Positions 1 through 43,538 of a stretch of DNA of 43,538 nt are shown here, piece by piece; positions within the stretch are counted from its first letter, which is position 1; each line of letters begins with the position of its first letter. The notes beneath the pieces are model-generated. The model made no database searches and was not told the DNA's origin. It saw nothing but the letters and a program-made list of their open reading frames with translations. The stretch is from an uncultured Eubacterium sp. (GTDB lineage Bacteria > Bacillota > Clostridia > Lachnospirales > Lachnospiraceae): the NCBI GenBank assembly GCA_947385775.1, contig CANDMI010000028.1:1-43538 (forward strand), in the 5' to 3' direction. Made by a program: the position numbers and the translations under genes.

Positions 1-145
1 TTCAAGAATAAGTCCCCATTGGGTTACGTTTATGGCTTTATGTGTGAATGTAGCCTGACCAGAAAAAGGCATTGTTGCGTTATTCCAAGTCTGTAGGGAA
101 TGTAGTTGAGAAAGCGCACGCCACTAAGGTTTGGAAAGGAATGAG

Positions 146-655
146 ATGTGGTATGTTCTGCAAGTGAGAACCGGACAGGAAGCAGATATCGTCGGGCAGT
201 GCCGTGGGCGTATCCTACAGGAAAATGAAGATGTATTTGTTATCTATGGTGAGAAAAAACGCCGCTTTCAAGGTAAATGGGAATTAAAAAGCTACTTACT
301 TTTTCCAGGGTACGTCTTTATTGAAACAACAGACATTAACGATTTCCGTATCCGGCTGCGTGAGATTAAAGCTATGACTAAAATTGTAAAGACCGGAGAG
401 GAAGTGATTCCGATCTGGCCGGAAGAAGAAGCTTTTTTAAGGCAGCTTAGCGGTGAAGACCATATCGCGGAATATTCAGAAGGGTATCTGGAAGGAGAAC
501 GATTGGTTGCAACGGAAGGAGCCTTGAAAGGATATGAAGGCACTGTAAAACGGATTGACAGGCATCATCGACTGGTGACGATTGAAGTGCCGCTCTTAGG
601 CAGAATTGTAGAAGTGCAACTGGGGCTTGGCATAGTCAAAAGAGTGGAAATATAG
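146..655 (+). CDS. loaP: LoaP-type NusG paralog, processive antiterminator
   Basis: Specialised NusG-family transcription factor of about 169 residues. The N-terminal NGN domain (about residues 1-90, starting MWYVLQVRTGQE) should bind RNA polymerase; a KOW-like domain follows (about 110-145, containing GALKGYEGTVKRID). LoaP proteins promote processive antitermination of long polysaccharide and antibiotic operons in Firmicutes, which fits its place directly before a roughly 37 kb co-directional glycan operon. A TTG at 131 extends the frame by five codons, but the ATG at 146 sits at good distance from the GGAAAGGA site at 133-140 and gives the family's usual start, so I prefer it. The family is assigned from sequence style and context; a housekeeping NusG is less likely because no secE/rplK neighbours are present. 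Confidence 0.88.
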   Translation: MWYVLQVRTGQEADIVGQCRGRILQENEDVFVIYGEKKRRFQGKWELKSYLLFPGYVFIETTDINDFRIRLREIKAMTKIVKTGEEVIPIWPEEEAFLRQLSGEDHIAEYSEGYLEGERLVATEGALKGYEGTVKRIDRHHRLVTIEVPLLGRIVEVQLGLGIVKRVEI

Positions 656-666
656 GAAGTCATTGC

Positions 667-695
667 ATGCGGTTGACGCTTTGAGCGCGGCGCAT
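667..695 (+). promoter_or_regulatory. Candidate LoaP-recognised leader stem-loop
   Basis: Just downstream of loaP the leader can fold into a two-tier hairpin: ATGCG (667-671) pairs with CGCAT (691-695), and inside it CGCT (677-680) pairs with AGCG (684-687) around a TTG loop. LoaP is reported to need a small RNA hairpin in the 5' leader of its target operons. I infer that this element could play that role because it lies between loaP and the first biosynthetic gene and just before a terminator-like hairpin. The pairing is visible; the function is inference. Confidence 0.4.
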
Positions 696-712
696 AAAGA
701 TGGCGGACATAA

Positions 713-765
713 GGACAGGCAAAAGCCGCGAAAAAAATCGCGGATGGCGAAGCCTGCCCTTTTTT
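713..765 (+). terminator. Terminator-like leader hairpin before the biosynthetic operon
   Basis: GGACAGGC (713-720) pairs with GCCTGCCC (752-759) with one A-C mismatch, enclosing a smaller CCGCG/CGCGG hairpin (726-730 with 739-743). A run of six T follows directly (760-765). This has the shape of an intrinsic terminator with a compound stem. It ends about 50 nt before the first biosynthetic gene, so it could act as a leader attenuator that LoaP must override, or end a separate loaP transcript. No clear promoter is seen between it and the gene at 819. Confidence 0.6.
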
Positions 766-818
766 GCGTTAAGAAACTGATGAGAAACATAAGCAAGAAA
801 GCAGGATAATAGATTAAA

Positions 819-2165
819 ATGGTACGAAACTGTTTCTATGATGATAAAAGGTTCCGGGATATAAAGCCAGCTGGCAGAAAGATATGGCTTGCTTCGCCGA
901 CCATGCATGGCGAGGAACTGGAATATGTCAAAGAAGCATACGAAACAAACTGGATGTCAACGGTTGGCAAAAATATAGACAAACTAGAAGAGATGGCAGC
1001 GGAATATATTGGCGTAAAAGCTGCGCTTGCCGTTTCAAGCGGAACCGCGGCTTTGCATCTTGCTGTAAAGCTTGCAGCCGAACGCGTCTATGGGAGCAGC
1101 ACGGGCGTTTCAAGGCCCGGCGGACTGGGGAAAGGCGGCGCGCTTTATCAAAAGCGCGTTTTTTGCTCTGACCTTACATTTGCCGCATCCGTAAATCCGG
1201 TTGTTTATGAAGGCGGAGAGCCAATATTTATCGACGCTTCGCCAGAAGATTGGAACATGGACCCACAGGCGCTTGCGGCTGCGTTTGATCAATATCCGGA
1301 CGTTAAAATCGTAATCCTTACGCATTTATATGGCGTGCCGGCACAGGCAGATGAGATCCGCAAAATCTGTGACAGTCATGGGGCGCTTTTGATCGAAGAC
1401 GCGGCGGAAGCCCTAGGAGCGGTTTATAAAGGGAAGAAGCTTGGGAGCATCGGGGAATATGGAGCGATCAGTTTTAATGGCAATAAAATCATTACCGGAA
1501 GCTCGGGAGGGATGCTTCTTTCCAATGACAGGTACAGTGTGGAAAAAGCAAGGAAATGGTCTAATCAGAGCCGTGAACGTGCGCCGTGGTACCAGCATGA
1601 AGAGATTGGATATAATTACCGGATGAGCAATGTCGTCGCCGGGATAATCTGCGGACAGTGGGGCCACTTAGAGGAGCATATCAGGGCAAAGAAGAAGATT
1701 TACATGCGTTATGAAGACGCGTTGAAAGATTACGGGATACAGATGAATCCGTACGATGCAAAAAATAGCGAGCCGAATTTTTGGCTTTCCTGTATGCTGA
1801 TCGATGAAAATTATATGAGTGAAATGGTGCGGTCAGAAGGCGAGTATATTTATAGACACAGGCATGGGCGTAGTTGCCCGATGGAGATTTATGATGGGCT
1901 TGCGGATTTTGATATGGAAAGCAGGCCAATTTGGAAGCCTATGCACTTACAGCCAATTTATCGAAATCATGAGTTTGTGACGGTGGAAGCATGCGGGAAA
2001 TGTGATAAGTTTTTTTATGTGAAAGAGATGGAAGCTGCGGATATTGGGGCGGATATTTTCTGTCGCGGACTGTGCCTGCCGAGTGACGTTAAAATGATAG
2101 AAGAAGAGCAGGATAAAGTGATTGAGGTTATTTTGACATGTTTTAATCGGATGCAGGCGGGATAA
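819..2165 (+). CDS. DegT/DnrJ/EryC1/StrS-family PLP aminotransferase
   Basis: PLP-dependent sugar aminotransferase of 448 residues. Visible marks are the ASPTMHGEELEYVKEA start typical of the family, the SSGTAALHLAV segment near residue 70, the IEDAAEALGA segment that holds the cofactor-contacting Asp, and the internal-aldimine lysine in SFNGNKIITGSSGG. It should aminate a nucleotide-linked 4-keto (or 3-keto) sugar. An internal stretch around residues 90-112 (rich in Gly and Ser) is longer than in model members; I recall similar insertions in clostridial homologues. It opens the biosynthetic operon. The matching 4,6-dehydratase for a UDP-amino sugar is not in the window; only CDP- and GDP-type dehydratases are present. 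A terminator-like hairpin lies inside the coding sequence. Confidence 0.88.
   Translation: MVRNCFYDDKRFRDIKPAGRKIWLASPTMHGEELEYVKEAYETNWMSTVGKNIDKLEEMAAEYIGVKAALAVSSGTAALHLAVKLAAERVYGSSTGVSRPGGLGKGGALYQKRVFCSDLTFAASVNPVVYEGGEPIFIDASPEDWNMDPQALAAAFDQYPDVKIVILTHLYGVPAQADEIRKICDSHGALLIEDAAEALGAVYKGKKLGSIGEYGAISFNGNKIITGSSGGMLLSNDRYSVEKARKWSNQSRERAPWYQHEEIGYNYRMSNVVAGIICGQWGHLEEHIRAKKKIYMRYEDALKDYGIQMNPYDAKNSEPNFWLSCMLIDENYMSEMVRSEGEYIYRHRHGRSCPMEIYDGLADFDMESRPIWKPMHLQPIYRNHEFVTVEACGKCDKFFYVKEMEAADIGADIFCRGLCLPSDVKMIEEEQDKVIEVILTCFNRMQAG
1139..1164 (+). terminator. Intragenic terminator-like hairpin in the aminotransferase gene
   Basis: CGCGCTT (1139-1145) and AAGCGCG (1152-1158) form a perfect 7-bp stem with loop TATCAA, followed directly by six T (1159-1164). 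This is a textbook intrinsic terminator shape lying in frame inside a coding region. Whether it works as one is unknown, but it would make full-length transcription depend on antitermination, consistent with the loaP gene upstream. Confidence 0.5.
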
Positions 2166-2229
2166 GATTTTTAATTGATTAAACAATGACCGCACAAGAT
2201 TAGAGTAACATTTGTTAGAGGGAGAAAAA

Positions 2230-3327
2230 ATGAAATTAATGGATTTATTGGACTTTAACAATGTAAAAGAAGATCCAATTGAAAGACTGAAAACCTCAGA
2301 GTTTCCAATATTGGTTTATGGTGGTGGAAGTTTTGCAAGAGACATACTGCATTATCTAAAATGTAATAATATTAGTGTAGCAGGAATATTTGTAGATAGT
2401 GGAGGTTTTGTTTTATCTGATATTTTAGAGGATTACGGCATCACGCAAATTTCTATGAACGATATATGTTTTACATGTTATGTTGTTATGGGAATGGCGA
2501 ATTATTTTAAAGGGAGGATGTTGGAAAACAGTTATGTAAAAGAGGTATTTTACCTTCCGTTTTATCCTTATGGGGACAAAGGCGCTTTTCATAGAGAAGA
2601 CATTGAAAAACACCAGGAAGTTTATCAATCGACGTACGAACTTCTTGCGGATGATCTGTCAAAAAGATGTATGGTTTCGTATATGAATTCAAGGATAAGA
2701 AATGATGCAAGCTGCGTATTTTCCTGTTATGAAAGGGAGCAAACGTATTTTGACAATTCAGTGTTTCGCGTAAACGAGGGTGAAAATTACATAGATGTTG
2801 GAGCATATACAGGAGATACAATACGACTTTTTTATAAAGCCTGTAATCAGAAACCGGGACAAATTTGGGCATTTGAAGGCGATCGTTCTTTAGAGCCTTC
2901 AATAAAGAAAACCATTTCGGATCTGGAGATTGAAGATACAACGAAACTTATCATGACAGGATTGTGGAGCGAAAAGAAAAAGCTGTTCTTTTTGAAATCA
3001 GACCATAACATTGAAGAAGGGACTATTACAAACTATGATACAGGACTGTCAATCGATGTTGATAGCGTGGATCATATTTTGCAAAACAAATTGAAGCGAG
3101 TGAATATCGTTAAGATAAATTTTCCAAATGCGGACGAGGTTTTAAAGGGGTGTAGAAAGATAATATCCAAGGATAAACCGAAGCTTGCAGTAGTTGTTGG
3201 GTTCTTTGACAAATTGATTTATGAGGCGCCTAGAATTGTTATGGAAGCAGAGAGTTCTTACAAAATATATTTTAGATATAATTCAGCAATGCCAGCGAAG
3301 CTTGTTATGTATGCTGTTTCGGTTTAG
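2230..3327 (+). CDS. Rossmann-module plus FkbM-type methyltransferase-like protein
   Basis: About 365 residues in two parts. The N-terminal part has a glycine-rich nucleotide-binding signature (ILVYGGGSFARDILHYL) followed by a strand ending in an acid (AGIFVDS), like PglD N-terminal domains. The C-terminal half is FkbM-like with SAM motif I in YIDVGAYTGDT and an acid in IWAFEGD. Oddly, the usual FkbM motif DVEG is replaced by NFPNAD, so catalytic activity is doubtful. A TTG at 2212 is in frame, but the ATG at 2230 follows an AGAGGGAG site with good spacing. The same two-part design recurs in the gene at 22345. The gene and its followers up to about 13.3 kb look richer in A and T than flanking parts of the operon, hinting at a separately acquired block. 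Confidence 0.72.
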   Translation: MKLMDLLDFNNVKEDPIERLKTSEFPILVYGGGSFARDILHYLKCNNISVAGIFVDSGGFVLSDILEDYGITQISMNDICFTCYVVMGMANYFKGRMLENSYVKEVFYLPFYPYGDKGAFHREDIEKHQEVYQSTYELLADDLSKRCMVSYMNSRIRNDASCVFSCYEREQTYFDNSVFRVNEGENYIDVGAYTGDTIRLFYKACNQKPGQIWAFEGDRSLEPSIKKTISDLEIEDTTKLIMTGLWSEKKKLFFLKSDHNIEEGTITNYDTGLSIDVDSVDHILQNKLKRVNIVKINFPNADEVLKGCRKIISKDKPKLAVVVGFFDKLIYEAPRIVMEAESSYKIYFRYNSAMPAKLVMYAVSV

Positions 3328-3366
3328 AATAGGTTTTAGAAAAACAGGATAATGGGAGTTGAAACT

Positions 3367-4434
3367 TTGATAAAAACGTACACGTTAGAACAATCTGAGG
3401 AATGGGAAAAGGTCGTGAGGTCTTTTCATAATTATGACGTATATTATTTGCCTGGCTATGCAAAAGCTTTTGAATTAAATGGCGATGGAAATGCGGAGCT
3501 TATTTATTACTTGTCCCAGGATGAATCGACAAAAGGGATTAATGTAATTATGAAAAGGGATATACATGATTTTAAACTTTTATCAGATGTGACTGTGGAA
3601 AAAATGTATGACATTGTGACGCCTTATGGCTATGGTGGCTGGTTGATTGAAGGCGAAGGCATTGAACAACTAGTCATTGAATATGAAAAATGGGCAAAAC
3701 AAAACCGTATTGTTTCAGAGTTTGTGAGGTTTCATCCTATTCTTAACAATCATTTAGATATCTTATATGATGAAACTTATTTAGGAGATACAGTCTGTAT
3801 AGATACGACTTCACCTACAGTAATCTGGTCAAATTTTTCAGGACGTAATAGAGGGAAAATAAGAAAAGCAGTAAAGCTTGGGCAACGCGTTTACTGGAGC
3901 AGAGATCCAAGGATCATTGACGATTTTATGGATATATATAGAGCCACAATGGATAAGGACAGCGCCGAGGACTACTATTATTTCAAAAAAAATTTTTATG
4001 AATCTGTTATGGAAGAGTTAAAGTATAATGCATTGTTTTTTTATTCGATGTTGGGTCAAGAAATAACGGCAATTGCGCTTTTTTTGTTTTGCAATGGGCA
4101 GATGCATTATCACCTTTCGGCTTCTCGTCAAGAATATCGGAACTATCAGGCTACAAATCTTGTAATTGCAGAGGCGGCTATGTGGGCCTGGAAGAATGGA
4201 TATAAAATACTTCATTTAGGCGGAGGATTAGGCGCAAAACATGACAATTTATATATGTTTAAGAAACTGTTCAATAAAAATAAAGATATAAAATTTTATA
4301 TCGGAAAGAAAATATATAATGAAGAGGCGTATTATAAATTGGTTGAGAAGCGAAAGCAGGAGGTTGGTTTTAATGAAAATACAAGTTACTTTCCTGTATA
4401 TCGATGTCTTGCGCGAAATATTGACTCTGATTGA
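3367..4434 (+). CDS. FemAB/BioF2-like GNAT-superfamily acyltransferase
   Basis: About 355 residues (360 if the ATG at 3352 is used). The sequence resembles clostridial peptidoglycan-bridge/FemAB-like GNAT proteins: an early NYDVYYLPGYAKAF segment, a central RGKIRKAVKLG segment, and a C-terminal ATNLVIAEAAMWAWKNGY helix followed by LHLGGGLG. Such proteins transfer acyl or aminoacyl groups, here plausibly to an amino sugar made by the first-gene aminotransferase. GGGAG at 3354-3358 lies eight bases before the TTG at 3367 and supports that start; the ATG at 3352 has only a weak AGGA before it. Function beyond acyl transfer is not determined. Confidence 0.65.
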   Translation: MIKTYTLEQSEEWEKVVRSFHNYDVYYLPGYAKAFELNGDGNAELIYYLSQDESTKGINVIMKRDIHDFKLLSDVTVEKMYDIVTPYGYGGWLIEGEGIEQLVIEYEKWAKQNRIVSEFVRFHPILNNHLDILYDETYLGDTVCIDTTSPTVIWSNFSGRNRGKIRKAVKLGQRVYWSRDPRIIDDFMDIYRATMDKDSAEDYYYFKKNFYESVMEELKYNALFFYSMLGQEITAIALFLFCNGQMHYHLSASRQEYRNYQATNLVIAEAAMWAWKNGYKILHLGGGLGAKHDNLYMFKKLFNKNKDIKFYIGKKIYNEEAYYKLVEKRKQEVGFNENTSYFPVYRCLARNIDSD

Positions 4435-4484
4435 ACAGACGTTTATAGAATACTATAATTTTGCGTAATAGTTTGAGGCTAAAA

Positions 4485-5252
4485 ATGAATAAAAAAAGCT
4501 TAATGGCAGTAGCAGCAGGAGCGGTTATTGGAATCGGGATATATGGAGTCACGAAAAAGAAGCAGAAAGAAGCGGAGAGGGAGGGCAGCCACAGACCTTA
4601 TGGGCCATACGAGGCTGTAATGAAAAGGCCATTAGACATTATATTATCTGGAATAGCGTTGCTATTATTATCACCTGTACTTTTGGTGGCGGCAATACTG
4701 GTAAAGATTAAGCTCGGCTCTCCTGTCCTGTTTACGCAGGATAGGCCAGGTAAGATTGATTTGAAAACAGGAGAAGAGAAAATTTTTAAAATATATAAGT
4801 TTAGGTCAATGACTGATGAAAAAGACATTCATGGCAATCTGTTGCCAGATGGTCAGCGCCTTACTCCATTTGGTCGGCAGATTCGAGCCACATCAATAGA
4901 TGAACTTCCTGAATTGATCAATATTTTTCGCGGGGATATGAGTATCGTAGGGCCAAGGCCCCTTATTCCGCAATATATTCCTTTATACAGCAAGGAACAA
5001 AGGCATAGGGACGATGTCCTGCCTGGCCTTACCGGTTTAGCGCAAGCGCATGGCAGAAATGGAATAAGCTGGGATGAAAAATTTAAATATGATCTGGAAT
5101 ACGTAAATAAAATCACTTTTTTCGGTGATGCGCGGATTATTATGGAGACAGCGATTGAGGTTTTAACCAAAAAAGGGATTAATTCAAAGACGGCGCCAAC
5201 TATGGAGCCTTTTTTAGGTTGTGGAAAGACGGATGAAATGACGGATACATAG
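4485..5252 (+). CDS. Initiating sugar-1-phosphate transferase (PF02397 type)
   Basis: Membrane polyprenyl-phosphate sugar-1-phosphate transferase, about 255 residues, that would load the first sugar on undecaprenyl phosphate. Visible parts: the KRPLDIILSG start of the family's re-entrant helix, a hydrophobic stretch to about residue 80, the KIYKFRSM motif, the TSIDELPELINI motif and the MSIVGPRPL motif with the conserved GPRP. It has an extra N-terminal hydrophobic segment (about residues 3-25) before the core, which small PglC-type enzymes lack. A TTG at 4461 would lengthen the protein; the ATG at 4485 follows GAGG at 4475-4478 and is preferred. It marks the start of lipid-linked assembly. 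Confidence 0.9.
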   Translation: MNKKSLMAVAAGAVIGIGIYGVTKKKQKEAEREGSHRPYGPYEAVMKRPLDIILSGIALLLLSPVLLVAAILVKIKLGSPVLFTQDRPGKIDLKTGEEKIFKIYKFRSMTDEKDIHGNLLPDGQRLTPFGRQIRATSIDELPELINIFRGDMSIVGPRPLIPQYIPLYSKEQRHRDDVLPGLTGLAQAHGRNGISWDEKFKYDLEYVNKITFFGDARIIMETAIEVLTKKGINSKTAPTMEPFLGCGKTDEMTDT

Positions 5253-5337
5253 TCTGCTTATATGTTGTGATAACTTTTCATGATAGCGATGAAAAGCGTT
5301 GTTGATTAAAAAAGAATTATTCAAAGAGGAAGAATTT

Positions 5338-6492
5338 GTGGAAATTTTGTTTTGGACAAGCTTCTTTATTGCGTTTGAAGCAATGATCGGATACCCGGCG
5401 ACCTTAATTGCGATCGAGAAGATTCAAAAACCCGGTGATAATAAAAAAAATGAAAAATATGAGCCGACTGTAACCTTAATGATCGTAGCTCATAATGAAG
5501 AGAAAGTAATATTAAAAAAACTGAATAATGCGATTAGTGTGAATTATCCAAAAAAGAAATTGCAAATTCTTGTTGCGTCGGATTTTTCTACAGATAAAAC
5601 AGACGAATTAGTCGAGGAATTTATAGCAGAGCATAAGGATTTTAATATTAGATTATATCGGACAGCAAATCATTATGGAAAAACAAATGCGCAAAATGAG
5701 GCTCAAAAATTAGTAAGGACAGAAATTTTAGTAATGTCAGATGCGAATGCCATGCTGGAGCGAAACGCTATGAAAGAACTTGTTTCATCTTTTTCGGATG
5801 ACAGCATTGCATATGTATCTGGGCAGCTTAAATACAGCAACACAAAAGATAACAGCACAGCCGCATCAGAGGGAATTTATTGGAAATTAGATCTAAGATG
5901 CAGGGAAATAGAAAGTAAAATCCAGACGATTACGGCAGGGAATGGAGCTTTATATGCTGTAAGGAACAAAGATTATATTGGCATAGATCCAATGGAATGT
6001 CATGACTCGTCATTTCCGTTGATATTTGCATTAGATGGAAAACGGGCAATATACAATAAGGACGCTGTCGCATATGAAAAAGCGGGAGAGTTTGATAAAG
6101 AAGAGTTTAATAGAAAAGCGAGGAGCAATCGGCTTATTTTAAAAAGTATTGTCCCAGATAAACGGGTATTTCATATTTTTAAGAACCGTTGGTTTTCTTT
6201 CTTTTATTTTGGGCACAGAACATGCCGTTATTTGTTGTGGCTGGCGCACGGCATAGCTTTGACGGTAAATATTTTTTTGTTAAGGAAAAGCAGATTTTGG
6301 AAAGGAATGTTTGCAGCGCAGGCGTTATTTTATGCCGTCGCTTCATTAGGGGCTATTACAAAGTCAAAGAACAGAGGTATTCGCATGATGACCTATTACT
6401 TTATAACCGTTCTGGCACAATGGAAAGCCGTTCTTTGTTTTGTGACTGGTAGATCTAAGGCCACATGGGAAAAGGCAGAGAGTACAAGGTAG
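5338..6492 (+). CDS. Membrane-bound family 2 glycosyltransferase
   Basis: About 384 residues. An N-terminal hydrophobic segment (LFWTSFFIAFEAMIGYPATL) is followed by a GT2 catalytic domain with VTLMIVAHNEE, the DFSTDKT strand, the metal-site variant SDANAM, and an acidic motif around HDSSFP. Hydrophobic segments near the C terminus (around residues 290-375) suggest membrane anchoring as in processive-like GT2 enzymes. The GTG at 5338 follows AGAGGAAG with good spacing and yields the usual family start, so I prefer it to the TTG at 5299. An AT-rich hairpin (5274-5296) lies before it. Donor and acceptor are unknown. Confidence 0.82.
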   Translation: MEILFWTSFFIAFEAMIGYPATLIAIEKIQKPGDNKKNEKYEPTVTLMIVAHNEEKVILKKLNNAISVNYPKKKLQILVASDFSTDKTDELVEEFIAEHKDFNIRLYRTANHYGKTNAQNEAQKLVRTEILVMSDANAMLERNAMKELVSSFSDDSIAYVSGQLKYSNTKDNSTAASEGIYWKLDLRCREIESKIQTITAGNGALYAVRNKDYIGIDPMECHDSSFPLIFALDGKRAIYNKDAVAYEKAGEFDKEEFNRKARSNRLILKSIVPDKRVFHIFKNRWFSFFYFGHRTCRYLLWLAHGIALTVNIFLLRKSRFWKGMFAAQALFYAVASLGAITKSKNRGIRMMTYYFITVLAQWKAVLCFVTGRSKATWEKAESTR

Positions 6493-6549
6493 GATCGTTT
6501 TGATCAAACGGATTTAATCGCAGATATTTATAACATTGAGGTATTCTAT

Positions 6550-7653
6550 ATGTGGCCATATTATCTTTTGGTAATTTATTTCTTTGTGTGTTCTACATTT
6601 TTACGTAAGAAAATTGGTGAAAGAAATAAATGGAAATATTTATTGCTATTTATTCCATTGTTTTTGTTTGCGGCGCTTAGAGGGAATGGAAGTGGCGATT
6701 ATTTTGGATATTTAGATAGAGGAGAAAATATAAAAACCGTAGATGATATTTTACATATGAGTGTTGGGATGGAAATAGGATACAAGTTTTTGGCATATAT
6801 TGTTTACTGTTTTCACTTACCAAGGCAATTTACCGTCATATTTATGAATCTGATAAGTTTAACGTGCATATCATCGTTCATAAAGAAGTATTCGAAAGAT
6901 TGGGCGTTTTCTCTATTGCTGTTTTTGCCTTTATTTTTTCAATTTGATATGCATGCATCCAGAACAGCAGTTGCTATTGGCATATGTGCAGCCGGCTATA
7001 CTTTTGTTGAAAATAGAAAATTTCTAAAGTATATCTTATGTATAGCCCTGGCATGTGGTTTCCATACAACTGCTGTTGTGTCTGTTCCAGTGTATTTTTT
7101 ATATGGGAAAAGAATTAGCGTAAAGGCTGGGATAGTAATTGTTGTAGCGGAACTTTTAACAATACGGGTTATACCAATTTATAATATCTTGTATTTCATA
7201 CTGGATAAATTGCATTTATCATATTTTTCGATTAAGTTAGTGGAATATGTATCTAGCGAGGCATATGGATATGCGATGCCATTATATGACCCTAGAATAT
7301 GGATTCCTATTTTTATTTTTTTGATATCGAAAATAACTATAAGTAATTTTTATAAAAATGATAATGACAGATGCATGGAAAATTGTGTTTTGCTTAATGC
7401 GATTTTGTTGATTACATTTAGTAATACTACATTTTTTGCATATAGGCTTAGTGCGTTTTATTATGTATATATTATAATTTTAGCGCCAACTATAATTTTA
7501 AAATATTTGTCAAATTTTAGCTGTAATGAAAAACGAATAAAATTGTTTTATATTATAAGTGTTTTTTTTACAGTGTTGAATTTGTTTTATGGAAGTATCA
7601 TGTTTGAGTATTTAACTGTATTTCAAAGTAAAGAAGGGTTAATACCGTATTAA
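6550..7653 (+). CDS. EpsG-family polysaccharide polymerase (Wzy-like)
   Basis: Polytopic membrane protein of 367 residues with about ten hydrophobic segments. The N-terminal YYLLVIYFF segment, the AALRGNGSGDYFGYLD loop and the later FQFDMHASRTAVAIGI segment with an Arg in a membrane context match EpsG-family polymerases, which join lipid-linked repeat units outside the membrane. GAGG upstream (around 6539-6542) serves the ATG at 6550. It sits between glycosyltransferases, as polymerases do in capsule and exopolysaccharide loci. It suggests the product is a repeating polymer rather than a single glycan. Confidence 0.85.
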   Translation: MWPYYLLVIYFFVCSTFLRKKIGERNKWKYLLLFIPLFLFAALRGNGSGDYFGYLDRGENIKTVDDILHMSVGMEIGYKFLAYIVYCFHLPRQFTVIFMNLISLTCISSFIKKYSKDWAFSLLLFLPLFFQFDMHASRTAVAIGICAAGYTFVENRKFLKYILCIALACGFHTTAVVSVPVYFLYGKRISVKAGIVIVVAELLTIRVIPIYNILYFILDKLHLSYFSIKLVEYVSSEAYGYAMPLYDPRIWIPIFIFLISKITISNFYKNDNDRCMENCVLLNAILLITFSNTTFFAYRLSAFYYVYIIILAPTIILKYLSNFSCNEKRIKLFYIISVFFTVLNLFYGSIMFEYLTVFQSKEGLIPY

Positions 7654-7727
7654 CACTGTGGCACATGCATTGAAATTAGAGGATAAGATATTTGTTCTAA
7701 ATGATGATAAAATGGAGTGATACAGAA

Positions 7728-8537
7728 ATGACTTTACAAGTATTAGTTGCCGCAATGCATCAAAACGATTTTACACTGTATAAGAAAATGAATATACAAA
7801 GCGACGCTGTTATTGCCAATCAATGTGAAAGGAATAACTATGAAGAAAGAGACATTGACGGTAAAAATGTAAAACTGGTTTCAACAGATACTAGAGGAGT
7901 TGGGAAAAACAGGAATATCGCTCTTATATTTGCAAACGCGGACATTGTTTTATTCTCCGCCATGGATATCTTATATGCAAAAAATTATGAACAAACAGTA
8001 TTAAATGCATTTCGCGAAAGGCCCGATGCGGATGGAATTATTTTTCATTTACAATACACAAAGGGTGGAAGGTTTGTTAAAAGCTTAAAAAATAAAAATG
8101 AGAGACTTCATCTTTGGAATACGTTACGGTATGGAACGGAAAGAATTGCTGTCAGATACAAAACAATAAAAAAATACAATCTCCATTTTTCAGAGTTATT
8201 TGGCGGCGGCTGCCTATATGGGAGCGGAGAAGATTCGATTTTTCTTATGGATATGATTAAAGCGGGATGCAGGCTGTATTCTTCTGATAAAACAATCGGT
8301 GAATGCTCCATAGACAGTTCTACGTGGTTTAAGGGATACAATCAAAAATATATGTATGATAAAGGAGCTTTTTTAGCCTGTAGTTTCCCGAAAACGAAAT
8401 CATTGGTGAAATATTATTTCCCATATCGTTTGAGAAGGGAATGCAAAATGCCATTTGGGGAAATGATGCGTGAGATAAACAGGGGGATTCGCGGATATGA
8501 TGAGTTGGTTCCATATGCAGATAAGAGGAAGCGGTAA
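7728..8537 (+). CDS. Family 2-like glycosyltransferase
   Basis: About 269 residues, soluble. It starts with TLQVLVAAMHQNDF, a pattern I recognise from small clostridial GT2-like proteins, then has DAVIANQCERNNY, the RGVGKNRNIAL segment in place of the usual GxxxARN, and ADIVLFSAMD as the likely metal-binding region. GGGCLYGSGEDSIFLMDMIKAG near residue 155 resembles the acidic catalytic segment (GEDxxF). The ATG at 7728 follows GGAG at 7714-7717; the ATGs at 7701 and 7704 lack a clear site. Substrates are unknown. Confidence 0.75.
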   Translation: MTLQVLVAAMHQNDFTLYKKMNIQSDAVIANQCERNNYEERDIDGKNVKLVSTDTRGVGKNRNIALIFANADIVLFSAMDILYAKNYEQTVLNAFRERPDADGIIFHLQYTKGGRFVKSLKNKNERLHLWNTLRYGTERIAVRYKTIKKYNLHFSELFGGGCLYGSGEDSIFLMDMIKAGCRLYSSDKTIGECSIDSSTWFKGYNQKYMYDKGAFLACSFPKTKSLVKYYFPYRLRRECKMPFGEMMREINRGIRGYDELVPYADKRKR

Positions 8538-8567
8538 ATTATTGGGGATCGTGTGGGAGGACAGGCT

Positions 8568-9620
8568 ATGCGTATAGAAAAGTGGATTCGGGTGCAAGGA
8601 TTTTACAGGCGTTTGCTTCCAGAGGAGATTCGAAACAGGATTACACCCATTATGGTCAATTCAACAAAAATATTACCAAAAAATAGAGGCCGTGGAGAGT
8701 GCAGAGTAACATTTGGCCCTTATAATGCAAATAAAACATTTTACGTTATAAGAACGGGACAGCCTTTTTTTGGACTTTTTGCACTTACATCTACAGTGAT
8801 CGATCATATTCAATATGCAAAAAGAAGAGGGTGGATTCCTATTGTAGATGGATGGAATTATTACAACGCTGTTATACAGGATGTTGAAAATAAATTTAAA
8901 TCAAACGCATGGGAATACTATTATGAACCAGTAAGCAGGTATCGAATGGCGGATGTATGGAATAGTAAAAAGGTCGTTCTTAGCAGTTTGCTATGTGAAC
9001 CGTATTGTAAACTGCGAATGGCAGGATATAGTAAGTTAACGGAAGAAAACATAAAATACCTGCATGATATCTTTGAAGAAAATATTAAAATCCGAAAAGA
9101 TATACGAGAGGAAGCAGAGCGCCAATGTAAAAAATTAATTGGAGGAAAAAGGGTATTAGGGGTGGCGTATCGCGCGCAGTTCAAACTATTTGAAAAAGAA
9201 AATGATATATTATCATATAATCATCCCAAGCAAGCGGCAGAGGAACAATATTACAATGAGATAGACAGATTGCTTGAGGCGGGTAAATATGAATATATTT
9301 TTTTATCTATGGATGGAAGGGAAATATTTGAAAAATTCAAAAAAAGATATGGAGATAAGTGCATTTACCTTCAAAGAAAGTTGCCGCATAGAAATAAAAA
9401 GGGAAGGGAACAATCTGTAGAATTTGACTTTGATAAATCTGGTTTAAATAGAATTGATTTTGAAACAGAAACCAGGACTTATATGATAGAAACATTACTG
9501 CTTAGCCGTTGTACGGGCTTATTGGCAAGTATGTCTGGAAATGTCAAGATGGCGCTTATATGGAATAACGGAAAATATGATTGGAAGAAAATATATTTTG
9601 CAGGTAAAATGGCCAATTGA
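8568..9620 (+). CDS. Putative NodZ/GT23-like fucosyltransferase
   Basis: About 350 residues. The C-terminal half has features like alpha-1,6-fucosyltransferases: LGVAYRAQF in the place of the donor-binding H-x-R motif, YEYIFLSMDGREIFEKFKKR as the second Rossmann strand region, and ETRTYMIETLLLSRC then LLASMSGNV as the last motif. The call is by pattern only. GDP-fucose genes in the same operon and a GT10 gene directly downstream make a fucosyltransferase role reasonable. ATG 8568 follows GGGAGGA with good spacing; the GTG at 8553 is too early. The 3' end of the gene forms the first unit of a tandem repeat. It could instead be an unrelated GT-B enzyme. Confidence 0.45.
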   Translation: MRIEKWIRVQGFYRRLLPEEIRNRITPIMVNSTKILPKNRGRGECRVTFGPYNANKTFYVIRTGQPFFGLFALTSTVIDHIQYAKRRGWIPIVDGWNYYNAVIQDVENKFKSNAWEYYYEPVSRYRMADVWNSKKVVLSSLLCEPYCKLRMAGYSKLTEENIKYLHDIFEENIKIRKDIREEAERQCKKLIGGKRVLGVAYRAQFKLFEKENDILSYNHPKQAAEEQYYNEIDRLLEAGKYEYIFLSMDGREIFEKFKKRYGDKCIYLQRKLPHRNKKGREQSVEFDFDKSGLNRIDFETETRTYMIETLLLSRCTGLLASMSGNVKMALIWNNGKYDWKKIYFAGKMAN

Positions 9621-9706
9621 AAAAAGAGGATTTTTGCAGGTAAAACGGCAAATTGAAAAAGAGGATTTTTGCTGGCAAATGTCTAATAGGAAAAAGAGGA
9701 TTTTTA
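9601..9706 (+). repeat. Three imperfect 35-36 bp tandem repeats carrying ribosome sites
   Basis: Three head-to-tail units are visible: 9601-9636, 9637-9671 and 9672-9706. Each holds a version of CAGGTAAAA followed later by AAAAAGAGGATTTTT. The first unit overlaps the last codons of the upstream gene and the third supplies the AGAGGA ribosome site, seven bases before the ATG at 9708. The second unit differs little from the first; the third has diverged more in its first half. A 25-codon frame starting at TTG 9634 runs through the repeats and stops at TGA overlapping the next ATG. Confidence 0.85.
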
Positions 9707-9707
9707 G

Positions 9708-10730
9708 ATGAAAAGGATAAAAGTAGGTTTTAAATTAAGGGATGAAGTGAACCCAAAAGAAACATGGGTATATCATATTTTATCTGACAGGTATGATGTG
9801 GAAATATCAAAAGATCCTGACTATATTATTTGTGAATGTTATGATAAAACGATGGAATATTTAAATTATAATGGTATACGTATTCTTATAACTGGAGAAA
9901 ATTTTGTACCTGATTTCAATCTGGTGGATTATGCGATTTCCCCTTATCCAATTCAATTTTTTGACAGAAGTTTCCGGTTTCCACAGTGCGCTTCGGGATA
10001 TACGGGGAATAGGACGGAATTAGAAAAGAGAGAAAATTTTTTTGATAAGGATTGTTTATCCAAAAAAAAGAGATTTGCAAATTTTATATATAGCCATGAG
10101 TCCGAAAATGGAATTCGGGGGGTTTTTTTTAAAGAGTTGTCAAGATATAAGAAAGTAGATTCCGCAGGAAAATATTTGAATAACATGCCTGGCGGTAAGA
10201 CGATAAGCATGGAGGATGGGGCAAAAGCAAAATTTCAAAAACATTATAAATTTTCATTAAGTTTTGAAAATAACGCGCATAAAGGGTATGTAACGGAAAA
10301 AATAACAGATGCGTTTTATGCGCAGACGATACCAGTGTATTATGGGGATCCTCATGTTACAGATATCTTTAACCATAAGGCATTTATAAATTGCAATGAT
10401 TACAAAAGCTTTGAAGATGTTATAAAACGAATCCAATGGTTGGATACTCATGACGAAGAATATATAAAGATGATAAACGAACCTGTATTCCGTGATAAGG
10501 AATACCTAAGTAAATTAAAAAAGGGATATGAGGAATTCATTATCCATATTTTTGAGCAGCCATATGAAGCGGCATATAGAAGATCGAGATTTGGATTTCC
10601 AAGAGTATATAATGATTATTACAGAAGAATGGGGAATGCAGTCAGGCCGATTGAGCGGACGAAGATTTTTCAAAAAGCATTAAAGGTAACATATGGCTTA
10701 AGACATCCGGCGAATGAACGTCGATTATAG
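9708..10730 (+). CDS. GT10-family alpha-1,3-fucosyltransferase
   Basis: 340 residues. The hallmark GT10 region is present: YKFSLSFENNAHKGYVTEKI followed by DAFYAQTIPVYYGDP, where the Glu, Asn and Lys residues contact GDP-fucose. The N-terminal third (IKVGFKLR, ILITGENFVPDFN) matches the acceptor-binding half. It should transfer L-fucose from GDP-fucose, which gmd, fcl and manC in the same operon can supply. The start is preceded by the AGAGGA of the third tandem-repeat unit. A G6T8 stretch (10117-10130) inside the gene is a possible slippage site but is in frame here. Confidence 0.88.
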   Translation: MKRIKVGFKLRDEVNPKETWVYHILSDRYDVEISKDPDYIICECYDKTMEYLNYNGIRILITGENFVPDFNLVDYAISPYPIQFFDRSFRFPQCASGYTGNRTELEKRENFFDKDCLSKKKRFANFIYSHESENGIRGVFFKELSRYKKVDSAGKYLNNMPGGKTISMEDGAKAKFQKHYKFSLSFENNAHKGYVTEKITDAFYAQTIPVYYGDPHVTDIFNHKAFINCNDYKSFEDVIKRIQWLDTHDEEYIKMINEPVFRDKEYLSKLKKGYEEFIIHIFEQPYEAAYRRSRFGFPRVYNDYYRRMGNAVRPIERTKIFQKALKVTYGLRHPANERRL

Positions 10731-10741
10731 GAGAAAAAGGT

Positions 10742-11482
10742 ATGTTAAGGACATTGTATTCTTATCTTCCAGATTTTTTTAAAGGGATCTGGAGGGGACA
10801 AAAATTAGAAAAGTATCTATCATATGCAAATTTAAATATAGGTTTTATGTATGAGATTTCCAGCATGTTAAGATTTTTAAGTGGCAAAGAATCTTATTCT
10901 CAGTGTGGACAGGATTATTTTTTGTTTCAAATGATATTTCACGGAAAAAAGAGCGGTTTTTTTCTGGATATAGGTGGAAACGATCCCATTAATATGAATA
11001 ATACCTATATGTTTGAATTGGGGGGGTGGAATGGACTTGCGTTTGAACCACAAAATAGACTGGTAAGTCGGTGGAAGGATCAAAGAAATGTAGAATGTAT
11101 CAACATTGCTCTTGGTGATAAAGACAAGGATATTTATTTTAGGGAAGAAGGAACATTATCAAGGGTTGTGAAAAGTAAGAATGTCGCAACGCGAAAGGTT
11201 AAACAAAGAGCTTTGAAAAATGTCCTGGCAGAGCGGGGAATTAAAAAGATTGACTTTATCTCCATGGATGTAGAAGGATATGAGTTATCTGTATTAAAGG
11301 GCATTGATTTTAGAAGTGTAGAGATCGATGTGATTTTGCTTGAAGTGGAAGACGCAAAAATCAGACGTGCAAAAAAAGTAAGAGATTACTTAAAAAGCCA
11401 AAACTATATTATGTTAACAAGGTTAAATCAGGACGATATTTGGGCAAGAAAAGAATTCTTGCGAAAGAGAGAGATAAAATGA
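10742..11482 (+). CDS. FkbM-family SAM-dependent methyltransferase
   Basis: 246 residues with SQCGQDYFLF, SAM motif I in GFFLDIGGNDP, the acid in GLAFEPQ, and the catalytic-type motif ISMDVEGYELSVLKGIDF with intact DVEG. FkbM proteins O-methylate sugars or polyketides; here a glycan hydroxyl is the likely target. An AGGAG overlapping the previous stop serves the ATG. Unlike the FkbM genes at 2230 and 22345 it has no Rossmann module. A G7 tract (11020-11026) encodes ELGGW and is in frame, so the gene reads as ON if the tract varies. Confidence 0.85.
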   Translation: MLRTLYSYLPDFFKGIWRGQKLEKYLSYANLNIGFMYEISSMLRFLSGKESYSQCGQDYFLFQMIFHGKKSGFFLDIGGNDPINMNNTYMFELGGWNGLAFEPQNRLVSRWKDQRNVECINIALGDKDKDIYFREEGTLSRVVKSKNVATRKVKQRALKNVLAERGIKKIDFISMDVEGYELSVLKGIDFRSVEIDVILLEVEDAKIRRAKKVRDYLKSQNYIMLTRLNQDDIWARKEFLRKREIK

Positions 11483-11522
11483 TACTGGAAAAAATGCACA
11501 GCATCATGATCAGAAGTGAGAT

Positions 11523-13358
11523 ATGTTAAAAAGGGTATTGAATAAATTAAGATTAATTCTTTCAAAACATCAAAAAGTACGAATTATAGAGCTTGGGATC
11601 ATCATGATCATCGGAGGGTTCATAGAAATGTTTTCGGTATCATTGATCATACCGTTTATGAACGCCGTTATGAATCCCGATACGATCATGACAAATCATT
11701 ATATCCTATTTTTTTGCGATTTATTCAATATAAGATCGAACCGGATTTTGCTCGTGTATCTGGCTTTGGTTATGGCTGGAATATATATTTTAAAGAATGT
11801 TTTCCTTTTATTCCAGATGATGGTGCAAAATCGTTTTGTGTATTCTAATATGTTTAACACTCAGCTTGAGTTACTGCATAATTATTTGCTGCGTCCATAT
11901 GATTATTATTTAAGTGTAAAGTCAGGCGAGGTTCTTCGCGTAATCAGCAATGATACGACAAGTGCTTTTAATCTTCTTACAACCGTTTTACAAGTATTTT
12001 CGGAGTTAACAGTCTCTGTGGCATTAATTGCAACAATATTTATCGTTACGCCTGGCGTAACGATAGGAATCGCGGCGATTCTTTCTGTAATGGTCTTTAT
12101 TATCCAGATAATTATCAGACCGGTGTTAAGGACAGCGGGAGAAAAAAATAGGAAATCTCAGGCGGAAATGAACCAATGGCTGTTGCAGGCAATACAGGGA
12201 ATCAAAGAAGTAAAGATAAGTAGAAAAGAGAATTATTTTGAAAAGTCATATAGCAGGAATGGACAAGTGTATACAAAAACAAGTTATCAAAATAGCGTAT
12301 TGGGGCTGGTGCCTCGATTTATGATTGAAGCAATTGCAATGAGCGCGTTTTTTATTATGCTTGCCTTTTTAATTTATCAGGGATTGGAATTGGAGAAAAT
12401 CGTTCCGTTATTATCTGCGGTAGCGATGGCCGCGATCAGAACCCTTCCATCTATAAACCGGATCACACAGGGGATGTCAGCTATAGCTTACTATGAACCA
12501 GCGTTAGATAAAATGATTGAAGATTTAAGAGAATTGGTTTTTTATGATAGTCAGGCTGCTATGGAGAATAAGAATGACGGTAAACGTATTCAGCATTTAA
12601 ATAGTGAAATAAAACTAGAAAATATTACATACCGATATCCGCAAGGGGAAGGCAATGTATTGAAAAATGCCACTATGGCGATTCATAAGGGTGAATCAAT
12701 AGGGATCGTTGGACAGTCGGGAGCTGGAAAAACAACGGTTGTTGACATTTTGCTTGGATTATTAAAACCGAATAAAGGGAAAGTGTATATCGACGGAACA
12801 GATATTGAATTGGATATGGGAGGATGGTTGGATCAGATTGGCTATATTCCACAGACGATTTTTATGTTGGATGGGAGTGTACGGGAAAATGTAGCGTTTG
12901 GAATCCCACAGACAGAAATAAATGAGGATATGGTTTGGAAAGCGCTTGAGGAGGCTGCAATAGCAAAGGATGTAAGAAATTTCCCAGATGGCCTTGATAC
13001 CCAGCTTGGGGAAAGAGGGATCAGGCTTTCCGGAGGGCAGCGGCAGAGAATTGGAATTGCCAGAGCGTTATATGCGCAGCCGTCTGTGCTAGTGTGCGAT
13101 GAAGCTACATCGGCGTTGGATAACGAGACAGAAAAAGAAATTATGGATGCGATCGATCAATTGCATGGAAAAAAGACAATGATAATTATAGCTCATCGTT
13201 TAACGACGATTGAGAAATGTGATGTTGTGTTTAAAGTAGAAAATGGAAACATTACTCAGGTTATACCCGTGAGCCAAATGATTTGCCAGCGCAGCAGCGA
13301 CATTACGAAAGAAGAAGCAAATTATTTGGCAAATAAGTATGCTCATGAGTATAAATAA
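11523..13358 (+). CDS. ABC exporter with fused membrane and ATPase domains, likely lipid-linked glycan flippase
   Basis: 611 residues, one half-transporter of the MsbA/PglK type that would work as a homodimer. Roughly residues 15-310 hold six hydrophobic segments; the ATPase domain has Walker A GQSGAGKTT, Q-loop YIPQTIFM, signature LSGGQRQRIGIARALY, Walker B VLVCDEATSALD and H-loop IIAHRLTT. Placed among lipid-linked assembly genes with no Wzx-type flippase in the window, it probably moves the undecaprenyl-linked glycan outward, as PglK does. An alternative is export of another lipid. The 40-nt gap before it holds only a weak ribosome site. It ends the AT-rich core block. Confidence 0.88.
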   Translation: MLKRVLNKLRLILSKHQKVRIIELGIIMIIGGFIEMFSVSLIIPFMNAVMNPDTIMTNHYILFFCDLFNIRSNRILLVYLALVMAGIYILKNVFLLFQMMVQNRFVYSNMFNTQLELLHNYLLRPYDYYLSVKSGEVLRVISNDTTSAFNLLTTVLQVFSELTVSVALIATIFIVTPGVTIGIAAILSVMVFIIQIIIRPVLRTAGEKNRKSQAEMNQWLLQAIQGIKEVKISRKENYFEKSYSRNGQVYTKTSYQNSVLGLVPRFMIEAIAMSAFFIMLAFLIYQGLELEKIVPLLSAVAMAAIRTLPSINRITQGMSAIAYYEPALDKMIEDLRELVFYDSQAAMENKNDGKRIQHLNSEIKLENITYRYPQGEGNVLKNATMAIHKGESIGIVGQSGAGKTTVVDILLGLLKPNKGKVYIDGTDIELDMGGWLDQIGYIPQTIFMLDGSVRENVAFGIPQTEINEDMVWKALEEAAIAKDVRNFPDGLDTQLGERGIRLSGGQRQRIGIARALYAQPSVLVCDEATSALDNETEKEIMDAIDQLHGKKTMIIIAHRLTTIEKCDVVFKVENGNITQVIPVSQMICQRSSDITKEEANYLANKYAHEYK

Positions 13359-13391
13359 GGATTTTTATTTACAATACATGGAGGAGCGATT

Positions 13392-14219
13392 ATGAAAAAG
13401 ACATTTGTTTGCGCTGAAATAGGGATTAATCACAATGGAGATTTGAATCTCGCAAAGAAGCTGATCGATGTAGCGGCGGTTGCGGGATGCGACGCGGTAA
13501 AATTTCAAAAAAGAACTGTCGATGCGGTTTATACGAAAGAATACCTGGACGGGCCAAGGGAAAGTCCTTGGGGCGTAACGCAGAGGGAGCAAAAGGAAGG
13601 GCTGGAATTTGGAAAGGCGGAGTATGACGAAATTGACCGGTATTGCAAAGAAAAGAAGATAGAATGGTATGCATCGGCATGGGATGTGGGCAGTCAGGAA
13701 TTTCTTCGCCAGTATAACCTCAAATATAACAAAGTCGCGTCTGCGATGCTATTAAAGGACGAGCTATTAGAAGCGATCGCATCAGAAGGCAGATACACAT
13801 TTATCGCTACCGGCATGAGCACAATGGACGAAATCGAGCACGCGGTGGATATTTTTCGCAAGGCGGGCTGCCCATTTGAACTGATGCACTGCAACAGCGC
13901 CTATCCGATGGCTATGGAAGATGCGAACCTTAACCTTATCAAAACTTTAAGGGAGAGATTCGGATGCAAGATTGGATACAGCGGCCATGAGAGGGGCGTT
14001 TTGGTAAGCGTTTGCGCGGTGGCGATGGGAGCGTCTTCCATTGAACGCCATATTACAATTGACAGGAATATGTATGGATCTGATCAGAAAGCGTCTATTG
14101 AGCCATATGAACTCTGCGCCCTGGTTAAAAACATCAGAGACGTGGAGACAATGCTTGGAAATGGGGAAAAGATCCTTTCAGAGGCGGAAGAGGAGACAAA
14201 GAGGAAGCTAAGGGGATAG
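13392..14219 (+). CDS. NeuB-family ulosonic-acid synthase lacking the SAF domain
   Basis: 275 residues, about 60-70 shorter than usual NeuB, ending just after the TIM barrel. NeuB marks are CAEIGINHNGDLNLAKKLID, DAVKFQKR, the ATGMSTMDEIEHAV strand-helix, LMHCNSAYPM, IGYSGHERG and IERHITID. NeuB enzymes condense phosphoenolpyruvate with an aldose such as ManNAc. The missing C-terminal SAF (antifreeze-like) domain normally closes the partner's active site and contacts the N-acetyl group, so the acceptor may be a different, perhaps phosphorylated sugar. It stands with a KdsC-like phosphatase in the next gene, as in phospho-intermediate routes. GGAGG upstream serves the ATG. Confidence 0.82.
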   Translation: MKKTFVCAEIGINHNGDLNLAKKLIDVAAVAGCDAVKFQKRTVDAVYTKEYLDGPRESPWGVTQREQKEGLEFGKAEYDEIDRYCKEKKIEWYASAWDVGSQEFLRQYNLKYNKVASAMLLKDELLEAIASEGRYTFIATGMSTMDEIEHAVDIFRKAGCPFELMHCNSAYPMAMEDANLNLIKTLRERFGCKIGYSGHERGVLVSVCAVAMGASSIERHITIDRNMYGSDQKASIEPYELCALVKNIRDVETMLGNGEKILSEAEEETKRKLRG

Positions 14220-14235
14220 GCAAAAAAGGAACTAG

Positions 14236-15303
14236 ATGATTATGGAAAAGATAGAGCTTATTGTTTTTGATATAGACGGAGTCATAACGGATGGCTCCGT
14301 GATCGTCGATTCGAGAGGGACAGAGCAAAAACAGATTAACTTAAAAGACGTTGACGCCATATTTGAACTGCATAACAAAGGTTATAAGCTTGCGGCGATC
14401 ACAGGCGAAGACACCGAGATAGTCAATTATTTTGAGAAACGTTTTCCGTGGAAGTGTTTTTATCGCGGCAGTAAGACGAAGCAAGGCGCGATGGAGTTGA
14501 TAGAGAAAAGCTCTGGGATTAAACGTGAACATATTTGTTATGTGGGGGACGGAAAATACGACATAGAGCCATTGTCCTACGCCGGGCTTGGCGTTTGCCC
14601 GTCAGATGCGGTAGATAAGGCAAAGAGAGCCGCTGACGTGATTTTGCAAAAGAAAGGCGGCAAAGGCTGCATATGGGAACTTCTTCGCATACTGGAAGAT
14701 TATCATGCAAGGGATACAGCGTCAAACTATTTTTACAGAAGGCTGGAAGAGCATGCCGAGCTGTTTAAAAAAATGGCGGCGGATCAGGAATTAATGAATA
14801 CGGTTATGGAAGTCGCAGATAAGACGATTCAGGCTTTCCGCAATGGCGGGAGGCTTTTTTTATGCGGCAATGGGGGAAGCGCGGCGGACGCCCAGCATAT
14901 TGCGACGGAGTTTGTCAGCCGTTTTTATAAGGAGCGCCCAGGATTGAACGCTGAGGCGCTTACGGTGAACGCTTCTACGCTGACGGCGGTCGGAAACGAT
15001 TATAGTTTTGAGCGCGTGTTTTCCCGTCAGCTTGAGGCGAAAGCAAAGCCAGGGGATATTGTGATCGGCATATCCACAAGCGGACGCAGCAAGGATGTGT
15101 TAGAGGCGCTTCGGTATGCCGGCCAGCGGGATATTACCACCGTATTGCTGACAGGAAATTATCACATACCTGACGAAGACGCTGTGGGTGAATATGTGAT
15201 CCGTGTGCCGGCAAGAATTACGCCGCGGATACAGGAAGCGCATATTTTTATTGGGCATGTGATCGCGGAATATGTGGAATGGAGCATGTTCTGCAACGAT
15301 TGA
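14236..15303 (+). CDS. Fused KdsC-like HAD phosphatase and GmhA-like SIS isomerase
   Basis: 355 residues in one frame. Residues 1-150 are a C0-type HAD phosphatase like KdsC: nucleophile motif VFDIDGVITDG, AAITGED, a Lys in FYRGSKTKQGA and YVGDGKYDIEPL. Residues 160-355 are a GmhA-like SIS domain: GRLFLCGNGGSAADAQHIATE, TVNASTLTAVGNDYSF, IGISTSGRSKDVLEAL and QEAHIFIGHVIAEYVE. The domains would respectively dephosphorylate a ulosonic-acid phosphate and isomerise a ketose phosphate such as sedoheptulose 7-phosphate. With the NeuB-like enzyme just upstream this forms a compact isomerase-synthase-phosphatase set. A second, separate GmhA lies at 29109. The fusion is unusual to my knowledge. Confidence 0.85.
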   Translation: MIMEKIELIVFDIDGVITDGSVIVDSRGTEQKQINLKDVDAIFELHNKGYKLAAITGEDTEIVNYFEKRFPWKCFYRGSKTKQGAMELIEKSSGIKREHICYVGDGKYDIEPLSYAGLGVCPSDAVDKAKRAADVILQKKGGKGCIWELLRILEDYHARDTASNYFYRRLEEHAELFKKMAADQELMNTVMEVADKTIQAFRNGGRLFLCGNGGSAADAQHIATEFVSRFYKERPGLNAEALTVNASTLTAVGNDYSFERVFSRQLEAKAKPGDIVIGISTSGRSKDVLEALRYAGQRDITTVLLTGNYHIPDEDAVGEYVIRVPARITPRIQEAHIFIGHVIAEYVEWSMFCND

Positions 15304-15321
15304 TGGCTGGGAGGAATTTAG

Positions 15322-17115
15322 ATGAAGCTTTCGGATTATGTGTTTGACTTTTTAAAACGGAAAGGCGTACAGTGCGTGTTTATGCTGCCTGGAGGTGGGG
15401 CCATGCACTTAGTGGATTCGCTTGGAGCGTCAGGGATTGGATATGTGCCATTTTTACATGAACAAGGAGCTGCGGTCGCGGCAGAGGCTTATGCCCAGCA
15501 TACCAATACGCCGGGAGTTTGTCTAGTCACGTCCGGGCCTGGGGCGACGAACGCGATCACGGCAGTTACGGCGGGATGGATCGACTCCACTCCGATGTTT
15601 GTCATTTCCGGTCAGGCTAAGCGGTCTGACCTTGTGGGAGACAAAGGCATAAGGCAATCAGGTTCCCAGGAAGCGCCGACGGTTTCTATGGTCACGCCAA
15701 TCACCAAGTATGCAGAGCTGGTTTTGAAGCCGGAAAAAATCAGATACCATTTGGAAAAGGCGTGGCATGAAGCCGTCAGCGGAAGGCCCGGCCCTGTATG
15801 GCTGGACATACCCCTCGACGTGCAGGGAGTGTGTATAGATGAAGATAATTTAGCGGGATATGAGCCAGAGGAAATGAAAGTTTCGGATCTTTCAGGCTTT
15901 ATTGAAAATGCAGTCCACCTTATCATGACTGCAAAAAAGCCCTTAATACTCGCAGGAAACGGCGTGAAGCTTTCAAATGCCGCGGATGAATTTTTGTCGC
16001 TGGCTGACGACCTTGGAATTCCAGTTCAGACCACATGGAAAACAGCGGATCTGTTAGCGGAGGATCATCCTTTGTATGTTGGGCATCCCGGCATTATGGG
16101 GGATCGGGGGGCGAATCAGATTATTCAGGAATCGGACTTGCTGTTATCCATAGGCGCAAGACTTGACGCAAGCGTAACGGCATATCATGAGGAGCATTTC
16201 GCGTATCATGCGAAAAAGATCATTGTAGACATTGACCCGAATGAATTGAAACGGATGAACGTGCCGAATGCGGTAAAAGCGGAATCGGATGCGGGAGCGT
16301 TTATCAGAAAGCTGCATCGTTCATGGAAAGCCTTAGAAGAGTCTGACAGAAAAAGGAATATAGAAAAGCTGACAGAATGGTTAAGTTACTGCAAGGAAAA
16401 AAGAAAGGCTTATCCGGTTGTCACGTCCAGACACTCGGAAGCGGCGGGACGCGTCTGCGCATATCATTTCATCGATGTTTTATGTGAATATTTGCGGGAG
16501 GATGACGTCATTGTGCCGGAGAGTTCCGGCGGGGCGGGAGAGATCACGTATCAGGCGTTTCGGATCAAAAAAGGCCAAAAGATGAAAAATGCGGCGGGAC
16601 TTGGAGCCATGGGGTTTGGTCTGCCTTATGCGATTGGCTCGTGCATAGCCAATGGCGGCAGGAGAACCGTTTTGATCAATGGGGACGGCGCGTTTCAGCT
16701 GAACATCCAGGAGCTGGAGACGGCGCGCAGGCTGAATCTGCCAATAAAAATATTCGTGTGGTGCAATGAGGGATACGCCAGTATCCGCGCTATGCAAAGA
16801 AATAACTTTGAAGGGCGCTTTGTTGCAAGCGATGAGCGCAGCGGACTGACATTGCCGGATATAGAAAAGGTCGCTTATGCGTATGGGTTTAAGGTGCTCC
16901 GCATCAAAGACAATTCTAAGGTAAGGGAAAAAATAAGGGAAATATTGTCGGACGACCAGCCATGCGTATGCAGAGTGGACGTGGATGAAAATGAAACGGT
17001 TTCCCCGAGGGTGATGGCGCATGTGGCAAAAGACGGCAGCATAACATCGGGGCTGCTTGAGGATATGTGGCCTGCTTTGGCGGATAAGGAGCTAAGTAGT
17101 GGCGAATCGCGATGA
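15322..17115 (+). CDS. Acetolactate-synthase-like thiamine diphosphate enzyme
   Basis: 597 residues with all three domains of the acetolactate synthase large-subunit family: the PYR domain with catalytic Glu in FLHEQGAAVAAEAYA, a middle domain with IGARLDASVTAY where ALS binds FAD, and a PP domain with GDGAFQLNIQELETAR and Asn of WCNEGYASI for Mg-ThDP. No small regulatory subunit (ilvN) follows, and the neighbours are sugar genes, so branched amino acid synthesis is unlikely. A relative, YerE, adds a two-carbon branch to CDP-3,6-dideoxy-4-keto sugars; the CDP-sugar genes at 30617-33961 make that role possible here. Another role, coupled to the NeuB-like product, is equally open. GGGAGG precedes the ATG. 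Confidence 0.82.
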   Translation: MKLSDYVFDFLKRKGVQCVFMLPGGGAMHLVDSLGASGIGYVPFLHEQGAAVAAEAYAQHTNTPGVCLVTSGPGATNAITAVTAGWIDSTPMFVISGQAKRSDLVGDKGIRQSGSQEAPTVSMVTPITKYAELVLKPEKIRYHLEKAWHEAVSGRPGPVWLDIPLDVQGVCIDEDNLAGYEPEEMKVSDLSGFIENAVHLIMTAKKPLILAGNGVKLSNAADEFLSLADDLGIPVQTTWKTADLLAEDHPLYVGHPGIMGDRGANQIIQESDLLLSIGARLDASVTAYHEEHFAYHAKKIIVDIDPNELKRMNVPNAVKAESDAGAFIRKLHRSWKALEESDRKRNIEKLTEWLSYCKEKRKAYPVVTSRHSEAAGRVCAYHFIDVLCEYLREDDVIVPESSGGAGEITYQAFRIKKGQKMKNAAGLGAMGFGLPYAIGSCIANGGRRTVLINGDGAFQLNIQELETARRLNLPIKIFVWCNEGYASIRAMQRNNFEGRFVASDERSGLTLPDIEKVAYAYGFKVLRIKDNSKVREKIREILSDDQPCVCRVDVDENETVSPRVMAHVAKDGSITSGLLEDMWPALADKELSSGESR

Positions 17116-17140
17116 AAACCTGGGATAGGAGAAATGGAGT

Positions 17141-18027
17141 ATGATATACGGCACAAAGGATTATAGAAAACAGGTGTTTAAGCGTATTTTAGAAGTTTCA
17201 AAGGATAAGGGGATGTACGTCGTATATGCCGCAACGGTAGGAAGCGTTTCACAAGGCATTTCAACATATGACTCAGACTACGATGTAAAATGTTTGTATG
17301 TGCCTAGTGTGGGGGGGTAATCCAAGATTTTCATAACGAAGACGCGATCCGTTACAGAAAGTTTTATAAGGATGTTGCATATAATTGCATCGCGTTTTGG
17401 GAATTACATGCTTTTTTTAATTTTCTGGCAGAGCCTTATATTGATTCGGGAAAGAAATATGACCTGTTTCATAACGTGTTGTGGTTGATGATGACGCCTT
17501 ATGCATGGGATCCCCTCGGTTTACAGGGAAAGCTCTATCCTTTTATCTGTGATTGTGTCGATATGCGCAACGAACTATTATATTACCGCCTGAAAATCAT
17601 GCGACTGATGAATGGCGAGGTTACATTTAAACATATTATCCGGTTGCTGCATAGCTTTCTTTGCATTGAATGGATTGAAGAAAAAGGGACGTTGCCGCCG
17701 GTGAATATCTTCGCAATGGCGCTATGGAAGAACAAAGATATGGAAATGGCGTTTTTTAATATACTTGATGAATATAAAAAAGTAAATGTCACGCATGCGG
17801 ATATGTCCAGGAAGAATGAGTATAAATTTTTGATGGACGCTATAAGAAGCAGGCTAGAAACGATGGAAAATGATAAAAATTATTACCGGGAGTATCAGTG
17901 GGAAAAAATTCAGCAAAACAAAGAGATAGTGAAAAGAATAAACAAAGTGGTTTTTATGTCGATGGACAGTGCGCCGCAGATTAAAGGGGAAAAGCATATA
18001 AAATGGAACGATTTGATTGCCATGTAA
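17141..18027 (+). pseudogene. RlaP-like nucleotidyltransferase, frame broken at a G7 tract (possibly phase-variable OFF)
   Basis: From ATG 17141 the frame encodes 59 residues with the polymerase-beta type nucleotidyltransferase motif GSVSQGISTYDSDYDVK, then stops at TAA 17318 directly after G7 (17311-17317). Adding one G restores a continuous frame through FWELHAFFNFLAEP and on to the stop at 18027, giving about 295 residues. The C-terminal part alone is open from 17476. The motif and the IAFWEL segment resemble RlaP/YcgL (PF10127). A related intact protein is at 23473. Either the gene is switched off by slippage, or it is a pseudogene, or the tract is miscounted in the assembly. GGAG precedes the ATG. 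Confidence 0.75.
17311..17317 (+). repeat. Poly-G tract (G7) at a frame break
   Basis: Seven G lie between the CDS part with the nucleotidyltransferase motif and an immediate TAA. Eight G would keep the frame open for about 235 more codons. Other exact G7 runs on this strand are at 11020, 20035, 21881, 23273 and 35178; the one at 35178 behaves the same way. Confidence 0.7.
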
Positions 18028-18065
18028 AGGTATGTTAAGCGCTGGGGTGTACGGAGAAACATGCT

Positions 18066-19454
18066 ATGGAGAAACGAAAAAATTATTATACATTCAAAAA
18101 AGAAAGCAAAGTGGCGTTATATGGGGCCGCCACCATAGGCCATATCTTAAACTTAAGGCTGCAAAAACAGGGAATTGACATTATCGGCTTTATTGATAAA
18201 CGTGCGGAGGAGCTTGTCGCATTTGATGGGAAGCCCGTATATGCGGTTGATAACCCAAAAATCCCGCGGGATGACGTAATCATAATAATTGCGGTGAAAA
18301 ATGTTTTTGAGCATTCAAGGATTGCGGAAATACTGCATCAGGCAGGATACAGCAAGATCATATACAGACCTTATAATGTTTTGGATGGAGGTGGCGCTGC
18401 GGATGAGAGGCGGCTGTATGATGTATACACCTTGCTCACGGAAGGGGAGGGCGATCAGGATTTTATAGAGGGGATTCCAACGTATGCAGTTGAAAAACCG
18501 GTTCTTAAAAATGAAGCAATAATTTACCAAGATAAGGAATGGAATTTTGTGCGGCTGCCTTTTACGATTTTGCATACGGACAGGGCAAGGGATGGGATGT
18601 CCCTGCCGATTTCTTTTTTATGGCCGCATGTGAGTTTTGCCCGATATGCCCTTTCGATGCCTAAAGGAAGCGCGGAAGAATTACTTGGTTATTGTATGGC
18701 GGCTGGAAAAGAGATCGCGCAGATAGAGCCAACGGAGGCTTGGAAAGAAAATGTGATAAGAAGTCAGAGCGAAGTGTTTCTTAGGATGAATTATATGTAT
18801 AATCTTCATCCTGATTTTTTTATACAAAATGCTCCGGTTGTAAAATGGAATGAAGAAAGAAAGCTATTCAATCTGAACAGCGGAAAACATCGGGCTGTAT
18901 TTCAGTATGTGAAGGGACTGGATTATATTCCCGTAAAGATGAGCAGGCAAGATTATGATCAGTGGACACAAAGATACGATCAATTAAGTCGAAGCAACGC
19001 AAAAAACAATGGGGCGTGTGAAGAATTGGATCGTCTGTTGAAAAATGAAAGAGGGATACCTGTGGAGCTGCCGGAATTGTATGGCTGCTCTTGTCTTGGA
19101 GGGCAAAAATGGTTTGCTGTGGTCAGAAAGCTTTCCGACGTGATCGCGGGAAAGCATTACAAGAAAATCCAAAAGGAAGGCATCTATTCTTGGCGCATCA
19201 CAGTAGATATGGAAGATGATGGCTTTGTATCAAGATTTCTGCAAAGGTGCGGATTTGAAGTTGAAAGAAAAAAAGAAACAAAAAATAGCGTTTTGCTTGA
19301 CAAGATCCTGCCTGCGCCGGAGGGGATTTATCCATCTAAAGATAAACACAGCATATATATTTATGAAAGGGCTGACGGGACAATGGTATATGCAGAGGAC
19401 GGGATAGCGAGGGATATACAGGAGATGGAAAGAATTTGCGCGTGTTGCAGATAA
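18066..19454 (+). CDS. Unknown two-part protein: Rossmann module plus GxHR domain
   Basis: 462 residues; I do not recognise the full family. Residues 12-60 have VALYGAATIGHILNLRLQKQ followed by IIGFIDKRAEE, a PglD-like nucleotide-binding fold shared with six other proteins here. A central segment has VVKWNEERKLFNLNSGKHRA then IPVKMSRQDYDQW; the same pattern (WN, FN, DGxHR, DY) recurs in the gene at 20889, so the two are paralogs. The GxHR with its preceding strand recalls the ParB/sulfiredoxin fold, whose members include small-molecule kinases, but this is only a hint. A possible frameshift near the 3' end is noted separately. Confidence 0.6.
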   Translation: MEKRKNYYTFKKESKVALYGAATIGHILNLRLQKQGIDIIGFIDKRAEELVAFDGKPVYAVDNPKIPRDDVIIIIAVKNVFEHSRIAEILHQAGYSKIIYRPYNVLDGGGAADERRLYDVYTLLTEGEGDQDFIEGIPTYAVEKPVLKNEAIIYQDKEWNFVRLPFTILHTDRARDGMSLPISFLWPHVSFARYALSMPKGSAEELLGYCMAAGKEIAQIEPTEAWKENVIRSQSEVFLRMNYMYNLHPDFFIQNAPVVKWNEERKLFNLNSGKHRAVFQYVKGLDYIPVKMSRQDYDQWTQRYDQLSRSNAKNNGACEELDRLLKNERGIPVELPELYGCSCLGGQKWFAVVRKLSDVIAGKHYKKIQKEGIYSWRITVDMEDDGFVSRFLQRCGFEVERKKETKNSVLLDKILPAPEGIYPSKDKHSIYIYERADGTMVYAEDGIARDIQEMERICACCR

Positions 19455-19546
19455 TGTGTCTGAAATGCAGAATACTTCTGTGAAGCGGGCGCTTGGATCA
19501 AGAACGGTGGATAAGTTTGCAATAAAGGAAGGGCGGAAAAGGTAAA

Positions 19547-20884
19547 ATGATTCTATTTCAGGGTACTTTGGATGGATTTTTGCATATGGCAGACAAAGAA
19601 AACCGACATGTCGTATGTTTTGGGGCGGGTGATATGGGGACAGACGCGTTGTATGATGAGGGGCTGGCGCATATGGTCTCCTATTTTGTGGATAACGATA
19701 TGAGCAAGCAAAAACGTTTGATCCCATATGGCGGCAGGCAGATTCCTGTATTTTCACCGGATAAATTAAAGGATGCAGGTAAGCTGGCAATCTTAATTAC
19801 GAGCGTTTATGACAGTGAGATCATAAGTCAGATTGACAGCTGGCCTGAATTGGTGGATGTCCCATATGCGGTTTTTCAAGATGTGCAGTTTGCCGCGGAG
19901 CCAGGGAGTGACGAATTTTTTCGACGCCGGATGTTACAGCAATGTTTGATAGAATATGAATCGGCGTTACGGAGGCGTAAAGTCGATCGAATGCAAATTT
20001 CTAAAATGCTGGAGCAGAAGCGTAAACAGATATTGGGGGGGTATGGAACGCTTATTGTTCCTGGCATAGATGTCACTTCCCATACACACTGTAATTTAAA
20101 GTGTGCAGGCTGCTCTCAGCTTCGGCCATTATTTTTGCATCCAAAAAATATTCCTGTTGAAAAAGTCATTAAGGATATGGAACTATTTTTTGAATCTGTA
20201 GATGAATGCATCCGTGTGACAGTTGGAGGAGAACCGTTTATTTATCCTGATATTTTAAAGATTCTTAAGTGGCTGCAAACTCAGGAAAAAGCATTCAGTG
20301 TGATCATGTTTACGAATGGGCTGGCCATGCCAGATGACGACTGTTTGTCTGTTATGAAAAATCCAAAATTCTGGATAGGCATAGCTGATTATGGAATGAT
20401 TCAGAGTATGAGTAAACTGGCTGAAAAATTAGAAGCGGCTGGCGTAAATTTTGACGTCAGGACAAACCAGGGATGGATCGATTGTGGTGGAGTAGATAAA
20501 CGGGGACGAACGGAAAAGGAGCTAAGTGAGAGTTATCTTCGATGCAACACGGGGTTGATCTGCAAGTCTATTTATAATGGGGCAATGTATTGCTGTAATC
20601 GTGCGGTCTTTGTGCATGCAATAGATTGTGGGTATGATTCAAAAAGAGATTATTTTTATTTAGATGATTTTACAATGGCCGAACGCAGAAAGAAGATTCG
20701 GGACATGTTCTGCATGACGAATATTGCGGATGCATGTGATTATTGTGACCAAGGGGAACGAAATATCAGGAAAATAGAAGCAGGCGTTCAGCTTGGAAAA
20801 GATTTGCAACGGTCGGATTACACATTGATACGCCGAGACGAATTGGAAAGTTTAAGAATTGTGCAAAAAAAGTGGAGAGAATAA
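19547..20884 (+). CDS. Radical SAM protein with N-terminal Rossmann module
   Basis: 445 residues. The N-terminal 130 residues hold VVCFGAGDMGTDALYDEG and YFVDNDMSKQ, the shared PglD-like module. The radical SAM core starts near residue 180 with the CX3CX2C cluster motif in THCNLKCAGCSQ, then VTVGGEPFIYPDILKIL and an NGLAMPDDD strand. Further cysteines near residues 340-365 (CNTGLICKS, YCCNRAV) and CDYCDQGE near 410 suggest extra iron-sulfur ligands of the SPASM/twitch kind. It probably performs radical chemistry on a sugar or an attached group; the substrate is unknown. A G7 tract (20035-20041) encodes LGGYG just before the core and is in frame. Confidence 0.78.
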   Translation: MILFQGTLDGFLHMADKENRHVVCFGAGDMGTDALYDEGLAHMVSYFVDNDMSKQKRLIPYGGRQIPVFSPDKLKDAGKLAILITSVYDSEIISQIDSWPELVDVPYAVFQDVQFAAEPGSDEFFRRRMLQQCLIEYESALRRRKVDRMQISKMLEQKRKQILGGYGTLIVPGIDVTSHTHCNLKCAGCSQLRPLFLHPKNIPVEKVIKDMELFFESVDECIRVTVGGEPFIYPDILKILKWLQTQEKAFSVIMFTNGLAMPDDDCLSVMKNPKFWIGIADYGMIQSMSKLAEKLEAAGVNFDVRTNQGWIDCGGVDKRGRTEKELSESYLRCNTGLICKSIYNGAMYCCNRAVFVHAIDCGYDSKRDYFYLDDFTMAERRKKIRDMFCMTNIADACDYCDQGERNIRKIEAGVQLGKDLQRSDYTLIRRDELESLRIVQKKWRE

Positions 20885-20888
20885 CAGA

Positions 20889-22283
20889 GTGAAGGAATTT
20901 TCACTAAATAAAAGTGATAAAATATGGATTTACGGATATTCAAGGATAGGAAAAAATATCTATAAGATTTTACAGAATTCAGGATATTGCGTTTGTGGAT
21001 ACTTAGACCGCCGGGCTTTGGAATTTGCAAATGAGCGGGTGGTTCAACCGGACAGAAAGTATGGCGATTGTGATGTTGTCATTATTTCTCTACAGTCTGT
21101 AATCAGCCAAATGGATGTAGCGGATGAATTATGGAAAAAAGGATGTCAGAAAATTATATTTGCAGCAGCGGATAGAAAGTATGATTTACAAAAAGCGCGT
21201 AAAGTCCGGTATGTATACGAGCGCCTGCTAAACGGTGACATTCTTTCAGAGGGCGTTTTGATACCGATGTACGAGGATATGCTTGTTAAAGAAAGTATGG
21301 ATGAGCCGTGGATTATTCGACGATACAAGGCGTATTTGACAATATGGTGCCCGGCAGAGCTTTTATACACACCGGCGGAGTCTATGATCGATGCGAAGAC
21401 ATATCAAAGGACGCAAGCTCTTGGCATAAAACATTGGGAGCTGGATGCGCCGCTTCTTGCGGCGCTGAACGATCCCAATGACATGGGAATTATCATACAA
21501 TATGCCATTTTACATAAAGGCGATCCAATTCAGCATATGGAAAATGTATCAAAGTTGTTTGAACGCGATATGTGGAAACATGAGATGCGGATTGTATCGC
21601 TTTGGGAGTGGGAATATTCAAGGGGATTGGACTATTTTATCGATGCGCCACCCAGATGCGTCTGGAACGGAAAGGGGTATTTTAATATTTTTGACGGCTG
21701 TCATAGGTCTGTTTTTTTGTTGCTTAAAGATATGGCTTTTCTTCCGATCAGCGTAAGCCATGATGATTATGGAAAATTTTTGGATTGGAGCAAAGAAGAG
21801 TTTTCCGCAGGCGCAGGGTATCTGCCAGCAGTCACGCACTATGAGAAATGGTGGGATAATCGGAATTATCCAAGGATTTTGGGGGGGTTGCTTCGATATA
21901 TTTATGATCATCGGTTGCAGGTGAATACGATTATAGATGCAATGGGTGGAAATGGATATTATTCGAAAGAGATTGCAAAATGGAAAGGCTGCAAGGTCAC
22001 TTTCGCAATGGATGGAAATGGTCAGATAAGGGAGAAAAACTGTGATCTTTTGTTGCTTGATATGGGCATGCTCCATAAAGCTTCCGTGTTGAAGTTGAAA
22101 GAGATTCATTGTCTGACGCTATTTATTAAAGTGGCGGATGAGGAATGGAAAAAAGAAAGGGATTTTTTTAATGATGAATGGAATTGTCAAAGCGTAATAT
22201 TTCAATGTTATGAATATGATACGCCTTATTGTTATATTATGATGCAGAAAAATGCTGATTGTTCTGTGGAGTCCGATCACTAA
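20889..22283 (+). CDS. Unknown protein: Rossmann module, GxHR domain, SAM-motif-like C terminus
   Basis: About 464 residues; a paralog of the gene at 18066. It starts with WIYGYSRIGKNIYKILQN and CGYLDRRALE (shared module). The middle has RCVWNGKGYFNIFDGCHRSV then LPISVSHDDYGKF, matching its paralog's pattern. The C-terminal 130 residues contain TIIDAMGGNGYYSKEIAKW, which looks like a SAM-binding motif I, then DLLLLDMGM, so a methyltransferase-like domain may be fused. GTG 20889 follows GGAGAG at 20874-20879 with good spacing; a TTG at 20859 would overlap the previous gene. G7 at 21881-21887 encodes LGG and is in frame. Confidence 0.6.
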   Translation: MKEFSLNKSDKIWIYGYSRIGKNIYKILQNSGYCVCGYLDRRALEFANERVVQPDRKYGDCDVVIISLQSVISQMDVADELWKKGCQKIIFAAADRKYDLQKARKVRYVYERLLNGDILSEGVLIPMYEDMLVKESMDEPWIIRRYKAYLTIWCPAELLYTPAESMIDAKTYQRTQALGIKHWELDAPLLAALNDPNDMGIIIQYAILHKGDPIQHMENVSKLFERDMWKHEMRIVSLWEWEYSRGLDYFIDAPPRCVWNGKGYFNIFDGCHRSVFLLLKDMAFLPISVSHDDYGKFLDWSKEEFSAGAGYLPAVTHYEKWWDNRNYPRILGGLLRYIYDHRLQVNTIIDAMGGNGYYSKEIAKWKGCKVTFAMDGNGQIREKNCDLLLLDMGMLHKASVLKLKEIHCLTLFIKVADEEWKKERDFFNDEWNCQSVIFQCYEYDTPYCYIMMQKNADCSVESDH

Positions 22284-22344
22284 ATTTTCAATAGCAGAAT
22301 ACGGGAGTGTGCCAAAATGATTTACGGAAAAAGGGAGTGTATAA

Positions 22345-23448
22345 TTGAAGATAGTAGATGAAATATTGTCAAAAACAGAGGAAATAACAGGATGTATGAT
22401 ACCTAACAGCGTTTTTAAGCAGTTGGAGGCAAACCGCTTTGTAATCTGGGGCACAGGAAAAGCAGGACGATATGCGGTTGAACAATGCGGACGAAAAGGA
22501 TTGTTCCCGATTGGCGTATGCGATAGTTTTCCTCATAAAAAAGGCGACTTTTTGATGGGGGTTCCCCTTTATTCTGGGAAAGAGATTCTACATAAATATC
22601 CAGGATGCACTGTGCTTGTGTCGTGCGATCGCAGATACGGCATTTCAAAACAATTGGATGAAGAAGGAGTTTCATATATTGTATGGGATAGCACAGATCT
22701 GTTTACAGGCAATTTTACTTATGGAATCGAAGCTAGAAATGAACTGGCTAAGAATAAAGATGCTGTACAAAATGTATACGAAGCGTTGTCTGATAGGAAA
22801 AGCAAAAAAATATATAGAAACAAGCTGGAATATATGATCACACTGGAGCCAGAGTTATTGAGCGGATTCTTCGAGGATAAAATATACTTTGGAAACGATG
22901 TGATCCCGTCTGTCAATTGCGATGCTGTTTTGGACTGTGGGGCTTATACGGGGGATACGCTAGATTCTTTTATAAAAAATGAAGCGTGCGTCTGTCAACA
23001 TTATTACGCATTTGAGCCGGATGTGGATAATAATCGAAAATTACAGGAATACGTAAAGTCAAACAGGCTGAAAAATGTAGAAATTAGAAATCTGGCCGTA
23101 TGGAGTGACAAAGTTACGTTGCAGTTTCGCAATGATTCGATGCCATCCAGCAGAATTGTGCAATCCGATGGTATTGAAATTCAGGCAAGTCGGATTGATG
23201 ACATGATACCGGAAAGCGAAAGCGTTGGCTTTATTAAGATGGATGTAGAGGGAGCGGAGATTCAGGCGCTTTGGGGGGGCAAGAATACGATACAAAAATA
23301 TCATCCGATGCTGGCTGTTTCAATTTATCATAATAAACATGATATGTGGGAAGTCCCATTGCTGTTGAAAAAGCTAAATCCAGGATACCGGCTGTATATC
23401 AGGCATCATACTTCGTTTTATCCTGATACGGTCTGTTATGCGATATAG
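22345..23448 (+). CDS. FkbM-type methyltransferase with N-terminal Rossmann module
   Basis: 367 residues, same design as the gene at 2230 but with an intact catalytic-type motif. The N-terminal module has FVIWGTGKAGRYAVEQCG and IGVCDSFPHK. The FkbM half has AVLDCGAYTGDTLDSF (SAM motif I), YYAFEPD, and GFIKMDVEGAEIQALWGG. TTG 22345 is the start: AGGGAG at 22332-22337 is well placed and no better ATG exists. G7 (23273-23279) falls exactly on the conserved LWGG codons after DVEG. It likely O-methylates a glycan component. Confidence 0.8.
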   Translation: MKIVDEILSKTEEITGCMIPNSVFKQLEANRFVIWGTGKAGRYAVEQCGRKGLFPIGVCDSFPHKKGDFLMGVPLYSGKEILHKYPGCTVLVSCDRRYGISKQLDEEGVSYIVWDSTDLFTGNFTYGIEARNELAKNKDAVQNVYEALSDRKSKKIYRNKLEYMITLEPELLSGFFEDKIYFGNDVIPSVNCDAVLDCGAYTGDTLDSFIKNEACVCQHYYAFEPDVDNNRKLQEYVKSNRLKNVEIRNLAVWSDKVTLQFRNDSMPSSRIVQSDGIEIQASRIDDMIPESESVGFIKMDVEGAEIQALWGGKNTIQKYHPMLAVSIYHNKHDMWEVPLLLKKLNPGYRLYIRHHTSFYPDTVCYAI

Positions 23449-23472
23449 GATATCAGGAAAGGAAAGTAGACT

Positions 23473-24435
23473 ATGAAACAGGAATATGAAATTGCTCTTT
23501 CAGAGAATATGAAAAAGCTTTATAGCATATTATCAGAAAACTATCACAAAATCGAAAAGAGGATCCATGCAAAAATACTTTTTGGAAGGGTTGGCGGAAG
23601 CGGTGCGCAGGGGTTGAAGAGTGAGAGTAGTGACGACGACCTTCATCTCTTTATAACAGGAGGGGAAGAACTGCGACAGAACGCGATTAGGGAAAGCGGT
23701 CTGCCTGACATACAGGGTGGGAATATATGTCCCTACGAATTTGAGTATCAGGGCAAGGTATTTGAAATAGATACAGATTTTATATTTTGGGATATTGTAA
23801 AGGAAAAAATCATACAGGAAAATAAGGTTGTAAAGCAATATCCAAGTGTATTATGTCGAGATGAAAGCGCTTGGAATGAGGACAAAAATTTATCAGCAAC
23901 GGTGAGGTACAGGAATGATTTTGGCTCATGGCTTTTTCAATTGTTCCTTTTAAGCGATTCGATCTGGCTTCCGAAGGATTTTGATGATCGGCAATTAAAT
24001 GATCTGTATAAACAAAGGAAAACGATAGATATAATGGACGCATTTTTCCTACGTGCATATGGAAATTACTGTAAGTTTTTAAAGGATCGAAAAGAAGTCT
24101 TGGTAAGAAAATATCTGTACACGATTCATCATCTGGAAACAATCATTTGGATTGCAGAAAACAGGACAAAGCCCCCGTTTTTATTTCAAAAGCTGGTTGA
24201 ACTGGCTGATCTCGATCAATCTGTTAAGGAGCGTATAAGGCATTATTATGATCTGAACAGCCGGTCGGATGTATATAAGACAAGATATAAAGAAAAAAGC
24301 AGCGCCCGGATTGACAGTTATATAGCAGAAAGATTGGATTATGCGAAAGAGCTTATGGAAAAGTATGATAAAGAAGAAAGATTTTCAAGCGTCATAGAAC
24401 GCAGTCAAACAAAGTCTTTGATCGTCAGGCCATAG
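23473..24435 (+). CDS. RlaP-like nucleotidyltransferase-fold protein
   Basis: 320 residues. Near residue 40 it has FGRVGGSGAQGLKSESSDDD, the GS...D-x-D pattern of polymerase-beta type nucleotidyltransferases, followed by DLHLFITG; FEIDTDFIFWDIV may supply the third acid. A helical C-terminal half follows (VRKYLYTIHHLETIIWIAEN), as in RlaP/YcgL (PF10127), a family mostly known from RNA-repair contexts. Here the neighbours are an FkbM protein and a GT32-like transferase, so nucleotidyl transfer to a sugar, lipid or protein is a reasonable but unproven idea. It is the intact relative of the broken gene at 17141. GGAAAGGAAAG precedes the ATG. Confidence 0.6.
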   Translation: MKQEYEIALSENMKKLYSILSENYHKIEKRIHAKILFGRVGGSGAQGLKSESSDDDLHLFITGGEELRQNAIRESGLPDIQGGNICPYEFEYQGKVFEIDTDFIFWDIVKEKIIQENKVVKQYPSVLCRDESAWNEDKNLSATVRYRNDFGSWLFQLFLLSDSIWLPKDFDDRQLNDLYKQRKTIDIMDAFFLRAYGNYCKFLKDRKEVLVRKYLYTIHHLETIIWIAENRTKPPFLFQKLVELADLDQSVKERIRHYYDLNSRSDVYKTRYKEKSSARIDSYIAERLDYAKELMEKYDKEERFSSVIERSQTKSLIVRP

Positions 24436-24456
24436 GAGTATAGAGGGTTTTTAAAT

Positions 24457-25566
24457 ATGGTTGTCAAAAATACTACAATAAAAGGTTTTGCAAATGCCCT
24501 TAAAGGTGACAGTTTTGTCTGCTTTGGGGCTTCTAAGATGGTACAGGAGTTTTGTGAATGGCATAATGAATATCATTTTGAAAAGAGGATTCGATATATC
24601 GGTGACAATGATTCTTCGAAATGGCGACAAAGTAAGACGATTGCAGGAACTGACATATTAATTGTCAGTCCAAAGGAATTTGTATCTAATATAGCTTCAG
24701 GCGAGATTATTTTGATCACCACAAGGTTTTATTACGAAATAATACAGCAGCTGGAAAATATAGAAGCGATAAAGGATAATGAATGTTATATATTTCCGCT
24801 ATTTGAGCTGGAGCATCCGGAGTTTGAAGTGACGAAGAGGTCATCTAAGCGATTGATACCAAAAAAAATACATTATTGCTGGTTTGGCGGCGGAAAAAAG
24901 CCGAAGCTAAATCAGGACTGTATTGACAGTTGGAAGAGACATTGCCCAGAATATGAAATTGTAGAGTGGAATAAAGACAATTGCGATATGGAGATCAACC
25001 CTTATGTAAGCGAAGCTTACCATCGCTGCCAGCAATGGGGAGCAATTTCAGATTATTTTTCTGTTAAGGCGTTATATGAAGAAGGCGGTGTATATTTTGA
25101 CACCGATGTGCAGCTGATTAAGAATATAGATGTTTTTTTACACCATCCCGCTTTTGCGTCGTTTGATTCTACGAATGGGATGGTTAATTTTGGCTCTGGC
25201 GCAGGTTCGATTCCTGGAAATTTAATCTTCAAAGAGATTCAGAATGAATATGAAGACCTGCATTTTTTGAATCCGGACGGTTCAAGAAATGATGCGGCAA
25301 ATTATATTTATCAGACAAAAATACTAAAAAGGTATGGATTGAAGCTGAATAATGCAAGGCAGGACTTGGAAAATATCAGTATCTTTCCATCTTCTTGCTT
25401 TTGCCCATATGATTTACGCTCTGGAAAGACGGAAATTACAAAGAACACTTATGGGATCCATCAGTTTGACGGGTCGTGGTGGGACGCTGACAGAAAAAAA
25501 GTGTTTGAACGGCAGCAGGGCTATAGTTTTAAGTTGTTAGAAGAAATCAAAGGAGGTCAGTCATGA
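24457..25566 (+). CDS. GT32-like glycosyltransferase with N-terminal Rossmann module
   Basis: 369 residues. The N-terminal 125 residues carry FVCFGASKMVQEFCEWHN and IRYIGDNDSSKW, the shared module. The catalytic half starts with LIPKKIHYCWFGGGKKP, a signature of the OCH1/capsule GT32 (Gly_transf_sug) enzymes, then WGAISDYFSVKALYEEGG and the metal-binding DXD in VYFDTDVQLIKNI. The late IHQFDGSWWD segment is also typical. Donor sugar is unknown. The stop overlaps the next start by four bases (ATGA), so the radical SAM gene downstream is probably translationally coupled. Confidence 0.82.
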   Translation: MVVKNTTIKGFANALKGDSFVCFGASKMVQEFCEWHNEYHFEKRIRYIGDNDSSKWRQSKTIAGTDILIVSPKEFVSNIASGEIILITTRFYYEIIQQLENIEAIKDNECYIFPLFELEHPEFEVTKRSSKRLIPKKIHYCWFGGGKKPKLNQDCIDSWKRHCPEYEIVEWNKDNCDMEINPYVSEAYHRCQQWGAISDYFSVKALYEEGGVYFDTDVQLIKNIDVFLHHPAFASFDSTNGMVNFGSGAGSIPGNLIFKEIQNEYEDLHFLNPDGSRNDAANYIYQTKILKRYGLKLNNARQDLENISIFPSSCFCPYDLRSGKTEITKNTYGIHQFDGSWWDADRKKVFERQQGYSFKLLEEIKGGQS

Positions 25567-27278
25567 ATGTTGCAAAAGTAAGGGATGCCATAAAAAGACG
25601 GATCGGAAAAGAAAAATTTGCGGCATATCTTGATGGAAGAGAAGGTGGGCAGATCTATCAGGATTTTCAATATATCCTTCATCTGGACTTTGCCGCTGTA
25701 ATAAGAAGCAGTGATGAACTTGACAGGGCTGGAGATTTACCAGTAATTTTTTTTACAAGCCACGCTAAATCCTGTAAGGAAATATTAAGAAAGAAGGGCA
25801 TTGCAGAAGAAAAGTTGATTGATCATGATGAACTGATTTCCTTATTTGACATCGATCCAGTAATTTTGGCAAAGGGCAGAAAAATAGCAATTTGGGGTGC
25901 GGGGAGCCTTAGCACGTTTGTCCATATGTATGACAAAATGGATGCGCTTGGAATAACCCCGGATTTTTATTTGGATAATGACTGCGCAAAGCACGGAGGG
26001 ACATATGATGGATTGCCGATCAAAGATTATGACGCATTAGACATATCGGAGAAAGAAAAACTGTTTATTGTAGTATGCAGCGCCTATTATCAGGAAATCG
26101 AAGAACAGCTTTTGGCAAAAGGGTTGGTCAAGGATAAAGATTTTGTATCATATATTTCTATTATCCGGAATGCAGCTTATATGATGCGGAAAACGCTTCA
26201 CGATAAAAAGGTAAATGGCCCAGTCTGCACGCTGCCTTTTGAAATGGCGAATATCCACCGAGAAGGGATTTATGTCTGTCCACCAGACTGGATCAATCAG
26301 CTGCCGATCGGGACAAGCACGCAAAATGATTTAAATGACGCTTGGAATTCAATTTCCGCAGAGATATTTAGGCTGTCAATTGAAAATGGGACATATAGTT
26401 TTTGTAATTTAGGTTTGTGCGGTCTGATGAATGGACAAACGGTTGAATATAAGGACAAAGGGGCACAGGATTGGGCTGAAAAATATAAAAAGCGCAAGTC
26501 GCCGTCAATGCTGGTGGTATCACATGACCATTCGTGTAATTTATGGTGCGAAAGTTGTCGAAAGTGTCGTCAGATTGCGGAAGGAGCAGAATTTGCGTAT
26601 GCCGAGAAGATTACAGAACAGTTGGAGAAGTCTGGCTGGCTGGATGAGAGTGAAAAATTATTGTTAGCAGGGGATGGAGAGGTGTTTTCCAGTCGCGTTT
26701 ATCAAAAAATTTTGTATGATCCGAAACGGACAAGGAAGTCTGTTTGTATCTTAAGCAATGGGAATTTGCTGGACAAGAAGAGATTGGATGAGCTGTTAAG
26801 TCGGTATAGCGAGCTTGACATAGAAATTTCAATTGATGCTGCGCGTAAAGATACGTATGAGGAATTAAGAAGAGGCGGAAACTGGAACAGGCTGATGGAT
26901 AATTTAAATGCGATCGGAGATTACCGGCAAAAGGGAAAGATCCGTTATTTTGGAATCCGGATGGTTGTGCAAAGCAAAAATATAGAAGAAATGCCTGAGT
27001 TTGTAGAACTGGGGAAATCTGTGCACGCGGATTTGGTGCGGTTTGCAAGAATCAGGAATTTTGGATCATATGCGAAAGAGCAGTTTCAGGAAATTTCCAT
27101 TACAACTGAAAAAAATTCCGAAGGGAAGTTAAAGCCGGAATATAAAGAGATTATGAAAGATCAAAGACTTCTGGATCCAATTGTGGGGCTTTATGATATG
27201 GAAAAACTCTTGAATACAAACAGAGATATTTCATTGAGGGAGATCAGTCAAAAATATCATAATTTGATTTATTTATAA
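25563..27278 (+). CDS. Radical SAM protein with internal Rossmann module and N-terminal cysteine-rich region
   Basis: 571 residues. A first 95-residue part of unknown kind is followed by the shared module (IAIWGAGSLSTFVHMYDK, DFYLDNDCAKH). Next is a SPASM-like stretch, PVCTLPFEMANIHREGIYVC, continuing to CNLGLCG near residue 285. The radical SAM core follows with CX3CX2C in SCNLWCESCRKC, LLAGDGEVF and SIDAARKDTYEELRRGG. Having the auxiliary-cluster-like region before the core instead of after it is unusual. GGAGGT overlaps the end of the upstream gene. Substrate unknown; the company of a GT32 transferase suggests action on a glycan or glycan-linked group. Confidence 0.75.
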   Translation: MNVAKVRDAIKRRIGKEKFAAYLDGREGGQIYQDFQYILHLDFAAVIRSSDELDRAGDLPVIFFTSHAKSCKEILRKKGIAEEKLIDHDELISLFDIDPVILAKGRKIAIWGAGSLSTFVHMYDKMDALGITPDFYLDNDCAKHGGTYDGLPIKDYDALDISEKEKLFIVVCSAYYQEIEEQLLAKGLVKDKDFVSYISIIRNAAYMMRKTLHDKKVNGPVCTLPFEMANIHREGIYVCPPDWINQLPIGTSTQNDLNDAWNSISAEIFRLSIENGTYSFCNLGLCGLMNGQTVEYKDKGAQDWAEKYKKRKSPSMLVVSHDHSCNLWCESCRKCRQIAEGAEFAYAEKITEQLEKSGWLDESEKLLLAGDGEVFSSRVYQKILYDPKRTRKSVCILSNGNLLDKKRLDELLSRYSELDIEISIDAARKDTYEELRRGGNWNRLMDNLNAIGDYRQKGKIRYFGIRMVVQSKNIEEMPEFVELGKSVHADLVRFARIRNFGSYAKEQFQEISITTEKNSEGKLKPEYKEIMKDQRLLDPIVGLYDMEKLLNTNRDISLREISQKYHNLIYL

Positions 27279-27311
27279 ATCGAATGGAAAGAAAAATATA
27301 GGGGTTGAATA

Positions 27312-28334
27312 ATGATCATTACGAGAACGCCCTTTAGGATCAGTTTCGCCGGCGGTGGAAGCGACATCGAAAGTTTTTATAAAAAGCATAATGGATGCGT
27401 AGTCAGCACGGCGATTGATAAATATATGTACATTGCAATCCATCCTAATTTCAACAGGGAAGAAACAATTCTAAAATATTCAAAAACGGAAATTATTAAC
27501 GATCGATCGCAAATTGAACATACGTATTTCAGAAAAATTTTGGAGTCGCACAAGGTAAATGGAGTAGAAATCGTGAGTACGGCGGATGTGCTTGCAGGTT
27601 CGGGATTGGGATCGTCGAGTACGTTTACAGTAGGCGTATTACATGCGCTGTATGCATATGAAGGAAAATATGTTTCAAAGGAAAAACTTGCGTCGGAAGC
27701 CTGTAGCATAGAAATAGATGATCTGAAGAACCCGATTGGCAAACAGGATCAATATGCGGCAGCGTATGGCGGGTTAAACTGCATTCGATTTTATCAAAAC
27801 GGCGATGTGAATGTTGAACCGATCCTAATGCCTAGAAAAGTTCAAAAGAGATTGGAATCTAATTTGATGCTTTTTTACACAGGGAGGCTTCATTCAGCGT
27901 CAGAAATTTTAGGGATGCAGTCTGAAAATGTTACGCATGGCATAAAAGAACAAAATCAGCTAAAGATATGCCAATTAGCGGAAGCTCTTTTGGATGAGCT
28001 GCGAAAAGGAAATATTGATTCGATGGGGGAAGTCCTTCATGACAGTTGGTTACTTAAAAAAACATTGGCTTTAGGAATTTCATACACAGAGCTTGATTCG
28101 ATCTATGATCGGGCGATTTTAGCAGGAGCTGAGGGAGGAAAGCTGCTTGGAGCGGGAGGCGGAGGCTTTATGCTTTTTTATGTCAGGCAAGAAAATCAGG
28201 AGGCGGTCAGAAGGGCGGTGCAACTGCCGCAAATGCCGTTTTCGTTTGACAGACAAGGCACAACTGTGATCTATGTAGGTGAAAAACCTAAATTTATAGT
28301 GGAAAGCAATGGGTTGGAGAAGAAATCAAAATGA
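27312..28334 (+). CDS. hddA: GHMP kinase, D-glycero-D-manno-heptose 7-phosphate kinase
   Basis: 340 residues. GHMP marks: TRTPFRISFAGGGSD at the start, the ATP loop LAGSGLGSSSTFTVGVL and the C-terminal GGKLLGAGGGGFMLFY. This combination is characteristic of HddA, which makes heptose 1,7-bisphosphate on the way to GDP-heptose. The following genes encode an HddC-like nucleotidyltransferase (4-nt overlap) and a GmhA isomerase, which supports the call strongly. A related L-fucose-type kinase is a less likely alternative. Confidence 0.88.
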   Translation: MIITRTPFRISFAGGGSDIESFYKKHNGCVVSTAIDKYMYIAIHPNFNREETILKYSKTEIINDRSQIEHTYFRKILESHKVNGVEIVSTADVLAGSGLGSSSTFTVGVLHALYAYEGKYVSKEKLASEACSIEIDDLKNPIGKQDQYAAAYGGLNCIRFYQNGDVNVEPILMPRKVQKRLESNLMLFYTGRLHSASEILGMQSENVTHGIKEQNQLKICQLAEALLDELRKGNIDSMGEVLHDSWLLKKTLALGISYTELDSIYDRAILAGAEGGKLLGAGGGGFMLFYVRQENQEAVRRAVQLPQMPFSFDRQGTTVIYVGEKPKFIVESNGLEKKSK

Positions 28335-29047
28335 AAAAAATAAAGCAGGCAGTAATAATGGCGGGAGGACTGGGAACGAGACTTGCGAAAGAAATTTCAG
28401 ACCGGCCAAAACCAATGGCTCTGATTGCGGGACATCCTTTATTATATCATCAGATTATGAATTTAAAGCAATATGGAATAACAGACCTGATATTGGTAAT
28501 TGGATATATGGGACACATGATCAGAGAATATTTTACTAATGGTGAAGATTATGGAGTGCATATTCAATATTTTAAGGAGGAACAGCCGCTTGGGACAGGA
28601 GGGGCTTTTGCGTATATTGCGGATAAATTGCAGGAGACTTTTTTTGTCATTTTCGGAGATATTTATTTTCAGATGGATTTTCAGCGCATGATTGATTTCC
28701 ATTATGAAAAGAAAGGAAAGATAACGGTTTTGGCGCACCCGAATGAACATCCATTTGACAGTGATCTGCTGATCGAGGACGATGAACAGCGTGTAACAGG
28801 CATGATAAAAAAAGGTGAAGATAGAAACAAAGAATACAAAAATTTGGTTAACGCCGGACTATATGTGGCAGAAAGAGATATGATAACGTCTTTTCCGTAT
28901 CGGGAAAAAGTCGACTTTGAAAGGGATATTGTTGAGCGGCTTATTCCATCGGGGCAAGTATACGCATACCACAGCGCGGAATTTATAAAAGATATTGGAA
29001 CGCCAAGTAGGTATAAGGATGTTCAGGAAGCGGTAAAGCGGCTGTAA
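28331..29047 (+). CDS. hddC: Sugar nucleotidyltransferase, heptose 1-phosphate guanylyltransferase
   Basis: 238 residues of the NTP-transferase family: AVIMAGGLGTRLAKEISDRP with the signature G-x-G-T-R, then KPMALIAGHPLL, LVIGYMGHMI, the metal-site Asp in FVIFGDIYFQMD and NAGLYV. In the hddA-hddC-gmhA neighbourhood it would transfer GMP to heptose 1-phosphate. It overlaps the kinase gene by ATGA, indicating coupled translation. No gmhB-type bisphosphatase is adjacent, although some HddC proteins are fused to one. Confidence 0.82.
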   Translation: MKKIKQAVIMAGGLGTRLAKEISDRPKPMALIAGHPLLYHQIMNLKQYGITDLILVIGYMGHMIREYFTNGEDYGVHIQYFKEEQPLGTGGAFAYIADKLQETFFVIFGDIYFQMDFQRMIDFHYEKKGKITVLAHPNEHPFDSDLLIEDDEQRVTGMIKKGEDRNKEYKNLVNAGLYVAERDMITSFPYREKVDFERDIVERLIPSGQVYAYHSAEFIKDIGTPSRYKDVQEAVKRL

Positions 29048-29108
29048 AGAAGCGGGAAAATGAGGGATACCGGCATTATCGATACACAAAAAGATAGGAA
29101 TGATTGAC

Positions 29109-29684
29109 ATGTTGACGGATCATATAAAAAATTATTACGAGAAAGAAATTCAGGTAATACAGTCCCTTGATTACAGGGAAATAGAAAAAACGGTAAATAT
29201 AGTTTTTGAAGCATACGAACGTCAGGCTGAGATTTATCTATTTGGAAATGGAGGAAGCGCAGCAACCGCGTCGCATTTTGTGAATGATCTTAACAAAGGC
29301 GTTTCAGATTCGCTGAAAAAGAAATTTCATGCAACGTGCTTATGTGACAATACAGCTACAATCATGGCGATTGCAAATGATCTTTCTTATGACGACGTAT
29401 TTCGTTATCAGCTTTTGGGAAAATTAAAGCCATCGGATCTGGTCATTGCAATATCAGGAAGCGGAAATTCAAAAAATGTGATCAAAGCTGTAGAATATGC
29501 CAGGGAAATTGGAGCGGTGGTCATAGGCGTTAGCGGGTATGATGGTGGAAAACTTATGCAACTTTCAGATTTTCATCTTCATGTTCCGGTCAATAATATG
29601 CAGATTGTGGAAGATATACATATGACATTTTGCCATATGTTGTATGCGGTTATTCTAAAATGCATGGAAGCTGTCAGTAAATAA
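29109..29684 (+). CDS. gmhA: SIS-domain phosphoheptose isomerase
   Basis: About 191 residues, normal for GmhA. It has EIYLFGNGGSAATASHFVND, CLCDNTATIMAIANDLSYDD, IAISGSGNSKNVIKAVEYA and EDIHMTFCHMLY, the full SIS/GmhA pattern including the substrate Ser and the catalytic Glu/His regions. It should convert sedoheptulose 7-phosphate to D-glycero-D-manno-heptose 7-phosphate for HddA. The ATG at 29100 lies one base after AGGA; the ATG at 29109 has correct spacing and is preferred. The SIS half of the protein at 14236 is a paralog. Confidence 0.87.
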   Translation: MLTDHIKNYYEKEIQVIQSLDYREIEKTVNIVFEAYERQAEIYLFGNGGSAATASHFVNDLNKGVSDSLKKKFHATCLCDNTATIMAIANDLSYDDVFRYQLLGKLKPSDLVIAISGSGNSKNVIKAVEYAREIGAVVIGVSGYDGGKLMQLSDFHLHVPVNNMQIVEDIHMTFCHMLYAVILKCMEAVSK

Positions 29685-29696
29685 CAGTTTGCGCTA

Positions 29697-30620
29697 ATGC
29701 ATATGGGGGAGCAAAAAGTTTTTAATATGGAAATGAACACAGCGTTAATTACTGGCGCGGCAGGATTCACCGGGGCGGCGCTGACAGAGCTGCTGATAAG
29801 ACGTGGGATTGAAGTGTACGCGCTTGTCAGGCCAGGGTCGAATCATAATAAAAGATTGGATGGCCATGCAGGCAATCCGCATATCATCCCAGTTCAACCG
29901 GAGGAGTACAGTGGATTATACCAGCATGTCGATAAGCCATGCGACGTTTGCTTTCACTTGATGTGGACGGGAGATAACGGATTGTCTGAGCAAATAAAAA
30001 ATATCAGGCATTCTATTGAACTGCTTGACGCGTTAAAAAGGATTGGGTGTAAGAGATTTATTGCCGCAGGCTCCCAGGCGGAGTATGGAGCCGTCCAACA
30101 GGACGATTTGATTCATGAAAATCTGAATCCAAAGCCATTGACAGCCTATGGCGCAAGTAAGACGGCAGCGTGCTATCTTACCAGGCAAAAGTGCCTGGAG
30201 CTGGACATAGATTGGATCTGGGGCCGCATTTTTAGTCTGATAGGAAGATATGAGCCGCGAGGGAGGATGCTGCCAGATCTGTATTGGGCTTTAAAAAATA
30301 AGGACGGCTTTCAGATGTCGTCCGGTCGACAGAATTGGGATTACCTGGATGTCTATGACGCGGCAGAGGCTTTGATCGCCCTTGCAAAACGAGGGCGCAG
30401 CGGGGAAACATACAATATCGCCCATGGGGCGTATCGACCTTTAAGAAAATATACGGAAGAGTTAAGGCGTGCGCTGTTTCCAGATCAGGAGATTCTATAC
30501 GGAGATGATCCGGTTCCATTTATCTCTTTACAGCCTTCCATCGAAAAAATACATTCCCATACGGGCTGGAAACCGAAAAGAGCGTTTTTGGACAGTGTGC
30601 GTGATTATGAGAGGGGATGA
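29697..30620 (+). CDS. Extended SDR nucleotide-sugar epimerase/dehydratase/reductase
   Basis: 307 residues. NAD(P) motif ALITGAAGFTGAAL, a Ser/Tyr-Lys active site in AAGSQAEYGA and TAYGASKTAACYL, and late IFSLIGRYEPRGRML mark an extended SDR. Directly upstream of rfbH, rfbF and rfbG (4-nt overlap with rfbH), it probably finishes the CDP-sugar, for example as an abequose- or paratose-synthase-like 4-reductase or a YerF-like reductase. Several ATGs (29697, 29703, 29727, 29733) are in frame and none has a clear ribosome site, so the start is uncertain; MNTALITGAAGF from 29733 would be a normal family start. Confidence 0.75.
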   Translation: MHMGEQKVFNMEMNTALITGAAGFTGAALTELLIRRGIEVYALVRPGSNHNKRLDGHAGNPHIIPVQPEEYSGLYQHVDKPCDVCFHLMWTGDNGLSEQIKNIRHSIELLDALKRIGCKRFIAAGSQAEYGAVQQDDLIHENLNPKPLTAYGASKTAACYLTRQKCLELDIDWIWGRIFSLIGRYEPRGRMLPDLYWALKNKDGFQMSSGRQNWDYLDVYDAAEALIALAKRGRSGETYNIAHGAYRPLRKYTEELRRALFPDQEILYGDDPVPFISLQPSIEKIHSHTGWKPKRAFLDSVRDYERG

Positions 30621-31975
30621 AACGGATGATGCAGTTGGACAACGATGAAAGAAAAGCGCGCCGCGAGATAAAAAAGCTTGTTGCGGATTATTATCACAAT
30701 TTTATAGAAAACAAATTGCCATATAAGTCGGGCGACCGCGTTCCATATGCGTCAAGAGTGTTCGATGAAAAAGAAATCCTAAGCCTTACAGAGGCGGCGC
30801 TGGATTTTTGGCTTACGGCAGGGCGGTTTGCGGATGAATTTGAAAAGAGTTTTGCGAAGTGGATCGGTGTGAAGTATGCGCATTTGGTAAACAGCGGTTC
30901 AAGCGCAAATCTGATCGCGTTTGCCGCGCTTACTGCGCCGGAGCTTGGAGACCGTCAGATAAAGCGCGCAGATGAAGTGATTACCGTTGCCTGCGCATTT
31001 CCAACGACGGTATCTCCGATATTGCACTACGGAGCAGTTCCTGTATTTGTGGACGTAACCGTTCCGCAGTATAACATTGACGTAGAAAAACTGGAAGAGG
31101 CGTATAGCCCCAGGACGAAAGCCGTGATGATTGCCCATACATTAGGAAATCCTTTTGACTTAAAAGAGGTCAGGGAATTTTGCGATATGCACAACCTTTG
31201 GTTGATAGAAGACAATTGTGACGCTCTTGGCGCGGAATATACAATTGATGGGGAGACAAAATATACTGGCGCCTGGGGTGATATAGGGACATCTTCTTTC
31301 TACCCACCCCATCATATGACAATGGGAGAGGGCGGATGCGTTTATACGGACAATGATTTGCTCCATCGCCTGATTCTTTCCTATCGGGACTGGGGACGTG
31401 ACTGTGTCTGCCCGTCAGGGCATGATGGCGTGTGCGGGCATCGGTTTCGCCAGCAATTTGGAGAATTGCCGTTTGGATATGACCATAAGTATGTGTACAG
31501 TCATTTTGGCTATAACCTTAAGGCTACGGATTTACAGGCTGCAATAGGGGTGGAGCAGTTGAAAAAGCTCCCATTGTTTGTGGAACGTCGCCGCTGCAAC
31601 TGGGATAGGTTAAAAAAGGCATTTGAGCCGTTAAACGAAAAACTGATTCTTCCGGAACCTGCAAAGAACAGCCGACCATCGTGGTTCGGCTTTTTGATTT
31701 CTATAAGAGCGGACAGCGGACTGGAACGAAATAAGGTTACGCAGTATATAGAAAGCCAGAATATACAGACAAGGCTTTTATTCAGCGGCAATCTGATAAA
31801 ACATCCGGCGTTTGACCAGATTCGGGGCACGAAAGCTTATAGGGTCGTTGGCAACCTGAATGTGACAGATTTTATAATGAAAAATGCATTCTGGATTGGA
31901 GTCTATCCAGGAATGACGGATGAAATGATCGACGATATGGCAAAGGCAGTTATGGATGCATGCAAAGGAGCGTAA
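30617..31975 (+). CDS. rfbH: CDP-4-keto-6-deoxyglucose 3-dehydrase (E1, RfbH/DdhC)
   Basis: 452 residues. It resembles DegT aminotransferases but the PLP lysine is replaced by His in SFYPPHHMTMGEGG, the hallmark of the E1 dehydrase that removes the 3-hydroxyl. Iron-sulfur ligands appear as NCDALG, then RDCVCPSGHDGVCGH, giving CX61CXCX7C, close to the reported CX57CXCX7C. The usual E3 reductase partner (DdhD/AscD) is not in the window. With rfbF and rfbG directly downstream the pathway leads to a 3,6-dideoxyhexose. Start overlaps the SDR stop (ATGA). A terminator-like hairpin lies inside the gene. Confidence 0.92.
   Translation: MKRMMQLDNDERKARREIKKLVADYYHNFIENKLPYKSGDRVPYASRVFDEKEILSLTEAALDFWLTAGRFADEFEKSFAKWIGVKYAHLVNSGSSANLIAFAALTAPELGDRQIKRADEVITVACAFPTTVSPILHYGAVPVFVDVTVPQYNIDVEKLEEAYSPRTKAVMIAHTLGNPFDLKEVREFCDMHNLWLIEDNCDALGAEYTIDGETKYTGAWGDIGTSSFYPPHHMTMGEGGCVYTDNDLLHRLILSYRDWGRDCVCPSGHDGVCGHRFRQQFGELPFGYDHKYVYSHFGYNLKATDLQAAIGVEQLKKLPLFVERRRCNWDRLKKAFEPLNEKLILPEPAKNSRPSWFGFLISIRADSGLERNKVTQYIESQNIQTRLLFSGNLIKHPAFDQIRGTKAYRVVGNLNVTDFIMKNAFWIGVYPGMTDEMIDDMAKAVMDACKGA
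31670..31695 (+). terminator. Intragenic terminator-like hairpin in rfbH
   Basis: AGCCGACCA (31670-31678) pairs with TGGTTCGGCT (31682-31691) around a TCG loop, nine pairs with one bulged T, and a T run reaches 31695. It encodes part of the SRPSWFGF segment of RfbH, so the resemblance to an intrinsic terminator may be chance, but it is the second such structure inside the operon. Confidence 0.4.
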
Positions 31976-32746
31976 ATGAAGGTCGTACTTCTTGCCGGAG
32001 GGCTTGGAACCAGGATAGCGGAAGAATCGGAATATAAGCCAAAACCGATGATTGAAGTCGGCGGTATGCCCATTATCTGGCACATTATGAAGGAATATTC
32101 CTATTATGGACATAATGAGTTTATTATATGCGCCGGCTATAAGCATTATATGATAAAAAAATGGTTTGCGGACTATCAATTTTACACGTCTGACATGACA
32201 TTTGATTTCCGGACTGGCGGTCATTTTGAATCGATCAATAAAAAATCAGAGCCGTGGAAGGTAACCGTCGTTGACACAGGATACAAAACGAACACCGGCG
32301 GCCGCATTAAGAAAATAAAGGAATATGTCGGTGGGGAATCGTTTATGATGACTTATGGAGACGGCGTTTGTGATGTCAATATGGAAGACTTACTGCGCTT
32401 CCATCAAAGGCACGGTAAAATCGCGACATTGACTGCGGTTGTCCAAAAGCAGATGAAAGGGCAGCTGGATGTGGCGTTCGATCATAGCGTGAGGTCCTTT
32501 CGAGAGAAGAGCATAAAGGACAATACATTGATAAACGCTGGATATATGGTGTTTCGCCCGGAGATTTTTGATTATTTAGAGGATGACGCTGTATTGGAGA
32601 CTACGGTGTTATCGAGGCTTGCTGACGAGGGGCAGCTAATGAGTTATCAACATAACGGTTTTTGGCAGTGTATGGACACTGTGCCTGAAAAGAATTATAT
32701 TGAGAGGCTGATCGCCACCGGCAGCGCGCCATGGATGAAATGGTGA
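31976..32746 (+). CDS. rfbF: Glucose-1-phosphate cytidylyltransferase
   Basis: 256 residues, the usual RfbF/DdhA length. It begins KVVLLAGGLGTRIAEESEY, whose GLGTRIAEE is specific to this family, then KPKPMIEVGGMPIIWHIM, the DTGYKTNTGGRIKKI loop and MMTYGDGVCDVN with the catalytic Asp. It makes CDP-glucose from CTP and glucose 1-phosphate, the first step for rfbG and rfbH. AAAGGAG lies in the end of rfbH and the ATG follows that stop directly. Confidence 0.95.
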   Translation: MKVVLLAGGLGTRIAEESEYKPKPMIEVGGMPIIWHIMKEYSYYGHNEFIICAGYKHYMIKKWFADYQFYTSDMTFDFRTGGHFESINKKSEPWKVTVVDTGYKTNTGGRIKKIKEYVGGESFMMTYGDGVCDVNMEDLLRFHQRHGKIATLTAVVQKQMKGQLDVAFDHSVRSFREKSIKDNTLINAGYMVFRPEIFDYLEDDAVLETTVLSRLADEGQLMSYQHNGFWQCMDTVPEKNYIERLIATGSAPWMKW

Positions 32747-32800
32747 CGCTTTAAAAATACATGCAGAATGCGATCAGTCATTTAGATGGGTGAGAAGCAG

Positions 32801-33961
32801 ATGGATGATAAAATATGTTGTAAAGACGTGATGGATTTTTATAAAGGAAAAAGGGTCCTGATCACTGGGAATACTGGATTCAAAGGCTCTTGGCTTACGT
32901 ATATGCTGTTAAAAGCGGGAGCGATCGTTACGGGGTTTTCGTTGGCCGCGCCTACGAAGCCAAACCTTTTTGCCATAGCTGATTTAGCAAGCGATGCGTC
33001 GCTTAACCAGTATTTCAGTGATGTAAGAGACCTGGATCAGATGAAAAAAATATTTATAAAAGAAAGGCCAAAGATCGTATTCCATTTGGCGGCGCAGCCA
33101 ATCGTCAGGACTTCTTACCGTAATCCGGTCGACACGTATTCTGTCAATGTTATGGGCACAGTGAATGTTTGTGAATGTGTGCGCCTTTCATTGCTTTCCG
33201 CTGGCGATGGCGGGATTGGAGATTCCCAGTGGGGAGGAGTGAAGTCGTTTCTTAATGTTACTACGGATAAAGTGTACAGGAACAATGAATGGGATTGGGG
33301 ATATCGAGAGACGGATTTTCTCGACGGGCAGGATCCATATAGCAATTCAAAGTCCTGTAGTGAATTAATAACTCATAGTTATAAAGAAAGTTATTTTACA
33401 GGGGAAACAGTAAGAGCGTCAACCGTCCGCGCCGGAAATGTAATTGGCGGAGGGGATTTCAGCAGCGACCGGATCATCCCAGATTGCGTTCGAGCTTTGC
33501 AAAAAGAAGGGATTGTGGAGGTTCGAAATCCCAATTCCATTCGTCCGTATCAGCATGTGTTGGAGCCATTATTTGTATATTTGCTTATAGCAAAATCGCA
33601 GTATATAGATCCTAAATTCCAAGGTTATTTTAACGTGGGGCCGGATGATATCGATTGCGTGAGCACTGGGGATTTAGCAGACCTGTTTTGCGACGTATGG
33701 AATAAAATGGGAGCAGGGGTCAAGGCTGTCAGGAGCGATAAAAAAGATAGGGATGCGCCACATGAAGCAAAATTTCTAAAGCTTGACAGCTCAAAGCTTA
33801 AAGCGACATTTGGCTGGCGGCCGCGGTGGGATATATATGAAGCAGTGAAAAATACTATACTTTGGACAAAAGTATGGATGGAAAACAGTGGAGACAGTGA
33901 AAAGATAAAAATGGAAATGGATCGTGAATTAGAAGAATTTGGATGGAACGGGGGGAATTAG
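32801..33961 (+). CDS. rfbG: CDP-glucose 4,6-dehydratase
   Basis: About 386 residues. NAD motif VLITGNTGFKGSWLTYML, the FHLAAQPIVRTSYRNP segment, VTTDKVYRN, active-site YSNSK in DPYSNSKSCSELI, and NVIGGGDFSSDRIIPD are all typical of RfbG/DdhB. It makes CDP-4-keto-6-deoxyglucose for RfbH. ATG 32801 is preceded by GGGTGAG at good spacing, while the in-frame ATG at 32786 has no site. A G6 run ends the gene. Confidence 0.93.
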   Translation: MDDKICCKDVMDFYKGKRVLITGNTGFKGSWLTYMLLKAGAIVTGFSLAAPTKPNLFAIADLASDASLNQYFSDVRDLDQMKKIFIKERPKIVFHLAAQPIVRTSYRNPVDTYSVNVMGTVNVCECVRLSLLSAGDGGIGDSQWGGVKSFLNVTTDKVYRNNEWDWGYRETDFLDGQDPYSNSKSCSELITHSYKESYFTGETVRASTVRAGNVIGGGDFSSDRIIPDCVRALQKEGIVEVRNPNSIRPYQHVLEPLFVYLLIAKSQYIDPKFQGYFNVGPDDIDCVSTGDLADLFCDVWNKMGAGVKAVRSDKKDRDAPHEAKFLKLDSSKLKATFGWRPRWDIYEAVKNTILWTKVWMENSGDSEKIKMEMDRELEEFGWNGGN

Positions 33962-34013
33962 AGACGATTTCATTATTTGAGAACAATAGACACAGGGAAG
34001 GTTGAGGCGCCAT

Positions 34014-35129
34014 ATGTTAGATAAGAAAAAAGCTCTTATAACAGGAATTACTGGACAGGACGGCTCGTTTTTAGCTGAACTGCTATTAAAAAAGGGATAT
34101 GAAGTGCATGGGATTATCAGGCGTTCGTCGGTTTCCAACACAAAAAGGGTCAGACACATCTTAAATCGGCTTATATTGCATGATGGGGATATGGGTGATT
34201 CAAATTCTTTGATTCGTATTGTGGGGGAAGTGGAGCCAGATGAAATGTACAACTTAGCTGCGCAGAGCCATGTACAGGTTTCTTTTCATGTGCCGGAGTA
34301 TTCTGGGGATGTGGATGCGCTTGGCGTATTAAGAGCGCTGGAGGCGATCAGGGCGCTGGGGTTTGCTAAAAAGACAAGGTTTTACCAGGCATCTACATCG
34401 GAGCTATTTGGGAAAGTGGAGGAAGTCCCGCAGAGGGAAACTACGCCGTTTCATCCTTACAGCCCATATGCAGTGGCAAAACAGTATGGGTATTGGATCA
34501 CAAAGGAATACCGTGAGGCATATGGGATGTTTGCGGTAAATGGGATTTTGTTTAACCATGAGTCCGAACGCAGGGGAGAGGAATTTGTTACAAGGAAAAT
34601 CACTCTGGCTGCGGGGCGGATTGCAGAAGGGCTTCAGGATTATTTAGAGGTTGGGAATTTAGATTCTATGCGTGACTGGGGATATGCGAAAGATTATGTG
34701 GAGTGCATGTGGATGATGTTGCAGCATGAAACGCCGCAAGATTTTGTGATAGCCACTGGGGAACAGCATTCTGTGCGTGAATTTATAGAAGAGGCGTTTA
34801 AAGCGAATGGGATGGATATCTGTTGGGAAGGAGCGGAGAGGAATGAGAAAGGCTATGATGCCAGTACGGGCAGGATGCTGGTTTGTGTCAATGAAAAATG
34901 GCGCCGGCCTACAGATGTAGACAACCTTTTGGGAGATCCGTCCAAAGCCAGACAGATTCTTGGATGGAACCCACAGAAGACAAGCTATAAGGAACTGGTT
35001 AGGATAATGGCTGATCATGACCGGGAACTTGCGAAACAGGAAAAACAGGATTGGCATTCATTAAATTATAATATAGAAAAAAATGAAGGACTTCAAAAGC
35101 ATGATTTACGCAATGAATTATGCAAATAA
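34014..35129 (+). CDS. gmd: GDP-mannose 4,6-dehydratase
   Basis: About 371 residues. NAD motif [19 protein letters not shown], the long [10 protein letters not shown] loop, [12 protein letters not shown], active-site YAVAK in [12 protein letters not shown], and [11 protein letters not shown] are hallmark GMD segments. The normally NHESPRRG motif reads NHESERRG here, a Pro-to-Glu change next to a conserved region. It converts GDP-mannose to GDP-4-keto-6-deoxymannose for fcl. ATG 34014 follows GAGG; the upstream TTG at 34002 is less likely. The 3' end overlaps the start of the broken gene at 35101. Confidence 0.94.
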
Positions 35130-35915
35130 AAAATATAGAAAATCCCAAAGATTGAATACGAAAACAGCATATAGCATGGGGGGGTAGACTGGGTATTTGA
35201 ATTTACTCCGGGTGATATTGATGAAGAATTCAGGAAGAAAAACAAAAAAATACTGGATGCTGTAAAGGGGAATGGCTATTGGTTATGGAAACCATATTTT
35301 ATTGATCGGGTATTGGATAAAATTGAGTATGGTGACTGGCTGGTTTATGCAGATTCTGGCGGCTTTTATTATCAAAACAACCTTAAAGGGTATATACAGA
35401 AATTAGAACAACAGGGAATTTATGCGGTCTGTCAAGATCAGCCTTATATTGAGGCGCATTATACAAAGCGGGATACATTTGTAATCATGGGAATGGACGC
35501 AGAAGAGTATAGTAGCAGCACGCAGCGGGCAGCAGGTCTTTTAATCTTACAGAAAAATGAAAAGAATATCCAGATGATAAAAGAATGGCTTATGTATGCC
35601 AGAGATGAGAGGGTGATAACGGATATGCCAAATACTTGTGGGCGGAATAATTATGAAGGTTTTATCAGCCATAGGCAGGACCAGAGTATATTTTCTTTGT
35701 TAAGTAAAAAGTATGAAGTGTATGCGGAACAACATTTATGGGTTAATTTTATGAATCGGAAAGATTATGAAACGCTTTTTTGTTATCATCATACAACGTG
35801 CGGGAGTATACCTGGGATTTTTTTATATAAAAAATTATATAGTTCAAGCTTTTTCAAGAAATGTTATCATACGATGAAGGATTATACGCCTCTTTTTAAC
35901 TGTTTGAAAAAATGA
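35101..35915 (+). pseudogene. Glycosyltransferase-like gene, frame broken at a G7 tract (possibly phase-variable OFF)
   Basis: From ATG 35101 the frame gives 28 residues, then TAG at 35185 right after G7 (35178-35184). One extra G restores an open frame (VDWVFEFTPGDIDEEF...) to the stop at 35915, about 271 residues. The joined protein has YWLWKPYFIDRVL, GDWLVYADSGGFY and HRQDQSIFSLLSKKY, features I associate with small GT-A-like sugar transferases that have a D-x-S/D metal site; the exact family is not recognised. It sits between gmd and fcl. The same one-G rule explains the break in the gene at 17141. Confidence 0.7.
35178..35184 (+). repeat. Poly-G tract (G7) at a frame break
   Basis: Seven G between ATG-proximal codons and an immediate TAG. 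G8 would keep the frame open. See the matching tract at 17311. Confidence 0.7.
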
Positions 35916-35933
35916 AGGGGATGGTGAAATAAG

Positions 35934-36899
35934 ATGGGCGCAAAGAATATAACGCCAATGGATAAGGACGCAAAGATCTATGTATCTGGCCACTGCGGTA
36001 TGGTAGGCTCTGCTATTGTAAGAAGACTTGGAAAGAGGGGATATCATAACCTGGTTTTGCGTACGCATAAAGAGTTAGACCTTACAAGGCAAGATGCAGT
36101 GGAGACGTTTTTTGAAACAGAAAAACCAGAGTACGTTTTTCATGCGGCTGGGAAAGTTGGTGGCATCCTTGCCAACGCGGATGCCATTGCCGACTTTTTA
36201 TACGAAAATATGATGATGGCTATGAATGTTATGCACAGCGCTTGGGAAAATGATGTAAAAAAGCTGGAGTTCTTAGGGTCTTCCTGTATTTATCCGCGTA
36301 TGGCTCCGCAGCCGATACTTGAGGACAGTCTGCTGACTTCAGAGCTTGAAAAGACCAATGAAGGATATGCATTGGCAAAAATCAGCGGGCTTAAATATGG
36401 CGAGTTTTTGAATCGGCAGTATGGTACGGATTTCATATCTGTCATGCCTACAAATCTTTATGGGCCTAATGATAATTACCATCAAAAGTACAGCCACGTT
36501 TTGCCGGCGTTGATCAGAAAGTTCCATGAAGCTAAGGAGTGCGGGAGCAAGTCTGTCACCTGCTGGGGGGATGGGTCGCCGCTGCGGGAATTTTTGTATG
36601 TAGACGATCTGGCGGATCTTTGTGTGTTCCTGATGAACAATTACAGCGGGGATGAGACTGTGAATGCAGGTACAGGGAAAGAATTAACCATTCGAGAACT
36701 GGCTGATCTGGTGGCTAAAGTAATCGGTTATAAAGGGGAAGTTTTATGGGATGCCAATAAGCCGAACGGAACCCCCCGGAAACTGCTGGATGTAAGCAAG
36801 GCTGCGAAGCTTGGCTGGACTTATAAGACGGAACTGGAAGATGGGATACGCCTAACTTATCAGGATTTCTTAAATAAAAAGGCGAGGGAAAGACTGTGA
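35934..36899 (+). CDS. fcl: GDP-L-fucose synthase
   Basis: 321 residues. NADP motif YVSGHCGMVGSAIVRRL, the AAGKVGGILAN loop, FLGSSCIYPR with catalytic Ser/Cys, YALAK in GYALAKISGLKYGE, and NLYGPNDNYH with the catalytic His make the GDP-4-keto-6-deoxymannose epimerase/reductase call secure. With gmd and manC it supplies GDP-fucose for the GT10 and possibly NodZ-like enzymes. GGTGA precedes the ATG. The next gene starts with an overlapping GTGA. Homopolymers G6 and C6 are in frame. Confidence 0.95.
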   Translation: MGAKNITPMDKDAKIYVSGHCGMVGSAIVRRLGKRGYHNLVLRTHKELDLTRQDAVETFFETEKPEYVFHAAGKVGGILANADAIADFLYENMMMAMNVMHSAWENDVKKLEFLGSSCIYPRMAPQPILEDSLLTSELEKTNEGYALAKISGLKYGEFLNRQYGTDFISVMPTNLYGPNDNYHQKYSHVLPALIRKFHEAKECGSKSVTCWGDGSPLREFLYVDDLADLCVFLMNNYSGDETVNAGTGKELTIRELADLVAKVIGYKGEVLWDANKPNGTPRKLLDVSKAAKLGWTYKTELEDGIRLTYQDFLNKKARERL

Positions 36900-38254
36900 A
36901 TATTATTCTGTTGTCGGGTGGAAGTGGAAAAAGGCTTTGGCCTCTTTCGAATGATATTAGATCTAAACAGTTTATTAAGCTATTTAAGAGGGGCGAAAGT
37001 ACACTAGGTGAGTATGAGTCTATGCTTCAGAGGATATTTCGCCAGATAAAAGCAGCTGAACCTGACGCGTCTGTTACGATTGCGGCTTCGAAATCACAGG
37101 TATCAGCAATACATAATCAACTTGGTGAACATGTAGATATTTCAGTTGAGCCTTGTAGGCGTGATACGTTTGCAGCGATTGCCCTTGCAACTGCCTATTT
37201 GCATAATGTGAAAGGTGTGCAGGCGGAGGAAGCCGTAGTTGTTTGTCCGGTCGATTTTTATGTGGAAGAGGGCTATTTCGATTGTGTCAAAGCTATGTAT
37301 AAGGAAGCGGCGCAGGGAGAAAAGAAATTAGTCCTTATGGGCATCGAGCCAACCTATCCTTCTGAGAAGTATGGATATATCAAGCCTGCTCGAACGGACG
37401 ATGGTGGATATTGTTACGCTTTTACAGAAAAACCGACGAAAGAGGAAGCTAACAAGTATATATCAGCGGGAGCTTTCTGGAATAGCGGTATATTTGCGTA
37501 TAAACTGGGGTATGTCCTTGAAAAAAGCCGTAAGCTATTGGGAACAAGCGATCATGCGTTATTACTGTCAAATTATAGCTTTCTTAAAAAAATTTCTTTT
37601 GACTATGCCATAGTGGAACAGGAAACAAGTATTGCGATGATTCGGTATTCTGGAGCATGGAAAGACCTTGGGACATGGAATACACTTACAGAAGCGATGG
37701 AAGAGGAAATTGTTGGTGAGGCCATCTTATCGGATAGCTGTGAGAATGTGCATGTGGTCAATGAGCTGGGGATACCTGTGTTGGCGGTAGGGTGCAAAAA
37801 TCTTGTGATTTCCGCTTCCGCCGAAGGCATCCTTGTATCAGACAAGGAACAAAGCTCTTATATCAAGCTTTATGTGGATTCTATTACGCAGCCAGTGAAA
37901 TTCGCTGAGAAAAGCTGGGGCAGTTATAGGGTGCTGGATGTACAGGAAGAGAGTATGGTGATACTTGTCACATTAAATCCTGGCAGTAAAATGAATTATC
38001 ACGCTCATTATAGCCGTGATGAGGTGTGGACGGCAGTAAAAGGCAATGGCACAGCTATCGTCGATGGTTTGGCGCAAATGGTTCGTATTGGCACAGTGAT
38101 AGCAATGCAAGCTGGATGTAAGCATACAGTGATAGCTGGAGAACAGGGGCTTCAGCTTATAGAAGTTCAGATGGGAAAATCGATATCTGTATCGGATAAG
38201 AAGAAGTATGAAATGCCAAAAATATATGCCAATAACCAAAAAGGATTCAATTAA
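36896..38254 (+). CDS. manC: Mannose-1-phosphate guanylyltransferase/mannose-6-phosphate isomerase type
   Basis: 452 residues. Pyrophosphorylase domain: IILLSGGSGKRLWPLSND and KQFIKLF, EPCRRDTFAAIAL, FTEKPTKEEANKYI, AFWNSGIFAYKL. C-terminal cupin region: LNPGSKMNYHAHYSRDEVW and VQMGKSISVSDKKKYEMPK, as in type II ManC/CpsB. Makes GDP-mannose, the precursor of GDP-fucose. The start is GTG overlapping the fcl stop. No phosphomannomutase gene is in the window. It is the last intact gene of the operon; no convincing terminator follows it. Confidence 0.93.
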   Translation: MNIILLSGGSGKRLWPLSNDIRSKQFIKLFKRGESTLGEYESMLQRIFRQIKAAEPDASVTIAASKSQVSAIHNQLGEHVDISVEPCRRDTFAAIALATAYLHNVKGVQAEEAVVVCPVDFYVEEGYFDCVKAMYKEAAQGEKKLVLMGIEPTYPSEKYGYIKPARTDDGGYCYAFTEKPTKEEANKYISAGAFWNSGIFAYKLGYVLEKSRKLLGTSDHALLLSNYSFLKKISFDYAIVEQETSIAMIRYSGAWKDLGTWNTLTEAMEEEIVGEAILSDSCENVHVVNELGIPVLAVGCKNLVISASAEGILVSDKEQSSYIKLYVDSITQPVKFAEKSWGSYRVLDVQEESMVILVTLNPGSKMNYHAHYSRDEVWTAVKGNGTAIVDGLAQMVRIGTVIAMQAGCKHTVIAGEQGLQLIEVQMGKSISVSDKKKYEMPKIYANNQKGFN

Positions 38255-38339
38255 TACCAGTTTTAGCATTTGTGATATATATGATATTTGTAATTATAAA
38301 CGATATTTAGGACCCTGCAATCTCTGATAAAGTATGGAG

Positions 38340-38393
38340 TTAGTTGCCTTTCTTGAAGTTTTTGACCAGCTCGGCGATTGCCTGTGGCTGGTC
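38340..38393 (-). pseudogene. uvrB: uvrB fragment (about 17 codons)
   Basis: Read on the minus strand this stretch encodes DQPQAIAELVKNFKKGN and then a stop, a clear match to the segment before the P-loop of UvrB. Over 51 bases (38343-38393) it matches 40782-40832 on the other strand at 43 positions by my count. Together the two pieces form an imperfect inverted pair around the decayed region. It is far too short to be functional. Confidence 0.65.
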
Positions 38394-38417
38394 GCTCAAA
38401 GAGGGCTGGCAGAGTTT

Positions 38418-38785
38418 TTATGCAACATCTTTCAAATAATATCTACATTCCATCGGTACTATACAGTTTAAACGTTTCTGATACCGATGATTATTATAAT
38501 AATCTATGTAATCTGATATGGCCTCTTTTAGTTCCTCATATGTTTGAAATTTCTTCAGGTAATACATTTCTGATTTCAGCAAGAATGGCGCTTAGGTATG
38601 CATTCCCACTGGCTCCATATTTCAGTTTCACTACATCTGTCAGCTGCTTTTCTCAAAAACGCTCCGCATGGAATTCCCGGTTTAAGATGTTTTCAGCAGT
38701 AACCTCTGGCGTTGATTTTACATAGTTTCTTCTCATGCGCATCTTTGATAAGCGCGCATAATTTCTGGTTGAATTTCTCATTTTC
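38418..38785 (-). mobile_element. Remnant of an IS3-family transposase (orfB)
   Basis: On the minus strand the sequence encodes the middle of an IS3/IS150-type orfB, with ENILNREFHAER, then a stop, then LTDVVKLKYGASGNAYLSAI, and, after a frame change, the C-terminal EELKEAISDYIDYYNNHRYQ through to a stop at 38418. The catalytic core between these parts is deleted, and stops and frameshifts are present. No intact ends or target duplication could be defined. It is an inactive relic at the border of the operon. Confidence 0.75.
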
Positions 38786-38800
38786 ACTGTATTAAAAAAG

Positions 38801-38828
38801 TTGCATTTGTAATTTGCTGTGCTATTAT
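38801..38828 (+). promoter_or_regulatory. Possible sigma-A-type promoter
   Basis: TTGCAT (38801-38806) and TATTAT (38823-38828) are 16 bases apart. It would face into the decayed region. AT-rich sequence makes chance matches common. Confidence 0.25.
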
Positions 38829-38924
38829 AAAAATATAGAGTGTACAGATTAATTTAGAAAGTTTTCTTTTATTGCGGATGGATGGGGTGCGGTAAATGGT
38901 GGAATAAATTGTTTTAATTATGAC

Positions 38925-39471
38925 TTGGTAATGGCGTGTGCTCGTATGAAAAAGACTGATATACACAAAAAAATATGTTGTGTGGCGCCGGATCTTATCA
39001 CTGAGCAGCAAAATGAAATAAGGAAGAACAGCATCATCCCGATTACGCTTTCGAAAGGAGCGTTTCACTCACCAGAATTTCAAAACAGCTTGCGGATGCG
39101 TGTGGCGGATGGGATGTTGTGTTTCATCATATGGATTATTCGTCGTATTATTTGCTGGGCAATCCTGATGTTTCCAGATATAATGAGAAAGTCGAGGAGC
39201 AGAAAAACGTTCTGCGTAGTGCAGATTTGATTTGAAAAAGGCCACGAACATTGCTGGAAAAATGTGCAATGTGGTACCACGTACCTATACAAATAATCGG
39301 ATAGAACTTGCTGAATGGCTTCGAGATGCATCGGTGGCGATGATGCTTTCGTTTTGGGTCTGAGTTGAAAAGTATGCCGCACGTCTTCTACAGCCCAGAC
39401 ATGGTGACAAAGCTAAGTGCGGATCTAAAGTATAGCATGTATACAGATATCGCCTTTGAACCTCTTCCCTA
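38925..39471 (+). pseudogene. Decayed gene fragment of unknown function
   Basis: Several short open stretches in different frames read like one broken protein. One has KKICCVAPDLITEQQNEIRK near the start. After a frame change comes RISKQLADACGGWDVVFHHM, then EKVEEQKNVLRSADLI and a stop at about 39234. Later pieces are VVPRTYTNNRIELAEWLRDA and, in another frame, ELKSMPHVFYSPDMVTKLSA to a stop near 39471. The style vaguely recalls a group 1 glycosyltransferase N terminus, but I do not recognise the family. At least three frame changes make it non-functional. It may belong with the next fragment. Confidence 0.45.
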
Positions 39472-39478
39472 AAAACGA

Positions 39479-40676
39479 GTGTTTGTAGTCGAGGGAAAAA
39501 ATGCACTTGCTTCTATTGTAGCGTGTCTTGAGAAAAAATTTCAAAAAAAATACAAGATCATTCTATACAATATGCAGGATGGAGAGGATGTGAGTTTCGT
39601 CTATTTAGATTTCCTTAATAATTGTAGGGAGTATTTCGGTAAAAAGGATGACATAAATGGTTCTGAATTTGAATATCTCCTTGGCAACCGGCTCAATAAT
39701 ACGATTTTGATTTTAAATGACTTTTTGTTAGAATTCATTCCATATTTTGAAAAGCTGTTTTACTTGTTTAATAAGCAGTCCTTCGATTTCTACATATTTG
39801 CTGTGTTTCCATCAGAAACTCCAGTTCAAGCCCGCCTATGAGATTCTTTTACGTAGGATCAGAAAAAAGGCTATGGACACTTCAGATTATGAACGGTATC
39901 TTAATGCGCTCAGGAAGTTCATTGAACAATACGAAAAGCCGGATGATCCGTGGTTCTGGTATGCGCTTATCCATTGTGAAGCTATTTATTGCCCCAGCAG
40001 GAGTGCGCTGGATCGGGTTTACCATGTGTTGCAGATGGAGTTCCCAGATATGGAGAAAGAAAAACGCAAGGGGAACGAGTTGTATGTCCAGTTAATACGT
40101 CTGACTGCAGAACTGGAGGATGAGTTGGGCGTTTCAGGTTCGCTTGATAATTTGCTGAACCGTATCGGAGAGTTGGCAGAAGAAAATCCATCAGGAACCG
40201 TTTGGAACCAGTGCTTTGTAACGGTAATAAACCTTGCGGCGGATCAGAAAAAATTCGATCTAGTGGATGTATATTTTGATCATTTCCAAAAAGCAGTGAA
40301 ACCGGATAATTTGTACCCAAAAATGATTGCCTTGGCATTGAAAAGCGATATGGAGATAATGAAACATTTGGCGGGATTTGAGGTCGATTTGAACAATGTT
40401 TTGTCGAATGCAAAAAGTGCGTGCCAGATAGCTAGAAACAAATTACAAGATTATCGTGCACAGGCATGGACTGTCGGACTCTGTGGAGAGTGCCAGATCC
40501 TGCTGAACAAAGGGGATGGGGAAGAAAAATTACGAAAGGCTATGAGGATGCGAAAGTCCAGCGGAGAAAATACGAAAGTATACAGGAAGTGGTTACATCG
40601 AATATCAAAATACCCATTACTGCTGCCACATACAAAAAATCTTTTAGAGAAGGAAATGGTTCGTACAGGAATGTAG
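39479..40676 (+). pseudogene. Frameshifted helical-repeat-like protein remnant
   Basis: The first part (39479-39841) runs from FVVEGKNALASIVACLEKKF to ETPVQ and stops; one base change of frame near 39830 joins it to PAYEILLRRIRKKAMDTSDY, which continues to 40676. The second part is helical, with possible repeat-like spacing (FIEQYEKPDDPWFWYALIHC, NQCFVTVINLAADQKKFDL), resembling TPR-type arrays, but no family is recognised. Near 40530 a second frame change may have occurred because another frame reads GYEDAKVQRRKYESIQEVV. Probably the C-terminal part of the same decayed gene that begins near 38925. Confidence 0.5.
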
Positions 40677-40697
40677 GCACATTCAGAACGGGGCGCC

Positions 40698-41024
40698 ATG
40701 AATGGTCAGCGGATTGCTCATAAAAGCAGCCCAAAGGACGGGCATGCTTTTAGATTACAAGCCCCATACAAGCCCACAGGCGACCAGCCGCATGCCATTG
40801 CCGAGCTGGTCAAAGGCTTCAAGGAGGGCAACCAAATCCAGACTTTACTAGGGGTTACGGGTTTCGGCGAGACATTTACAATGGCGAATGTCATTCAGGA
40901 ATTGCACAAGCCGACGCCGGTCATTGCCCACAACAAGACGCTTGCGGCGCAGTTATACGGAGAATTCAAGGAGATGTTCCCTGAGAATGCGGTGGAGTAT
41001 TTTGTATCCTATTACGAAACCTGA
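40698..41024 (+). pseudogene. uvrB: Truncated uvrB 5' fragment with altered P-loop
   Basis: 108 residues match the UvrB N terminus: [66 protein letters not shown] and EYFVSYY, then a stop. Full UvrB has about 650 residues. The Walker A motif reads [10 protein letters not shown] instead of GVTGSGKTFT, losing the essential Lys, so even as a helicase fragment it could not bind ATP normally. It is a decayed copy; the working uvrB must be elsewhere. A smaller fragment lies in opposite orientation at 38340. Confidence 0.85.
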
Positions 41025-41370
41025 AATTTGAATCTACATATAGTGTCTGCCCATGCTGTTTAGTCCATATTTTGTGGAATATATGGTATGGATGGAATGG
41101 GTAACACCTTATAGAAGGGGTACAACAGGTGACGCTCATTCGTCCAGATGATGTTCGTAAAAGTGGTGTGTGATACTGATATAAGTGCGGCGCATGAAGG
41201 GAAATTTATTGTAAAAATGACAGAAAGGGGTTATAATAAATTCAGAAGGCAAATATGTTCTAATTAGGACATTGCTATTGAAGAGTGTAACGCTGAAATT
41301 GCAGAAATGTTTGGGGCAGGATAAAGAAAACGTGTAGGTCTGATCCAAATGTAAAGAGAGGATGGATATA
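41025..41370. other. Intergenic stretch without recognisable gene
   Basis: About 345 bases between the uvrB fragment and the first toxin-antitoxin pair. I see no sustained coding frame, RNA gene or convincing terminator. Its last bases hold the AGAGAGG ribosome site of the antitoxin. Confidence 0.6.
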
Positions 41371-41613
41371 ATGACAGTTATGAAAGAAAAAGCGGTTGAT
41401 ATTATCAGCCGTATGTCTGAAGATAAAGTATATCATGTATTGCAGCTTCTTGGGGGTATTGAGGGATTAACTGGTAAAAATCTGGAAATGGATTCTATGG
41501 ATATATCTGTAAATAAAAGCTCTGGAAGGAAGCTTGGCCCATTAGCTGGAGGACTTGTTTTCATGGCAGATGATTTTGATGAAACGCCGGATTGTTTCAA
41601 GGAGTATATGTGA
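41371..41613 (+). CDS. Antitoxin partner of the PIN-domain toxin
   Basis: About 80 residues. The N-terminal half is a helix pair (EKAVDIISRMSEDKVYHVLQ) and the C-terminal part is polar with FMADDFDETPDCF, as seen in antitoxins that sit directly before VapC toxins in clostridia. The family is not assigned with certainty. ATG 41371 is nine bases after AGAGAGG; the ATG at 41362 abuts that site. The stop is 12 bases before the toxin start, in the same frame. By analogy with VapBC it would bind and inhibit the toxin and repress the operon. Confidence 0.65.
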   Translation: MTVMKEKAVDIISRMSEDKVYHVLQLLGGIEGLTGKNLEMDSMDISVNKSSGRKLGPLAGGLVFMADDFDETPDCFKEYM

Positions 41614-41625
41614 TGGGATTTATAT

Positions 41626-41997
41626 TTGGATACAAATGCACTTATTTTTTATTTATATAATCCGGAACGGTTGTCAAAGGCTGCTGTGGATATTGTGCAT
41701 AATGAGGACAACCAGATATATGTAAGTATTGTTTCACTTTGGGAAATCGCAATAAAATCCAGTATAGGTAAACTGGAAATAAAAAACTCAATGGAAGAAA
41801 TTGCTGGAATATGCTTGAAATATAAAATTGAACTGTTGGCTATAAATCCGCAGAATCTTGATCAGATAGCTAATTTGCCACAGATTCATGGTGACCCGTT
41901 TGACAGACTGATTATTTCGCAGGCAATTACGGAAAATCTGACTATTGTAACCAGTGACTCGATTATCCCCAAATATGATGCAAACACAATTTGGTAG
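41626..41997 (+). CDS. vapC: PIN-domain toxin, VapC family
   Basis: 123 residues with the four PIN acidic positions: DTNALIFYL at the start, SLWEIAIKSSIGKLEI, DPFDRLIISQA and VTSDSII. VapC toxins are Mg-dependent RNases, often cutting tRNA or rRNA. The start appears to be TTG 41626 with TGGGA upstream; the ATG at 41613 is in another frame, and the codons just before the TTG (WDLYLDTN) follow directly on the antitoxin's TGA in the same frame. So the N terminus may be slightly short or the original start lost. Activity is plausible but not certain. Confidence 0.78.
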   Translation: MDTNALIFYLYNPERLSKAAVDIVHNEDNQIYVSIVSLWEIAIKSSIGKLEIKNSMEEIAGICLKYKIELLAINPQNLDQIANLPQIHGDPFDRLIISQAITENLTIVTSDSIIPKYDANTIW

Positions 41998-42199
41998 GGA
42001 AGGGTATAGGAGATTTAGCGAACCTTTGTTATGCATGGGGCGAAACGGGGTGAATGTCATGGGAAGAACGGTAATTGAGACTGAATCAGAGAGACTGCAC
42101 CGAGAAAGTATCAGCCAAGAAAAAAGCGCGTTCGCTTCTTTCTTGTCAAGTTGTCATGAGGCCAATATTGTTCATGAAGACCGGTAGGAGGTGTACATT

Positions 42200-42301
42200 A
42201 TGAACGACAGAGTAATCCTTAGTGAGAAACCGGAAGATAATCAGGCAGCAGCCGAGTGGGGACGCAAACAGGCAGAATTGATAAAAAAGGTGAAGAAATA
42301 A
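42200..42301 (+). CDS. Small ORF of 33 residues with strong ribosome site
   Basis: ATG 42200 follows TAGGAGGTG, one of the best ribosome sites in the window. The product is polar with many Lys and Glu (GRKQAELIKKVKK at its end). No family is recognised. It could be a small protein or the start of a larger gene that has been lost, since coding-like codons continue out of frame after the stop. Confidence 0.4.
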   Translation: MNDRVILSEKPEDNQAAAEWGRKQAELIKKVKK

Positions 42302-42384
42302 CGAAAAGACTGAATGAAAAATATACCCCGATTCTTTTAGCACGCAGGGCGCAAAAAAATGTGGGGAAATAATCCGGTAGTTAG

Positions 42385-42428
42385 CCACAGGATAGAGAAA
42401 TCTGTTCTGTGGTATTTTCCGTTATAAT
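42385..42428 (+). promoter_or_regulatory. Hairpin followed by a possible -10 element
   Basis: CCACAGGA (42385-42392) can pair with TTCTGTGG (42405-42412), including one G-T pair, followed by TATTTTCC; this may be a weak terminator. TATAAT (42423-42428) follows and could be a -10 box for the antitoxin gene at 42539, but no good -35 is seen. The rest of 42302-42538 holds no recognisable gene. Confidence 0.3.
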
Positions 42429-42538
42429 ATAAATAGCAAAACGAAAATAGAAATGAAGGAAGGGCACAAGCAAGCGTTGCGCTATATGGAGAATTTGCAA
42501 AGCTATAATAATAGCAGAAGGAGAACGGAGGTGGTTTT

Positions 42539-42769
42539 ATGAGTACGCTGGAAGCAAATTTGGAATTATTATTTACGATTCCGGAAGAACACCAGAAAGA
42601 GATACAACAGTTTCTATTGATGAATTTTTGTAATGAAAATTCTTATAAACCACTTAGCAGAAACGAGATTTTATCGGAACTTGCACAGTCGCGGGCATGT
42701 TATGAACGTGGCGAAGGGGAAGATTTCGATAAAGCAGTTGATGAAATAGGCGCCAAATATGGCTTATAA
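42539..42769 (+). CDS. Antitoxin of a ParE/RelE-type pair
   Basis: 76 residues: an N-terminal ANLELLFTIPEEHQKEIQQF segment, then a helical C-terminal part with KPLSRNEILSELAQSRACYE and EDFDKAVDEIGAKYGL, the neutralising-tail style of RelB/ParD-like antitoxins. GGAGGTGG gives an excellent ribosome site. It overlaps the toxin gene by 11 bases, the common arrangement for coupled toxin-antitoxin genes. The family is assigned from context and length. Confidence 0.7.
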   Translation: MSTLEANLELLFTIPEEHQKEIQQFLLMNFCNENSYKPLSRNEILSELAQSRACYERGEGEDFDKAVDEIGAKYGL

Positions 42770-43109
42770 GGTGATTATAATGCCGCCTGCAAAGCGCAGG
42801 CTTGATATGTATGTTTATTATACATACGGAAACCTTAAAGAACAGACAGGCGGCAAAGTCAATTCTTGCAGATGCGAAAGAAACAAAAAGCGACTGTCGG
42901 TTATTGCTGATTCGATTAAAATATGTGATGATCCGCTTCTGGCACAATATGGATACCGAAAAATCCGCTTTGTGAAGCATAAGTTTGTAATGATATACCG
43001 GATTGAAAGCACTCAGGTAATTGTAGATGGTATATTTCACGAATTACAGGATTACGAAGGGATTTTTGCAAGAGGGCTTCATTTGGGCGAAAGCGGCGAA
43101 GCGGAATAA
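42759..43109 (+). CDS. ParE/RelE-superfamily toxin with an apparently shifted internal segment
   Basis: 116 residues. Family features: MAYKVIIMPPAKRRLDMYVY at the start, DPLLAQYGYRKIRFVKHKFV and MIYRIESTQVIVDGIFHEL. ParE toxins poison gyrase; RelE toxins cut mRNA on the ribosome. Residues around 27-43 (EQTGGKVNSCRCERNK) look foreign to the family, whereas the +1 frame of the same bases gives QAAKSILADAKETK, which fits. Two compensating one-base changes near 42838 and 42885 would explain this. The toxin is therefore probably altered or inactive. Residues after HELQDYEGIF form an extra tail. Confidence 0.68.
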   Translation: MAYKVIIMPPAKRRLDMYVYYTYGNLKEQTGGKVNSCRCERNKKRLSVIADSIKICDDPLLAQYGYRKIRFVKHKFVMIYRIESTQVIVDGIFHELQDYEGIFARGLHLGESGEAE

Positions 43110-43238
43110 GCCTATGGAGCATGAAGGAAACAAATGGGAGGGAAAACTTCTCAGTTCAAAAAGAGGAGTAAGAAGCGTAGAAAAGACGAAGATATAATGA
43201 AGGAATAAGTCAGGGAAAAGCGCAGTTACTTATTTGAA

Positions 43239-43361
43239 ATGGGACAAAAGGAGGGTCTCGATGATGCAACAATTTTGAAAAGGATGCAGGAATGGATTGG
43301 TTTGTCCTTAGAACAAGCAGCCGTTTCTTATTTAGAACAGTATGGAAAGCAGCCTGTGTAG
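43239..43361 (+). pseudogene. Short remnant of an unknown coding region
   Basis: A 40-residue frame from ATG 43239 (GLDDATILKRMQEW, SLEQAAVSYLEQYGKQPV) reads like a real protein C terminus and is open upstream to 43209 as well. It lacks a ribosome site. The style resembles C-terminal tails of Rpn/PD-(D/E)XK-type transposase-like proteins, but this is only an impression. Confidence 0.3.
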
Positions 43362-43441
43362 ATTTATGAAGCTTGGTGATGACACCATATAAAAATAAGA
43401 TAATTATATAATGGAAACGATTGTAAGGGTATTCTATCTCT

Positions 43442-43477
43442 ATTTTGGATGGAATGTCCTTATTTTACGTCCAAAAT
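43442..43477. repeat. Inverted repeat near window end
   Basis: ATTTTGGA (43442-43449) and TCCAAAAT (43470-43477) form a perfect 8-bp inverted repeat separated by 20 bases. It could be an operator or the end of a small element. The region from 43362 to the window end shows no gene. Confidence 0.35.
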
Positions 43478-43538
43478 GGAGAAGGAGAACAAAAAGATTG
43501 GAGAAATATCATGCTTTTTGATAGCAGCTCAAAATGAA

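Follow-up and report, generated by a model that had tools for sequence, protein, structure and literature searches.

Seven enzymes encoded in a stretch of 43,538 nucleotides from an uncultured Eubacterium sp. of the Lachnospiraceae (the window) share, as judged by sequence comparison, a Rossmann module of about 110 residues; the modules are all members of a single family, common ancestry being supported for at least six of them, and the observation reaches further than first reported. The seven similar glycine-rich motifs claimed in the original prediction all lie inside open frames of the genes named there, the positions given being gene starts or close to them, with the motif further inside; in gene 25563, the module starts only at about residue 90. 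The modules and the other genes of the locus referred to below are:

131..655, + strand: LoaP antiterminator at the head of the locus (NF033641, 147.1 bits, cut-off 125)
2251..2565, + strand: o3 module (gene 2212-3327), on an FkbM methyltransferase; TIGR01444 just over its cut-off
4461..5252, + strand: initiating phosphoglycosyl transferase; TIGR03025 matched from position 247 of 445
10742..11482, + strand: o11, an FkbM methyltransferase without the module, an internal contrast in the same locus
18066..18383, + strand: o17 module (gene 18066-19454), on a GxHR domain with a weakly methyltransferase-like tail
19559..19897, + strand: o18 module (gene 19547-20884), on a twitch-type, SpeY/BtrN-like radical SAM enzyme
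20865..21185, + strand: o19 module (gene 20859-22283), on a GxHR domain with a methyltransferase-like tail
22369..22707, + strand: o20 module (gene 22345-23448), on an FkbM methyltransferase (FkbM match 2.9e-22)
24460..24816, + strand: o22 module (gene 24457-25566), on a GT32-type Gly_transf_sug protein (PF04488, 6.8e-14)
25818..26177, + strand: o23 module (gene 25563-27278), on a radical SAM protein related to W_rSAM_matur (Pfam, NCBIfam)

The predicted fusion to FkbM, radical SAM, GT32-like and GxHR parts was borne out: Pfam and NCBIfam identify o3 and o20 as FkbM, o18 and o23 as radical SAM and o22 as Gly_transf_sug proteins, and the GxHR parts emerged from sequence comparison. The catalytic part of o18 resembles the dehydrogenases SpeY and BtrN and, like twitch radical SAM dehydrogenases, has a CX3CX2C motif and, for an auxiliary cluster, four more conserved cysteines. 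The partner in o17 and o19, a GxHR domain (a motif which we take to be that of ParB/sulfiredoxin-type folds) followed by a methyltransferase-like tail that is clearer in o19, has no clear Pfam match; the GxHR part of o19 has no match in the PDB, and that of o17 no relative at E ≤ 1e-4 in 290 other genomes of the class. A two-sequence comparison relates the GxHR part of o17 to P0001 (1e-9), and the best clue to this partner comes from a plasmid-encoded protein of Paenibacillus that has a methyltransferase domain. The catalytic parts also have module-free homologues, namely o11 for FkbM and 23 radical SAM proteins (in L139-L163); the Paenibacillus GxHR protein has no Rossmann match in Pfam.

Since the other window modules are only 8-14% identical to that of o3, the motif seen by eye proves nothing by itself. 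Single-sequence phmmer searches of an open-reading-frame library connect m17 with m19 (1.8e-7), m18 with m22 (1e-5) and with m23 (1e-3), and m23 with the C-terminal module of a GT2 protein from another genome (4.7e-10). A profile without window sequences, built on 32 modules of five other genomes, matches six of the seven clearly (o23 8.7e-16, o17 7.5e-15, o20 5.1e-13, o18 3.9e-12, o22 1.9e-8, o19 6.4e-6; Z = 5000) and o3, the weakest, marginally (0.042, or 8e-11 after its inclusion in the profile), and independent origins are rejected for the six by this profile, which is not wholly independent because its 32 modules came from an iteration seeded by window modules. Neither the SDR-type proteins of the window (o27, o30, o31, o33) nor 740 shuffled window proteins match it at E < 10. 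Among six PglD-type proteins of the same genome, three score like the weakest modules (4.8e-6, 2.9e-4 and 2e-3) and the other three have no match.

Structure modelling covered two of the seven. AlphaFold2 predicts the o18 module as a high-confidence Rossmann fold (protein mean pLDDT 92.2), that comes closest to the C-terminal domain seen in structures of C-methyltransferases with TDP-sugars; the o19 module is predicted as a CoA-binding/Rex-like Rossmann fold (block means 81-96 over residues 11-100, most of the rest low). The nucleotide-binding fingerprint is mostly retained: over 308 modules (of 318 rows, ten from L136 and L138, contigs apparently already sampled, were left out), the glycine loop has kept its first glycine in 98%, its second in 84% and its third in 61% (alanine in 19%), and the aspartate after strand 2 is kept in 82%; in the window, first glycine and aspartate are kept in all seven.

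The module had been called PglD-like. Profile comparison does detect kinship to the PglD/NeuD/VioB N-terminal domain, and places PglD as one neighbour of the family among several: a profile of 40 modules, the seven of the window included, reaches among PDB sequences 3nkl, annotated as UDP-quinovosamine 4-dehydrogenase (3.4e-12), Rex (3e-10), VioB (1.3e-5), WbaP (1.8e-5) and, more weakly, D-mycarose 3-C-methyltransferase (0.0015) and PglD (0.013). The Pfam model of that domain (PglD_N, PF17836), in contrast, finds nothing in the seven at E ≤ 1; its cut-off is passed in other loci (an RgpF of L097 with 27.3, TupA proteins of L122 and L095 with 24.4 and 24.0 bits), and the NeuD/PglB/VioB model gives weak matches far under its cut-off in four of the seven (0.0034 to 0.24). 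Pfam and NCBIfam find no hexapeptide acetyltransferase part in the window module proteins and, unlike the NAD(H)-sensing domain of Rex, which has a DNA-binding domain, none of the seven proteins has a Rex-like N-terminal DNA-binding domain. Methyltransf_14 (PF08484; KijD1, TcaB9) is passed by o18 alone (30.8 bits, cut-off 23.5; a partial match, positions 57-144 of 160), the other six having no Pfam match to it at E ≤ 1; in Methyltransf_14 enzymes (L111 is an example) the same polypeptide carries a zinc-binding domain, a methyltransferase domain and then this domain, whereas the modules of the present family stand before or after many other enzymes, and Pfam finds the order Methyltransf_13, methyltransferase, module in none of the seven. 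The cytoplasmic sensor domain found in phosphoglycosyl transferases of the WbaP type and in dehydratases of the PglF/CapD type, to which the matches with 3nkl and WbaP point, is likewise an accessory domain of glycan enzymes; in WbaP it follows a four-helix membrane bundle, whereas the modules are soluble fusions or stand behind a single hydrophobic segment, and the arrangement of membrane bundle, module and phosphoglycosyl transferase domain is absent from the seven, which have other partners instead (Pfam, NCBIfam). The window's phosphoglycosyl transferase (4461..5252) is without the N-terminal half, membrane bundle plus sensor domain, of WbaP-type enzymes.

Across 52 pieces (the window and 51 fetched ones, picked for having matches; several of 40 fetched stretches so picked are pieces of one contig), 264 modules were found in 263 proteins. 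The proposed survey for loci with at least three module genes found them in 42 of these pieces, which had been chosen for module matches. At least five matches occur in at least 41 of 250 genomes of the same family (a hand count; with no more than 18 candidates scored per genome, matches per genome are lower bounds), a safer measure than any match at all; counted the latter way, 158 of 250 genomes is too high a figure, because weak single matches often have, going only by length, the size of Rex (about 210-235 aa) or of CapD (about 615-655 aa). The module is N- or C-terminal to GT2, GT4, GT8, GT10, GT11, GT32, RgpF, WbsX, TupA, HAD, FkbM, C-methyltransferase, CDP-glycerol-transferase and radical SAM partners and to one cytidylyltransferase-containing protein. 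It is C-terminal in 52 of 54 GT2, 10 of 10 RgpF and 7 of 7 WbsX proteins and N-terminal in radical SAM (23/23), FkbM (14/14) and GT32 (7/7) proteins; most of the larger partner classes hold it at one fixed end. Beyond the window, its own genome has six matches at E < 1e-10, four of them of surface-glycan types (FkbM on C71, TupA and TOD1-like on C1, RgpF on C32), the others being a weakly sulfotransferase-like protein (C1) and a DUF1796 protein.

The original prediction saw in the module a common tag bringing unrelated enzymes to one nucleotide sugar, one carrier-linked glycan or one scaffold. That seven enzymes share it stands; its tie to a single locus, scaffold or carrier is not supported, as the modules follow partner class. 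In a FastTree tree of 262 modules (a short domain, support values left out of account; the rows of the second locus set, with three anchored modules, and two modules cut by a stretch end, in L040 and L105, were left out), partner class explains much of the branching, with 57 changes versus 105.0 ± 2.6 in shuffles over the 168 rows with a named class (94 have none). A free shuffle gives locus a small effect (215 changes versus 226.3 ± 3.1, below all 200 shuffles), but with partner class fixed over the same 168 rows no effect stands out (140 versus 143.5 ± 2.1, range 138-150), so that a tag specific to one locus finds no support there. The best cross-partner relative belongs to the module's own locus in 23 cases out of 262, versus 6.8 expected, a comparison that still included the cut modules of L040 and L105. 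Taken literally, one nucleotide sugar for all is unlikely, since routes to CDP-, GDP- and probably CMP-sugars are encoded side by side in the locus.

Fifteen proteins of 155-171 aa (12 and 3 from two locus sets) consist of an N-terminal hydrophobic segment, a linker and one module; the segments, called by a simple scan of 17-residue mean hydropathy, are putative membrane anchors. A gene for such a free-standing module lies directly upstream of an o18-like radical SAM gene in L137 and in L135/L136/L116. WbsX proteins carry a fused module in 8 of 14 cases; six are without one, two of these cut by a stretch end, and of the four complete ones three (L101, L120, L189) overlap with the gene of a free-standing module, while for the fourth (L184) no such gene is in view. 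Because L101 and L189 resemble each other, the three may amount to two independent cases, and two of the eight fused WbsX (L103, L121) also adjoin a free-standing module, so the two forms are not mutually exclusive. Among the best 40 relatives listed, the best one outside their class is a WbsX module for 8 of 9 anchored modules (60-89 bits).

The reading we favour, tentatively and with somewhat less than even confidence, is by analogy with WbaP: the module, of which homologous copies are fused to the various catalytic domains of a surface-glycan locus with LoaP at its head, would be a nucleotide-sensing, dimerising accessory domain. Its kinship to 3nkl, Rex, VioB and WbaP, the mostly kept fingerprint, the module-free homologues of the catalytic parts and the fixed end in most larger partner classes speak for this. 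In the WbaP study, the dimer is held mostly by contacts of the cytoplasmic domain; UMP, UDP and UTP stabilise this domain, UDP-Gal destabilises it, and UMP inhibits the enzyme with an apparent IC50 of 4.1 uM, a wider feedback role being suggested by the authors (PMC10942596). Likewise, we infer, each module may pair with another copy, holding the attached enzyme as a dimer, and bind a nucleotide or nucleotide sugar, by which the state of the sugar-nucleotide pool or its by-products would turn the attached enzyme up or down; with the module on enzymes of methylation, radical-SAM oxidation, glycosyl transfer and activation, a single signal could govern the entire decoration pathway. That the module might instead, as in PglD, grip the nucleotide part of a substrate and present the sugar to the attached catalytic domain gains from its kinship to VioB and, weakly, PglD, acetyltransferases acting on nucleotide sugars, and from o18, with its fold closest to a domain solved with TDP-sugars and its dehydrogenase-like catalytic part; yet the module also sits on glycosyltransferases with their own donor site, on WbsX, RgpF and the cytidylyltransferase-containing protein, some modules stand alone and several nucleotide carriers are used by the locus, and we consider such docking rather unlikely.

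The free-standing modules, their position upstream of radical SAM genes, their overlap with module-free WbsX genes and their resemblance to WbsX modules would suit an adaptor, modules pairing across enzymes and with anchored single modules to form an assembly at the inner membrane beside the lipid-linked glycan. This, too, seems improbable: locus has no standout effect at fixed partner class, though a small one in the free shuffle and in the cross-partner relatives, fused and free-standing forms coexist beside WbsX, none of the 20 module matches in the window's genome has an open frame of 155-171 aa, and a pure scaffold would have no need of a mostly kept nucleotide fingerprint. A combination, in which pairing modules serve as a docking code of Bacillota surface-glycan factories, joining enzyme classes and anchored single modules into a membrane-bound assembly set by nucleotide sugars, is speculative and doubtful. 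Least probable appears an absence of common function, Rossmann domains being among the most reused folds and an old, easily captured one being kept here for folding or solubility with different ligands or none; the very low identity among the seven, degraded loops and the tendency of modules to stay with their partner class speak for it, but the preference for glycan-type enzymes among the own-genome matches at E < 1e-10, the free-standing copies and the mostly kept first glycine and aspartate speak against it.

The module bears on how the many enzymes that assemble long, branched surface glycans are kept in order and coordinated. Should a single domain sit on many decorating enzymes of such loci in gut Lachnospiraceae, its ligand and partners would offer a single testable handle on pathway control; the scattered "NAD-binding", "PglD" and "methyltransferase C-terminal" matches of these enzymes would be explained, and the nucleotide-sensing role proposed for WbaP would reach beyond the first enzyme to cover the entire pathway. 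The apparently membrane-anchored free-standing modules give it a concrete protein type. Searches of open papers in PMC gave none whose title or abstract describes the module on glycan enzymes, which is weak evidence of absence as subscription papers were mostly uncovered.

One Pfam family may be the same domain under another name. C2185-like_N (PF22674) has no match at E ≤ 1 among the modules of the window and none in any of 14 control genomes; modules of other loci match it below its cut-off (1e-5 to 0.009), and one module of the window's own genome passes it, with 29.4 bits versus 27.

The seven glycine-rich motifs of the original prediction are real, and the Rossmann domains of about 110 residues that contain them (here "modules") are encoded, together with different catalytic parts, by the following genes of the window:

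2212-3327, (+): o3, FkbM methyltransferase
18066-19454, (+): o17, GxHR-domain protein
19547-20884, (+): o18, radical SAM enzyme
20859-22283, (+): o19, GxHR-domain protein
22345-23448, (+): o20, FkbM methyltransferase
24457-25566, (+): o22, GT32-type transferase
25563-27278, (+): o23, radical SAM enzyme

Identity of the other window modules to the first one is 8–14%, and therefore profiles were built; several were already joined by single-sequence searches. When a profile search was iterated over the ORFs of the window plus eleven further stretches, the set stabilised at 40 modules; the final profile, in which all seven window modules are included, gives each of them E<1e-10. A fairer, though not fully independent, test employed a profile of 32 modules devoid of sequences from the window or its genome, but gathered by iteration from the window's modules; it matched six of the seven (E 9e-16 to 6e-6; o3 at 0.042) and found nothing in 740 shuffled proteins or in the locus's four SDR enzymes. 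The shared module is real, and at least six of the seven copies descend from a common ancestor. Its designation as PglD-like holds in part: of six PglD-type proteins in the genome, three score 4.8e-6 to 2e-3 with the window-free profile and three were not found; the module family thus grades into PglD_N, the N-terminal domain of PglD-type acetyltransferases. The module is not PglD in particular; it falls within a large group of accessory domains that occur in the glycan loci of Bacillota, and searches of open-access papers gave no description of this group.

Among 52 pieces (974,960 bases; the window and 51 others chosen for hits), 264 modules were found in 263 proteins, being N-terminal in 117, C-terminal in 107, internal in 16 and in ORFs of <190 aa in 23. 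At least one module protein is present in 48 pieces and at least three in 42; loci with three or more module genes, a survey of which had been called for, are thus common. At least five matches at 1e-6 occur in 41 of 250 same-family genomes (completeness at least 90%, window's included); phylum-wide, 10 of 249 genomes reach five or more, eight of these outside the family. Among the partner clusters are GT2 (54 proteins), radical SAM (23), FkbM (14), RgpF (10) and TupA (6), and five of 7 proteins each, namely o23-like radical SAM, GT32, TOD1-like, WbsX and a type that contains a cytidylyltransferase; others are GT4, GT8, GT10, GT11, HAD, TylF, DUF4422, CDP-glycerol transferase, B12-type radical SAM, C-methyltransferase and a hexapeptide protein. 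Module position is fixed in most large clusters and variable in the o23-like one. One GT2 protein (L039:15529-17217) has two tandem modules and a possible third stretch; another protein (L189:19095-20528), with an aldo-keto-reductase-like start by eye and a module at its end, is perhaps a further partner class. Flagellin-like genes, by eye, lie beside module genes in two stretches (L038, L040).

The GxHR domain is common to o17, o19 and one Paenibacillus protein, whose gene lies among glycosyltransferase genes and whose methyltransferase domain scores above the Pfam cut-off; its motif I region is kept in o19, less so in o17. SAM-using enzyme types thereby make up six of the seven module proteins, o17 and o19 by this weak link. 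The roughly 90 residues ahead of the o23 module (25563-25830) may be a degenerate first module; an o23-like protein of another stretch (L189, 10756-12435) starts, by eye, like a Rossmann module at the region matching this part of o23.

No module was detected in the Paenibacillus GxHR protein, nor in 23 radical SAM proteins of the stretches L139-L163. Within the sampled loci, it was likewise not detected in 30 of 86 GT2 proteins (two more doubtful), 7 of 31 radical SAM proteins (one more doubtful), 4 of 11 WbsX, 1 of 7 TupA and 2 of 17 FkbM proteins, one of the latter being o11 of the window's own locus; module-free forms among the RgpF, GT32 and TOD1-like proteins of these loci numbered 0 of 24. 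Such homologues mark the module as an add-on in several enzyme classes. It also occurs free-standing: 15 proteins of 155–171 aa are made up of a hydrophobic segment at the N-terminus, then a linker, then a single module, and shorter forms lacking the segment lie directly upstream of an o18-like gene (L137, L135/L136/L116). WbsX proteins have a fused module in 8 of 14 cases, two of which also adjoin a free-standing one; of four complete WbsX without fusion, three overlap a free-standing module gene and one has none in view. Such fusion and fission hint at an ability of the module to work in trans.

The original prediction saw in the module a common tag bringing unrelated enzymes to one nucleotide sugar, carrier-linked glycan or scaffold; were it a locus-specific tag, modules within one locus should be alike. 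Partner class explains much of the module tree (57 changes versus 105.0 ± 2.6 shuffled), with more changes than the 11 needed under one fusion per class. A locus effect, which would favour the tag, is small in a free shuffle (215 versus 226.3 ± 3.1); once partner class is fixed, it falls inside the shuffled range (140 versus 143.5 ± 2.1; range 138–150). Best matches from the same locus are in excess (23 of 262 modules versus 6.8 expected), which local duplication could explain. In 308 modules, the glycine loop and, following strand 2, the Asp are mostly retained; this and the tree result speak for a ligand more than for a pure address tag.

A precedent is WbaP, a large phosphoglycosyl transferase: its domain related to the module provides most of the contacts in the dimer, uridine nucleotides affect this domain, and UMP inhibits the enzyme; the authors of that study propose wider feedback (PMC10942596). 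For EpsZ, another study models the response regulator EpsW as helping the corresponding domains to pair (PMC12802240). In contrast to WbaP, the window's phosphoglycosyl transferase has no sensor-type domain, and a relative of that domain is found on seven other enzymes of the locus. By analogy, the module would act, as a dimer, as a sensor; we tentatively place such sensing first among the mechanisms, at somewhat below an even chance, and docking and scaffolding by the module are less probable alternatives.

The window, contig C28 of a genome of 152 contigs and 3.98 Mb, begins with a LoaP antiterminator gene followed by about 33 ORFs on one strand. These include an aminotransferase, a small phosphoglycosyl transferase, glycosyltransferases and an ABC transporter (the transporter and some transferases assigned by eye), a NeuB-like enzyme, a KdsC-GmhA fusion, hddA-, hddC- and gmhA-like genes, rfbF, rfbG and rfbH for CDP-sugars, and gmd with fcl-like and manC-like genes; the window is a large surface-glycan locus supplying several classes of nucleotide sugars. 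In the fusion (14236-15303), the KdsC-type phosphatase and GmhA-type isomerase parts each stay below their own family cut-off. A TPP-dependent acetolactate-synthase-like enzyme (15322-17115), over the cut-off of none of the 25 families listed, has a similar protein in another genome (L138) and shares the locus with rfbF, rfbG and rfbH (30617-33961), a combination that we take to be the one for branched CDP-sugars of the yersiniose type. Two proteins (17476-18027 and 23473-24435) are related to RlaP, a pol-beta-type nucleotidyltransferase; the former, a weak match to the C-terminal half only, looks truncated. A short ORF at 40698-41024 (108 aa, then a stop), by eye like the start of UvrB, is probably a decayed fragment.
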